DNA of 64,000 nucleotides from Blumeriella jaapii. Its lineage: Eukaryota > Ascomycota > Leotiomycetes > Helotiales > Drepanopezizaceae. The stretch spans positions 1,364,001 to 1,428,000 of the forward strand of contig VWND01000095.1 of the NCBI GenBank assembly GCA_009599575.1. The letters run 5' to 3'. The notes below the pieces were generated by a model that was not told the origin of the DNA, searched no databases, and was given only the letters and a program-made list of their open reading frames with translations. The translations under genes were made by a program, and so were the position numbers. Below are positions 1 through 64,000 of this stretch, piece after piece (the first letter of the stretch is position 1; the number at the start of each line of letters is the position of its first letter).

Positions 1-1437
1 TGCTAACCAGGACTTTAAGCGTATTTCCGGCATTTAAAACTTTATAGCGTTTTACTTTCCTAGCCTTTTCTGCTCGCACGGCTTTTTTTTCTTTTAATAA
101 AAATTCTTACGAACGTATAACTGCCATTTTTGCCATTTTCGGTTTTTTCCGTTTGGCTGCGCGTTTTTTTTAGCGCTTATTATAATTGCGGCAAATCCGG
201 TTATTTCGCAAACGTTTGCTTCGACGCTAAATTCAATCGCAAAATCGCCGAAATAGCTATCGACGAAAAATAAAACGATTTGTTAAAAAACTCTTAAGCC
301 GTGGCAAAAACTTTTATTATAGCAAAAAATTCGATTTATAAAAGAATTTGAAATTTAATCAGCGCTTTTTAATAAAAAGGCGACAGTTTTTAATTTTTAT
401 AAAATTAATACGTAATAAATCATATATTAAAACATTTGCATATATCGATAGCGAAGCTAATATTTTCGATGCGATCAAAACTTTTTTAGCGTATTAATTT
501 TTTTAACATTTCGAAATAAATTTTATTCGGCTGCATAAGCTTATTATATCCACCGGCTATAATAGCGAGCCGGGAAAGCTTATTTCTTTTGCTATTTTTT
601 TTTTTCTTACGATTAACCGACGTCGTATAAATTTCCTTTTTCTGATTACAAACCTAAGTTTTACCGACGTTTTTATTAATCGCAAATTTTTATAATATTA
701 CGATTTAAAACAAGCGTATAGCCAAAAAAAAAACAAAATAAAATAGCCATTCGATATGCTTATTATTTTTTATTTCAATAAGCAATTGTTCGTCGATTTT
801 AATCAGCGAACAAAGCTTAAAATGCTTAATCGCATATATTAAAAAAAAAATATAAATAAACGAAACAGCGCAATAAAAGCCTTATATATTTCTGCTAGCA
901 TTCTTACAACGATTAAAAAAGCCTATTTAAGCTTTGAAGCTAATAGACCCTTTATATTTATGCGAAACTTTAAAAACAATTTGCATAAAATGGAAAAGTT
1001 TTTTATTGGCAGCTTTGAACCGACCAAGCCGGTTTTTTCAACCGCGCCAACTACCCCTTTTATTTTTAATTGCAATATCAGCTGTATTTCCGCTTTTGCA
1101 TTCAGCGTTTTACAAATACGTTACGAAAAGCGAATACGAGCCGTAAAAAAAAAAAAATTACCATTATTCAGCGATTGCACGTTTATTACTTTTATATATA
1201 ATATAAACAAAAAACGTTTCCGCCGTGCGAAAATCGCCGAATTTGAAAAAGTTATACAGTTCGCGGCAATAAAAAGCATTTTCGTTTCCGACGCTTTGCA
1301 AGCCAAATATAACGATAACGTAATTCTTATAAAAAAGCTTTTTCCAATTTAATATTCGAAGTTCGAAAAACTGTTTTATAAGCAAAAAAGCGATAAGCTC
1401 GCTTTCCGCCGCTCCGATGTAAATTACAAAATACATT
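1..1437 (+). pseudogene. A1 gag C-terminus, zinc knuckle and protease remnants
   Basis: Degraded end of gag and start of pol. The nucleocapsid zinc knuckle is at 178-219. A2 keeps a perfect CX2CX4HX4C there (C-Y-N-C-G-K-P-G-H-F-A-N-V-C), whereas here the first Cys is TAT (Tyr) and the His is TAT (Tyr), both explained by CpA to TpA on one strand. The stretch 250-950 matches A2 29390-28700 and should contain the aspartic protease, but I cannot point to an intact D-S/T-G triad. Short open frames at 934-1352 are fragments of this region. Confidence 0.7.
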
Positions 1438-2800
1438 TTGCCACGGAAAATACGTTTTATAAAACTATTCAAACGTTTTACGAATAAACAGCTTACAAAA
1501 ATCAAAAGTTATATTTTCGATAATTTGCACAAAAGCTTTATTAAATCTTTTAATATTTTTTTCGCCGCCCCGATTTTATTTATCAAAAAATCAAACGGTT
1601 TTATACGCTTATATATCGATTATCGCAAACTTAACGATCTTACGAAAAAAAATCCTTACTTTTTGCTTTTGATTAACGAAATACTGGCGCGAATTATTAA
1701 AATTAAAATATTTACGAAAATTAATATTTAATAAATATTCAATCGAATCCGAATATCCGAAAAATCTAAAAAACTAATTAGTTTTCGCATCCGATACGGC
1801 ATATACAAATATAAAATCTTTCCGTTCGGCTTTATTAATAAGCCCGTTATATTTCAACGTATTAATAATATTTTTATAAAGCACTTAAATGATTTCTGCT
1901 CGACGTATTTTAACGATATTTTTATTTATTTCGCGAATAATTTAAAATATAAAATTTATATTAAAAAAATCTTATCGATTTTAAAAAAATACGATTTAAA
2001 AGCTAATATTAAAAAATGCGAATTTAATATTACGAAAACCAAATTTCTAAGCTTCGTTATTAGCATCCAAAACATTAAAATAAACTTTGAAAAAATCGCT
2101 ATTATTAAAAACTGGCAATATGCAACGAATATGCGAAGCGTGCAAAGCTTTTTAAGCTTTTGCAATTTTTACAAACGTTTTATAGCCGGCTATAATCGCA
2201 TTTGCCGCTTTCTCACTGCTTTCACAAGCAAAAACGTTTTTTTCGTATTCGAAAAAAAACAGAAAAACGCATAAAAAGCATTGCGTAAAGCTTTGCTAAA
2301 TATTTTTATTTTATGCTATTACGACCTTTATAAATAAACGCGCCTAGAAACCGACTTTTTTAATAAAATAATAACTGACGTATTATCGCAATTGCAAAAA
2401 AATAATTTTTATTATTCGGTCGGTTTTTTTTCCAAAACTATAATCGACGCCGAGCTTAATTATTTAATTTACGATAAAAAACTTTTCGTTATTTTTCGCT
2501 TTTTTAAAAATTATAAGCCGAAGCTGTTAAGCGCTTAAAAAAACGTATATATATATACCGATCACCGCGTTTTAAAATACTTTATAATAATTAAAAACTT
2601 TTCGGCCCGATAAATCCGATAAGCCGAGTTTTTCGCCGATTTTTATTTTATAATTATATACCGGTCGGAAATTATTAATACGTTCGCTAATATTTTTTCT
2701 CGCAAAAACCAAAATATTTTTTTATTAAAAACACGACAGCGAACAGCTCGGAAGCAGCAAATGCTTTTCGACGATAAATTAAATTTTTAAATTTTAAAAA
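1438..2800 (+). pseudogene. A1 reverse transcriptase and RNase H, broken
   Basis: The open stretch 1438-1731 has the start of a Ty3/gypsy reverse transcriptase: PILFIKKSNGF, then IDYRKLND and the PY-LL-I-EILARI block that precedes the first catalytic Asp. Translation continues through stops to the YxDD box near 1900-1925, which reads YFNDIFIYF. The first Asp of the pair is Asn, a G-to-A change, so polymerase activity would be lost even if the frame were open. RNase H follows (about 2280-2700) with a tether-like Q-FCNFYKRF motif before it and a degraded TDHRVLKYF motif near 2555-2585. The minus-strand open frame at 1956-2165 is a shadow. Confidence 0.88.
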
Positions 2801-4548
2801 AAATGGCTGCTAAAAGCATAACTACGCTAGCGTTTATGGAAATAGCTTTCGACGAGCACGACAACGATAATATTCTCTCCGAAAAAAACAGCGAAACCGA
2901 AAAAAATAAAATGCTTACAAAAAAACTCGCAAACCCAACTTTCGTAATCGTATACGATATACATAATTATACGATTATAAACGATTTGCTATAAACTAAC
3001 AAAAACTTTTTTTTTTTCGAAGCGTAACAAATGCAAATTCGCAATTATAACTTTAATTATCAACTGCGATAAAACAAATTGTTTTTCTAAAGCAGATTGA
3101 TAATGCTTTTGAAATCTTCCGAACTGCGAACTTTTTTAATTCGATATATCTACGAACAGCTTTGCGTAGCATACGCTGAAATAAAAAAAATAAAACTTTT
3201 GGTCGGTCGTAAATATTATTAAAAAGCTATAAAAGCAAATATACAGCAATACGTTTCGAATTATCGTTGCATACGAATAAAAGCTAGGCGCGACAAAACC
3301 CCGGGCTTTCTAAAACTTTTGCCTATACCCAACAAGTCTTATTAATATTTAACGATAGATTTCACGAAGCTTCTATTAAACGAAAATGTTTACGACTTCG
3401 CTTTCGTAATAATAAATCGCTTATTTAAAAAGCTTTTGTTAGTCTTTTGTTATAAAACTATTATAGCGAAAAAGCTGGCAGCTTTGTTTTTAATTTATTA
3501 GATGCGTTATTTCGATATGCCGGATTTAATTATTTCGGACCGAAAAGCTTAGTTTGTTTCGGTTTTTTAGCAAAAACTCTGCCGTATATTAAAAACTAAA
3601 ATTAAATTAATTACTGCGTATAATTTTAATATCGATAAGCAGACCGAAATAATAAACCAATATATTAAGCAACGCTTCCGTCTTTTTTGCTTTTACTACC
3701 AAAACAATTAAAAACGCTTTTTATTTTTAATAAATATTATATAATTGATTTTACCGCACAAATCTCTCGGCAACGTTTTTTTTTTCCAAGTTTTAAATAA
3801 ATACGAAATTCGCATATCTTAAAATATAAACAATTTCCGTTTTTTTCGCTCGGCCATCGAAAAGCTTAACCGCGACGAAGTTTTGCACCTGGCTTTCCGA
3901 ATTAAAAAAGTTATAAAATACGCGCAATCGTTTATTGCGCAATAACAAGCCAAAATAAAACGCTTCGCTAATTTGCATAAACGATTAATAAATTAAAATA
4001 TAAACGACGAAATATTAGTAAATATTAAAAATTAAAAGCTCGACCGATCTTTCCGAAAGCTTTCAAATAAATAATACGGCCTAATCAAAATCGTCGATAA
4101 AATAAAAAAAAGCTAAAAGCTTAACCTTTCCGCAAATTAATTAATTTATCCAATTTTCCATTTATATTCGCTCCGAAAGCATATTAGCAACTTTTTACTT
4201 AGACAACGCCGCTCCGAACCAGCCCTTATTTAATTACTTTTTAAACAAACGGAATAAAAAATCGAAAAAATAATAAATTCGAGATTGCACAAAAATGTAT
4301 TATAATACCAAATCAATTAAAAAAGCGCTGATAAAAATCTCGAATAATACTTTTGTTTTAACGTTATAACAGCCTTTCATATCCTTTAAGCATTTCACCG
4401 ATCGCATTCCATCGCCAAAAGCTTTTTACGAACGCTCTTCGCATGGTTGCAAATTTACAACGAAAGCAAGGAAAATTATACTAAATTGAAAAACGATAGA
4501 CCCATGACCGCAACTGCGCGGACGCAATTCTTCGGAAAGGGGAAGTAA
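2801..4548 (+). pseudogene. A1 integrase, chromodomain and polypurine tract
   Basis: Integrase of the DDE type. The catalytic-core pattern is still visible as DFTKLLLNENVYDF (first Asp, near 3360), IISDRKA (second Asp, near 3535) and DKQTEIINQYI (Glu, near 3645). The C-terminal part carries a chromodomain remnant (EIEKIINSRLHKNV near 4255-4300), which in chromoviruses binds methylated histone H3 and directs insertion to heterochromatin. The open frame 2803-2994 is the RNase H to integrase linker. A purine-rich tract at 4534-4548 (GGAAAGGGGAAGTAA) ends at the LTR and fits the plus-strand primer. Confidence 0.85.
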
Positions 4549-4810
4549 TGTTACGATCCTCCTCTGGCTAATAATAATTGCCAGTAGTATAGTTGCCAAT
4601 AGTATGATTGCCGGTGGTATTGAAATAAAGTTTGGGCACGGACCACCTCGGCCATTAGGCCTCGCGCTAAGTCACGTAATCCATAAGCGCAACCCATTGT
4701 ATATAAAGTTCGCGACCCCGAGCATTCTAGCTCGGTGTCTTTCTTTCAATTTACATGCGTACCTTTTGGTCCATATCATCCTTCTGATCACCCTCAAGCT
4801 AGCTGTGACA
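4549..4810 (+). repeat. A1 3' LTR (262 bp)
   Basis: Starts TGTTACGATCC and ends AGCTGTGACA, so it has the TG...CA ends. It aligns over its full length with both A2 LTRs (24856-25115 and 30989-31248, reverse complement). Near its 5' end lies a degenerate 13-14 bp repeat of the type ATTGCCAGTGGTA. The internal GC-rich block with GGCCTCGCGCTAAGTCACG is well preserved. An 86-residue open frame over this LTR is not a gene. Confidence 0.93.
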
Positions 4811-6035
4811 ATTTTAACGTTCGCCGAAAATCCCAATAATCGGCGGTCGGATCGTCGTAATTAATTTTTAATATTTCGCTTTTAATAACGCTTTTATTCG
4901 GAATATACGTACGTTTTTTGTAACGTAATAATTTATTTTGGCTTATACGCTAATATTTTTCGGATCCGGCTCGATTGCTTTGCGAAGCCGATTAGTACGT
5001 TTTTTGTAATATAAAAAAATCAGATTTTTGCAATTTAAAAATAATTTTATAAATCGGTTTTGTTAATTCGTTATTAACCGTTTCGGATTATAGCAATACA
5101 GCGGCTACGCTTCGTAATATATATTATTTGTAATTAATAATATTAGCAAAAAATAATCCGGCGAAAAAACTTTTTATTTGGCTTTTTTCCGTTTGTTTTT
5201 TATTTTTTAATTCCGTTAACAAAAGCTTCGAATATTTATCGGCGCGAAATAATTTATGCTTCGACTTTAAGCGTGTTTTTATTGCGAAAAATATTTTAGA
5301 ATTTTTTAAATAAATTAATTTTAGTTTACGATGCAACGTAAGCAGCTGCTTATTATTTTTTTTTAAATCTTTTTTTAAATTTGGCCGGCGGGAAAAACTA
5401 TCCGCCGGATTAAAAATTTCTGTTTTATATTCGATTGCAAAATTGTATTTAATTAGCTCGTCGGCTTATTTCGCTTAGCGTCCGTTTAAACGTTTTTTCG
5501 TAAAAAAGTATTTCAGATTATAATAATTTATACGCATAATAATAACGTTAAAAGCGCTACGTAAATATTAGCTTTATTATTTAAAAGCGTAAATTAAAGC
5601 TATTAACTTAGCGTCGTAAACTTCGTATTTTTGTTTTATAAAAAAAAGCTTTTTCGAATAATACGCGATAAAATACTAATATGCTTTCGCATTTTTCTCG
5701 AATAATTAAAATAATATTCCGCTTATAACGAATTTCGAAGCGTTTGTTTCGATTTGAATTTTTAATCGAAAGTCGAAATAGCGTAAAATCGGTGCTTAGC
5801 AAAACTTTTCTTTTAAAAATAAAAAAGCGATTTTCGCTTCGAATAAAAAACGAAAAAGGCCCGATATTTTTTTTTATTATATTTTTTTTAAAAAATTATA
5901 ATAAATCGGCAAAACTTAGCGTAGTTTTTAATAAAACGTTTATAAAAATCAATAAAACCTAAAAACATTTAAATATTTCGCTACGTAATAAAAAAAAGCC
6001 ATTTCCGAATATTATTTACTTTTTTTGGGTCTATT
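4811..6035 (-). mobile_element. B1: family B pol fragment (minus strand)
   Basis: The reverse complement matches B2 at about 9340-10570 (end of reverse transcriptase, RNase H and start of integrase), with only transitions separating the two in the stretches I compared. It is the interior of a family B copy in the opposite orientation, cut on the left by A1 and on the right by the start of B2. On the minus strand it contains the tether and RNase H blocks also seen in B2 9400-9760, and the H2C2-type integrase entry around 4850. Its open frames (5124-5336 and 5608-5802, minus) are pol pieces; 5744-5962 on plus is a shadow. Confidence 0.85.
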
Positions 6036-6560
6036 TGTCAGGAACCAACATCACGTGTATAAGTCAGGTGATCCGCCAAGACCCTCTGCCTTCTACCAAC
6101 CCCCGAATAATACTTTCTGCGGATAGGCCGTGGGGGCCGGATAGTATTATAAGGGCTGGAAATAATATTTAAATAAAATATTTTATAAAAGTAATTGCTA
6201 AAAAACCAGTTATTAAGGTTATATTAAAAAGAATTAAAAAAAGGTCGGAATAAGGGCTGAAAAAGCATACTAAATGAAATTCGCCTGGTTTTTTGGAAAA
6301 TACTTTTTTCGAAAGCTCCATTTTTTTTTTGTATTTATACACGCCTTTTATTAAAAATGTAAAAAATAAAAATCAGTTTGATTATTAACCCAATTTTATT
6401 TAAGTTTTATTATTTAAACTAGTGTTTCCTTGCTTTTTAATTTTTATATTTTAATTTTTTTATTTATCGGAACGTTCGATATTATTAAAACAATCTTTTA
6501 TTATATTATTATATTTATATCGTTATTATCGATATTATAATTTTTCGCATTCGCAGCGAA
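6036..6560 (+). repeat. B2 5' LTR and leader (right boundary uncertain)
   Basis: Begins TGTCAGG directly at the point where B1 homology ends. The first 130 bases (6036-6165) are GC-richer and little changed, including CACGTG and a CCGTGGGGGCCGG block; the rest is AT-rich. Without the 3' LTR for comparison the end of the LTR cannot be fixed; a CA end between about 6440 and 6495 is plausible. No primer-binding site could be recognised. Confidence 0.5.
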
Positions 6561-8120
6561 CAGGCATTTCCAGCTATTTAAAAAGACTTAGCGCTTTCGG
6601 CTGCTTAAAAAAACCTCGTATTATCGTTTCCTTTGACGTTACCAGCTTTACTAAAGGTCGAAAATACTTTAATACCAAAGCGCGACGACTTTTTAATTTT
6701 TTTTATTTAAAAAATTATTAAAAAAAGCCACGTTTAAAGCGATTCGAAAAGATTTTTTATCGAGATTCTGATTTATTTAATTAATAAACGAATCCGCGCC
6801 GAACAAAAAAAAAACGATAAACGTAAAAAAGTAAAAAAAATACGAGCTAAAATAAAGCAGAAAAAAACCGAGAAAAAAGTCTACGAAATAATTAAAAAAT
6901 TCGAAAAAACCAAAAAACGCCGAAACGAATTTCGAAAAAAAGTTAAACAATTTTAATAAAAACTTAACGCTTTCGAAAATATCGAAGAAAAGGTATTTAT
7001 ATTTTCTAATATCGCTTTAATTAAAAAAAACCAAAAAATAATTTAAGCCGGCGATTATTATAAAATATCTTCGAAGCATTACGATAATAATACTTATTGG
7101 AAACGATTTAATATTTTTTTTAAGCATATTATATTTTTTGTAAAAAACACAGCGAATTCGAGCCGAAAAGCATTAAAAATAAAAAACTTTCTAATATATC
7201 GAAGGAAAAATACTAAAAAAGCTTAATTTTTTATTCGGCGTACAAAACGAAATTTCCGTTAAAATAAAAAAATAACATTTTATATTAATCAAAAGAAAAT
7301 TAACGCTTGTATTTTAGCTTTCGACGATAAAATAAAAAAAAAATAAACCGGATACGAACGACGTTTTACGAATATTCGAATTATATAGAACGATTTTAAA
7401 AAATAAATATTAGATTTTTTAATAAATACGAAAAATCGAAAAATCGCGGTTTCGAATTTATACGATAAAGCGAAGTAAAAAAAGCTTAAATTAATTAACG
7501 ATTTCGTTGCTTATTTAAATAATCTCGAATAGCAATTACAAATAATAAACGATGCGATTAAAAAAAAATATTTTTCGCAAAACTCCGATTTACTTTTCGA
7601 AAAAAAATTATTAAACGAAATAATACTGCAGCTATAAGCTCGTATAAAAAATTAATATTAATCGCTCGTCGTATCGAGAATGCTAATAAAAATATCAGCG
7701 ACGAAACGAAAAATAATAAACGACGAAACGAAAAATAATAAACGACGAAACGAACGCAAAAAAAAAAAAAAAAAAAAAACTTATATTTACGATTAAAGCT
7801 TAAAAGCTAAAACAGATATATACCGTTTTCGATTCGAAAATACGTTACAAAAAAAATAACGAAAGCGAAAAAACGATAATTCTAATAAAATTTTTTTAAA
7901 TCCTAGAATTTTTAACGATTTTTTTTACTTTTCGAAATGCAGTCGCTGCTAAAAAGCAAAGCACCGTATAATTAATTGTTTAAAAATTGAATATTATAAA
8001 TGCAACAAAAAAAAATATATAATTTTAAACTGCCTCGAAGCTAATAAATTTAAAAATTCGAAAAAAGCTTCCGCTCGATTTTAATTTCGTTATTGCTAAT
8101 AAAATCGAACGAAAAAAAAA
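6561..8120 (+). pseudogene. B2 gag with CCHC zinc knuckles
   Basis: Lys- and Glu-rich degraded gag frame broken by many stops. Near its end, 7938-7979 encodes CSRC, four residues, H, four residues, C: a CX2CX4HX4C knuckle with all four zinc ligands kept, although an in-frame TAA (formerly CAA) lies inside it. A second knuckle follows at about 8000-8040 (Y-Y-K-C-N then C) with its first Cys and its His changed to Tyr. Knuckles of this kind bind the element's RNA during particle assembly. An A-run at 7749-7770 and the 22-bp tandem repeat at 7699-7755 interrupt the frame. Confidence 0.7.
7699..7755 (+). repeat. 22-bp tandem repeat in B2 gag
   Basis: Two full copies and a partial third copy of a 22-bp unit starting CGACGAAACGAAAAATAATA, ending at CGAACGC. 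It sits in the Lys/Glu-rich linker before the zinc knuckles. 22 bp is not a multiple of three, so expansion would shift the frame. Confidence 0.85.
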
Positions 8121-8139
8121 AGCAGAAAATAATAATTTT

Positions 8140-10060
8140 AGTCGAAATTAAAAAAGCCAAAAGCGAAACTCGTACGAAACGAGCTTTTATCGACTGCGGC
8201 GCGAAAAAAAACTGCGTAATTTAAAAGTTATTAATTAAATATAAATAAAAACCAATTCAAAAACGTATTAATTTATTTACGATTAAAAAAAAAGTAATTA
8301 TTTACGGCACGCATACGCAATTTATTCGCGCTATTAATAATTATAAAATAATTAAAAAAATACAAAGCGATTTCGTGGCTTGCGATATAAATATTTTAAA
8401 AATTTTATTTATTTTAAAATTCTTTTGATTGCGAAATATCGACTCCGCTATAAATTTTCGAGTTAAATCGTAGCGATATCCAATCGAACGTTTATAATTT
8501 AATTTCGTTATAATTAAACGTTTTAAAAAAAATCCAAAAAAAAACAAGCGTTTTGTATCGTTTTAAAAAAAGCTATTAAAAAACAGTATTAATTACTTTT
8601 TAAATATAACGACTACGCCGACGTGTTCGACGATACCGCCGCGGTTATCCTAGCTTTTTATTATTTTATAAAACATCGAATAAACTTCGCGAAAAAAAAA
8701 GACTTTTTTTAGAAACTAATTTACTTTTTGTCGGAATTTAAACTTACCGAATTACGCGAATATTTCGATTCGAATTTAAAAAAAAGCTGAATAAAAAAAT
8801 TTACTAGCCCTGCCGGCGCATCGGTAATATTTATACCGAAAAAAAACGGAAGTTTACGATTATACGTCGATTATAAAAATCTAAACGCAGTTACGGTTAA
8901 AAATCGAATTTTTTTATTTTTTATAAGCGAAACTTTAGACCGTTTAAAAAAAGCTAAAATATTTATTAAGCTAAATTTTACTTAGGCGTATTATCGCTTT
9001 CGAATAAAAAAAGGAAATAAATAAAAAACTACGTTTCGCATTCGTTACGGATATTTCGAATATTACGTATTATTTTTCGGCTTTTCGAACGCATTAGCAA
9101 TTTTTTAAGCGTATATTAATTAAGCTTTAGTCGGTTTAGTAAATATTACGTATATAATTTATTTCGACGATATTTTAATTTTTTCCGAAAACCCCGACGA
9201 TTATATAAACGCGGTAAAAAAAGTTTTCGAAAAATTCCGTATTAATAAATTTTACGAAAATCTGAAAAAATATGCTTTCGATACGAATACGATTAAATTT
9301 CTAAGCTTCGTCGTTATTTCTACGGAAATTAAAATAAACTTAAAAAAAATAAATAATATTCGGAAATAGCTTTTTTTTATTACGTAACGAAATATTTAAA
9401 TGTTTTTGGGTTTTATTAACTTTTACAAACGTTTTATTAAAAATTACGCTAAGTTTTGCCGATCTATTATAAATTTTTTAAAAAAAATGCAACGAGAAAA
9501 AATATCGGGCTTTTTTCGTTTTTTATTCGAGGCGAAGATCGCTTTTTTATTTTTAAAAAAAAAAGTTTTGCTAAGTATCGATTTTACGTTATTTCGACTT
9601 TCGATTAAAAATCCAAATCGAAACAAACGCTTCGAAATTTATTATAAGCGGAATATTATTTTAATTGTTCGAAAAAAATGCGAAAATACGTTGGTATTTT
9701 ATCGCGTATTATTCGAAAAAACTTTTTTTTATAAAACAAAAATACAAAATCTACGACGCTAAGCTAATAATTATAATTTACGCTTTTAAATAATAAAACT
9801 AATATTTATATAGCGTTTCCGATGTTATTATTATACGTATAAATTATTATAATCTGAAATACTTTTTTACGAAAAAACGTTTAAACGGACGCTAAGCGAA
9901 ATGGGCCGACGAGCTAGCTAAATACGATTTTACAATCGAATATAAAATAAAAGTTTTTAATCCGGCGAATGGTTTTTTCCGCCGGCCAAATTTAAAAAAA
10001 AATTAAAAAAAAAATAACAAACAGCTGTTTACGCTGCATCGTAAGCTAAAATTAGCTTAT
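8140..10060 (+). pseudogene. B2 protease, reverse transcriptase and RNase H
   Basis: The protease active site is visible at about 8182-8220 as AFIDCGAKKNCV (family pattern D-S/T-G-A; here D-C-G-A). The reverse transcriptase follows at about 8780-9330: [18 protein letters not shown], then [13 protein letters not shown], and the catalytic box at about 9157-9183 reads YFDDILIFS. Both Asp are intact, the only family besides C where this is so. The tether motif FLGFINFYKRFIKNYAKF opens the longest frame (9400-9762), which runs into a decayed RNase H. Stops and Trp losses throughout make it non-functional. Minus-strand frames at 8341-8547 and 9444-9626 are shadows. Confidence 0.9.
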
Positions 10061-11780
10061 TTAAGAAATTTTAAAATATTTTTCGTAATAAAAATACGTT
10101 TAAAATCGGAGCATAAACTATTTCGCGCCGATAAATATACGAAGCTTTTATTAACGAAATCAAAAAGTAAAAAGCAAGCGGAAAAAAGCTAAATAAAAAG
10201 CTTTTTCGCCGGATTGTTTTTTATTAATATTATTAATTGCAAATAATATATATCACAAAGCGTAGCCGTTATATTATTATAATCCGAAACGGCTAATAAC
10301 GAGCTAGCAAAACCGATTCACAAAATTATTTTTAAATTGCAAAAATTTAATTTTTTTATATTATAAAAAACGTACGAATCGGCCTCGCAAAACAATCGAG
10401 CCGGATCCGAAAAATACTAACGTATAAGCTAAAATAAATTATTACGTTATAAAAAACGTGCGTATATTCCGAATAAAAACGCTATTAAAAGCGAAATATT
10501 AAAAATTAATTACGACGACCCGACCGCCGGCTATTAAAACTTTCGGCGAACGCTAAAACTGGTCGAAAAAAAATACTTCTGGCCTGATTTACGAAACGAC
10601 GTAAAGCGTTACGTTAATACGTATAAAAAGTGCTAAAAAAGCAAATTTAAAAAACACCGATTTTATAGCGAATTAGCTTTTTTTCGATTTTTACGAAATT
10701 TTGGAAAAAAATAATTATAAATTTTATTACGGATTTACTTTTTAGCAAAAAACGAAATCGTATTTACGATTCGATATTCGTTATAATAAACCGATATACG
10801 AAGCTATCGAAATATATACCGATATAAAAAACGATTTTAATTTTAAATTTAACTAAAATATTTATATAATATATTTACAAAAGTTTTGGCTAATTTAAAA
10901 AAATTATTACAAATAAAAAGTCAGTTTTTATTAATAAATTCTGGTTTTTAATAATATTCTATTTATAAATACGACGTCGATTAAGCATCGCTTTTTATTT
11001 TTAAACCGATAGCTAAACGGAACGTTAAAATCAAATTTTAAAATTTTATTTTCGTACGTACTACGATTATCGATAAAACAATTAAGCTACGAAGCTCGCT
11101 TTAGCCGAATTTACGTATAATAATTCGATATACGCTTTTACGGGTTTTATTTTTTTTCGCATATTATACGGTTTTTATTTAAAACTTGGCAGCAACGTCG
11201 AAAACGACGTCGTAAAAAAAAAATATCGTTAGCGGAAAAACGAATTAAAATATTATAAGAAAAAAAAAAGTATTTAATAAAAAGCTAAAAAAAGCCAACG
11301 CGAATTATAAAAGATTTTACGACGCTAAATATAAAAAAATTAAATTTTAAATAAGCGATAAAATATTATTATCGACCAAAAATCTTCGATAGCTGCGACT
11401 TTTTCGAAAGCTTTTAAATAAATATTTAAGACTTTTCAAAATTAAGCGAATTATACACGAGCACGGCCAAGCTTACCAATTCGAATTTTTTTTTTAATAT
11501 TATATTTACGATATTTTCTACGTTTTCCTATTAGAACTTTGGCGAAGTCGAAACGATACCGAGCCGAAAAATAATATAATAAAATTTTAAAAATCCGAAA
11601 AATACGAAATTAAATTAATACAAACTTACAAAAATACAAAAAAAAACCGATATTGTTTAATACGATAAAAAGGCTATTTATTAAACGAAAATTCGTAAAA
11701 GCTAAAAAACCATTTTACGAACGTAAAAAAAATTGTAAAAAAATATTTAAAAAATACGATAAATAATAGCAACGGAGCAA
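10061..11780 (+). pseudogene. B2 integrase and chromodomain
   Basis: The integrase N-terminal region shows DDPTAGY followed by KKYFWPDLRNDVKRYVNTYKK (split by a stop), which matches the H2C2 zinc-binding block of Ty3/gypsy integrases (10520-10640). The catalytic core (10680-11060) is badly decayed. At 11340-11560 a GPY/F-like segment is readable (IGDKILLSTKNLRQL then a VFLLELWRSRNDTEP end). A chromodomain follows at about 11600-11740 with EYEIKLIQTYKN and a KGYLLNENS block whose two Trp codons are now TAA. This architecture places B among chromoviruses. Confidence 0.82.
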
Positions 11781-12708
11781 TAACGAATGCGCGCCGTAAA
11801 AGCAAAAAAAAACAAACAAAAACACTTAGAAAACCTTAGAATCGCCGCTAAAGCGATTTATTATTTGTATTATTATCGTTATTTTTTTTTTTATTTTTAT
11901 CGTTATTTTTTTTAAATTTAAAAGCAGCGGCAAATTAAAAAAAAATTAATATTAAACGAATTCGCAAAATATTAGATTTATTTTAATTAAAACTTTTACG
12001 ATAGCCGTAATCGAATTCTGAATTGCAATTACGATATTTTCGTAAAAATTCAAAATTTAATTTAATTAATTAAAATAAATCCAAGCGACGTTTTCGAAAC
12101 GTCGGAAAATACGTTTTATATTAGCGTTATTAAAAAAAAAAACCGGCGCAGCTAAAGCTTTTAAAATAATAGCAGCCGCTAAACCGGCAAAAGCGGGCGC
12201 AGCAGCAGCGGCGGCAGCTCGAGCCGCGGCGCGATTCGCACGACTTTCGATTATTATAAAAGCCGAAGCGTTATTTTTTTTAAACGATTTATATAAGCGT
12301 TGTAAATAATAAAATCGATAAAAGTTTTAGCAAAAGCTTTAGCTTCGGTAATAAAAAAAAAAAAAACGGCAGCGGCAATAGCAGTATCGAAACGATTTAT
12401 AAAATCGTTAAAGTTCGCGAAAAAAATTTGCGCTTCAGTAGCGCGTATAGCAAAAATTTATAGCTAATTAAAAGCGAATTCGAATAAAAATCTAAAAAAT
12501 TTATAAAAAAGTATTAAATATGCGAAGTTTTGCAACGGTTATATTTCACGCTAAAAAGCTCGAAAACGCAAAAAAGCAAAAAGGCCGCTGTAATATTTTC
12601 GCGTAAAATCAAACGAATATACCGAAAGCAAATAAAAATCAAAAGTATTTTAAAAATTCGCGGCGAACGCGGCGAAAAGCAATTAATTAAAATAAAAAAA
12701 AGCTGACG

Positions 12709-12740
<32 letters not shown>

Positions 12741-12875
12741 AATTAAGCAGAAAAATAACGGCCATTTTAAAAAAAAAAGCTTTTTTAACGAAAATGCGAG
12801 CGCTACCGAAAACAAAAAAAACAGAATAGCAAAACAGCTATAATTTACGACCGAAAGCGAAAAAAACAGCTATAA
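11781..12875 (+). other. B2 3' region after pol, no confident gene
   Basis: Holds the end of pol and an AT-rich tail. An Ala-rich stretch at about 12160-12250 (GCAGC/GCGGC repeats) is less mutated than its surroundings, probably because it holds few CpA sites. A run of 30 A lies at 12709-12738. The 83-residue open frame on the minus strand at 12514-12765 is poly-Phe from that run and is not a gene. I see no second LTR before C1 begins. Confidence 0.5.
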
Positions 12876-13140
12876 TATAAAACGGTGATACTTTGTATTA
12901 ATGAAAGTTGGTAATTTTAGCTATAATGGAAGCATGGACCCTTCCGAAACCCCCTGCCACTGACTACCTTTAACAGGTATAAGAGCAAAGCACCCTTTTA
13001 AATAGTACTATAAGCACGCAGTTTAATTCATATCTTTATTTATTTTTCTTTTTTTTTTTGGTTTTTTCTAAAGATTTCTTAGATTATTTTACCCACCGAT
13101 ATATGGCCGTATTAATCTGGTTTTCTTATTTATTTTTATA
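12876..13140 (+). repeat. C1 5' LTR (265 bp)
   Basis: Starts TATAAAACGGTGATACTTTG (TGTAAAACGG in better copies) and ends TATTTTTATA (TACTTTTACA in better copies). It aligns with C2 3' LTR 46919-47185 and the solo LTR 50418-50684. Just after it, TTTAGTAACCTACGCAG corresponds in C2 to TTTGATAACCTACGCAG. An unmutated TGGTAACC would give a primer-binding site complementary to a tRNA 3' CCA end; this is inference. Confidence 0.92.
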
Positions 13141-13839
13141 TTTAGTAACCTACGCAGAAATTCAAATTTCGATGTTTCGTTTTTATATATTCGCCGATGT
13201 ATTTCTTAAATTCGCAGTTAAAGTCGATTTCGATATTTCGCTACTACGGCTTAAAAAACCTTTTATATAATATTATTCGCAGCTGCATTATATAAGAAAT
13301 CTTTAATAGCTTTTTTTATTTTGCGCATAATTATTAAATTACAAAAATGCAATATATTTTAGAAACGTTTGAAATTACGGTTAGGCAATTTTAAACCGTG
13401 CGAAATTTAAAGCTCGAAAGTCGCTTTTTTGTTTAAAAATAATAAATCGAATATTGGTTCGTACGCTTCGACCGCTGCGCTCGGCCTTTTTAAACTAGAT
13501 TTCTTTTGGTTAAACGCTTAGCGAAAACTTAATTTTCTGATTTTACGTTTTATAATTATAACAATTACAATTTGCGGCTTTTTATTAAAAGTAGTTAATA
13601 AATGGCTGTACGTGTATTAGCTAAAGCCACGGAATATCGAAACCGTAAATTATATAATAATATTATATTAATTCAATTAACATATTAAAAAACAAATTTT
13701 TTAATATATTACTTAAATATCTAAACGCAATCTTATTTTATTTAATTTCTTTAGAAAACACAAAAACCTTTTTAATAGCTTTTTTATTAAAAACGATTTT
13801 TTTTATATTAAAAATCTTTAATTTGCAATTTCAGAAAAC
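13141..13839 (+). other. C1 5' leader
   Basis: About 700 bases between LTR and gag, collinear with C2 31478-31500 plus 32680-33350. No domain is recognisable. In C2 part of this stretch keeps an 83-codon open frame (32886-33137) that is not open in C1, so there is no good case for a gene. The AATTC at 13156-13160 is the empty site of element H in C2. Confidence 0.6.
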
Positions 13840-14815
13840 ATTTATTTATTTAATTTAAACCCTACCAATACTTTTATTAATATTATAAACAACGACGCTT
13901 TTCGTTTTTTTATGCGAAGCCGCATGCCTTTTCTTGGCTTTTTTAATGCACTTTTATTTAATAGCGCCAACGTTACCGATTTTATCGAGAAATATAAAAA
14001 AACTTGTAAAAATTTCGGAGTTTTTGAAACTAAAATGTTCGATAAACTTTCTCGCTATTATGATTTAATTATTAAAAATATTATTAAATCGATAAATAAA
14101 TAGAAAGTTATTAAGGCTCGAAATTGGCGTAAGTTAATTAAAATTTTAAAATCGGAATTCCGAAATTACGATCGCTAGCAAATTCGCGATATTATCGTTT
14201 TTTTTAAATAGTTTATTATAACAATTCGCCAAGCTAAAAAACTTAAAGCTTATTATCGTATTTATACGAAAGTTTTTAACGTTTTCGTTAACAAAAAAAT
14301 CTTAAGCGAAATTAAGCAAAAAAGATTGTTTTTACTTAGTTTTCCAACTAGTATTCGTAACAAAACTATTAAGCATTTTAAGATTAATAAACAAAACTTT
14401 AAAACCTTTAATTAATATTTCAAATTTATAAAATTCGTTTTTAAATAAAACCAAAATAAACGTATTATCGAAATTATAAACCAAAAGAAATCGCTTTTCC
14501 TTATTTACAAAAAAGACGTAAAAACTTTAGTGCAGAAATATGCCCAGCTATTTAAAATTACCGAAATCGCTAAAAAACAATTAATTATTATATTATTTAA
14601 TCGTTTTGCGGAATTTATTAGCTTGGAAAAGCTTAACAAAAATATCGAAATTTTCGTATTAAAATTTATCGATATTAAAATTTAAAAATTGTAAAACAAA
14701 ATCGAAAGTTTTATGCAATAGCAGAAAAAACTTTTTTACGTTAATTCGGATAACGAAAACGATTAAAATAACTTTTACAACAACTATTTTTTTTAAAATG
14801 CGCGAAGCGATCAGC
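13840..14815 (+). pseudogene. C1 gag
   Basis: Reads NDAFRFFMRSRMPFLGFFNALLF (split here by family comparison) into SANVTDFIEKYKK and NFGV, then KMFDKLSRYYD. The open piece is 13912-14103; translation continues through RIP stops to about 14810. C2 33340-34310 encodes the same protein, and all differences I compared are transitions, occurring independently in the two copies. The start codon is uncertain because the homologous frame runs upstream of the first Met. It is probably the capsid protein of this family. Confidence 0.72.
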
Positions 14816-16902
14816 TCCGCTAAGCCATCGTAAAAATAATGGCTGTTTAATAGCAACCTTTCCGTGCTAGCGATCAGAATTAGCGAAATACTAATTATAA
14901 TAACGATTATTAAAAAAAAAAAGAAAACTAACGCGGGAATCAGAATCGCGGCTATTAAAATAATAAAAGTAATTATTAAAACAAACCTCGTAGTTTTAAA
15001 TGTGAATTTTATAATAATAAAAAAATTCACTGCGAAAAACCTTATATTCGCTTAAAATGCAAAGCATTTAATTTTTATATAAATAATAGTATCTGTTATA
15101 TTAATAAATACGAAGCGATTTGTTTCGGACCGATAAAAGCAGGAATAAGCCTTTTTAACAAAGCTGAAAACCAGAGTTAATTAAACACTATTCGCTTAAA
15201 AATAAAAAGTACGAAATAGAACGATTGCTTGAAAACCAAAAAAATGCGAAAACGATTTTTATTAATAAAAAAAAAACATTCCAAAAAACGTATTAATCAA
15301 AAAGAAAACTTTTATTTTAAATATAAATGAAGTTTAAATATATAAATAAAAGATAAATATATATATTATTAATGCAATTATCGCATTTGCAAATATTATA
15401 ATTGTATAATTAAGCTAGCGAATTATAAAAAAGCAAAATGCTTTTATTTTATTCGTTAAATTAATTAATGTAAAAAAAAACGTTAGAATCGAAAAAAAAA
15501 AAGATTTTGAAATTCGAAAAAAAACCGATAAAATTATTAAAAAAACGCTTATAATAAAAGAAATTAACGATAATATAAAAGATATCGATACCGACATTCC
15601 GATTGAAATTTTTTAAAAAGTACCAGCTTTTAAGCGCTTATTATTAATACGAAGCGAGAAATAAATCGATAAATATATTAGCTTCGAAGCCGTCGACGAA
15701 ACTATTGAAAAAATTATAAAACAGAAAATTAAATTGAAATTCAGCGACTTATTTAGCATAAAAGAAAAATTCGACAAAATTATTAATAAACAAATTTTTA
15801 TATTAAAAAAAAACGAAAAAGTTTAAATCATTTGAGAAAAAAACGATTTTGAATTGGAAAAAAATCAGAAAAAAATTTACAATATCGTAATTAATTTAGC
15901 CGATAAAAAGGAATCTTCGGAAGAAATCAGCCTTTTGGCTTTCGCTATAAAAACTTAAAAATCAAAACGACGAAACTGCTTTTACACAGTTATAAAAGCA
16001 TTAAAAATAAAAACAATGCTTAAGAAAAGTACGACCGCCTTCGCTTTATTCGATAATAAAGCCGAAGTTAATTATACAAACCAGAAAACAGCCGAAACTA
16101 ATAATGTTCCGATTATTACCGATAAGCAAATAATTTATATTATCGTTAATAAAAACACGATTAAATTTAATAAGATTATACGAAATATTAAAATCGACGT
16201 TAAAAATATTATTATTTATAAAAACTTTTTGGTAATAAAAAAATACTTTTATTTTATTATTTTTAAAATGCTTTGGATTTTAAAAAGTTTCGTCAGTTTT
16301 AAATATACCGAAAACGGTCAGATAAAAGCTTTTTTTTAAAACTGAAACCGATTTTTTCAAAATTAAATTATCGTCGCCGGCGACAAAGTTTTTTTAATCG
16401 ACGTTTTATCGGAAAACGAATAGCCGGCTTTAGTTTTAAAACAAACGCTGAGTTATAACAAAACCTGGAAAATACTCGGCTAAAAGTATTTACGTCGCTA
16501 ATCGAAATAGCACCGCGAATAAAATTAGCTAATATTAATATTTTTCGCTATTAATTCGGAAATAAAAATTCCGAAGATTTCGTTTTCGTATTAAACAAAC
16601 CCGATTTATATATTTTATTTTTTTATATTAATATTAATACTTTTTACAAACGCAAAACTAATAAAATACGATTTGTAAATCTTAGCGAATCCGATAAAAA
16701 TATTTCCGAAAAAATAAACGATTGATTTAAGAAAAATAAAATAACAAAATTATTTTAATTAATTATTAGCGAATTCGAAAAACTTATTACCGGCCGATTT
16801 TCCAGCTTATTATTTGGCAGCCGACTTATAAAAAAACGATTTGATAATTTAATAATCGGAACCTAATTTCTGTTAAAAAAGAAAAAGGTTTTATACGAAA
16901 TC
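14816..16902 (+). pseudogene. C1 gag C-terminus and protease
   Basis: Collinear with C2 37842-39900. The open frame 16016-16339 corresponds to a retropepsin-like region: FALFDNKAEVNYTNQKTAE (family D-x-G-A-E-x-N) followed by KIDVKNIIIYKNFLVIKK and FKMLWILKSFVSF. The catalytic D-x-G is now D-N-K, consistent with G-to-A change. A 33-bp repeat lies in the protease to reverse transcriptase linker at 16488-16520. D1 inserted at 16903. Open frames 14659-15030 and 15415-15597 on the minus strand are shadows. Confidence 0.75.
16488..16520 (+). repeat. 33-bp mini-repeat, C site 1 in C1
   Basis: ATTTACGTCGCTAAT...GCACCGCGAAT, 33 bases, in the protease to reverse transcriptase linker. First base is the third position of a codon. 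It reads FTSLIEIAPRI in the C frame. Confidence 0.8.
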
Positions 16903-17166
16903 TGTGACGATCTAATCAGTCGGAGGGCTGGGAGATCAGTCAACTGGTCGCCGTATTTATATGGTATGAGAAACGAGCCTTTGGTTTTATAATAAGATAT
17001 TTATTTAGAATCAACAACTGCAGAAGGCAGAGGTTGCTAAAAAAAAGAGTTTTATATATATGAATAGTTTCTACAGTTGATAAGAAGATTAATCAAGAGA
17101 TCAGAGAGCTTGCAATTACACGTAGTTGCTGGGGTGATACAAGGGGCAAAAGAGTAAGTCGTCATA
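16903..17166 (-). repeat. D1 3' LTR
   Basis: Plus-strand reading starts TGTGACGATCTAATCAGTCGG without its last base and ends AAGTCGTCATA. It aligns end to end with 23247-23509 and with D2 52847-53113. It is less mutated than the 5' LTR. Adjacent inside the element, the minus strand reads GGACGGGAAAGTAA, a polypurine tract. Confidence 0.93.
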
Positions 17167-18990
17167 TTACTTTCCCGTCCGAAAAAAGCGCGCCCTCGAG
17201 CTTTTATTTATTAGTACGTCGTTATTTAAGTGATCGTACGAGTCCAAACCTTCGGAATACGCTTTTAGCCAGTTTATAAATTTTGCAAAAGGACCGGGGA
17301 GCTTTTTATGCGCTAAGTGAAAGTCGCGCATTTTTAAAAAAGCGTATATAAAGTTAGACGCGGGGTATTACGTAAGATTTTTATTTAAATTTATTTAAGA
17401 AGCTTTATATTAAAAGGTTTTCCGCTGCATTCGACAGGCGATTAATTTTTAGATTTCGTATTTAAGCTTATTAATTATATTAATAGATTTAGGGGCTGAG
17501 TTAATTTGATTTGAAAGCGCGTCGTTAGCTGTTTTACGTAATCGATTAGCGTGAAAAATTAAATGTATATTTATAATACTAAAAAGGTCTAGCTTAAAAG
17601 CGTTGTCGAAAATTTTGGCTATAATTTTGAAAAAGCCGTTTGTAAAATTGTCGAGCTTGCGGAAAGGCCGGAAAGTCGGAAATGGACGTATATCGAGCCA
17701 AACGTAGTCGCTAACGTTAAAATCGATCGCGCGGCGAGATTTATTCGCATTTTTTTTTATTTTGTCGTAGGTTTATTAAAGGTGCGATTTGGCGAAGTTT
17801 CAGGCGTCGTAGTGGCGGCGAACGTACGCACGAGTTTCGTTTGCGTTTAATTTGTATAAAAGATTGGAAAAAAAGGAAATATCGAGCTTTTAGTTTTAAT
17901 TGGTATAAGAAATATAATTATATACAATTTTAAAAAATGAAAAGCTATTTAGATTTTCGTAATAAAAAATTATTTAGGCGAAATTTATTATTAAAAGAAA
18001 TTCGCTTTAATCGTTTTGATAGAAATTTACGAAGGGTCGAAAGCGTTTTTGCAGATATTAATTATAAATTTCGGTCTGACCGTCGGTTTCAGAATAAGCG
18101 GCTGTCGAAAGCTTTAGTTGCGTACCGAGTATTTTGTTTAATTCAGACCAAAAAGTAAATTAATACTAAAAGCCACGATCGCTAATAATACTTTTTAGAA
18201 GGCTAAAATATTTGTATACGTGAAATATATATAATTTGGCGAAGTTTCGAACGTCGATATTTTTGTGATAAAAAATCGAAATAATTTATTTGGAAAAGCG
18301 ATTTATTATTACGAATACGTTATTATAATCGTATTTATTTTTATTAAAATTGCAAAAGTTTATTATAACGTATTTTTAAAAATGGTTAAAAACAGAAAAA
18401 AGCTGAAAAAAGCCGGAGCGTTTATTTTTTAAAATAAAACTTTTTCGATAAGCGTAGCAATTGCGATAGTATTGTTTTACGAAAACTGTTATATTTCGCT
18501 AATAGTATTAATCCGAAAGCAATTGCGTAGTTTTGCGAGCGCTAAAATAAGCGGTGGAAATCTGGTCGTGCATTTCTCGTATAAAGGCTAGACGAAGATA
18601 ATCGACGTTTGGTATTATTAAGCGATTGTAATATAGCAGCAGATCGCGTTTAAATATATACGAAATGTTATTATCGTCGTTTTTTTTCGTAGCGTTTCGT
18701 ACAGCTTTTTTTCGAAAGGCTATTAGGCTGCTAGCTGTGCGATTAGCGTAGAAAATTTGATTAATAATACGATCTGCGGAAAAAAAATTAATTATTTTAA
18801 CGATAAAAACAATTGTTTCGAAGGCCGTAAAAGATCGAAGTTTTTTAATTAAAAAGCGGTAATCGATCTGATTTGCTCGGAAAAGGATTTGCAAGCGTTA
18901 AATGCGTTTAAAAAAGTTTTAACGGTCGAGTTCGCTCGTACGACGTGTTAATGCGTTAGCTAAAGGATTATATTTATTTGGTTTATACGT
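17167..18990 (-). pseudogene. D1 integrase and chromodomain
   Basis: The minus-strand frame 18508-18894 encodes the H2C2 entry of integrase; LRLAFIREMHDQISTAYFS carries the His ligands. Downstream on the minus strand the core has SDRGF, FTFWSELNKILGTQL and ETDGQTEIYNQYLQ, which contain the second catalytic Asp and the Glu. A GPY/F-type end leads into a chromodomain-like tail reading NARLSL...KAPRSFCKIYKL in one frame; D2 shows it as MRDFHLAHKKLPGPSAKF. The plus-strand frame 17937-18158 is a shadow of this region. Confidence 0.85.
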
Positions 18991-20520
18991 AATAAAAAAA
19001 TTGTAGTCGGCGAGAAGCTCGGCTTAGCGTGTTTGTCGAGCGTTTAAAAATTTGAAAATTATAAAATATTCCAAAGTTTTATAATTAGTAATTATTTTGA
19101 TTTAATAAATTAAGCTAGCTAATTCAATACGAAAATTATTTAGAAATCTTACGATTGCGAGTATTTTTTTGTCGTATACGACGTAGTTTAGCTTTGCGAA
19201 AGCTATGGTTTTGCTGAAATAAGCGATTGGAAGCCAATCGTCGTTATAAAATTGCGAAAGCATAAAAGCTATTACGCCGTCGAAAGCGTTAGTTTTTAAT
19301 ATACAAAAAAGGTTTTGCTTATAATATTATAAAACTGATGTAATAATAAAGGCTAGTGTAAAAAGATCGAAATTTTTTTGATATTTAAAAGTGAAATTGT
19401 AAAAAACGTTAGCTTTGATTAAATAAATCAGAAGCTTTGCAATTATATCGTAGTCTCGAATAAAACGTCGGTAAAAGTTACAAAAACCAAAAAAGTTTTG
19501 TATATTTTTTATAATAGTAAAAGATTTTTAATAAGCGATTACGAAGACTTTTTTTGAATTTATTTCTAGGCTTTTAATCGAAATAATAAAACTTAGGTAA
19601 CGGATCCGAATAACGTTAAATTTAGATTTTCGAATATCGGCTTGTAATTTAGCGTTAGCGAGCTTTTAAAGTATTTTGCGAACGTATATAACGTGTTTTA
19701 AAAAGACGAATAAATAAAAATGTTATTTAAATATGCAATGCAAAAATCGTTTAAATAATCGAAAAAAACGTCGTTTATATAACGTTAGTAAATTGCGGAT
19801 TTATTAGTAAAACTAAAAGATAGCATTTTGCATTTATAAGCGCCGTAACGCGTACGAAACGTCGTTAGTTTTTTATTAACGGAGTTTATTCGGATTTTGT
19901 AAAAAGCTTAACGAATATCGAGCTTCGTAAAAATTCGCGCTTTCGAAAAACGAGCAAAAGTTTTATTGATAAAAAAAAAAAGATAGCGATTTTTATAAGT
20001 AACGTTATTAAAAGTTCGATAATCGATACAAAAACGCAATAAACCGTCGGGTTTTTTAACGAAAAACATTGGAACAGCGAAAAAAACGGTAAAAAGTTCG
20101 ATAAAGTTTTTATTAAAATTATTTTGCAAATAGATTTTGATAATTTCGAGCTTTAGAATCGATATTTTATATAAAAAAGTGTATTTTAGCTTTTTTTTAT
20201 TTATAATAAATTCGATTTTATGGTCGTAAGGCCGGTGAAAGGCTAGCTCGTTACTGGCGGCTTTAGAAAATACGTGTTCGAAGTTTTTGTACTTCGGAAG
20301 GAAAGATTCGAGAAAAGGTTTATTCGAAGTTAGCTTTGCTAAGCTGATTGAAAGGGTCGAAATCGATATTTTATTAGTTTTGAAACGTTCGAAAAAATTA
20401 TAAAATTGAGTTTTAAAAAAAATATTATACGTAAAATAGTTTAATATTTTGTCGATTTCGTACAGGAAAGTTAAGAACATTTTAATTGCTTTTTTTCTGG
20501 AAATTAGCTTAAAAGCGTAT
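18991..20520 (-). pseudogene. D1 reverse transcriptase and RNase H
   Basis: The 190-codon minus-strand frame 19908-20480 has the entry of a Ty3/gypsy reverse transcriptase: NELAFHRPYDHKIEFI, AVPMFFVKKPDGLLRFCIDY, RTFNNVTYKNRYLFFFI and KARIFTKLDIR. The catalytic box lies about 19695-19740 and reads CIAYLNNIFIYS, so both Asp of YxDD are Asn, each a G-to-A change on the coding strand. RNase H follows toward 19000 in fragments. D2 shows the same YLNN box. Confidence 0.9.
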
Positions 20521-20792
20521 ATAATAATTTGGCAGATAAAAATTGGGTAAATAGTAAATTAAAGGATTCGTTTTCGAATTGGTCGTTTGAAAAATTTAAA
20601 AAATGGCTTATTTGAATTATCGATTATATTAAGCTGAAAAGTTATCGCGGCGAAAGTTTTTTTTCGGTTTTTAATATAATTGTTTTTCGTAAAACGAAAA
20701 AGCTGTTTTAACGAAAAAAAAAAAGAAAAAAAAAAAATAATAAAAAAGGAATCGGTAATTTAGAAAGATAATATAATTTTTTGTATTATTTT

Positions 20793-20825
20793 ATTAGCGT
20801 CGCTATCGAAATTGGCACCGCGAAT
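20793..20825 (+). repeat. 33-bp mini-repeat in D1
   Basis: ATTAGCGTCGCTATC...GGCACCGCGAAT, 33 bases, in the protease to reverse transcriptase region of D1. Relative to D coding (minus strand) it is in the opposite orientation to the family C copies. It shares no other similarity with C that I can see around it. Confidence 0.78.
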
Positions 20826-21374
20826 GAAATTCGATCTTTTCGCGCTTCGCATAGCGTCGTAGGCCTGTTATAATTGATTAAGGTTTTTATTACGTTTTAC
20901 AGCGTCGTTTTAATAGCGAAATTAAATTTTTCGAAGGTGCAAATAAAAGATTTTAATACAACGAGCGTAAAAGGCTGTGGAAGGGTAAAATTTCGGCTAA
21001 TAAAGCTTGCGTTTATTACAGTTTAGTAAAACTTGATATTCGGCCAACCAAGCTTTTTTTAAATTATATTATGATTTTCGAGGTTGATAATTAAAAAAAA
21101 AATAAACGATTGTATTCGATTATTAATAATAAAATTAAAAAGCGTAAAATATATAATTAAATAGCTACGAGTTTTATTATACTTTTTTATAAAAAAAAAG
21201 CCGGGAAAGGTTAAATTAAAAGTTTTAAAAAAAAAGAAAAGGATTTGATTAGCGCCGAATCGATTAACGCATAACCGTTCGCTTTAAAGTCGGCGAGCGC
21301 TTTTATTTTGTACGAAAAGCTATTTTTAATAAATGTAACGGGAATTGTTAATAAATCGCTATTAAAAAGCTTTC

Positions 21375-21576
21375 TGTAACAGAGAAAGGTGAAGTCAAAG
21401 ATGATTCATTGTTTGTGCCGTAAGGGCTGTTTATGTAGTATGAATGTTCTAATGCTATGGAAGGTGCGAGCCTTCTGATTATGAATGATGACGGTAATGA
21501 CTTGTAGTCATGTCGTCATCATAGTTATTCCTGTATATTCTTGGGATGTTTTATACATACCCGTAATTGTGTAACA
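21375..21576. repeat. F: solo LTR inside D1, TSD CTTTC
   Basis: 202 bp starting TGTAACAG and ending TGTGTAACA, with CTTTC at 21370-21374 and 21577-21581. Base composition is balanced and CpA sites are intact, in sharp contrast to the mutated D1 around it. Read on the minus strand it contains GTATGTATAAAAC near its start, a possible TATA region, so the parent element may run minus. I see no other member of this family in the window. Confidence 0.88.
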
Positions 21577-23246
21577 CTTTCGAATGTTAAAATAACGTAT
21601 ATCGCGTAATACGTTTAAAAAAAAGGCTTTGCTTAGATTTGAGCGTTTTTCCGATTGGCGGAAAAGCTTTCGATTTTTTCGTATGCGTTTTGAAAATCGT
21701 TTGAAAAAGGATTTTCGTTTTTATTATTATTATTAAAAGGCGAATTTTCGGCCGGTTCGACCTCGTTTATATTTATCAGCCTGAAAGGGCTTTTGGGTGG
21801 AACCGAAGATCGGCTCGTAAAAGGTCGCGCAAATTAGCTTTTTTGAATTTTTTAATATGGAATAAAAAACGAGCGTTGTCGTTGGTCCGATCGAAAAGGA
21901 AAAACGCTAGGAAAAGCGTTTTGGCGTGGAAAAGAAGGAAAAACAAAAGGTTAAGAAGGAATTTATAAAGCATTTGAACGATTTTCGTACGTACGATTTG
22001 ATTCGTAATACGTTTTAATTAAAGATTTATTATTTTAATAAATAATAGACTTGATTGAAAAGCGATTCGCGTATAAAATTCGTTTAGCTAATTGATTTTA
22101 TTTTTTTTGACGAACGGCGGTAAGCCAATCCTTGAAAGTCGTTGTACGCGCTTATTTCAAATGCAGCTTTTTTTATAAACGTTTTAGTATTTTATCGCGA
22201 AAAGCGTTTCGAAGCTGTTAATTAATTCGTATTTAAGCGTTCGCTGCGAAAATGAAAAATCGTAAATAAAATCGCTAAAAATCGTCGTGCGTATTTATTA
22301 TAAGCATTTTAAATTCGTTTTCGGTTTTTTAAACGTCGGAAAAATCGGCTAGGAAATCGGCGATTTTTTTTATTAATTTTTCGGAAGGTATAAAATCGGA
22401 ACGGTTTAAAATACGCGGGGTAAAAAACTTTTTCGCTACGCTTTCGGTCTGATCGAATATGTAATTTTTGCGAAATCGATCGCTAGCGAAATAGTCGTAG
22501 TAAAGTTCGAGGTTGTCGAGAATTTTAGTTTTTTAATAGCGTGTTTTATAATTTTTATTATTATTTAGTTTAAATTTAAGATTCGGAACGCGTTTTATAC
22601 GAGCTAGTCGAAAATTAGCAGATAAATAGGAATTATAACGTTTAAAAGGCGCGCTAGAGTTTTGGCCGTTATAAAAAAATTTAAAAAAAATTCGCGAAAA
22701 GCGTAAAAATTGATTTGTAGCGTTTGTTGGTTGGAATAAAACGTTGCGAAAAAATGGAACAGCAAATTCGCGATTGGCAGAAATACGTTCGATAGATTTT
22801 ATTAAACGCTTTGATTAAAAGGTTTGTCGCAGTCGTATAGTTTCCAAAAGTTGTCGTTTACGCTTTTGCGTTTTTTTTAGTTGATTTTGCAAAAGTTTTA
22901 ACTAAACGTTTTTAGCGTTAGGCTGTAAAAAAAAAGTGGCAGGCGAAATGGTTAGCGCTTTGCTTTTTCTTTTGTTTTTTTTTTTTCGGGGGAAGAATTG
23001 TTTTTCAAAAAAAAAAGCTTCTGGGGGAGGCTGCTTTTTCGCTGATTAAAAAAAGGGAAATTAAGGTGTAATAGCAGAAGCTGAAAAGCTTTGCTAAAAA
23101 AGGGATCGTTAAACAGGAGCTATTTTTCGCAAAATGCGGAAATAAGCTTTTTTACGACCGGTCGATTATTTTGGTATAATCCGTGAAAAATTCGAGAAAA
23201 AAGATAGTTTACGCCGTCGCTAGCGTAGAAAAAAAGTTGTTGATAA

Positions 23247-23509
23247 TATAACGATTTAATTAATCGGAGGGCTAAGAAATCAGTTAATTGGTCGCCGTGT
23301 TTATATAATATAAAAAACGAGCTTTTGGTTTTATAATAAAATATTTATTTAGAATTAACAATTGCAAAAGGCAGAGGTTGCTAAGGAAAAAAAGCTTTAT
23401 ATATATGAATAGTCTACAGTTGATGGAGAGACTTATCAAAAGACCAGGGAGCTTGTAGCTACACGTAGTTGCTGGGGTGACACGAGGGGCAAAAAAGTGA
23501 ATCGTTACA
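23247..23509 (-). repeat. D1 5' LTR
   Basis: Plus-strand reading begins TATAACGATTTAATTAATCGG and ends GTGAATCGTTACA. It is the partner of 16903-17166. Differences between the two are transitions wherever I compared them. Confidence 0.93.
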
Positions 23510-23514
23510 AAATC

Positions 23515-24812
23515 CTACGCAACCGAAAAAAAGTTATAACTTTCGATTTTACCGAAATAAACCAATTTAGCTTTAACGTTACGCTTTATATCGATATCAA
23601 AACCGTGCTTTACGAAGCCTGGCAAAAAAAGACTTTTTCAGTTTTTAAAACTTTTTAAAATAAAATAATCGAAATGCTAAAAAAACAAATCAAATAAAAA
23701 ATCTTCGAATTTTGCTACGGCTTATACAAAAACAAATGGTTTATCGTTGCGAAAAAAAAAAAATATTTACAAACTTATTATCGCAATCGTCGAAATAAAC
23801 AAAATAACGATACGTAACGCTAACGTACCATTTAACGTCGATTAATTTTCAAACTAATTCGCAAGATTAATAATCGCTTTTTTTTTCGATTTGTTTTTCG
23901 GCTACGATTATTTAATGCTTAATCCACGATTTCGAAATATAACTGTGACGAACCTCATATATTTCCCTTAAGATACAGACAGAGAGCTGAAAGGAAGGAA
24001 GCTCGGGGCGAACTATATACACTGTAGAACCCCCTGCCCCTGGCGCTACGCCAGAACTGTAACGGAAGACTGAACAGCCGAAAGCCGAACAGCCGAAAGG
24101 CCGGGCCGTTACAATAACGGCAATTCAAATACCAATCGGTTTATTGCGTATAACAAAAATACTTATAGGAGCTATCAATTTAATCGCTTAATTCGTAAAA
24201 GTCGTATATAAGATTTTTATAATTTGCATTTCTGATATTGCTTTTTTTTACGTTAACGACGTTAAAATAAAAGGTCCTAAATTATATTATAATAATAAAA
24301 AAATCCTTTCTGAAGTTCGACGTTATATAATAAAATATATTCAAAACATCGATAAAATTATAATTTGCTTCGAAAAAGCCAAAGCTATTATTGGCCTTCG
24401 ATTAAAATTTTGCATATTCGAAATAAATATCGTTAATTATATAACTGACAGCGCTGGCCGCTATTTTTAACGAAATAAAATTAGAAAAATCTGCGAATAA
24501 AAAAAATATAAAAATATTACCGAAGCCAAAGCTTTTATTAGTATCAATTTACTACCGCAATTAAATTAAAAACTTTTTTTAGAAAGCTGCATTTATTTAC
24601 GTTATAATAAAAAAAAATCGATTTCGTTTGGGAAAAAAAGCAGAGCAAAATTATAAAAGTTTTTAAAAACGATTTTTTATCGGCCTTATCGCTTATACGG
24701 ATCGATTATAGCCCTGACGCAAAAAAAATCATTTTAATTATCGACGCTAATATTTTCGGTTAAAAAGCTGTATTACAACAAATCGACGAAAACAAAAAAC
24801 GGCATTTTTTAC
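23515..24812 (+). pseudogene. C1 reverse transcriptase
   Basis: Collinear with C2 39905-41036. It reads KVITFDFTEINQFSFNVTL and FEFCYGLYKNKWFIVAKK (family pattern PYRNxWFLVxKK). The region of the catalytic box (about 24250) keeps TLTTLK in one frame, whereas C2 shows FFYVDDVGMK. The element stops at the insertion point of C2 and resumes at 47186. Solo LTR G is inserted at 23944. Confidence 0.82.
23944..24113. repeat. G: solo LTR inside C1, TSD ATAAC
   Basis: 170 bp, TGTGACGAACC to GGGCCGTTACA, flanked by ATAAC at 23939-23943 and 24114-24118. C2 at 40335-40350 (CGAAATATAACGGCAATTT) is the empty site. It is GC-rich and not mutated. It carries two copies of GCCGAACAGCCGAAAG-type sequence near 24079-24101, related to the CGGCTGTT octamer repeats in elements I1 and I2. 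Its parent element is not in the window. Confidence 0.9.
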
Positions 24813-24855
24813 TGTAAAACGGTGATACTTTGTATTAATAGGAGTTGGTAGTTTT

Positions 24856-25115
24856 TGTCACAGCTAGCTTGAGGATGATCAGAAGGGTGATGTGGACCAA
24901 AAGGTACGCATGTAAATTGAAAAAAAGACACCGAGCTAGAATGCTCGGGGTCGCGAACTTTATGTACAGTGGGTTGCGCTTGTGGGTCACGTGACTTAGC
25001 GCGAGGCCTAGTGGCCGAGGTGGTCCGTGCTCAAACCTTAATTTAACACCACTAGCATTTACTATCAGCATTTATATTATTGGCAACTATATTATTGGCA
25101 ACCAGGATCGTAATA
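24856..25115 (-). repeat. A2 3' LTR (260 bp)
   Basis: Plus-strand reading TGTCACAGCTAGC to AGGATCGTAATA. It is preceded in element orientation by a polypurine tract (plus-strand TATTCCTCCCCTCCGAAG at 25117-25134). This LTR carries most of the T and A states in the pair, especially in the tandem GCATTTA/GGCAACTATA part. Confidence 0.95.
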
Positions 25116-26870
25116 CTATTCCTCCCCTCCGAAGAACTGCGTCCTCGCAGTTGCAATTATAGGTTTATCGTCCTCCAATTTAGTGTAATTTTTTCTGCTT
25201 TCGTTGTAAGCTTGTAACCATGCGAGGAGCGTTCGTAAAAAGCTTTTGGCGGTGAAGTGTAATCGGTGAAATGCTTAAAAAATATAAGGGGCCGTTATAA
25301 CGTTAAAACAAAGGTATTATTCGAGATTTTTATCAGCGCTTTTTTAATTGATTTGATATTGCAATACTTTTTTATGCAACTTCGAATTTATTATTCCTTC
25401 GATTTCCTATTTCGTTTGTTTAAAAAGTAATTGAATAAAGGCTGGTTCGGAGCGGCGTTGGCCAAATAAAAGATTGCTAATATGCTTTCGGAGCGAGTAT
25501 GAATAAAAAATTGGATGGATTAACCAGTCTGCGGGAAAATCAAGTTTTTAACTTTTTTCTATTTTATCGACGATTTTAACTAGGCCGTACTATTTATTCG
25601 AAAGCTTCCGGAAAAGTCGGTCGAGCTTTCAATTCTTAATATTTATTAATATTTCGTCGCTTATTTTTTAATTCACCGGTCGTTTATGCAAATTGGCGAG
25701 GCGCTTTATTTTGGCTTGTTATTGCGTAATAGACGATTATGCGTATTTTACAACTTTTTTAGCTCGGGAGGCCAAATGCAAAGCTTCGTCGCGGTTGAGC
25801 TTTTCGGTGGCCGAGCGAAAGGGACGGAGGTTATTTATATTCCAGAATATACGAGCCTCGTATTTATTTAAAACTTGGAAAGGAAAAACGTTGCCGAAAG
25901 ATTCGTGCGGCAAAATTAATTGTGTAATATTTATTAAAAGTAAAAGGCGTTTCCAATTGTTTTGATAATAGAAGCAAAAAGGACGGAAGCGTTGCTTAAT
26001 ATATTGGTTTATCACTTCGGTTTGTTTATCGATATTAAAATTGTACGCAGTAGTTAATTTGATTTTGATTTTTAATATACGGTAAAGTTTTTGCCAAAAA
26101 ACCGAAACAAACTAAGCTCCTCGGTCCGAAACAATTAAATCCGGCATGCCGAAATAGCGTATTTAATAAACCAAAAACAAAGCTGCCAATTCTTTCGCTG
26201 TGATAGTCTTATAACAAAGGATTGACAAAAGCTTTTTAAACAGGCGATCCATTATTACGAAAGCGAAGTCGTGACCATTTTCGTCTAATGGAAGCTTCGT
26301 GAAGTTTATCGTTAAGTATTAATAAAATCTGCTGGGTATAAATAAAAGCTTTAAAAAGCCCGGAGTTTTATCGCGCCTAGCTTTTATTCGTATGCAACGA
26401 TAATTCGAAACGTATTATTATATATTTGCTTTTATAGTTTTTTAATAATATTTGCGACCGATCAAAAGCTTTATTTTTTCTATTTCAGCGTACGCTACGC
26501 AAGATTATTCGTGGATATGTCGGATCAAAAAGGTTCGCAATTCGGAAAGTTCCAAAAGCATTATTAATCTGCTCTGAAAAAACAACTTGTTCTGTCGCAA
26601 TTAATAATTAAGGCTGTGGTTGCGGGCTTACGCTCGTTGCGCTTCGAAAAAAAGAAAGTTTTTATTAATTTGCAGCAAATCGTTTATAATTATATAATTA
26701 TGCATATCGTACGCGATTACGAAAATTGGGTCTGCGGGTTTTTCTGTAAGTATTTTATTTTTTTCGTTCTCGCTGTTTTTTTCGGAAGGAATGCTATCGT
26801 TGTCGCGCTTATCGGACGCTATTTTTATAGGCGCTAACGTGGCTGTGCTTTTAGCAGCCATTTCTTTTAA
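25116..26870 (-). pseudogene. A2 integrase and chromodomain
   Basis: Minus-strand counterpart of A1 2801-4548. The frame 25737-26015 begins MINQYIKQRFRPFCFYYQNNWKRL, the segment just after the catalytic Glu, and includes ITQLILPHESFGNVFPFQ. The frame 26628-26861 is the RNase H to integrase linker (IASDKRDNDSIPSEKNSE). The chromodomain remnant lies about 25330-25560. The plus-strand frames 25686-25871, 25693-25965 and 26616-26837 are shadows. Confidence 0.87.
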
Positions 26871-28230
26871 AATCTAGGAATCTAATTTATCGTTTGGAAG
26901 CATCTGTTGTTTTCGAATTGCTCGCTATCGCGTTTAATAGAAAAATGTTTTAGTTTTTACGAAAAAGGATATTAGCGAGCGTATTAATAATTTCCGACCG
27001 GTATATAATTGTAAAATAAAAGTCGGCGAAAAACTCGGCCTATCGGGCTTATCGGGCCGAAAAGTTTTTGATTATTATAAAGTATTTCAAAGCGCGGTGA
27101 TCGGTATATATATATACGTTTTTTTAGACGCTTAACAACTTCGGCTTATAATTTTTAAAAAAGCGAAAAATGGCGAGAAGCTTTTTATCGTAGATCGGAT
27201 AGTTAAATTCGGCGTCGATTATGGTTTTGAAAAAAAAACCGACCGGATAATAAAAGTCGTTTTTTTGCAATTAAGACAATACGCCAGCTATTACTTTATC
27301 AAAAGAGTCGGTTTCCAGGCGCGTTTGCTTATAAGGGTCGTAATAGCACAGGATGGAAGCATTTAGCAGGACCTTGCGTAATACTTTCTATGCGTTTTTC
27401 TGCTTTTTTTCGAATACGAAAAGAACGTTTTTGCCTGTGAAAGCAGTAAAAAAGCGGCAAATGCGGCTATAGCCGGCTATAAAGCGTTTGTAAAAATTGC
27501 AAAAGCCCAGAAAGCTTTGCACGCTTCGCATATTCGCTGCATATTGCTAGTTTTTAATAATGGCGATCTTTTCCGGGTTTATTTTAATGCTTTAAATGCT
27601 AATAACGAAACCTAAAAATTTGGTTTTCGTAATATTAAATTCGCATTTTTTAATATTAGCTTTCAGGCCGTGTTTTTTTAAAATCGACAAAATCTTTTTA
27701 ACGTAAATCTTATATTTTAAATTATTCGCGGAATAAATAAAAATATCGTTAAAATACGCCGAGCAGAAATCATTTAAATGTTTTATAAAAATATTATTAA
27801 TAAAGCGTTGAAATATAGCGGGCCTATTAGTAAAGCCGAACGGAAGAATTTTATATTTATATATGCCGTATCGGATGCGGAAACTGATTAGTTTTTCAGA
27901 TTCTTCGAATATCCGGACTCGATTAAATGCTTATTAAATATTAATTTTCGTAAACACTTTGGCCTTAGTAATTCGCGCCAGTATTTCGTCGATCAAAGGT
28001 AAAGGGTAGGGATTTTTTTTCGTAAAATCGTTGAATTTGCGGTAATCGATATATAAGCGTATAAAGCCGTCTGACTTTTTAATAAATAAAATCGGGGCGG
28101 CGAAAAAAGCATTAAAAGGTTTAATAAAACTTTTGTGCAAATTATCGAAAATATAGCTTTTGATTTTTATAAGCTGTTTATTCGTAAAGCGTTTGAATAG
28201 TTTTATAAAAAGCGTATTCTTCGTGGCAAG
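26871..28230 (-). pseudogene. A2 reverse transcriptase and RNase H
   Basis: The frame 27934-28140 (minus) reads KPFNAFFAAPILFIKKSDGF, LYIDYRKFND, KKNPYPLPLIDEILARITKA and VFTKINI. The catalytic box at about 27740-27770 reads CSAYFNDIFIYS: the first Asp of YxDD is Asn, the same change as in A1. The shared lesion may pre-date the split of the copies or have arisen twice at the same hot site. RNase H with a TDHRALKYF-like motif lies near 27080. Confidence 0.9.
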
Positions 28231-30742
28231 GTGTATCTTATAATTTACACCGGAGCGGCGGAAAACGAGCTTATCGCTTTTTTATTTATAAAACAGTTTT
28301 TCGAACTCCGAATACTAAACTGGAAAAAGCTTTTTCACAAAAACCACGTTGTCGTTATACTTGGCTTGTAAAGCGTCGGAGACGGGAATATCTTTTATTA
28401 CCGCGAATTATATAACTTTTTCAGACTCGGCGACTTTCGCACGGCGGAAACGTTTTCTGTTTATATTATACACAAAAGTAACAAACGTGTAGTCGCTGGA
28501 TAGTGATAACTCTTTTTTTTTTGCGATTCGCATTCGCTTTTCGTAACGTGTTTATAAAGCGTTAAATGCAAAAGCGGAAATACAGCTGATATTGCAATTG
28601 GAAATAAAAGGGGTAGCAATTGGCCCGATTGGAAAGACCGGCTTGATCGGTTCAGGGCTGCTAATAAAAAACTTTTTTATTTTGTTCAAACTGCTTTTAA
28701 GGTCTCGCATAAACGTGGAGGGTCTATTAGCTCCAAAGCCTAAATAGGCTTTTTTGATCGTTATAAAAGTGCTGGCAGAGGTATGCAAGGCTCCTATTGC
28801 GCTGTTTCGTCTGTTTGCATTTTTTTAATACATACGACTAAGCATCTTAAGCTTTGTTCGCTGATTAAAATCGACGAATAACTGCTCGTTAAAATAAAAA
28901 ATAATAGGCATATCGAATAGCTATTTTATTTTGTTTTTTCTTTGGCTATACGTTTGTTTTAAGTCGTAGTGCTGTAAAAATTTACGACTAATAAAAACGT
29001 CGGTAAAACCTAGGTTTATGACCAGAAAAAAAAAATTTACGCGACGTCGGTTAATCGTAAAAAAAAAAAAAATAGCAAAAAAAATAGGTTCTTTCGGCTC
29101 GCCATTATAACCGGTGGATATAATAGGCTTATGCAGCCGAATAAAACTTACTTCGAAACGTTAAAAAAATTGATACGCTAAAAAAGTTTTAATCGCATCG
29201 AAAATATTAACTTCGCCATCGATATATGCAAATGTTTTGATATATAATTTATTGCGTACTAGTTTTATAAGAATTAAAAACTGTCGCTTTTTTATTAAAA
29301 AACGCTAATTAAATTTTAAATTTTTTTACAAATCGAATCTTTTGCTATAATAAAAGTCTTTGCCACGGCTTAAAAGTTTTTTAACAAATCGTTTACTTTT
29401 CGTCGATAGCTATTTCGGCGATTTTGCGATTAAGTTTAGCGTCGGAGCAAACGTTTGCGAAATGGCCGGGCTTGCCGCAGTTATAACAAGCGCTAAAAAA
29501 ACGCGCAGCCAAGCGGGAAAAACCGGGGATAGCAGAAGCGGCAGCCATACGTTCGTAAAAATTTTTACCAAAAGAGGGAAAAGCCGTGCGAATAGAAAGG
29601 GCTAGAAAAATAAAACGCTATAAAGCTTTGAAAATACCGAAAGTACGCCTAGAATCCTGGTTAGCAAAAGCCATAGCAAAGAAAAAATAATTTATGCGAC
29701 GAATAAAAGTCATTTTTTTAGCTCGGATATTGCGTGACTTTTTATTCGCAACGGCCAAAAACTCGTTCAAAGCAGTATAATTACCATTTATTTTGTATTT
29801 TTTTATTCGGAAATCGTGTTTAAAAATAAAGGTGACTTTTTCGCATATATTTTCGAACCAACGGTTTTTAGCAATTTTGCTAATAACTGCGTAGCGGATA
29901 AACAAAAAACGAAAATTATTATAAATCTGACCGTTGTTTATATAAAACTTATTGTATTGTAATTTAGCAGATTAAACGCGGTTGTAATTAAAAAAGCGCT
30001 GATCAAAAATGCGAAAAACGTTTCGGGCCGATTGGGCTTGGTTATAAAACTCGGGATTCAGATGCTCTAAGATAATAGTTTTTGCTTTCTTAATAATGCA
30101 TTTAAAATATGCTTTGGTTTAATCTATGTTTTATATAAAATTCTCTAAGTATTTTTTAATAAACAACTTTATATCTATCTTTTATGCGTTATATTTAACC
30201 TTTTTTTAATAGTCGCTAAAAGCGTGGCGAAGGTATTTGACCTTGGATAGTTCGATTCGAGGGATGGCTGGATCGAAAACGAAAAGGTAATACTCGGGAA
30301 TTGGTTGGAAGTCCGTCGTAAAAGCGCGCGAAGCTCGGAATGAAAAAGAGGCGTCGCGAGCGATGGCGGAGGCTGAAAAGCGAGCGGCGGCGATGGCTTG
30401 AGCGATTATCTGGGCGATCTGAAGCTGCTAGGCCGCAGTAAATCCTTTAGCGTTAGCAAATATGCTAGGCAGTCGTGGAAGCATTCGTCGGTTTGGGAGT
30501 ACTAGAATATCAGCGTCGTACAACTCGACTTTAAGTTCGATAGTAAAGCGAAGGGATTTAGCAGCAGATAATTATGATTCGGTAAAAAAGTCGTAAAATA
30601 AAAACTCGCTGTCAAAGTCGTCGAAAAAGCCTGGAACGAATAGAGATTCGGAAGCGCTAAAGGCAGAAGCAGAGGATGGAAGTGCTGATTCGAAGCCGAA
30701 TCGTACGGATTGCGTTTGTTTTCGGATGCCACGTCGATTCAT
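28231..30742 (-). pseudogene. A2 gag, zinc knuckle and protease region
   Basis: Gag starts at ATG 30742 (minus strand) with MNRRGIRKQTQSVRFGFESA and stays open to a RIP stop at 30572, giving 56 codons of Ser/Phe-rich N-terminus. The frame 29618-29905 is a middle part (AVISKIAKNRWFENICEKV...). The zinc knuckle at 29447-29488 is a perfect CX2CX4HX4C. The protease is expected near 29100-28900, where INLGFTDVFISRKFLQHYDL resembles the flap side of retropepsins, but no clear D-S/T-G triad remains. The frame 30502-30732 (minus) is an out-of-frame shadow of gag. Confidence 0.8.
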
Positions 30743-30988
30743 AAAAAAAGCATAGGGTATTATAGTGTAAAAAGGGGCGATTCGAGTTGCAAAAGCAAAT
30801 CGAATTAATAAAAAAAAAAGACTTCAGCTTTTTTTGGAAACAAAATCAGTAAAAAAAAGTTCTGATCAAGGCATCGATGAATAAACGTCGGTACGGGCGG
30901 CCTGAAAAAAGTTCGAGTTGCAAAAGCAAATCGAATTTTTAACCGTGGATACAAAGCTTCTTAGCGAAAGTTGTTTGGTTTTTTTTTA
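30743..30988 (-). other. A2 5' leader with a 26-bp direct repeat
   Basis: The stretch between gag and the 5' LTR. A sequence TTCGAGTTGCAAAAGCAAAT plus CGAATT occurs at 30781-30806 and again at 30910-30936. A candidate primer-binding site should adjoin 30988, but the sequence there (minus-strand TAAAAAAAAACCAAACAAC) has no TGG start, so the primer is unknown. Confidence 0.6.
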
Positions 30989-31248
30989 TGTCACAGCTAG
31001 CTTAAGAGTGATCAGAAGGATAATATGGACCAAAAGGTACGCATATAAATTGAAAAAAAGACACCGAGCTAGAATGCTCGGGGTCGCGAATTTTATGTAC
31101 AGTGGGTTGCGCTTGTGGGTCACGTGACTTAGCGCGAGGCCTAGTGGCCGAGGTGGTCCGTGCCCAAACCTTAATCCAACACCACCAGCATTCACCACCA
31201 GCATCCATACCACTGGCAACCATACCACTGGCAACCAGGATCGTAACA
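30989..31248 (-). repeat. A2 5' LTR (260 bp)
   Basis: Plus-strand reading TGTCACAGCTAGC to AGGATCGTAACA. It is the better preserved A LTR and keeps the CA end. It contains tandem copies of CCACTGGCAACCATA-type sequence at 31205-31240. Several open frames over it (30918-31127, 30986-31234, 31002-31295, 31102-31317) do not correspond to genes. Confidence 0.95.
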
Positions 31249-31500
31249 GTTTTAGCTATAATTGAGGCATGGACCCCTCCGAGACCCCTTGCCACTGACT
31301 ACCTTCAACAGGTATAAAAGCAAAACACTTTCTTAAATAGTACTATAAGCACGCAGTCCAATTCATACTTTCACTTATTTTTCTTTTTCTTTTTTTAGTT
31401 TTTTCTAGGGATTCTTTAAATTATTTTATTCACCGACATATGGCCGTATCAGTTTGGTTTTTCTATTTATTTTTATATTTGATAACCTACGCAGGAATTC

Positions 31501-31726
31501 TGTTACGATCCTGGCCGGTGGTAAATTGCCAATGGTAATTGCTAGTGGTAATTGCCAGTAGTAATTGCCAGTGGTAGGATTAAGGTTTGCGCACGGACCC
31601 TTACCAACCTGTATTTAATAGTTCAAAGCTCCCGTACCTTAGAGCTCTTCACCTTAGTATTCAACGTACACGCGTATCTTTCGGCCCATATCATTCACCA
31701 TGATCACCCTTAAGCCAGCTGTCACA
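31501..31726 (+). repeat. H 5' LTR (226 bp)
   Basis: TGTTACGATCCTGG to CCAGCTGTCACA. It contains about four tandem copies of a 13-bp unit of the type TAATTGCCAGTGG at 31523-31575, as do family A LTRs. Confidence 0.95.
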
Positions 31727-32448
31727 TAATACTAAGGTCAAACACATTCCGCTGAGAAGCGTTGTATCTAGCTGAGAAGCTTTGTATCTACGGTTTAAAA
31801 ACTCGATCTGCCTCTGCAATTCGTATCTTTTACGCCACCCGTATCGACGATATATTCGTCGGTGCCTCGATCAATATTCCCTTCCATTGATCTTGTTTCC
31901 AGAAAAAGCTGGAGCCCGTCCCTCATTTCGACCTGCCTTTGCAATTCGGAACCCTTTTTCTTTCAACGATTCGACCTTTTCGCTGAGCTTGTCGATTTAT
32001 CAGAGCTTGCATCTTGACTGCTATCAGAGCTTGCATCTTAACTGCTACCAGAGCTTGCACTTAATTGCATACTATTTAATACGATTCGACCTTTTTACTA
32101 AGCTTGTCGATTTACCAGAGCTTGCACCTAATTGCATACCATTTAATACAATTCGACCTTTTCACTAAGCCTGTCGATTTAAAAGCTTGCATCTGACTGC
32201 AGGCTGGCAACCTACCCCTGCCTATACGATAAAATGGCTAGCAACCTACTTTTGCTTATACGACAAAACGGCTGGCAAACCTACCTCTGCCTATACGACA
32301 AAATGGCTGGCAACCTACCTCTGCCTATACGACAAAATGGCTGGCAACCTACGTCTGCCTGATGGGTTGAAAATATGGAAGGAAATACAAATTGTAATGG
32401 TTCTACGGCTTCAGATCTGGGGACCAGTTCTTTAAAAGGGGGGGGTAG
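31727..32448 (+). other. H interior, no protein-coding gene recognised
   Basis: The 128-codon frame at 31782-32168 and the 82-codon frame at 32187-32435 are low-complexity products of the tandem repeats here and have no recognisable domain. The interior holds repeats of CAGAGCTTGCATCTTGACTG type (about 31995-32190) and a 34-35 bp tandem array (about 32203-32357). Confidence 0.75.
32203..32357 (+). repeat. 34-35 bp tandem array in H
   Basis: Four to five copies of a unit containing GGCTGGCAACCTACCTCTGC and CTATACGACAAAAT. Copies differ by single transitions and one extra A. Confidence 0.9.
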
Positions 32449-32674
32449 TGTTACGATCCTGGCCGGTGGTAAATTGCCAATGGTAATTGCTAGTGGTAAT
32501 TGCCAGTAGTAATTGCCAGTGGTAGGATTAAGGTTTGCGCACGGACCCTTACCAACCTGTATTTAATAGTTCAAAGCTTCCGTACCTTAGAGCTCTTCAC
32601 CTTAGTATTTAACGTACACGCGTATCTTTCGGCCCATATCATTCACCATGATCACCCTTAAGCCAGCTGTCACA
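32449..32674 (+). repeat. H 3' LTR (226 bp)
   Basis: Matches 31501-31726 except for two C/T differences that I can see (AGCTTCCG against AGCTCCCG; TATTTAACG against TATTCAACG). Confidence 0.95.
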
Positions 32675-32679
32675 AATTC

Positions 32680-34353
32680 AAACTTCGGTATTTCGTTTTT
32701 ATATACTCGCCGATATATTTTTCAAATTCGCAATCAAAATCGATTTCGATATTTCGCTATTACGGCTTAAAAAAACTTTTTATATAATATTATTCGCAGC
32801 TGTATTATATAAAAAACCTTTAATAGTTTTTTTTATTTTGCGTATAATTATTAAATTACAAAAGTGTAATATATTTTAAAAACGTTTGAAATTACGATTA
32901 GGCAATTCTGAACCGTGCGAAATTCAAAGCTCGAAAATCGCTTTTTTGTTTAAAAATAATAAATCGAATATTGGTTCGTACGCTTCGACCGCTGCGCTCG
33001 GCCCTTTTAAATTAAATCTTTTTTGGTCAAACGCCTGGCGAAAACTCAATCTTCTGATTTTACGCTTTATAATTATAGTAATTACAATTTGCGGCTTCTT
33101 ATTAAAAATAGTAAAAAAATGGCTATACGTACATTAACTTAAGCTACGAAATATCGAAACCGTAGATTATATAGCAATATTATATTAATTTAATCAATTT
33201 ACTAAAAAACAAGTTTTTCAATATATTATTTAAATATTTAAACGCAATTTTATTTTATTTAATTCTTTCAAAAAACACAAAGATTTTTTTAATAACTTTT
33301 TTATTAAAAACGATTTTTTTTATATTAAAAACCCTTAACCTGCAATTTCAAAAAACACTTATTTATCTAATTCAAACCTTACCAACATTTTTATTAATAT
33401 TATAGATAACGACGCTTTTCGTTTTCTTATGCGAAACCGTATGCTTTTTCCTGGCTTTTCTGATGCACTTTTATTTAATAGCGCCAACGTTATCGATTTT
33501 ATCGAAAAATATAAAAAAATCTGTAAGAATTTCGGAGTTTCTAAAACTAAAATATTCGATAAACTTTTTCGTTATTATAATTCAATTACTAAAAATATTA
33601 TCAAATCGATAAATAAATAAAAAGCTATTAAAGCTCGAAACTGACGTAAGCTAATTAAAACTTTAAAATCGGAATTCCGAAACTACGATCGCTAGCAAAT
33701 TCGCGATATTATCGCTTTTTTTAAACAATTTGTTATAACGACTCGCTAAGCCAAAAAACTCAAAGCTTATTATCGTATTTATACAAGAGTTTTTAACGTT
33801 TTCGTTAACAAAAAGGTTTTAAACGAGGTCGAGCAAAGAAAATTGTTTTTACTTAGCTTTTCAACTAATATTCGTAATAAAATTATTAAACACTTTAAGA
33901 TTAATAAACAAAACCTTAAAACTTTCGATTAGTATTTTAAATTTGTAAAATTCGTTTTTAAATAAAATCAAAGCGAACGTACTATTAAAGCTATAAACCA
34001 AAAGAAATTTTTTTTTTATTTACAAAAAAGACGTAGAAGCTTTAATGCAGAAACATGCCCAGCTATTAAAAGTTACCGAAATCGCTAAAAAACAGCTAAT
34101 TATTATATTATTTAATCGTTCCGCCGAATTTACTGGCTTGGAAAAGCTTAACAAAAATATCGAAATTTTCGTATTAAAATTTACCGATATCAAAATTCAA
34201 AAATTACAAAGCAAAATCGAAGGTTTTATGCAATAGCAGAAAAAACTTTTTTACGTTAATTCGAATAACGAAAACGATCAAAATAGCTTTTATAATAACT
34301 ATTCTTTTTAAAATACGCGAAGCGATCAGCTTCGCCAAGCTATCGTAAAAATA
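32680..34353 (+). pseudogene. C2 leader and gag
   Basis: Leader up to about 33340, then gag with NDAFRFLMRNRMLFPGFSDA, SANVIDFIEKYKK and SKTKIFDKLFRYY (open 33429-33620) and a second open piece at 34045-34236 (HAQLLKVTEIAKKQLIIILF, RSAEFTGLEKLNKN). Stops separate the pieces. Comparison with C1 shows each copy has its own transitions. I1 inserted just after gag at 34354. The leader frame 32886-33137 has no homologous open frame in C1. Confidence 0.75.
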
Positions 34354-34375
34354 CCGTACGGCTTATCTAGGGTCG

Positions 34376-34690
34376 GATCACAACCGATTATACCCGGTTG
34401 CAAAACCGGGTATACACCGATTTTTACCCGGTTGCAAAACCGGGTATACACCGATTATAATCGATTTCAAAACCGATTATACACCGATTATAATCGAATT
34501 AAAACCGGTTATAATCGGTATATAATCGATTATAATCGGTGTATAATCGGTTTTAAACCGGGTATAATCGGTTGCTAATCGGTGTTAATACCGAAGTGGC
34601 GCGGTTTACTCTTACATCGATGTAACGATTTAACACCGAGTATAATCGGTATTACCGAATATAATCGGTGTTAATACCGATTATACTCGG
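34376..34690. repeat. Palindrome array at the left end of I1
   Basis: A dense series of the 14-bp perfect palindrome CCGATTATAATCGG and variants (ACACCGATTATAATCGG, CCGGGTATA, ACCGAGTATAATCGGT), spaced so that long hairpins can form on either strand. Mirrored at 63490-63820 in I2. Confidence 0.92.
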
Positions 34691-34816
34691 TGTTAACACC
34701 GAAACAAATCTATACAACTAAATTAAATCGATATTTAATATATACCAAACTTTTCGAATTTAAATTAAAAATCTTATATTAAACTACGTTTATTTAATAC
34801 TATATTTAATAATATT

Positions 34817-35340
34817 TTCGCTGCCACCACCTCGCTGCCACCACCTCGCTGCCACCATATCGTCGCCACCACCTCGTCACCATCATCATCACCACCACCA
34901 CTACCACCCACTACCCACCACTATCATACCACACTACCACCACTACCACCACTACCACCACCACCATTATTACCACCACCACCTCGCTGCCACCACCTCG
35001 CTGCCACCACCTCGCTGCCACCATATCGTCGCTACCATCTCGTCGCCACCATCATCACCACCACCACTACCACCACTACCATCATTACCACTACTACCAC
35101 TATTACCATTATTACCACCACTACTATTATTATCACCATCATCACCACTACTATTATTATTTTGCTGCCACTACCTCGCTGCCACCACCTCGTCGCCACC
35201 ACCTCGTCGCCACCACCATCATCACCACCATCACCACTACCATCACCACCATCATCACCACTACTATTACCATCATTACCACCACCACCACCACCATTAT
35301 CACCACCACCTTCCTGCCACCATTGTAATTATTTAGCTTA
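34817..35340. repeat. I1 C-rich arm: 14-bp and CAC-triplet tandem repeats
   Basis: Repeats of the 14-bp unit CACCACCTCGCTGC and its CTCGTCGC variant, alternating with (CAC/CAT/TAC) triplet runs. The open frame 35162-35449 is a Pro/Ser/His repeat translation, not a gene. CpA sites are abundant, so this arm has largely escaped the mutation seen outside. Confidence 0.92.
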
Positions 35341-35385
35341 TTCGGCTGTTCGGCTATTCGGCTGTTCGGCTGTTCGGCTTTTCGT
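35341..35385. repeat. 8-bp TTCGGCTG array in I1
   Basis: About five to six tandem copies of TTCGGCTG/TTCGGCTA. The same octamer lies in I2 at 62868-62915 and a related one in solo LTR G. Confidence 0.9.
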
Positions 35386-35404
35386 TATTTTTTCTAGCAA
35401 AATA

Positions 35405-36773
35405 ATAGTGGGCTGCCTTCCCACATTTATTCTGCGGGCACTCGAATAATGTGGGGGAAAGCAAATGTCCCACTGCATCCAAGTGTCCCATCTCAGTTTA
35501 TGATTTTTTACGATAGCATTTCATATTAAAACACTATTATTTAATTACGCCAAATTGAAAGGTAATAAAAACTGGAAGCTATTTTTAGATTTTAAAATAA
35601 AAATTTTATTTTTATTAATTAAAAGTTGTTAAATTATATATTTTCGTTGAAGTTTTTCTATTTTTTAATTATCGCATTTTGTATAAAAACATTATCAACG
35701 CCAGATATTTAATTATAATAAATTGATAAATAATAAAAACAGAAAGCTATTATTAAATTATAAGTTAAAAGTTCTATTTTTATTAATTAAAAGTTACGAA
35801 ACGAAATGTTTTGTTTTAACTTGTTATTTTTTTTATAATCGCATTTTAAATTAAAATACTTCCAACGCCAGTTATTTTATTATAATAAACTGAAGAAAAG
35901 TAAGTTTAGCTTGCATTCGAATAGAATTTATAGAAATTATATTAAATTTTACGTCGGAACATTCATTTTTGATTAAGTGAAAGTAATTTAAATCGTTTTT
36001 TTACGTATTTCCAATCAGAAATTGTATTAATTAAACGGCTACGAATCGTATAAATACAATATATTTTTATTAAAACTAAATAAACCTTATATTTTCTTTA
36101 GCTTTCTAGCTACTTTATATATGCTTTTCAGCTTTTAAATATCGGTATAATATTTATATTCGAAAAATAAAAAACAAAAGGCAAAAAGGTAAAAAAACAC
36201 CGTTAGTTTTGCGAAAAGCTTTTGCTTAAGCGTATAATAAGTAAAAGAAGCTGCTTACGAGCCTTGGATTTTAAATTGTAAAAGCAATAAAGCTGTAAAA
36301 CAAAAAAAAAAAATCGTATTAAAAATAATAAATTGCATTTTATTGGCCGAAAATCTTGATATATAATAAAACGCGAGCTTAATAAAGCTTTTATAATTAT
36401 CGAATAGCTTATAACCGATTAAAAAAGTTAATCTGAATTATTACATATAATATTTTAATTGCAAACAAATGTAAATAGGCTTTCTAAAAGCGAAAAAGCG
36501 AAGAAAAAATTGAAAATGCGTACAAAACACTTATTTAAATTAGTTTCTATTGATAAAATTTAACTTTTTAATCCAAAATCTGAAAATAACTGCTTGTTTT
36601 TATTATAATTTAACTTAGTGTAATTAAATATCTGGCGTTGGTGGTGTTTTAATATAAAATGCGATCGTAAAAAATCATGAACTGAGATGGGACACTTGGA
36701 TGCAGTGGGACACTTGCTTTCCCCCACATTATTCGAGTGCCCGCAGAATAAATGTGGGAAGGCAGCCCACTAT
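35405..36773. mobile_element. J: inverted-repeat element nested in I1, TSD TA
   Basis: 1369 bp with terminal inverted repeats of about 125 bp starting ATAGTGGGCTGCCTTCCCAC and ending in its complement GGCAGCCCACTAT. TA at 35403-35404 and 36774-36775; I2 near 62836-62856 is the empty site. The TA target and TIRs suggest a Tc1/mariner-like or other TA-targeting DNA transposon. The AT-rich interior has tandem subterminal units of about 170 bp (about 35530-35880; e.g. ATCGCATTTT then CAACGCCAG) and no transposase I can recognise. It is probably non-autonomous. Confidence 0.9.
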
Positions 36774-36866
36774 TAGTATTAGCGAAAAAATAATAATAGC
36801 AGCGAAGTAATAGCAGCGAAAAAATAAATGTAATCAACCTTTATATTTTTTTGAAAATATAAATAA

Positions 36867-37585
36867 AGGTGGTGGTGATAGTGATAATGGTGGTGGTGGT
36901 GGTAGTGGTGGCGACCAAATGGTGGCAGCGAGGTGGTGGCGACGAGGTGGTGGCAGCGAGGTGGTGGCAGCAAAATGATAGTAGTAGTAATGATGGTGGT
37001 GATGATGATGGTAGTGGTGGTAATAGTGATAGTGGTGGTAGTGATGGTAATGGTGGTAATGGTAGTGGTGATGATGGTGGCGACGAGGTGGTGGCGACGA
37101 GATGGTGGCAGCGAAGTGGTGGCAGCAAAATGATAGTAGTAGTAATGATGGTGGTGATGATAATGGTAGTGGTGGTAATGGTGATAATGGTGGTAGTGAT
37201 GGTAATGGTGGTAATGGTAGTGGTGATGATGGTGGCGACGAGGTGGTGGCGACGAGATGGTGGCAGCGAGGTGGTGGCAGCAAAATGATAATAGTAGTGG
37301 TGATGGTGGTGATGATGATGGTAGTGGTGGTAATGGTGGTAGTGGTGGTAGTGGTGGTAGTGGTGGTAATGGTGGTAGTGGTGGTAGTGGTGGTAGTGGT
37401 GTGGTAGTGGTGGTAGTGGTGGTAATAGTGGTGGTGGTGGTGGCGACGAGGTGGTGGCAGCGAGGTGGTGGTGGTAATGATGGTGGTGGTGGTGGCGACG
37501 AGGTGGTGGCAGCGAGGTGGTGGTGGTAATGATGGTGGTGGTGGTGGCGACGAGGTGGTGGCAGCGAGGTGGTGTTAGCAGTGAA
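36867..37585. repeat. I1 G-rich arm: GGTGGTGGCAGCGA tandem repeats
   Basis: The inverted counterpart of the C-rich arm: 14-bp GGTGGTGGCAGCGA units and runs of GGTAGTGGT. Within it, three blocks of about 155 bp (near 36950, 37105 and 37260) are tandem higher-order repeats beginning GGTGGCAGCAAAATGATA. GG-rich spacing could form G-quadruplexes. Open frames on both strands here are Gly/Trp/Val or His/Pro repeat translations. Confidence 0.92.
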
Positions 37586-37841
37586 ATGGTATTAATAAAA
37601 GCGTAGATAAAAGGTAATAATAGAATTACAACAAATTCGTATAAGATTTGTATTTTTCTCGAAGTTTTAAATTATTACACAACCTATTGTATCTATTAAT
37701 CTTTAATAATACTAAAATTAATTTTCATTTAATCGCGTGTTAACTCTGATTATACTCGGAGTTAATTTTACGCCAAGTGTTAACTCGGATTTGACTCGGT
37801 GTTAAATCGGTTGTAATCCCATCCACAGGCGCCCCTAAGTA

Positions 37842-39900
37842 ATAGCTGCCCAATAGCAACCTTTTTGTGTTAGCGATTAGAATCAGCGAAATATTAATTA
37901 TAATAACGATTATCAAAAGAAAAAAGAAAACCAACGCGGAAACCAAAATCGCGGCTATTAAAATAATAAAAATAATTATTAAAACAAACCCTATGGCCTT
38001 AAATATAGGTTTTGTAATAATAAAGAAATTTATTGCGAAAAATCTTATATTCGCTTTAAATGCAAAGCATTTAATTTTTGTATAAATAATAGTATTTGTT
38101 ATATTAACAAATACGAAGCGATTTGCCTCGGATCGGTAAAAGCAGAAATAAGCTTTTTTAACAAAACTGAAAATTAAAACTGGTTAAATATTATTCGCTT
38201 GAAAATAAAAAATACGAAATGAAACGATTGTTTGGAAAACAGAAAAAATGCAAAAACGATTTTTATTAATAAAAAAAAAATATTCCAAAAAGCGTATTAA
38301 TCAAAAAGAAAACTTTTATTTTAAACGTAAATGAAATTTAAATATATAAATAAAAAATAAATGCATATATTGCTAATGCAATTATCGCATTTGCAGATAT
38401 TATAGCTGCATAATTAAGCCAGCGAATTATAAAAAAGCAAAATGCTTTTGTTTTATTCGCTAAATTAATTAATATAAAAAAAAACGTTAGAATCGAAAAA
38501 AAAAAAAAGATTTTGAAATTCGAAAAAAAAAAACCGATGAAATTATTAGAAAAACGCTTATAATAAAAGAAATTAACGATAATATAAAAGATATCGACAC
38601 CGATATTCCGATTTAAATTATTCAGAAAGTACCAGTTTTTTAAGCGCCTATTATTAATGCGAAACGAGAAATAAATCGACAAATATATCAGCTTCGAAGC
38701 CGTCGACGAAGCTATTAAAAGGATTATAAAACAAAAGATTAAATTGAAATTCAGCGACCTATTTAATACAAAAAAGAAATTCGACAAAATTATTAACAAA
38801 CAAATCCTTATATTAAAAAAAAACGAAAAAATTAAAATTATTCGAAAAAAAAACGATTTTAAATTAAAAAAAAAACAAAAAAAAAATTTATAATACCGCA
38901 ATTAATTTAGCCGATAAAAAAAAATCCTCGGAAAAAATCAGCCTTTTGGCTTTCGCTATAAAAATCCAAAAATCAAAACGACGAAACTGCTTTTACACGG
39001 CTATAAAAACATTAAAAATAAAAATAATACTTAAGAAAAGTACGACCGCTTTCGTTTTATTCGATAATAAAGCCGAAATTAATTGCATAAACCAAAAAAC
39101 GGCCGAAGCTAATAAGATTCCGATTATTATCGACAAACGAATAATTTATACGACCGTTAATAAAAATATTATTAAATTTAATAAAATTGTACGAAATATA
39201 AAAGTCGACGTTAAAAATATTATTATTTATAAAAACTTTTTGATAATAAAAAAATGCTTCCATTTTATTATTTTTAAAATGCTTTAGATTTTAAAAAATC
39301 TCGTTAGTTTTAAATACACCGAAAACGGCCAGATAAAAGCTTTTTTTTAAAACTAAAACCGATTTTTTTAAAATTAAATCACCGTCGCCGACGATAAGAT
39401 TTTTTTAATCGACGTTTTATCGGAAAACAAATAGCCGGCTTTGGTTTTAAAACAAACGCTAAATTATAACAAAACCTGGAAAATACTCGGCTAAAAGCAT
39501 TTACGTCGCTAATCGAAATAACACCGCGAATAAAATTAGCTAATATTAACATTTTTGATTATTAATTCGGGAATGAAAATTCCGAAAATTTCGTTTTTGT
39601 TTTAAACAAATCCGATTTATATATTCTACTTTTTTATATTAATATTAATATTTTTTATAAGCGCAAAGCTAAAAAAATACAATCCGTAAATCTTGGTAAA
39701 TCCGTTGAAAATATCTTCGGAAAAAAAAACGATTGATTTAAAAAAAATAAAATAACAAAATCATTTTAATTAATTATTAGCGAATTCGAAGGATTTATCA
39801 CCGGCCGATTTTCCAGCTTATTATTTGACAGCCGATTTACAAAAAAACGATTTAATAATTTAGCAATCGGAACCCAATTTCTGCTAAAAAAAAAAAATTT
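37842..39900 (+). pseudogene. C2 gag C-terminus and protease
   Basis: Collinear with C1 14843-16902. A Cys-rich stretch near 38000-38110 in one frame may be the nucleocapsid zinc-binding region. The open frame 38946-39287 carries the protease: FVLFDNKAEINCINQKTAE, then IPIIIDKRIIYTTVN and VKNIIIYKNFLIIKKCFHF. The D-x-G triad is D-N-K. The minus-strand frames 38338-38901 and 39057-39263 are shadows; their length is an artefact of A-rich plus-strand sequence. Confidence 0.78.
39499..39531 (+). repeat. 33-bp mini-repeat, C site 1 in C2
   Basis: The copy orthologous to 16488-16520, ATTTACGTCGCTAAT...ACACCGCGAAT, with one transition relative to C1. Confidence 0.8.
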
Positions 39901-41370
39901 TTATACGAAGTTTTACGCAACCGAAAAAAAGCTATAGCTTTCGATTTCACCGAAATAAGCCAATTCAGCTTTAACGTTACGTTTTATATCGATATTAAAA
40001 CCGTGCTTTACGAGGCCTGGCAAAAAAAAACCTTTTCAGTTTTTAAAGCCTTTTAAAATAAAATAGTCGAAATGTTAAAAAAACGAATTAAATAAAAGAT
40101 TTTCGAATTTTGCTACGGCTTATATAAAAATAAATGGTTTATCGTTGCGAAAAAAGAAAAAAGCATTTACAAATTTATTATCGCAATCGTCGAAATAAAC
40201 AAAATAACGATACGAAACGCCAACGTGTTATTTAACGTCGATTAATTTTTAAACGAATTCGCAAAACTGACGATCGCTTTTTTTTTCGATTTGTTTTTCG
40301 GCTACGACCATTTAATACTTAATCTACGATTTCGAAATATAACGGCAATTTAAATATTAATCGGTTTATTACGCATAACGAAAATACTTATAAAAGCTAT
40401 TAATTTAATCGCTTAATTCGTAAAAATCGTATATAAAGTTTTTATAATTTGCATTTCTGATATTGCTTTTTTTTACGTTGACGACGTTGGAATGAAAAGC
40501 TTTAAATTATATTATAATAATAAAAAAATTCTTTTTGAAATTCGACGTTATATAATAAAATATATTTAAAATATCGATAAAATTATGATTTGCTTCGAAA
40601 AAGCTAAAGCTATTATTGGCCTTCGATTAAAATTTTGCATGCCCGAAATAAATATCGTTGGTTATATAATTAATAACGCTGGCCGCTATTTTCAACGAAA
40701 GAAAATTAAAAAGATTTGCGAATGGAAAAAGTATAAAAATATTATCGAAGCCAAAGCTTTTATTAGCGTTGTTATTTATTACCGCAATTAAATTAAAAAC
40801 TTTTTTTAGAAAGCTGCATTTATTTACGTTACGATAAAAAAAAAATCGATTTCGTTTAGAAAAAAAAACAAAGCAAAATTATAAAAAATTTTAAAAACGA
40901 TTTTTTATCGGTCTTATCGCTTATTCGAATCGATTACAGCTTAAACGCAGAAAAAATTATTTTGATTATCGACGTTAGTATTTTCGGTTAAAAAGCTGTA
41001 TTATAATAAATCGATAAAAACAAAAAACGGCATTTTTTACGATTCGAAAGCGGCTTATAATTTTTCGCGGAAATACGTTATAATATTATTAAACGAAAAT
41101 ATTAAAACGTTTTTAAAATAATAAAAAAGATAAAAAGCGAATTGTACGGCGTATATTTTATTTTGAAAACAAACGCAAAATTTTTTATCGACTAATTAAA
41201 TAAAAAAACTAATGATTTATTAAAAGCGTTCGTTATTAATTAAATAGCTTGGATGCGATTTATAAATTTCGAAATCAGATATATTAAAAAAACAATTAAT
41301 ACAGCGGCAAACGGCCTTTTTAAACGAAAACGTTTTTATTCGTTTAATTTCGCTAAATAAAACGAATAAA
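39901..41370 (+). pseudogene. C2 reverse transcriptase and RNase H
   Basis: Reverse transcriptase of a Ty3/gypsy lineage distinct from A, B, D and E. It reads FEFCYGLYKNKWFIVAKK, DLFFGYDHLIL and the catalytic box FFYVDDVGMK at about 40467-40496, with both Asp intact. The open frame 40585-40791 continues with ICFEKAKAIIGLRLKFCMPE, INIVGYIINNAGR and KNIIEAKAFISV, the thumb region. RNase H (about 40960-41370) shows RFESGL, YGVYFILKTNAK and TAANGLFKRK. Stops at former Trp and Gln codons break it. Confidence 0.88.
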
Positions 41371-41443
41371 ATATCGACGAATAAATCGCTAACGAAATCG
41401 GCTGCTTTGTTATTTGCGCTTTGAATTTTATAAAGCCGAAATT

Positions 41444-41476
41444 ATTCGCGTTGCTATTTCGGCTGGCATCGCGAAT
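41444..41476 (+). repeat. 33-bp mini-repeat, C site 2 in C2
   Basis: ATTCGCGTTGCTATT...GGCATCGCGAAT, with 7-bp inverted ends ATTCGCG/CGCGAAT. First base is a third codon position; reads FALLFRLASRI. Confidence 0.88.
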
Positions 41477-41506
41477 AAAAAACACCGATTTTCGGGCCGA
41501 AAAAGC

Positions 41507-41539
41507 ATTCGCGTTATTATTTCGATTGGCACCGCGAAT
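41507..41539 (+). repeat. 33-bp mini-repeat, C site 3 in C2
   Basis: ATTCGCGTTATTATT...GGCACCGCGAAT, 63 bp start-to-start from the previous copy (21 codons), in the same reading phase; reads FALLFRLAPRM. Confidence 0.88.
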
Positions 41540-42890
41540 GGATTTAACCGAAAACGATCGGAATAAGCCGATTAACGACGAAAATAAACTTTTAATCGAT
41601 AATTACAAAACCGAGAATTTTTATTTAATCGTATATTATTTAATTATTTTATTTAAATTATTTAACGTGCCAAATTATTAATTTAAATTATTTAAAAACC
41701 AAGCTTTCGATTATATTTTAGCCGATAAAAAGCTATATAAAATAAAAAACAATATATATTAAAAACGCTTAATAGTAAATAATAAGGCCGACAAGTTTTA
41801 AATTATAAAAAAAGCCTACGAAAAAGTGTTTTATAAGAAAACTAAAGTTATTTATCACCGAATCAAAAATAATTTTTAATAAAAAAAATGCTTCGAAAAT
41901 TGCAAAGCTTTCGTTAAAAGCTGCGTTTTTTGCTAAAAACGAAAGCTTGGCCGAAAAAAAAACTTATTATATTCGACGTGGTTTTCTGGAATTTAAAAAA
42001 AAATTAACTTCGACGTTATACGCGTATTAATTACCGATCGCGGTTATATATGCTTTGTATTCGCTATTAACGATTTATTTAAATGATTTAAAAAGCGATT
42101 TTTTCGAAACGTTATTTCCGAAATTATAGCGATTTTTTTTTGGAAAAACGTTATATATCGATACGGTTTATTTAGCAAATTAAACGTCGATAATAAATCC
42201 GAAAACAAAAGCGTTATCGAAACTTTTATAAAAAAATACGGCATTTAGCGTATTTAAATTTTAGTTTATAATTCGAAAAGCAACGGATCCGTTAAACGAA
42301 GTTATAAAAATATTTTCGACGGCCTTTTAAAAGTTATTCGAAAGGGCTATAAGCGTTAGTCGCGGAAATTCTCGAAAATACTTTTTATTATACGTATATA
42401 TATACACGCTTTTACTGAAATAATTTTATTTTTTATTTAGTACGGCAAAAACGCTCGACTGCTTTTAAAAATAAAATAGCTTGTATAAAAATTTTATAAC
42501 GTAATTAAAATAAAAACGAAAGCAAACTTATTAGCGATAAGATTTAAATAGCTAAATTACCGCGATATAAATATAAAAAAAATAATTTTAAGAAAAAAAA
42601 AATATAAAAAAGCAGTTAAAAAAGTCTGAGATAAAATTAAAGTTTAAAAAAAAACGCTAATTAAAAAAAGAAATCTAGTTTTAATTTACGACGTTTAACG
42701 CGTTATTAACAAATCGGCCGATATTAAGTTTAATTATAAATAGCTCGGATTTTACGAAGTATACGAAGCCGAGTTAAATAAAAGTTATTATAAGCTTACG
42801 GAATTCGATAAAACAAAACTAAAAAAAACGTTCGCCGCTAACCGATTAAAGCGATTTTACAAAAAAAACTAACAAATTTATTTTTTAAAT

Positions 42891-43440
42891 TCTAAATTAA
42901 ACAGCGACTTCGATTTTAGCGATTTCGACGACGATTCCGATCAAAGCGATTATATTTTTAAAAAAAAAACCTTTTGAAAAAGTCTGAAAACAACCGAACG
43001 ATAACTCCGTTGCTAAAAGCATAATTCAAATCGTAATTTCATTTATAACCGAAAAAAAAAAATTACATACAAAATTATTTATTAACTGTTTTACTGTTTT
43101 TATTATTTATTATTTTCTTTTTTATTATATATTATTTTATTATTTTTTGTTTTGCTTTGCTTATATATAATTTAATTATTTTGTTTTATATATATTGTTT
43201 ATTGTTAAAACCTTTTTTTATATTATTTAAAACACTTATTGTATTTTTTTTTGTTTAATTGTCTTTTTGTTTATTAAAACAAAAGCTTTGTATATATTTA
43301 AGCCGCATATTTAATACATTTTTATTATTCGTATATTTTACGAAAACTATCTTTTATACATTTTATTATTTGCTACTTTTTGTATTATTTATTTTTTTCG
43401 TTGTTTTAAACGAGTATTTATTTAAATAATTATAATTTAT
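42891..43440 (+). other. AT-rich spacer after C2 integrase
   Basis: Very T-rich (runs such as TTATTATTTTTTGTTTTGC), no coding potential. The same spacer is at 49171-49600 in C1. It separates pol from the 3' region and could be the 3' untranslated part of pol or a promoter for a second transcript. Confidence 0.55.
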
Positions 43441-46400
43441 TAAAAAAACAGCAGGCGGATTCCCGTGACTTTTGAATACAAATATTTTACAATTTCCGTA
43501 TTTTTTCCCAACTATTTTTTAATAAATATAATACACTTTTTTAATTAATAAATTTATTAATATTATATCGTTTTTTAAGCAAAGCGTTGCTAAACCTGGC
43601 AAACTTGTTTTTAATTTATTTTAAAACGAAACTATTATACGTAATCTTTTCGAATTTAAGCAAATATATAATACCGCCATTTTAAATTAATAAGCAGCTT
43701 TTGTAAAAATATTTATAAAATAATTCGATATAATAATTAAAAACGTTAACGAATTTTTATTCGATTACGAAAGTTTTATTAAAATTAAATTCGTTTGCAA
43801 AAGCTTTAATTATAATAAATTTTTATTAAATTACGACAACGCTTTAAAAGCTTTCGCCGGAGCAAAAAAAACTCGAGATAATAAAAAAGAAATGACAGAC
43901 CGGGTTTTGCGCTTTTTGCCAAATTAACAAAAAAAAAATATTTAAAAATACGTTTTTAATAAAATCATCGGTATTATTTCGCTTCGGCATTTCGCTCGCT
44001 TTTTCGAGATTATTATTTTTATTAAAAAAAAATTTTAAATATTAAACGCTTATATTTTTAAGGCGCAAACTCTGAAAGCTAATAATTTAAAAATCCGCAG
44101 ATTTATAAGCTTTTTTATAATTGTTTGCAAACTGATCGACGACGTTATATAATCGTTAAAAAAAAGTTTTAGTCGGTTGCGAAATTCTAAATTTAATTTT
44201 TTTTTAAAACAAAAAATTAAGCGTCGCCAAATGCGGCATTTTTATATCGAAGAAAAAAAACGACGCTATTCCGATATTTTAAATTTACGACGATAAAAAA
44301 AACGAAAAAGCTAATATTATTTTCGTTTAGTTCGAAAAAATATACGCGATAGCAATTAATATTTTTAAAACAGCTAAAATAATTCGGCGATTTTTATTTT
44401 TAATTATCGAAAACGAATCCGAAAACGAAATTAAAAGCGTAATAGCAAACAATCGTTTATTCGAATATAAAAAACTTATTATATTTATGGAAACTATTCC
44501 GAAAAAAGTAAAAACAAAAAACGTAAAAAAACGCGCCGATATTTTCGAAATCTTTTTTATTCGGAAAAAAAAATTATTCGCGTCGTTAGCAAAAAAGGCA
44601 TCGCGAATGAAAACAGCCGGAAATCGACGCCGAATTATAGCTTTTAAGCTAATTAATAAAAAACGCGACGATTTTACGAAATCAAATTTAAAAAACGCCG
44701 GTATTTCGAAAAAAAAAAACTTAAACGATTTTGAATTTGATTTTTCGAAATTAAATACGCAAATATTAAAAACGCTTGCTGCGTTTAAAAACGTCGTACT
44801 ATTATCGTTAATATTTTAGATTTTAATAAAAGCATTTAAGATTTCGATTATTATACGATTCGATCGAAAAAGCTTAAAAAAAAATATCGAAATTATCGCG
44901 GAAAAAATTATATAAAAAACACAAAATCAAATTATTTTGCTTAAAACTTTCGTTTTCGACGACGAAACGATTCAAAAGTTTTATTTCGATACTTTTATAT
45001 AAAAATCAAATAAATCCGTCAGCTTTTTTTTTTTTGCTTCGAACGAAAATTAAATTAAGTTTTTTTCGAAAGATTGCAAATATAATACGTCGGAACAAAT
45101 AAAAAAAATTTTTAAAAACGATAATCCGTTTTTACTTAAGTTTTTTTTCGCTGAAAAACTTCGATTTTTTAATTTCGTTTTTACGAATAACGTTAACGTT
45201 AAAAAAAACGGCAAATTTTATTATTTTTATATACGTTATTACGCGGCGTACTGCGATTTAATTACAAAAAAAATCGACGTTATCGGTTTTGCTAATCGAT
45301 TCGCTGTTATTAAAAATTCGGATTACGACGTGTTCGAAATTAATTTTAATAATCAGTTTATATTCCGACGAAAAACTGCGAAAATTATTTAAACGCGTAT
45401 TAAAATTTATTTAGGCTACGCGAATTTTAAAACAGATTTTAAAGCTTTTAGCGCGATTATAAAACTCGATTAAAACAAAAAAAAATAAAAGCAACAAGTA
45501 TTTTTAAAAGCCGACTTTTTTGGCTTTTCGACCGAAAATATATTTTAAAATCTATTTGAACTAAGCTGCGAATTCGTTAATTACGTAAGGTTTTATAACG
45601 GAAAAAACAAGCTATTATTATATTTTATAAAAAAAAAATAGTTATATACAAATACTATTTTCGATTCGTTAAAACCCAAAGGGCGCTTATAGTTTTTTTC
45701 GCTAATATATTTTACAATTTTATTTAATAAGCTTTTAAAATGCATTTCGGATTTTATTTCGCTGCTTTAATTATTCGGAATTTTAGAAACTGCTGCTTCG
45801 TAGCATATTTTAACGTTCCGATCGCTTTAGGTTTCGCTGATCCCGACCGTATTATAATTATAAAATTCGATATCGCCGATTTTTAAAAAAAAAAAAAAGA
45901 TCGAAGATTTTACCGACGCTATTTTCGATTATTACGTTCTGCTTGCATTCGCATAAAACTCGAAAATAATCGAAGCTTATTTGCAATTATATTACGACGC
46001 CAAGCTAATTAAAATTATTTAAAAAAGCCTAGCTTTTTCGTATTTCAGCGCGTTTAAAACAGTGGCTTTAGCTATTTTATCGGATTACGAAACCGAAAGC
46101 TACGAAATAAAAAATAAAATAACTTTTGTTAGCTTTTCGATTAAGCAAAAAGTTTTCGTCAGATTTAAAACCTAAAAAACCGACGGCGCGATATTAATTT
46201 ATTCGAATAATTATACGGCGCAGAAATATAAAAATTATTTCGAAAACAACGTTCCGATAAATAATCTGATATTGTTTATTTTGCGACGAAAGCAATTACA
46301 GCATTTTCGGTGGTTTCGATTGCAAACGATTATTTTCGAATCATTTCGTGAAATAATCTTTTTTACAAGCTTCGAAGCTTTTTTAAAAATATTCGTCGGT

Positions 46401-46750
46401 AAATAATCGTGGTCCGATTTATTAGTTTTACGCGAAGCAAAAGCGTTGATCGGTTTCAATTACGATAAATTAATCGATTATTTTTACGATTTTAATATAA
46501 AAATTTTCAGCGCTTTTTGCAAAGCGTAGAATCACGTTTAAGCTGAAATTTATTATCTACGGAAAAAAATCGTAAAAAGCATCCGTCGCGGCGATATTTA
46601 ATAATATTATCGACGAAAAGGCTATTAGAACGTTCGTAAAACAAAACGATACTTCGATTAATATTTTATCGAGCTATTTTTTAAAAAAGCAGAATAAACA
46701 AAATGATTCAAACGATAAGCGAAACGCTATTTCTTTATAAAAGCCAATAG
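43441..46750 (+). pseudogene. C2 3' extra coding-like region, function unknown
   Basis: About 3.3 kb downstream of integrase with protein-like stretches in shifting frames, collinear with C1 49600-52846. Examples are NYDNALKAFAGAKKTRDNKK and FISFFIIVCKLIDDVI near 43830-44160, the 110-codon frame 44487-44819 (KRADIFEIFFIRKKKLF, SRMKTAGNRRRIIAFKL), FYYFYIRYYAAYCDLITKKI near 45220 and ILIYSNNYTAQKYKNYFENN near 46190-46250. Typical Ty3/gypsy elements have nothing comparable here except occasional env-like or accessory genes. I recognise no domain and will not assign one. A copy of the 33-bp repeat lies at 44576-44608. Confidence 0.6.
44576..44608 (+). repeat. 33-bp mini-repeat, C site 4 in C2
   Basis: ATTCGCGTCGTTAGC...GGCATCGCGAAT, inside the open frame 44487-44819 in the same codon phase as the other C copies; reads FASLAKKASRM. 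Confidence 0.82.
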
Positions 46751-46918
46751 CAAAAAGGCTAAAAACGGGTTAAAAAACCGAAAAAGTATAGGGCTAAAAA
46801 GTTCGGTTTTTTGATTAATTGGTTTTTAAATCATATAAGATAGATTAAATTGCATTTATTTAAAGTTATGTTTTTTGGTCGTAGTTAAGAACGACTACGT
46901 ATATTGTTTAAAACAGAA

Positions 46919-47185
46919 TATAAAACGGTAATACTTTGTATTAATAAGAATTGGTAGTTTTAGCTATAGTTAAGGCATGGATCTTTCCGAGACCTTTTGC
47001 TATTAATTATTTTTAACAGGTATAAAAGCAAAACACTCTTTTAAATAATACTATAGGCACGCAGTCCAATTCATACCTTTATTTTTTTTTCTTTTTTTTT
47101 TTTCAGTTTTTTCTAGGGATTTCCTAGATTATTTTACCCACCGACATGTGGCCGTATCAGTCTGGTTTTCCTATCTACTTTTACA
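46919..47185 (+). repeat. C2 3' LTR (267 bp)
   Basis: TATAAAACGGTAATACTTTG to CTATCTACTTTTACA. It is followed by the TSD TTAC and C1 sequence. It contains the conserved TTTTACCCACCGACATGTGG block shared by all C LTRs. Confidence 0.94.
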
Positions 47186-47592
47186 TTACGATTTAAAAGC
47201 GGCTTATAATTTTTCGCTAAAGCACGTTATAATACTATTAAACGAAAATATCGAAGCGTTTTTAAAATAATAAAAAAAATAAAAAACGAATTATACGGCG
47301 TATATTTTATTTTAAAAACAAACGCAAAAGTTTTTGTCGACCAATTAAATAAAAAAACTAATAACTTATTAAAAGCGCTCGTTATTAATTAAATAGCTTA
47401 GATGCGATTTATAAACTTCGAAATCAGGCATATTAAAAAAATAATTAATACGGCGGCAAACGGCTTTTTCAAACGAAAACGTTTTTATTCGTTTAATTTC
47501 GCTGAATAAAGCGAATAAAATATCGACGAATAAATCGCTAACGAAATCGGCTGCTTTGCTATCTGCGCTTTAGATTTTATAAAGCCGAAATT

Positions 47593-47625
47593 ATTCGCGT
47601 TATTATTTCGGCTGGCACCGCGAAT
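47593..47625 (+). repeat. 33-bp mini-repeat, C site 2 in C1
   Basis: ATTCGCGTTATTATT...GGCACCGCGAAT; orthologous to 41444-41476. Confidence 0.88.
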
Positions 47626-47655
47626 AAAAAACATTAATTTTCGGGCCGAAAAAGC

Positions 47656-47688
47656 ATTCGCGTTATTATTTCGGCTGGCACCGCGAAT
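47656..47688 (+). repeat. 33-bp mini-repeat, C site 3 in C1
   Basis: ATTCGCGTTATTATT...GGCACCGCGAAT; orthologous to 41507-41539. It looks identical to the copy at 47593, which suggests little mutation or recent homogenisation. Confidence 0.88.
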
Positions 47689-49170
47689 AAATTTAACCGA
47701 AAACGATCGGAATAAGCCGACTAACGACGAAAATAAATTTTTTAATCGATAATTATAAAATCGAAAACTTTTATTTAATCGCATATTATTTAATTATTTT
47801 ATTTAAACCATTTAGCGTATTAAATTATTAATTTAAATTATTTAAAAACCAGGCTTTCGATTATATTTTAGCCGATAAAAAATTATGGAAAATAAAAAAC
47901 AATATATATCAAAAACGCTTAATAATAAATAACAAAGCCGATAAGTTTCAAATTATAAAAAAAACCCACGAAAAAATGTTTTATAAAAAAGCTAAAGCTA
48001 TTTATTACCGAATTAAAAACGATTTTTAATAGAAAAAATGCTTCGAAGATTGCAAAGCTTTCGTTAAAAATTGCATTTTTTGCTAAAAACGAAAGCTTGG
48101 CCGAAAAAAAAACTTATTATATCCGATATGATTTTTTAAAATTTAAAAAAAAATTAATTTCGACGTTATACGCGTACCGACCACCGACCGCGGATATACG
48201 TGCTTCGTATTCGTTATCGACGATTTATTTAAATAGTTTAAAAAAAAACTTTTCCGAAACGCTATTTTCGAAGCTATAGCGATTTTTTTTTTAAAAAAAC
48301 GTTGTATATCGATACGGTTTATTTAGCAAATTAAACGTCGATAATAAACCCGAAAACAAAAGCGTTATCGAAACTTTTATAAAAAAATACGGCATCCAGC
48401 GCATTCAGATTTTAGCTTATAATTCGAAAAGCAATAAATCCGTAAAACGAAATTATAAAAATATTTTTAACGGTTTTTTAAAAGCTATTCGAAAAAGCTA
48501 TAAGCGTTGATCGCGGAAATTCTCGGAAATACTTTTTGCTATGCGCATATATATATACGCTTCTATTAGAATAATTCTATTTTTTATTTAATACGATAAA
48601 AACGCTCGACTGCTTTTGAAAACAAAATAGCTTATATAAAAGCTTTATAACGTAATTAAAATAAAAACGAAAACAAACTTATTAGCAATAAAATCTAAAT
48701 AATTAAATTACCGCGATATAAATATAAAAAAAAAAAATTTAAAAAAGAAAAAGTATAAAAAAATAGCTAAAAAAATCTGAAATAAAACCAAAGTTTTAAA
48801 AAAAACATTAATTAAAAAAAAAATTCTAGTTTTAATTTACGACGTTTAGCGCGCTATTAACAAATCGGCCGATACTAAATTTAATTATAAATAGTTCGGA
48901 CTTTACGAAATATACGAGGCCGAATTAAATAAAAGCTATTATAAGCTTACGAAATTCGATAAAACAAAACTAAAAGAAACGTTCGCCGCCAATCGGTTAA
49001 AGCGATTTTACAAAAGGAATTAGCAAATTTATTTTTTAAATTCTGATTTAAACAGCGATTCCGATTTCAGCAAATCCGACGACGATTCCGACCAAAGCGA
49101 TTATACGCCTGAAAAAAAAAACTTTCTGAAAAGGTTTGAAAACAACCGAACGATAATTTTATTATTAAAA

Positions 49171-49600
49171 ACATTATTCAAATCGTAATTCCATTTATAA
49201 CCGAAAAAAAAAATGTATACAAAATTGTTTATTAACTGTTCTACTGTTTTTATTATTTATTGCTTTTCTTTTTTATTATATATTATTTTATTATTTTTGT
49301 TTTGCTTTACTTATATATAATTTAATTATTTTATTTTATATATATTATTTATTTTTAAAACTTTTTTCTATATTATTTAAAATATCTATTATATTTTTCT
49401 TTATTTAACTGTACTTTTATTTACTAAAACAAAAGCTTTATATATATTTAAGCCGCATATTTAATACATTTATATTGCTCGTATATTTTACGAAAAGTAT
49501 TTTTTATGCATTTTATTATTTGCTACTTTTTGTATTATTTATTTTTTTCGTTGTTCTAAACGAATATTTGTTTAAATAATTATAATTTATTAAAAAAACA
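49171..49600 (+). other. AT-rich spacer after C1 integrase
   Basis: Counterpart of 42891-43440; T-rich, no genes seen. Confidence 0.55.
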
Positions 49601-50417
49601 ATATGCGAATTCCCGTGACTTTTAAATACAAATATTTTATAATTCCCGTACTTTTTTCCAATTATTTTTTAATAAATACAACGCATTTTTTTAATTAACA
49701 AACCCATCGATATTATATCGTTTTTTAAGCAAAGCGTTATTAAACCTGGCAAATTTATTTTTAATTTATTTTAAAACGGAATTATTATACGCAATTTTTC
49801 CGAATTTAAATAGATATATAATACCGTTATTTTAAATTAATAAGCTGCTTTCGTAAAAATATTTATAAAACAATTCGATATAATAATTAAAAACGTTAAC
49901 GAATTTTTATTCGATTATAAAAGCTTCGTTAAAATTAAATTCGTTCGCAAAAGCTTTGATTACGACAAGTTTCTGTTAAATTACGACAACGCTTTAAAAG
50001 TTTTCGCCGAAGCAAAAAAAGCTCGAAATAACAAAAAAAAAATAATAAACCGAATTTTGCGTTTTCTGCCAAATCAACGAAAAAAAAATATTTAAAAATA
50101 CGTTTTTAGTAAAATCACCGGTATTATTTTATTTCGGCATTTCGCTCGCCATTTCGAAACTATTACTTTTATTAAAAAAAAGTCTGGATACTAAACGCTT
50201 AAATTTTTAAAACGCAAGTTTTAAAAGCTAATAATCCAAAAGCTCGTAGATTTACAAGCTTTTTTACAGCTGTTTGCAAATTAATCGACGACGTTATATA
50301 ATCGTTAAAAAAAGTTTTAATCGGCTGCGAAAATTTAAATTTGACTTTTTTTTAAAGCAAAAAACTAAGCGTCGTTAAATGCGGCATTTTTATACCGAAA
50401 AAAAAAAACGACGCTAT

Positions 50418-50684
50418 TGTAAAAGTAAGTAGGAAAACCAGACTAATACGGCCACATATCGGTGGGTAAAATAATCTAGGGAATCCCTAGAAGAGACTGA
50501 AGAAAGGAAAAGAAGAATAAGTAAAGGTATGAATTGAACTGCGTGCCTATGGTACTATCTAAGAGAGTGCTTTGCTCTTATACCTGTTGAAAGTAGTCAG
50601 TGGCAAGGGGTCTCGGAAGGGTCTATGCCTCGACCATAGCTAAAACTACCAACTCCCATTAATACAAAGTATCACCGTTTTACA
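50418..50684 (-). repeat. Solo LTR of family C, inverted, TSD CTAT
   Basis: 267 bp, plus-strand reading TGTAAAAGTAAGTAGG to ATCACCGTTTTACA, flanked by CTAT at 50414-50417 and 50685-50688. C2 at about 44265-44280 (GACGCTATTCCGATAT) is the empty site. It is the least mutated C LTR and keeps both TGTAAAA and TTTTACA ends, an inverted heptamer. It probably arose by recombination between the LTRs of a full element. Confidence 0.95.
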
Positions 50685-50993
50685 CTATTCCGATATTTAA
50701 ATTTACGACGACGAAAAAAACGAAAAAACCAATATTATTTTCGTTTAATTCGAAAAAATATACGCGATAGCAATTAATATTTTTAAAACAGCTAAAACAA
50801 TTCGACGATTTTTATTTTTAATTATCGAAAACGAATCCGAAAACGAAATCAAAAGCGTAATAATAAATAATCGATTATTCGAATACAAAAAACTTATTAT
50901 ATTTGTAAAAACGATTTCGAAAAAAATAAAAACAAAAAACGCAGAAAAGCGCGCCGATATTTCCGAAACTTTTTTTATTCGAAGAAAAAAACT

Positions 50994-51026
50994 ATTCGCG
51001 TCGCTAACAAAAAAAGCACCGCGAAT
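50994..51026 (+). repeat. 33-bp mini-repeat, C site 4 in C1
   Basis: ATTCGCGTCGCTAAC...GCACCGCGAAT; orthologous to 44576-44608. Confidence 0.82.
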
Positions 51027-52846
51027 AAAAACAGCCGGAAATCGACGCCGAATTATAACTTTTAAGCTAATTAATAAAAAACGCGACGATTTTATAAAAT
51101 TAAATTTAAAAAACCCCGGCATTTCGAAAAAAAAAAAATTCAAACGATTTTGAATTTAACTTTTCGAAGCTAAATATATAAATATCAAAAACGCTTACCG
51201 CGTTTAAAAACGTCGTATTATTATCGCTAATATTTTAGATTTTAATAAAAGCATTTAAAATTTCGATTATTACACGATTCGACCGAAAAAGCTTAGAAAA
51301 AAATATCGAAATTATCGCGGAAAAAATTATATAAAAAGTATAAAATTAAATTACTTTGCTTAAAACTTTCGTTTTCGACGACGTTACGATTTAAAAGTTT
51401 TATTTCGATATTTTTATATAAAAATCAAATAAATTCGTTAAATTTTTTTTTTTTTTTCGAACGAAAACTAAACCAAGCTTTTTTCGGAAAATTGTAAATA
51501 TAATACGCTAAAGCAAATAAAAAAGACTTTTAAAAACGGTGACCCGTTTTTAGTCGAGCTTTTTTTCGCTGAAAAACTCCGATTTTTTAATTTCGTTTTT
51601 ACGAATAACGTTAACGCCAAAAAAAACGGCAAATTTTATTATTTTTATATACGCTATTACGCGGCGTACTACGATTTAATTACAAAAAAAATTAATGTTA
51701 TCGGCTTCGCTAATCGATTCGCTGCTATTAAAAATTCGAATTACAACGTATTCGAAATTAATTTTAATAATTAATTTATATTCCGACGAAAAACTGCGAA
51801 AATTATTAAAACGCGTGCTAAAACTTATTTAGGCTACGCAAATTTTAAAATAAATTTTAAAATTTTTAACGCGATTATAAAACTCGACTGAAACGTAAAA
51901 AAATAAAAGCAACGAATATTTCTAAAAACCGACTTTTTTAGCTTTTCGACCGAAAATATATTTTAAAATTTATCCGAATTAAACTGCGAATTCGTTAATT
52001 ACGTAAAATCGTACAACGGAAAAAACAAATTACTATTGCATTTTATAAAAAAAAAATAGCTATATATAAATACTATTTTCGACTGATTAAAACTCAAAAA
52101 GCGCTTACAGCTTTTTTCGCTAATATATTATATAATTTTATTTAGCAAGTTTTTAAAATATACCCCGGCTTTTACTTCGCTATTCTGATTATTCGGAATC
52201 TTAAAAACTGTTACCTCGTGGCATATTCTGACGTCCCGATCGCTTTAGATCTCGTTAGTTCCGACCGTATTATAATTATAAAATTCGATATCGCCGATTT
52301 AAGAAAAAAAAAAAAAAATCGAAAACCTTACCGACGCTATTTTCGACTACCACGTTTTATTTATATTCGCATATAACTCGGAAATAATCGAAGCTTATTT
52401 GTAATTATACCACGACGCTAAGCTAATTAAAACTATTTAAAAAAGCCCAGCTTTTTCGTATTTTAGCGCGTTTAAAATAATAGCCTTAATTATTTTATCG
52501 GATTATAAAACCGAAAGCTACGAAATAAAAAATAAAATAATTTTTATTAGCTTTTCGACTAAGCAAAAAGTTTTCGTTAAATTCAGAATTTAAAAAACCG
52601 ACGGCGCGATGCTAATTTATTCGAATAATTATACGGCGTAAAAATACAGAAATTATTTCGAAAACGACGCTTCGATAAACAATCTAATACTATTTGTTTT
52701 GCGACGAAAGCAATTATAATATCTTCGGTGATTTCGATTGCAAACGATTATTTCCGAACCATTTCGTAAAATATTTTTTTTTACAAGCTTCGGAGTTTTT
52801 TCAAAAGCATTCGTCGGTAAATAACCGTAATCCGACTTATTAGTTT

Positions 52847-53113
52847 TGTAACGATCTAATCAGTCGGAGGGCTGGGAGATCAGTCAACTGGTCGCCGTAT
52901 TCATATGGTATAAGAAACGAGCCTTTGGTTTTGTAACAAAAATATTCATTTAGAATCAACAACTGCAGAAGGCAGAAGTGCTAAAAGAAAAATGCCTTAT
53001 ATATATAAATAGTTTTTATAGTTGATAGGAGACCTATCAGAAGACCAGGGAGCTTGCAGCTATACGTAATTGCTGGGGTGATAAAAAAAATAATAAAAAA
53101 GTAAATCGTTATA
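52847..53113 (-). repeat. D2 3' LTR (267 bp)
   Basis: Plus-strand reading TGTAACGATCTAATCAGTCG to GTAAATCGTTATA, homologous to both D1 LTRs. The polypurine tract lies just inside (TTATTTTCCCGTCCG on plus). Confidence 0.93.
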
Positions 53114-54880
53114 TTATTTTCCCGTCCGAAAAAAGCGCGCTTTCGAGCTTTTATCTATTAATACGTCGCTATTCAAATAATCGTACGAATCTAAACCTTC
53201 GGAATACGCTTTCAGCCAATCTATAAATTTTGCAGAAGGACCGGGGAGCTTTTTATGCGCCAAGTGAAAGTCGCGCATTTTTAGAAAAGCGTATATAAAA
53301 TCAAACGCGGGATATTACGTAAGATTTTTATTTAAGCTTATTTAAAAAGCTTTATACTAAAAGGTCTTCCGCTGCACTCGATAGGCGATTAATTTTTCGA
53401 TTTCGTATTTAAGTTTATTAGTTATATTAATAAATTCAAAAGCTGGATTAATTTAATTTGAAAGCGCGTCGTCAGCTGTTTTACGCAGTCGATTAGCGTG
53501 AAAAACTGAATGTACGTTTATAATATTAGAAAGGTTTAGCTTAAAAGCGTTGTCGAAAATTTTGGCTACAATTTTGAAAAGGCCGTTTGTAGAATTATCG
53601 AGTTTGCGGAAGGGCCGAAAGATCGGAAATAAACGCATATCGAGCTATATATAGTCGCTAACGTTAAAATCGATCGCGCGGCGAAACTTATTTGCATTTT
53701 TTTTTATTTTATCGTAGGCTTATTAAAAATGCGATTTGGCGAGATTCCAGGCGTCGTAATGGCGGCGAGCGTACGCACGAGCTTCGTTTGCGTTTAGTTT
53801 ATGTAAGGGGTTGGGAAAAGAAAAAGTATCGAGCTTTCAGTTTCAATTGATATAAGGAGTATAATCGTATATAATTTCAAAAGGTGAAAGGCCATTTAGA
53901 CTTTCGTAAAGAACTATTTAAGCAAAATCTATTATTAGGAGAAATTCGCTTTAATCGTTTTGATAGAAATTTACGAAAGGTCGAAAGCGTTTTTGTAGAT
54001 ATTAGTTGTAAATTTCGGTTTGATTATCGGTTTTAAAATAAGCGGCTGTCGAAAGCTTTAATTGCGTACCGAGTATTTTATTTAATTTAAATCAAAAAGT
54101 AGATTAATACTAAAGGCCGCGATCGCTAATAATGCTTTTTAAAAGGCCAAAATACTTGCACACGTGGAATATATACAGTTTAGCAAGGTTTCGAGCGTCG
54201 ATATTTTTGTGGCAAAAGATCGAAATAGCTTGCTTGGAAAAGCGATTTATTATTACGAATATATTATCGTAATCGTATTTGTTTTTATTAAAACTGCAAA
54301 AATTTATTATAACGTGCTTTTAAAAATGGTCAGAAACAAAAAAAAGCTAAAAAAGGCCGGAGCGTTTATTTTTTGGAATAAAACTTTTTCGATAAGCGTG
54401 GTAATTGCGATAGTATTGTTTTACAAAAGCTGTTATATTTCGTTAATAATATTGGTTCGAAAACAATTGCGTAGTTTTGCGAGCGCTGGGGTAAGCGGTG
54501 GAAATCTGGTCGTGCATTTTTCGTATAAGGGTTAAACGAAAATAATCGACGTTTGAAATTATTAAGCGACCGTAATATAGCAGCAGGTCGCGTTTAAGCG
54601 TATACGAAGTATTATTATCGTTTTTTTTCGTAGCGTTTCGTACAGCTTTTTTTCGGAGGGCTATTAGGCTATTAGCTGTGCGATTAGCGTAGAAAAGCTG
54701 GTTAACGATACGGAATGCGGAAAAAAAATCAGTTATTTCAACGATAAAAACAGCTGTTTCGGAGGCTGTAAAAGGTCGCAGTTTTTTAGTTAAAAGGCGG
54801 TGGTCAATTTAATCGGCTCGAAAAAGGGTTTGCAAGCGCTAAATGCGTTTAAAAAAGTTTTGGCGGTCGAGTTCGCTCGT
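53114..54880 (-). pseudogene. D2 integrase and chromodomain
   Basis: The minus-strand frame 53453-53638 is the GPY/F end (FRKLDNSTNGLFKIVAKIF, VHSVFHANRLRKTADDAL). Toward 53200 the minus strand reads MRDFHLAHKKLPGPSAKFID, the conserved tail of fungal chromodomain integrases, with an upstream EIEKLIACRVQRKTF block whose Trp codons are stops. The plus-strand frame 54164-54535 is a shadow. Confidence 0.87.
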
Positions 54881-55577
54881 ACGACGTATTAATGCGTTAG
54901 CCAAAAGATTGTGTTTAGTTGATTTGTACGTAATAAAAAAATTGTAATCGGCGAAAAGTTCGGTTTAGCGTGTTTGTCGAGCGTTTAAAAGTTTAAAAGT
55001 TATAAAGTATTTCAAAGCCTTGTAATTAATAATTATTTTGATTTGATAAATTAAGCTAGTTAATTTAATACGAAAATTGCTTAAAGATTTTACGATTACG
55101 AGCATTTTTTTATCGTATACGACGTAATTTAATTTTGCGGAAGCTATGGTTTGCTGAAATAGGCGATTAAAAGCCAGTCGTCGTTATAAAATTGCGAAAG
55201 CATAAAAGCTATTACGCCGTCGAAAGCGTCAGTTTTTAATATGCAAAAAAAGTTTTGCTTGTAATATTATAAAACTGGTGCAGTAGTAAAAGCTAGTATA
55301 AAAAGGTCGAAACTTTTTTAATATTTAGAAATGAAATTGTAAAAAACGTTAGCTTTAGTTAAATAAATTAAAAGTTTTGTAATTATATTATAGTTTCGAA
55401 TAAAACGTCGGTAGAAGTTACAAAAACCAAGAAAGCTTTGTACATTTTTTACAATAGTAAAAGGCTTTTAGTAAGCGACTACGGAAACTTTTTTTGGGTT
55501 TACTTCTAGGCTTTTAATAGAAATAATAAAGCTTAAGTAACGGGTTCGAATAACGTTAAATTCAGATTTCCGAATAT
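54881..55577 (-). pseudogene. D2 RNase H, part
   Basis: Minus-strand counterpart of D1 18990-19640, fragmentary. It is cut at 55577 by E and resumes at 61593 (61593-61741), where the minus strand carries the YLNN form of the catalytic box (about 61683-61725). The part 63840-64000 is the reverse transcriptase palm region. The minus-strand frame 55468-55656 spans the E junction and is not a gene. Confidence 0.8.
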
Positions 55578-55749
55578 TGTGAGGGGATGAAACGTCAGTT
55601 CGTTGGTCACGTGGTCCGAAGGTCACGTTGTTATCACGTGATATCGGAGCTCGCACATATTGTATCTTAGACTTCGCAACATTTTTAATTTAGAACCTTG
55701 TAATTAATATAAATTATCTACGAACCTTTTGCTCGTTCGCCCTTTTATA
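55578..55749 (+). repeat. E 5' LTR (172 bp)
   Basis: TGTGAGGGGATGAAACGTCA to TTCGCCCTTTTATA. It contains two nearby CACGTG motifs (55618-55640). Its CA end has become TA. Confidence 0.94.
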
Positions 55750-57270
55750 TATTAACTACCAAACTCCCTTAACATTCTTATTTCAGCCCTCGAGCTAAAA
55801 AGGCCTGCCAATTCTGTTCTGCCTTTGCGCATACAAAAAATCAATCTTATCGCGACAATAATTTTACGACCCTTACGACCTTTTATACGAAACTACGAAA
55901 CGACAATTCTTTCTGATATAAAAAACGATAATCTCCTTTGATACAAAACTTACATTTAAAAAACCCTGTTCTGCTTTTGCCTATATTCCGAAACAAAACA
56001 TATTTTACGCTTCTTTTTTAACGGGCATTAATACCGAAAATATCGGAACTTCCTAAATTATCGAAACCCCCCAATTGCTTTATTTTAAAACATTTTAAAT
56101 ATTCCGACTAAATCGTCGCCGTTCTAATCGCTAATACGAAAGCCTGCTTTTAAGAAATCCTCGATATTTTCGCCTACGCGATAAAACAGAACGATATAAT
56201 AATATTATTTAAAATCAAATTGAATAATCTCGCTTAAAAGCTAAATGTAAACGGTATAATACTAGGAAAAAAAGGCTTTTTAAAAAAAAATAATTCAAAA
56301 CTGCGAAGCCGAATTTATCAACTTCCGAAAACAAGCTTTTATTAGTCAAAATACACCGAACATTTCAAACGCAAAAAGAAAAACACTTGCTTTTTCCGAT
56401 TCCGATAAATTCACAAATTCGGATAGCATCGGCAACGTTACGAAGCATTTTACTATTTTTTTCTAAAATATAATTCTAAAGTTCCGTTTTAATCAGAACT
56501 GATATGCGACCGAACAGAATCGCATAAATTACTTTTTCTTCCGCTTTTCCGATATAGCCAAAAGCGTTTTACAAAAAAGTTTACGTACAAACGATATTTT
56601 CTTTTACTTGACTGTTGCAAAAATAATTTAAGTTTTTTAACAATCGTTTGATATTTTTAATTAATAAGCAGATGCATTTAAAAGAATTCTATTTTTTAAG
56701 CAAAACAATCAATTTTTATTTATTTTTTTTTCCATTTAATTGGAAATTAAAAATCATATTAAATTTAATATAAAGCCGCTATCGTTATTTTGCGCAAAGC
56801 TTTTTATTTTAATATAATCATTCGCTTATCGTATATTAATTCTTCCGATTTGAAAACCGATTTTATTGGTTTTTGCGCTTAAATACGCGAAACCGATACC
56901 GTTTTTCGACAACTGAATTTTAATTATTATAAGATCGAAGGCCGTAATACGAAAATCATTTTTTTCGCTTTTATATTTAAAACTGCTATTACGATTATTA
57001 TTTAAAGCGATTCTATAAACTTCAGCGCTATTTAAACTAAAACAATTATATAAACCGCAGCTGATATAGCAAAAAACAAACGCCTAATCGATAACGCCGA
57101 AAAATTAGCTCGCCGAACTTATCTTTTTGCTAACAACTTCTGCCTATAATATACCAGCGATAAACACCGAGCTACTAACTGCCCCGATTCTTTTTAGATT
57201 AAAAAAGCTAAAGCCGAGGCAAAAAAGTCGGAAAACTGATTGTTTCTGATAATTATTATTATTAAAAACC
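55750..57270 (+). pseudogene. E leader and gag with zinc knuckle
   Basis: Degraded gag frame. Near 57140-57180 the sequence reads NNFCL, then YTSDKHRATNCPD, consistent with a CX2CX4HX4C knuckle whose second Cys is Tyr and which has an internal stop. Before it, KNKRLIDNAEKLARRT is a typical gag C-terminal linker. The start codon is not clear. Confidence 0.65.
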
Positions 57271-58250
57271 TTTGAAAAATAAATTAAAGTTATTTGCTTT
57301 AAATAACGTTCCGGAATTATATTTAATATTACTTTGTATTATAACTGCTAATAATACATATATCAAAACCTATTTTTTAAACGATTTCGAAGCTACCGAT
57401 AATTTTATTAATTATGCTTTCGTACAACACTACGAATTAACCTTTGTTTTACTTACCAACCCACGTAAACTTACCGTGATTAACAAACGTTTTTTCACCT
57501 ACGGCGACGTTATTTATTAAATCTTTTTTTAAATTAATATCGCCCGCCATACCGAACGAGTTACAGCTTTTATCACGACATTTAGAAAATACGATTTTAT
57601 TCTAAGCAAAACTTTGGTTTAAAACATACAACCCCCATATTAATTAAACTACGAATACCCTTTGCTTCAATTCAGATTTTTTGCCGTTCGAACTATCTAT
57701 CTCAGAACTTTCATTAATTAGCTGTTTCAGGCCTAGTTTAAAAACGCTACTTTTACAAAACCGTCGTTCTACCAGCTACACCTCGTCGTACAAAAACAGC
57801 TGTGTTTACCATTTTGGCCTCTCAACCAAAAGTCGAAGTATTTTTAGCTTTTTTGTACGAAATTAATTAACAATTATACAAACTAAACGCCTCAACCGAC
57901 GATTCTTCTTTTACCATTATATTATTTGAAATCGATTAATTGCAAAAAAAATAAGTTTTCTTAAATTGTACGACAATAATTTTCAGCCGAACTTTACTTC
58001 GCTAAAGCTTTACTAAAAGATATTCGTTTGGCTCTTCAAATCAAACCGCTAATCGACCCTCGAATAAAACTCTTTTTTTACTATTATTATCATTTAGCCG
58101 CTTTTGACCCTATCGAAGCTAATAAACTTACATTTTATAAAAAAAGCGTTGATTATACGATAAAACTTCGATTTGGAATAGTATTTTTATACGGCCTTTT
58201 GTATAATATATTAATCGACGAATTTTAAGTTTTACGTAAATTTCTTAAAA
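57271..58250 (+). pseudogene. E protease region
   Basis: Open pieces 57272-57520 (LALNNVPELY type, HYELTFVLLTNPRKLTVIN), 57681-57866 and 58028-58228 (LIDPRIKLFFYYYYHLAAF, DPIEANKL). The position between gag and reverse transcriptase and the fall-off of frames fit the protease and its linker. The catalytic D-S/T-G triad could not be located with confidence. Confidence 0.6.
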
Positions 58251-59640
58251 AAAACTTCGAAAAAGGCTGGATCCAAGCGAGCTTTTTCCTCGCAGCTTTT
58301 CCAGTTTTATTCGCGAAAAAACCAAAAAAAAAATTACGATTTTGCGTCGATTATAAAGCTTTTAACGTTATTACAATTAAAAACCGATACTTTTTATTAT
58401 TAATTTAAAAAACGCTTTTACGACTAAGCAAAGCCAAATATTATATTAAATTCGACGTTTTCGCCGCTTTTAATAAAATTCGAATAAAAAAAAACTATAA
58501 ATAGCTTACTGCATTTAATACGAGATATGGCCTGTTCGAATCTTTGGTTATGCTTTTCGAATTATGCAACGCCTCCGCCACGTTTTAATTTCGCATAAAC
58601 GATATTCTACGACTTTACTTAAATATTTTTTGCACAGCTTATATAAACAATATTCTAATTTATTTAAACGATTTTTAAAAACACAAAAAACACGTTAACT
58701 TTATTTTTCAAGCTTTTTTTAACGCGGACCTGCAATTAAATATAAAAAAATGCGAGTTCGAAATTCAAAAAAATCGTTTACCTTAGAATAATTATTTTTA
58801 CTACTAAAATCAAAATAAACTTTAAAAAGCTCGAAGCGATTACGGGCTGGAATCTTCTTTTTAACGTTAAAAACGTACAAGCGTTTTTAGGTTTTGCGAA
58901 TTTTTATCGACGATTTATTAAAATTTTTTTTAAAATCGTTATTTTTTTAATAAATTTAACGAAAAAAAAAATACTAAATAAAACTTTGACGACGATTGTA
59001 TAAAAGCTTTCGAATTTCTTAAATCAGCTTTTACGATTGTATTTACGTTGTTTCATTTTAATTTTAATAAAAAAATATTCGTTAAAACTGACGCTTTTAA
59101 CTACGTTTTTTTAGAAATTCTTTTTTAAAAAAACGATGCAGAAATACTTTATCCAATCGCTTTTATATCGAAAAGTTCGATTTTGTCGAATGCAACTACG
59201 AGATTTATAACAAAAAACTTTTCGTTATTATACGTTGCTTCGAAAATTAACGAGCCGAATTACAAAAAGCTGCCTATTTAATTCGAATATTCATAAATCA
59301 TCGAAACTTAAAATATTTCATAACGATTAAGCAATTTAATAAACGTTAAATACGTTAAAACGAGTTTTTAGCTGGTTTTGATTTTGTAATTATATTTAAA
59401 TCTGAAAAACAAAATAGCAAACCTAACTTTTTAATCCGACGCTTTCAAAACTTTTTTTAAAACTTTTTAAACGAAAAAATTCAGTTTCAAAACCAAGCCT
59501 TTTTTAAAAAACATTATTTAACCGAAGTTTTAACCGCTTTTTCGGCTTTACTAAAACAATCCGAAGCAAACGACGAAAAGCTTTTACGACTTCTGAATAA
59601 ATATTATTTTATTAACAAACTGTAAATCGTTATTAAAAAA
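58251..59640 (+). pseudogene. E reverse transcriptase and RNase H
   Basis: Reads GWIQASFFLAAFPVLFAKKP, LRFCVDYKAFNVITIKNRYF, AKYYIKFDVFAAFNKIRI, then NTRYGLFESLVMLFELCNA. The catalytic box at about 58637-58660 reads TAYINNILIYL; both Asp of YxDD are Asn. The connection has FLGFANFYRRFIK (about 58886-58925). RNase H has KTDAFNYVF in one frame (about 59085) with its first Asp kept. Multiple stops throughout. Confidence 0.9.
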
Positions 59641-60670
59641 AAAATGCTTAAATCAAAAAGTATTCCGAAATCTAAAATATTATAATTTTTTAAATGCGTT
59701 ATACGCAATAACAAATTGTATTTTCGAAACCGATTTTACGTCTTCGATACACCGAATTTAAACGTTTCTATTCGTATCTGACTTTTACAAATGGCTTATG
59801 ATTTAATAAAAACAAGCCATTTTAGCAAAAACAAGCTTTACGAAATTATTAATAAGAATTATTATTAGCCATTGATTTCCGAAAATTGCAAAAAATTTGT
59901 TCGTAATTGCAACGGCTGCTTTCGTAATACAAGCATTAATTAACGCTATTAAAAACTTTTTAAATTTTTGCTTATTTTTTTACGCCGTTGGAACCATATA
60001 TTAATCGATTTTATAAACCTTTTTCCAATAAAAAAGCATAAAAATCGAAACAATTTGATTATAATAATAATTTGTCGCTTTATTAAAAAACGATATTATA
60101 TAGCCTGTTATATAATTATAAAAGCAATAAACTTAATCAAATTGTTTTGCAAAAATATTTAGCGTTTATATGGTTTTTCCGATTTTATAATTTTAGACCG
60201 AAGTTTTCTGTTTGTTTCATAATTTTAAAAAACTATTAATTATCGTTTCGAAACCAATATTACGCTATCTATTAGCTTTCACTTCGAAACAAACGGCCAA
60301 ACCGAAAACGCGAACGCTTATTTATTATTTTATTTAAAATAATTCGTCGAATACGCCTAAAAAAATTGGAAAAACTGGCTTTTTCTAGCTGAATTCGCAG
60401 CGAATAACGCTGTAAACGCTTCTATCGGAATTTTCTTTTTTTACGCTAACAAAAGCTTTTATTTCCGAATAAGCTTTTTTTTATTTAAATTTATTTTAAA
60501 TTCCATTTCACGTATTTTGCGAATAGCAAATACGAAAAAAAACGATTTCGCCGACAAAATAAAAAAGTTAAAATTATTTTTACGTACAAATCTGATTTTA
60601 GCGTTGGCCGATTAGAAATATTACTTTAATTAATAACGCCAACCAATTCCTGTTTACAAAATAAAAAATA
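59641..60670 (+). pseudogene. E integrase core
   Basis: The zinc-binding end reads KKFVRNCNGC near 59890-59920. The core frame 59968-60162 has WNHILIDFINLFPIKKHK (first catalytic Asp) and FIKKRYYIACYI. ILDRSFLFVS follows near 60193 (second Asp), and FETNGQTENANAYL near 60286-60330 holds the Glu. All three catalytic residues survive although the frame is broken. Confidence 0.9.
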
Positions 60671-61420
60671 CCGTGTTTTTTAACAAACGCAATATAATTT
60701 TTATCAAATTAATTAAAAAACTAAACAACAAATTTTACGGTTTTTACAAAATCGCCGAAATTCTAAGCTTTTATAGCTACAAACTGAAATTACTTTTCGA
60801 GCAAAAACTATTATATTTTGTTTTTTATACTAATTTGTTCAAACCTGTTTACAACGACTTTTTTTCAAAGCAGAAAAACCCTTTCTTTCCATTTGTTTTT
60901 ATCGACGCAAACGAAAGCTTGCTATAAATTATAAACGCTATTTTTAATTTTAAACGAAATCCTAACTTTTTTTATTTAATATAATAGCGTGGCTATAACG
61001 CCGAAAATCAATTTTAAAAACCATTAAAAAACGTTATTAACGCATACAATTTTATAGCAGAATTCGCCACCCGTTTTTCTTAAAAACTTTATCCGACCAA
61101 AGCAAAACTGGCTAAAGCTAAAATTACCAACAGGAAACGTGCCAAATCGACGAATAACGAAAACGAGCTTTTACCATTAAAAAAAGCTTTTACAACCGTT
61201 ATCAAACATAAAAAAACTGCTATCAATTCCCTTTCTATTACAAAAAAACCAATTGTTCTGCTTCCGAAATTAAAAAAGCCTGCTTTTTCTACCATTTCTT
61301 CTACTATTTCAGCTAAACTTCGCATTCGTTTACAAAAACGCTTCGCGAACGAAGCTCGATTTATAAAAATAAATTCCGACGACGAAGAAATTAAATAAAA
61401 AAATAGAAAGAAAAACTATA
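60671..61420 (+). pseudogene. E integrase C-terminus, chromodomain and basic tail
   Basis: The open frame 60673-60927 is the GPY/F region: LIKKLNNKFYGFYKIAEILS, FVFYTNLFKPVYNDFFS and FPFVFIDANES. A chromodomain follows at about 60930-61070 (INAIFNFKRNPNFFYLI, RGYNAEN, KPLKNVINAYNFIAEF), with two Trp codons now stops. A Lys/Thr/Pro-rich tail runs to the acidic end NSDDEEIK near 61396. The minus-strand frame 61089-61325 is a shadow. A purine-rich stretch 61397-61416 precedes the LTR. Confidence 0.87.
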
Positions 61421-61592
61421 TGTGAAAGAATAAAACGTCAGTTCGTTGGTCACGTGGTCCGAAAATCACGTTGTTATCACGTGACATCGGAGCCCGCACA
61501 TATTGTATTTTAGATTTCGCAACACCTCTAATTTAGAACCTCGTAGTTAATGCAAATCATCTACGAACCTTCTGCTCGTTCGCCCCCTTACA
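61421..61592 (+). repeat. E 3' LTR (172 bp)
   Basis: TGTGAAAGAATAAAACGTCA to TTCGCCCCCTTACA; partner of 55578-55749. Differences by eye are transitions. Confidence 0.94.
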
Positions 61593-61989
61593 AATATCGG
61601 CCTGTAATTCAGCGTTAGCGAGCTTTTAGAATATTTTGCGAACGTATATAACGTGTTAAAAGGTCGGACGAATAAATAAGAATATTATTTAAATATATAA
61701 TATAAAAATCGTTTAAATAATCGAAGAAAACGTCGTTTATACTTAGGGGCGCCTGTGGGTGGGATTACAACCGATTTAACACCGAGTCAAATCCGAGTTA
61801 ACATTTGGCGTAAAATTAACTCCGAGTATAATCAGAGTTAACACGCGATTAAATGAAAATTAATTTTAGTATTATTAAAAATTAATAAGTAGAATAGGTT
61901 GTGTATTAATTTAAAGCTTCGAGAAAAATACAAATCTTATACGAATTTGTTGTAATTCTATTATTACTTTTTATCTACGCTTTTATTAA

Positions 61990-62830
61990 TACCACTTCGC
62001 TGCTAATACCATCTCGCTGCCACCACCTCGTCGCCACCACTATCACCACCACCATTATTACTACCACTATTACCACCATCTCGTCGCTATTATTATTATT
62101 ACCACCACCTCGCTGTCACCACTTCGCTGCCACCACCTCGTCGCCACCACCACCACCACCACCACCATCACTACCACCACCACCACCATCACCACCACTA
62201 TTATCATTATCTCGCTGCCACCACCCTCGCTGCCACCACCTCGTCGTCGCCACCACCACCACCATTATTACCATTATTATCACCACCACCACTACCACCA
62301 CCATTACTACCACTATTTCGCTGCCACCACCTCGCTGCCACCATCTCGCTGCCATCACCTCGCTGCCACCACTTCGCTGCCACCACCTCGTCGCTACTAC
62401 CACCACCACGACTATTATTACTACCACCATCACTATTATTATTACTATCACTTGGTCGCCACTACTATTACCACTATTACTATCACTACTACTACTACCA
62501 TTACTACTATCATCACTATCACCATTACCACTACTATTATTATTTTGCTGCCACCACCTCGCTGCCACCATCTCGTCGCCACTATCTCGTCGCCACTATC
62601 ACCACCACCACCACTATTATTACTACTACCACTACTACCACTATTATTATTACCATTATTACCACCACTACTATTATCATCACCACTATTACTATTACTA
62701 TTATCATTTTGCTACCATCATTTCGCTGCCACCACTTCGCTGCTACCACTTCGATGCCACCATTTCGTCGCTATCATCACCACTACCACCACTATTATTA
62801 CTACTATTATTTCGCTGCTATTATTATTAT
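61990..62830. repeat. I2 C-rich arm
   Basis: CACCACCTCGCTGC and CTCGTCGCCAC units among CAC/TAC/TAT triplet runs. Many CAC triplets here are TAC or TAT, which looks like partial CpA to TpA mutation. Long frames on both strands (62116-62571, 62452-62838) are repeat translations. Confidence 0.92.
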
Positions 62831-62867
62831 TTCGCTAATACTATTTTGCTAGAAAAAACAACGAAAA

Positions 62868-62915
62868 GCCGAACAGCCGAACAGCCGAATAGCCGAACAG
62901 CCGAATAAGCTGAAT
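62868..62915. repeat. 8-bp AGCCGAAC array in I2
   Basis: About six tandem copies of AGCCGAAC/AGCCGAAT between the two arms; the inverted counterpart of the TTCGGCTG array in I1. Confidence 0.9.
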
Positions 62916-62937
62916 AATTACAATAGTGGCAGGAAAG

Positions 62938-63380
62938 TGATGGTGATAATAGTAATGGTGGTGGTGGTGGTGATGGCGATAAGGTGGTGGCAGCGAGGTG
63001 GTGGCAGCGAGGTGGTGGCAGCGAGGTGGTGGCAGCGAGGTGGTGGCAGCGAGATGGTGGTAGTAATGGTGGTGATGGTGGTGGTGGTGGTAGTGATGGT
63101 GGTGGTGGTGGTGGGTGGTGGCGACGAGGTGGTCCGGGGTGGCGAGGTGGTGGCAGCGAGGTGGTGGTGGTAATAATGGTAGCGACGAGATGGTGGTAGT
63201 AGTGGTAATGGTGGTGGTGGTAGTGGTAGTGATGGTGGTGGGTGGTAGTGGTGGTGGCGACGAGGTGGTGGCAGCGAGGTGGTGGCAGCGAGGTGATGGC
63301 AGCGAAGTGGTGGCAGCGAGGTGGTGGCAGCGAGGTGGTGGCAGCGAGGTGGTGGCAGCGAGGTGGTGGCAGCGAAAATA
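62938..63380. repeat. I2 G-rich arm
   Basis: Uniform runs of the 14-bp unit GGTGGTGGCAGCGA at 62982-63055 and 63255-63375, with GGTAGTGGT runs between. Open frames here (62937-63387) are repeat translations. Confidence 0.93.
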
Positions 63381-63489
63381 TTATTAAATGTAGTATTAAA
63401 TAAACGTAGTTTAAAATAAGATTTTTAATTTAAATTAAAAAGGTTTGGTATATATTAAATATCGATTTGATTTAGTTGTATAGATTTGT

Positions 63490-63820
63490 TTCGGTGTTCA
63501 CACCGAGTATAATCGGTATTAATACCGATTATAATCGGTAATACCGATTATATTCGGTGTTAAATCGTTACATCGATGTAAGAGTAAACCGCGACATTTC
63601 GGTATTGACACCGATTAGCAACCGATTATACCCGGTTTTAAAACCGATTATACACCGATTATAACCGAATTAAAACCGGTTATAATCGGTATATAATCGA
63701 TTATAATCGGTGTATAATCGGTTTTGAAATCGATTATAATCGGTGTATACCCGGTTTTAAAACCGATTATAATCGGTGTATACCCGGTTTTGCAACCGGG
63801 TATAATCGGTTGTGATCCGA
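63490..63820. repeat. Palindrome array at the right end of I2
   Basis: Counterpart of 34376-34690: repeated CCGATTATAATCGG and ACACCGATTATAATCGG-type palindromes, with CCCGGTTTTGCAACCGGG hairpins next to the end. The minus-strand frame 63648-63878 is a translation of these repeats. Confidence 0.92.
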
Positions 63821-64000
63821 CCCTAGATAAGCCGTACGGTATAGCGTTGGTAGATTGCGGATTTATTAGTAAGGCCAAAAGGTAGCATTTTGCATTTATA
63901 AGCGCCGTAACGCGTACGAAACGTCGTTAGTTTTTTATTAGCGGGATCTATTCGAATTTTGTGAAAAGCTTAACGAATATCGAGCTTTGTAAAAATTCGT

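Follow-up and report, generated by a model that had tools for sequence, protein, structure and literature searches.

The 64,000-nucleotide stretch of Blumeriella jaapii DNA analysed here (contig VWND01000095.1; hereafter the window, with positions counted from its first letter) contains copies of two unrelated retrotransposon families, C and D. Judged from its sequence, family C is a high-copy, dead Ty3/gypsy LTR retrotransposon whose LTRs were not located. Its RNase H domain scores above the cut-off, the H2C2 and integrase core matches are weak, a YVDD is recognizable by eye, and an alignment covering 99% of the query part gives 34% identity to P0121; its extra 3' ORF, of 162 aa, holds one of the sites described below. 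Family D displays the features of a Tf2-like Ty3/gypsy element, namely reverse transcriptase (RT), RNase H, integrase H2C2 and Tf2-1-like SH3 matches, all on the minus strand, and terminal repeats (16907-17162 and 23251-23505) that are 84% alike. Within both families recurs a 33-bp motif, the copies of which are listed with their hosts in Table 1.

Table 1. Host elements and copies of the 33-bp motif in the window (PR, protease; IN, integrase)
Feature	Position	Strand	Remarks
Site Q (PR-RT linker), C copy interrupted by D	16488..16520	+	33-bp motif
Family D element, Tf2-like Ty3/gypsy, nested in C copy	16903..23505	-	domains and terminal repeats
Family D site, linker after conserved gag C-terminus	20793..20825	-	reading IRGANFDSDAN, codon position 1
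Family C copy 1 (part), including RNase H, integrase H2C2 and the extra 3' region	37837..46429	+	heavily mutated
Site Q (PR-RT linker), C copy 1	39499..39531	+	33-bp motif
Site P1 (RNase H-IN linker), C copy 1	41444..41476	+	33-bp motif
Site P2, C copy 1, 63 bp after P1	41507..41539	+	33-bp motif
Site T, C copy 1, in extra 3' open frame 44331-44816	44576..44608	+	33-bp motif
Site P1, C copy 2	47593..47625	+	33-bp motif
Site P2, C copy 2	47656..47688	+	33-bp motif
Site T, C copy 2	50994..51026	+	33-bp motif

A preliminary description of this DNA had reported nine such 33-mers, distributed over four sites of family C and one of family D, and sharing 7-bp inverted ends. All nine lie where it had placed them in the 64-kb window, each exactly 33 bp long, and their assignment to four C sites and one D site holds. 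The inverted ends are exact (ATTCGCG...CGCGAAT) in only six of the nine: both PR-RT copies (16488 and 39499) begin with ATTTACG, which has two mismatches, and the D copy begins with ATTAGCG, which has one. The observation as a whole is partly confirmed. In 30 first-order Markov windows the number of matches expected by chance was 0.0 for exact ends and 0.1 with at most one mismatch; the real window has 6 and 7, and thus greatly exceeds chance. The motif is quasi-palindromic, consisting of two inverted arms of 12-13 bp that flank a loop of 7-8 bases. Its ends vary across the genome as well: the left end of site Q reads ATTTACG in 17 of 20 fetched copies, ATTCGCG in two and ATTCGCA in one, and among 40 distinct D copies none has C at left-end position 4, while three read ACTGGCG. 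The 'inverted end' of the D motif is accordingly weak.

At all four C sites, Q (39499), P1 and P2 (41444, 41507) and T (44576), the first base of the motif is a third codon position, as had been claimed, with the frames judged by matches to RNase H/H2C2, to the 162-aa 3' ORF and to the PR-RT part of a relative. The opposite orientation of the D copy to its coding strand is borne out by the domain matches of D; its motif starts at codon position 1, unlike position 3 in C. The shared phase of the C sites is weak evidence, because a 33-mer without stops would share its phase by chance with a probability of 1/9 to 1/27 or higher. The 33-mer at 41444 is itself stop-free in all frames, and in one frame its last base and the flank together make a stop.

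To look beyond C-to-T mutation (RIP), the sites were compared in purine/pyrimidine code, that is, by changes that such mutation cannot cause. The arms of the four C sites show no differences in 150 comparisons and no variable column among 25, against 18/48 differences and 5/8 variable columns in the loop and 39/60 variable columns in the flanks. None of the six four-fold third positions varies. Between families, among the matches listed, T-D (39 bp, 82%) and Q-D (35 bp, 86%) stand out; by eye, the others are low-complexity A/T-rich stretches or stem from a C fragment within the D slice. As to the loop, a model built from the P sites by themselves matches Q better reversed (E 0.003) than forward (0.82, in part only). 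Invariant purine/pyrimidine columns are also found outside the 33 bp of the C sites (5/12 upstream, 8/12 downstream), and because some similarity thus runs past the unit, a larger and older duplication with selection on its core is possible. Taken as a tandem duplication of 63 bp pure and simple, P1 and P2 remain unproven, their flanks differing at 7/20 and 10/20 purine/pyrimidine positions.

CpG is the dinucleotide spared by C-to-T mutation in the window, where its observed/expected ratio is 2.62 (CpA, 0.57) and 39.5% of all C/G lie in CpG. In the eight copies at C sites, every C or G of the ends is part of a CpG (6/6 or 8/8); in D this holds for six of seven. Since CpG-only ends are spared by mutation, a near-perfect match between dead copies is no sign of selection, and therefore only the comparison between sites is informative. 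The case warns that mutation makes CpG-only motifs appear ultraconserved in RIP-mutated genomes. That the ultraconservation is mainly such an artefact, with CpG-only ends outliving the mutation around them, is nevertheless very improbable here: it covers the conservation between copies but not the likeness of five different sites, which persists in the RIP-blind code and also when D is left out of the profile, the D site in the window still being recovered at E = 1.6e-6. As a full explanation, RIP is refuted.

The same comparison bears on the proposal that the motif belongs to the protein, where it would form a recurrent linker or a peptide cut by the protease (K-P/A-F-A-S/L-L-x-x-x-A-P/S-R-M-K) at the junctions of the polyprotein. 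The common phase of all C sites, the placement of sites in linkers (PR-RT, RNase H-IN), and a likeness of the peptides that extends a few residues past the 33 bp all agree with it. Yet no four-fold third position varies, although the three central codons are free to differ, and D encodes a different peptide, IRGANFDSDAN, on the opposite strand. The strict peptide was found in 0 of 120 C-type relatives and in 0 of the 240 related proteins compared, some of which do not span the linkers. A loose form (FA-7-R[MIL]) occurs in 29 of the 240, where by eye it belongs to RT/RNase H-type (FAIVAEPIYRL and others) or other non-linker segments. The protein-feature reading is weakened by these results, and we consider it rather improbable. 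The preference of the preliminary description for likeness at the DNA level over a conserved peptide is upheld by transversion-free arms at all codon positions, an antisense D copy in another phase and the failure of the strict peptide in all 240 proteins; comparison of the sites thus supports conservation of the motif at the nucleotide level.

The preliminary description had further likened the motif to the Rickettsia palindromic elements (RPE). On such a reading it would be a selfish mini-element, perhaps extinct now, that inserts in frame. The sharp 33-bp unit, its inverted ends, its occurrence in both orientations relative to coding and a length that is a multiple of three speak for such an element, and, as in RPEs, the insertions are in frame and free of stops. 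Its distribution speaks against it. The exact-end pattern occurs at 1083 places in the genome (47.4 Mb) and D-type patterns at 316 + 297, with no match in the reversed and other controls. Searches for the motif in non-C flanks returned 2 and 6 places; all eight were fetched, and in 8/8 the motif-bearing stretch aligns to a C copy. A relaxed pattern applied to flanks of other types than those of C and D gave no matches, being blind to C-like or D-like flanks elsewhere, and a profile search of the window and a further 143 kb of loci returned only C or D loop types below E = 1e-3. In viral contigs the motif pattern was absent, and a protein query gave four stretches, none of them confirmed. Over 47.4 Mb, and at the stringency of our searches, the motif was thus found only in the two host families C and D and at five types of site, rather than scattered over many unrelated genes; the copies beyond these families for which a search had been proposed did not appear.

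Mobility should also leave empty sites. Among flank-fetched copies, which are drawn from the top 40 matches per search and exclude the query itself, the motif fills the D site in 9/9, P1 and P2 both in 11/11, T in 11/11 (two with decayed left ends) and Q in 20/20. P1 and P2 are also present in 5/5 further copies fetched after a protein search, so that none is empty among 51 flank-fetched site copies (9 D, 11 + 11 + 20 C) and these five. An apparently empty P1/P2 site in copy C76, suggested by its continuous alignment with P0121, proved on fetching to carry both motifs; with sequence missing further on, the gap is shorter. Linker length was not decisive as evidence of insertion: C has 72 residues by one measure, against a median of 36 (range 23-107) in the 23 of 120 relatives where it was measurable. 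By eye, the PR-RT site compared with relatives shows no clean 11-residue gap. Because the atypical places are all C and no empty site appeared, the motif resembles in its behaviour a fixed component of the two retrotransposon families and not a mobile mini-element. RPE-like mobility is not supported, an RPE-like element being distinctly improbable, and the earlier interpretation as a whole, of a DNA-level element resembling RPEs, is partly supported.

The main rival explanation is a functional cis-acting site of the retrotransposons, in the form of a stem-loop in genomic RNA or of a DNA sequence bound by a dimeric protein. Here the half-sites would be constrained, and the spacer would keep its length while its sequence could vary; orientation would therefore hardly matter, and D could carry the site antisense. 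Invariant arms, a free loop and the constant 33 bp at all nine window sites fit this. Half-sites with a longer spacer (9-38 searched) occur once in the genome, in a T-type copy that is one base longer. The constancy of unit and loop length, too, is more in keeping with a constrained site than with passive copies. The P1 fold reaches -14.2 kcal/mol (z -3.46, 0/200 shuffles as good), with z of -2.58 for another P1 copy, -2.14 and -3.12 for the T copies and -1.96 for one Q. Only these five of ten folds attain z <= -1.96, however; shuffled sequences fold as well as P2 of copy 2, the Q at 16488 and each of the three D sequences, and the poor symmetry of D gives RNA folds with z of +0.34 and +0.63 in sense. 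Nor are there compensatory changes, the arms being identical rather than covarying; an Rfam search of the window gave no match at the gathering score, and the copies, being mutated, are uninformative on function. Primer-binding sites begin with TGG, as does the right arm of some copies, and an internal primer-binding site was considered and rejected: the window has no tRNA gene and no Rfam match, and by eye nothing similar adjoins the D terminal repeat. On balance we regard a cis-acting site as somewhat unlikely.

The motif is present at the named sites in every copy examined and was found nowhere else by our searches, and it is carried passively as its parent retrotransposons amplify. How it came to five sites is a separate question. 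We rate at about even the chance that a quasi-palindromic segment was copied at the nucleotide level to four C linkers and, antisense, to one D linker. The copying would have taken place before either family amplified, probably by template switching of the reverse transcriptase, stem-loops being prone to it, with a single capture of the segment by D as the best reading. Template switching could also yield the apparently inverted P1/P2 loop and the antisense D copy, and the insertions may have been tolerated because they keep the frame, lack stops and lie in variable linkers. Neither an intermediate nor a donor came to light. The more general notion of a nuclear eukaryotic coding palindrome, whose stem-loop hops by template switching among linkers and even to an unrelated retrotransposon, with exact arms and an inverting or changing loop, strikes us as unlikely. 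A compact dyad unit common to the linkers of a fungal retrotransposon and, antisense, of an unrelated one would suggest a route for the exchange of small modules between retroelements.

In the literature consulted, most of it outside subscription journals, no such unit is described in a fungal nuclear retrotransposon. Fungal mitochondria contain short hairpin-forming repeats, the double-hairpin elements and GC clusters; compared by description, the present motif differs in lying on a contig of >1.4 Mb within LTR retrotransposons. As in RPEs and the Wolbachia palindromic repeats, palindromic DNA is read in frame within genes. RPEs are about 150 bp long and found in many unrelated genes (PMC10969869), whereas the present unit has 33 bp and occupies fixed sites in two retrotransposon families, with no empty sites seen. 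Stand-alone protein-coding palindromes are cited in PMC2996958 from Rickettsia, Wolbachia and an archaeon. The same paper describes the palindromic amphipathic repeat coding elements (PARCELs) as tandem 25-residue (75-nt) repeats matching DUF285-type models, coding repeats with DNA dyad symmetry that in some taxa are tied to mobile elements and also occur in microbial eukaryotes (PMC2996958). No DUF285-type Pfam match was obtained in the searched pieces of C and D. Our motif resembles PARCELs in being a coding repeat with dyad symmetry tied to mobile elements, and differs from them in being a dispersed unit of 11 codons in which it is the arms, at the nucleotide level, that are conserved and not an amphipathic pattern of the protein.

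All nine 33-bp units of the preliminary description were recovered as described. Their inverted ends, ATTCGCG...CGCGAAT, are exact in six; two mismatches occur at 16488 and 39499, and one at 20793. Simulated windows yielded 0.0 exact-end motifs, and 0.1 at one mismatch. The units occupy sites Q, P1, P2 and T of the high-copy Ty3/gypsy retrotransposon family C, with a P1-P2 spacing of 63 bp, and one site in the unrelated Tf2-like family D. At the C sites the motif starts on a third codon position and the D copy is antisense, both as originally proposed; the D copy starts at codon position 1, reads IRGANFDSDAN, and lies directly downstream of a conserved gag C-terminal stretch.

Motif sites and neighboring features of the window
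Feature	Position	Strand	Setting
Site Q	16488, 39499		PR-RT linker of family C
Site P1	41444, 47593		RNase H-integrase linker of family C
Site P2	41507, 47656		RNase H-integrase linker of family C
Site T	44576, 50994		within extra 3' open frame of family C, frame without Pfam match
Family D element	16903-23505	minus	terminal repeats 84% alike
Extra 3' region of family C	44028-45800		long; open frames, no Pfam matches
Direct repeat	31501-31726, 32449-32674		99.1% identical
230-280-bp repeat	46921-47188, 50415-50682, 12872-13138, 31248-31479		both orientations
Short-palindrome arrays	34381-34700, 63487-63818		ACCGATTATAATCGGT / CGGTATACACCG kind; partly 78-89% alike between both places
14-bp tandem units	34801-35300, 36867-37600, 61983-63400		TCGCTGCCACCACC and reverse complement

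On its plus strand family C displays an RNase H domain above cut-off, weaker integrase H2C2 and integrase-core matches, and, by eye, a YVDD motif; the related 1204-aa polyprotein P0121 matches it with 34% identity across 99% of the queried part. Family D encodes RT, RNase H, H2C2 and Tf2-1-like SH3 domains on the minus strand, and the element at 16903-23505 interrupts a family C copy. The direct repeat, mutated far less than the other long repeats of the window, resembles a terminal-repeat pair of recent origin. The 230-280-bp repeat, two copies of which sit at breaks of the C-family alignment, is a separate small element. CAC/TAC-type runs of triplets are interspersed among the 14-bp units, in opposite orientations.

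Dinucleotide ratios of the window are RIP-like (observed/expected 2.62 for CpG, 0.57 for CpA and 0.60 for TpG). As this C-to-T mutation of repeats cannot convert a purine into a pyrimidine, the sites were compared in purine/pyrimidine code. Pairwise comparison of P1, P2, Q and T revealed 0/150 differences over the 25 arm positions and 18/48 over the eight loop positions, with widely differing flanks; variable columns numbered 0/25 in the arms, 5/8 in the loop and 39/60 in the flanks. Adding D introduced differences at a single arm column (4/250 comparisons). None of the six four-fold third positions varied (p = 0.003 versus flanks; 0.01 without P2), and such fixity alongside three changing central codons would not be expected from protein constraint, which supports the original preference for a DNA-level over a peptide likeness. 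Related proteins were drawn from the best 120 of 169 C-type and best 120 of 351 D-type matches, some lacking linker coverage: the strict peptide pattern matched none, and a loose one (FA, seven residues, R, M/I/L) matched 29/240, at places that by eye are not in the linkers. Between RNase H and integrase the linker varies in length, with 72 residues in C and a median of 36 (range 23-107) in the 23/120 measurable relatives. The relatives accordingly lack the motif yet offer no clean 33-bp empty site. Only three local alignments among the 120 D-type relatives extend to the gag C-terminal stretch next to the D copy, and the single one crossing the motif has a different sequence at that place. Where C has P1/P2, the C-type relatives P0121, P0122, P0124 and P0126 share an SPA[RQ] motif in their RNase H-integrase linker, absent from P0123.

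Mobility had been proposed, with empty sites as its expected trace. Copies were retrieved through flanking sequence, leaving the motif itself unused, and none was empty: P1 and P2 were present in 11/11 other copies, T in 11/11, Q in 20/20 and the D-site motif in 9/9, these being drawn from the best 40 matches per search, so that diverged subfamilies may have been missed. A P0121 search (75 matches, 38 scored candidates) led to five further fetched C copies, all with P1 and P2. In the 20 Q copies (L073-L092), motif positions 4-5 and 9-10 alternate between CG and TA, and 0/20 carry CG at both.

Across the genome (47,372,573 bases, 91 contigs; window at C91:1364001-1428000), 1083 matches to the exact-end pattern were counted (reversed control 0), and the 53 distinct places among the matches listed, all on contig 1, are by eye family C loop types. 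The D-type pattern with at most one mismatch occurs 316 + 297 times (controls 0). To detect the motif outside C and D, we searched for it in combination with flank bases absent from C. Two such patterns matched 2 and 6 places, and at all eight the motif-bearing stretch aligns to a C copy; five fetched stretches are almost wholly C, and three (L093, L094, L098) pass from C into other repeats. A relaxed pattern without C-like and D-like flanks matched nothing genome-wide. Within the limits of these flank filters, which are blind to C- or D-resembling flanks and to more diverged sites, the motif occurs in only two retrotransposon families, at five types of site.

The motif is thus real, DNA-level, unusual and fixed in place. 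The main rival to the reading given below is a putative cis-acting stem-loop or dimer-binding site. Conservation divides where the predicted hairpin passes from stem into loop, and 5/10 folds reach z <= -1.96: for P1, -3.46 in the window and -2.58 in another copy; for T, -2.14 and -3.12; and for a single Q copy, -1.96. The other five, which fall short of this value, are the copy-2 P2, the Q site at 16488 and three D folds. A P-only model best matched Q in reverse orientation, as if the loop had been inverted relative to the arms. Internal copying remains the best reading, the mutated copies being compatible with both: a quasi-palindromic segment would have been copied within family C, we infer by reverse-transcriptase template switching, captured once in antisense by family D, and then carried passively. 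Similarity past 33 bp is weak, a few bases, so the copied segment may at first have been somewhat longer.

The comparison with Rickettsia palindromic elements (RPEs), to which a resemblance had been suggested, draws on PMC10969869, and that with palindromic amphipathic repeat coding elements (PARCELs) on PMC2996958. A mobile RPE-like nature in the strict sense is unsupported, the motif lying, within the limits of the searches above, at fixed sites of C and D only.
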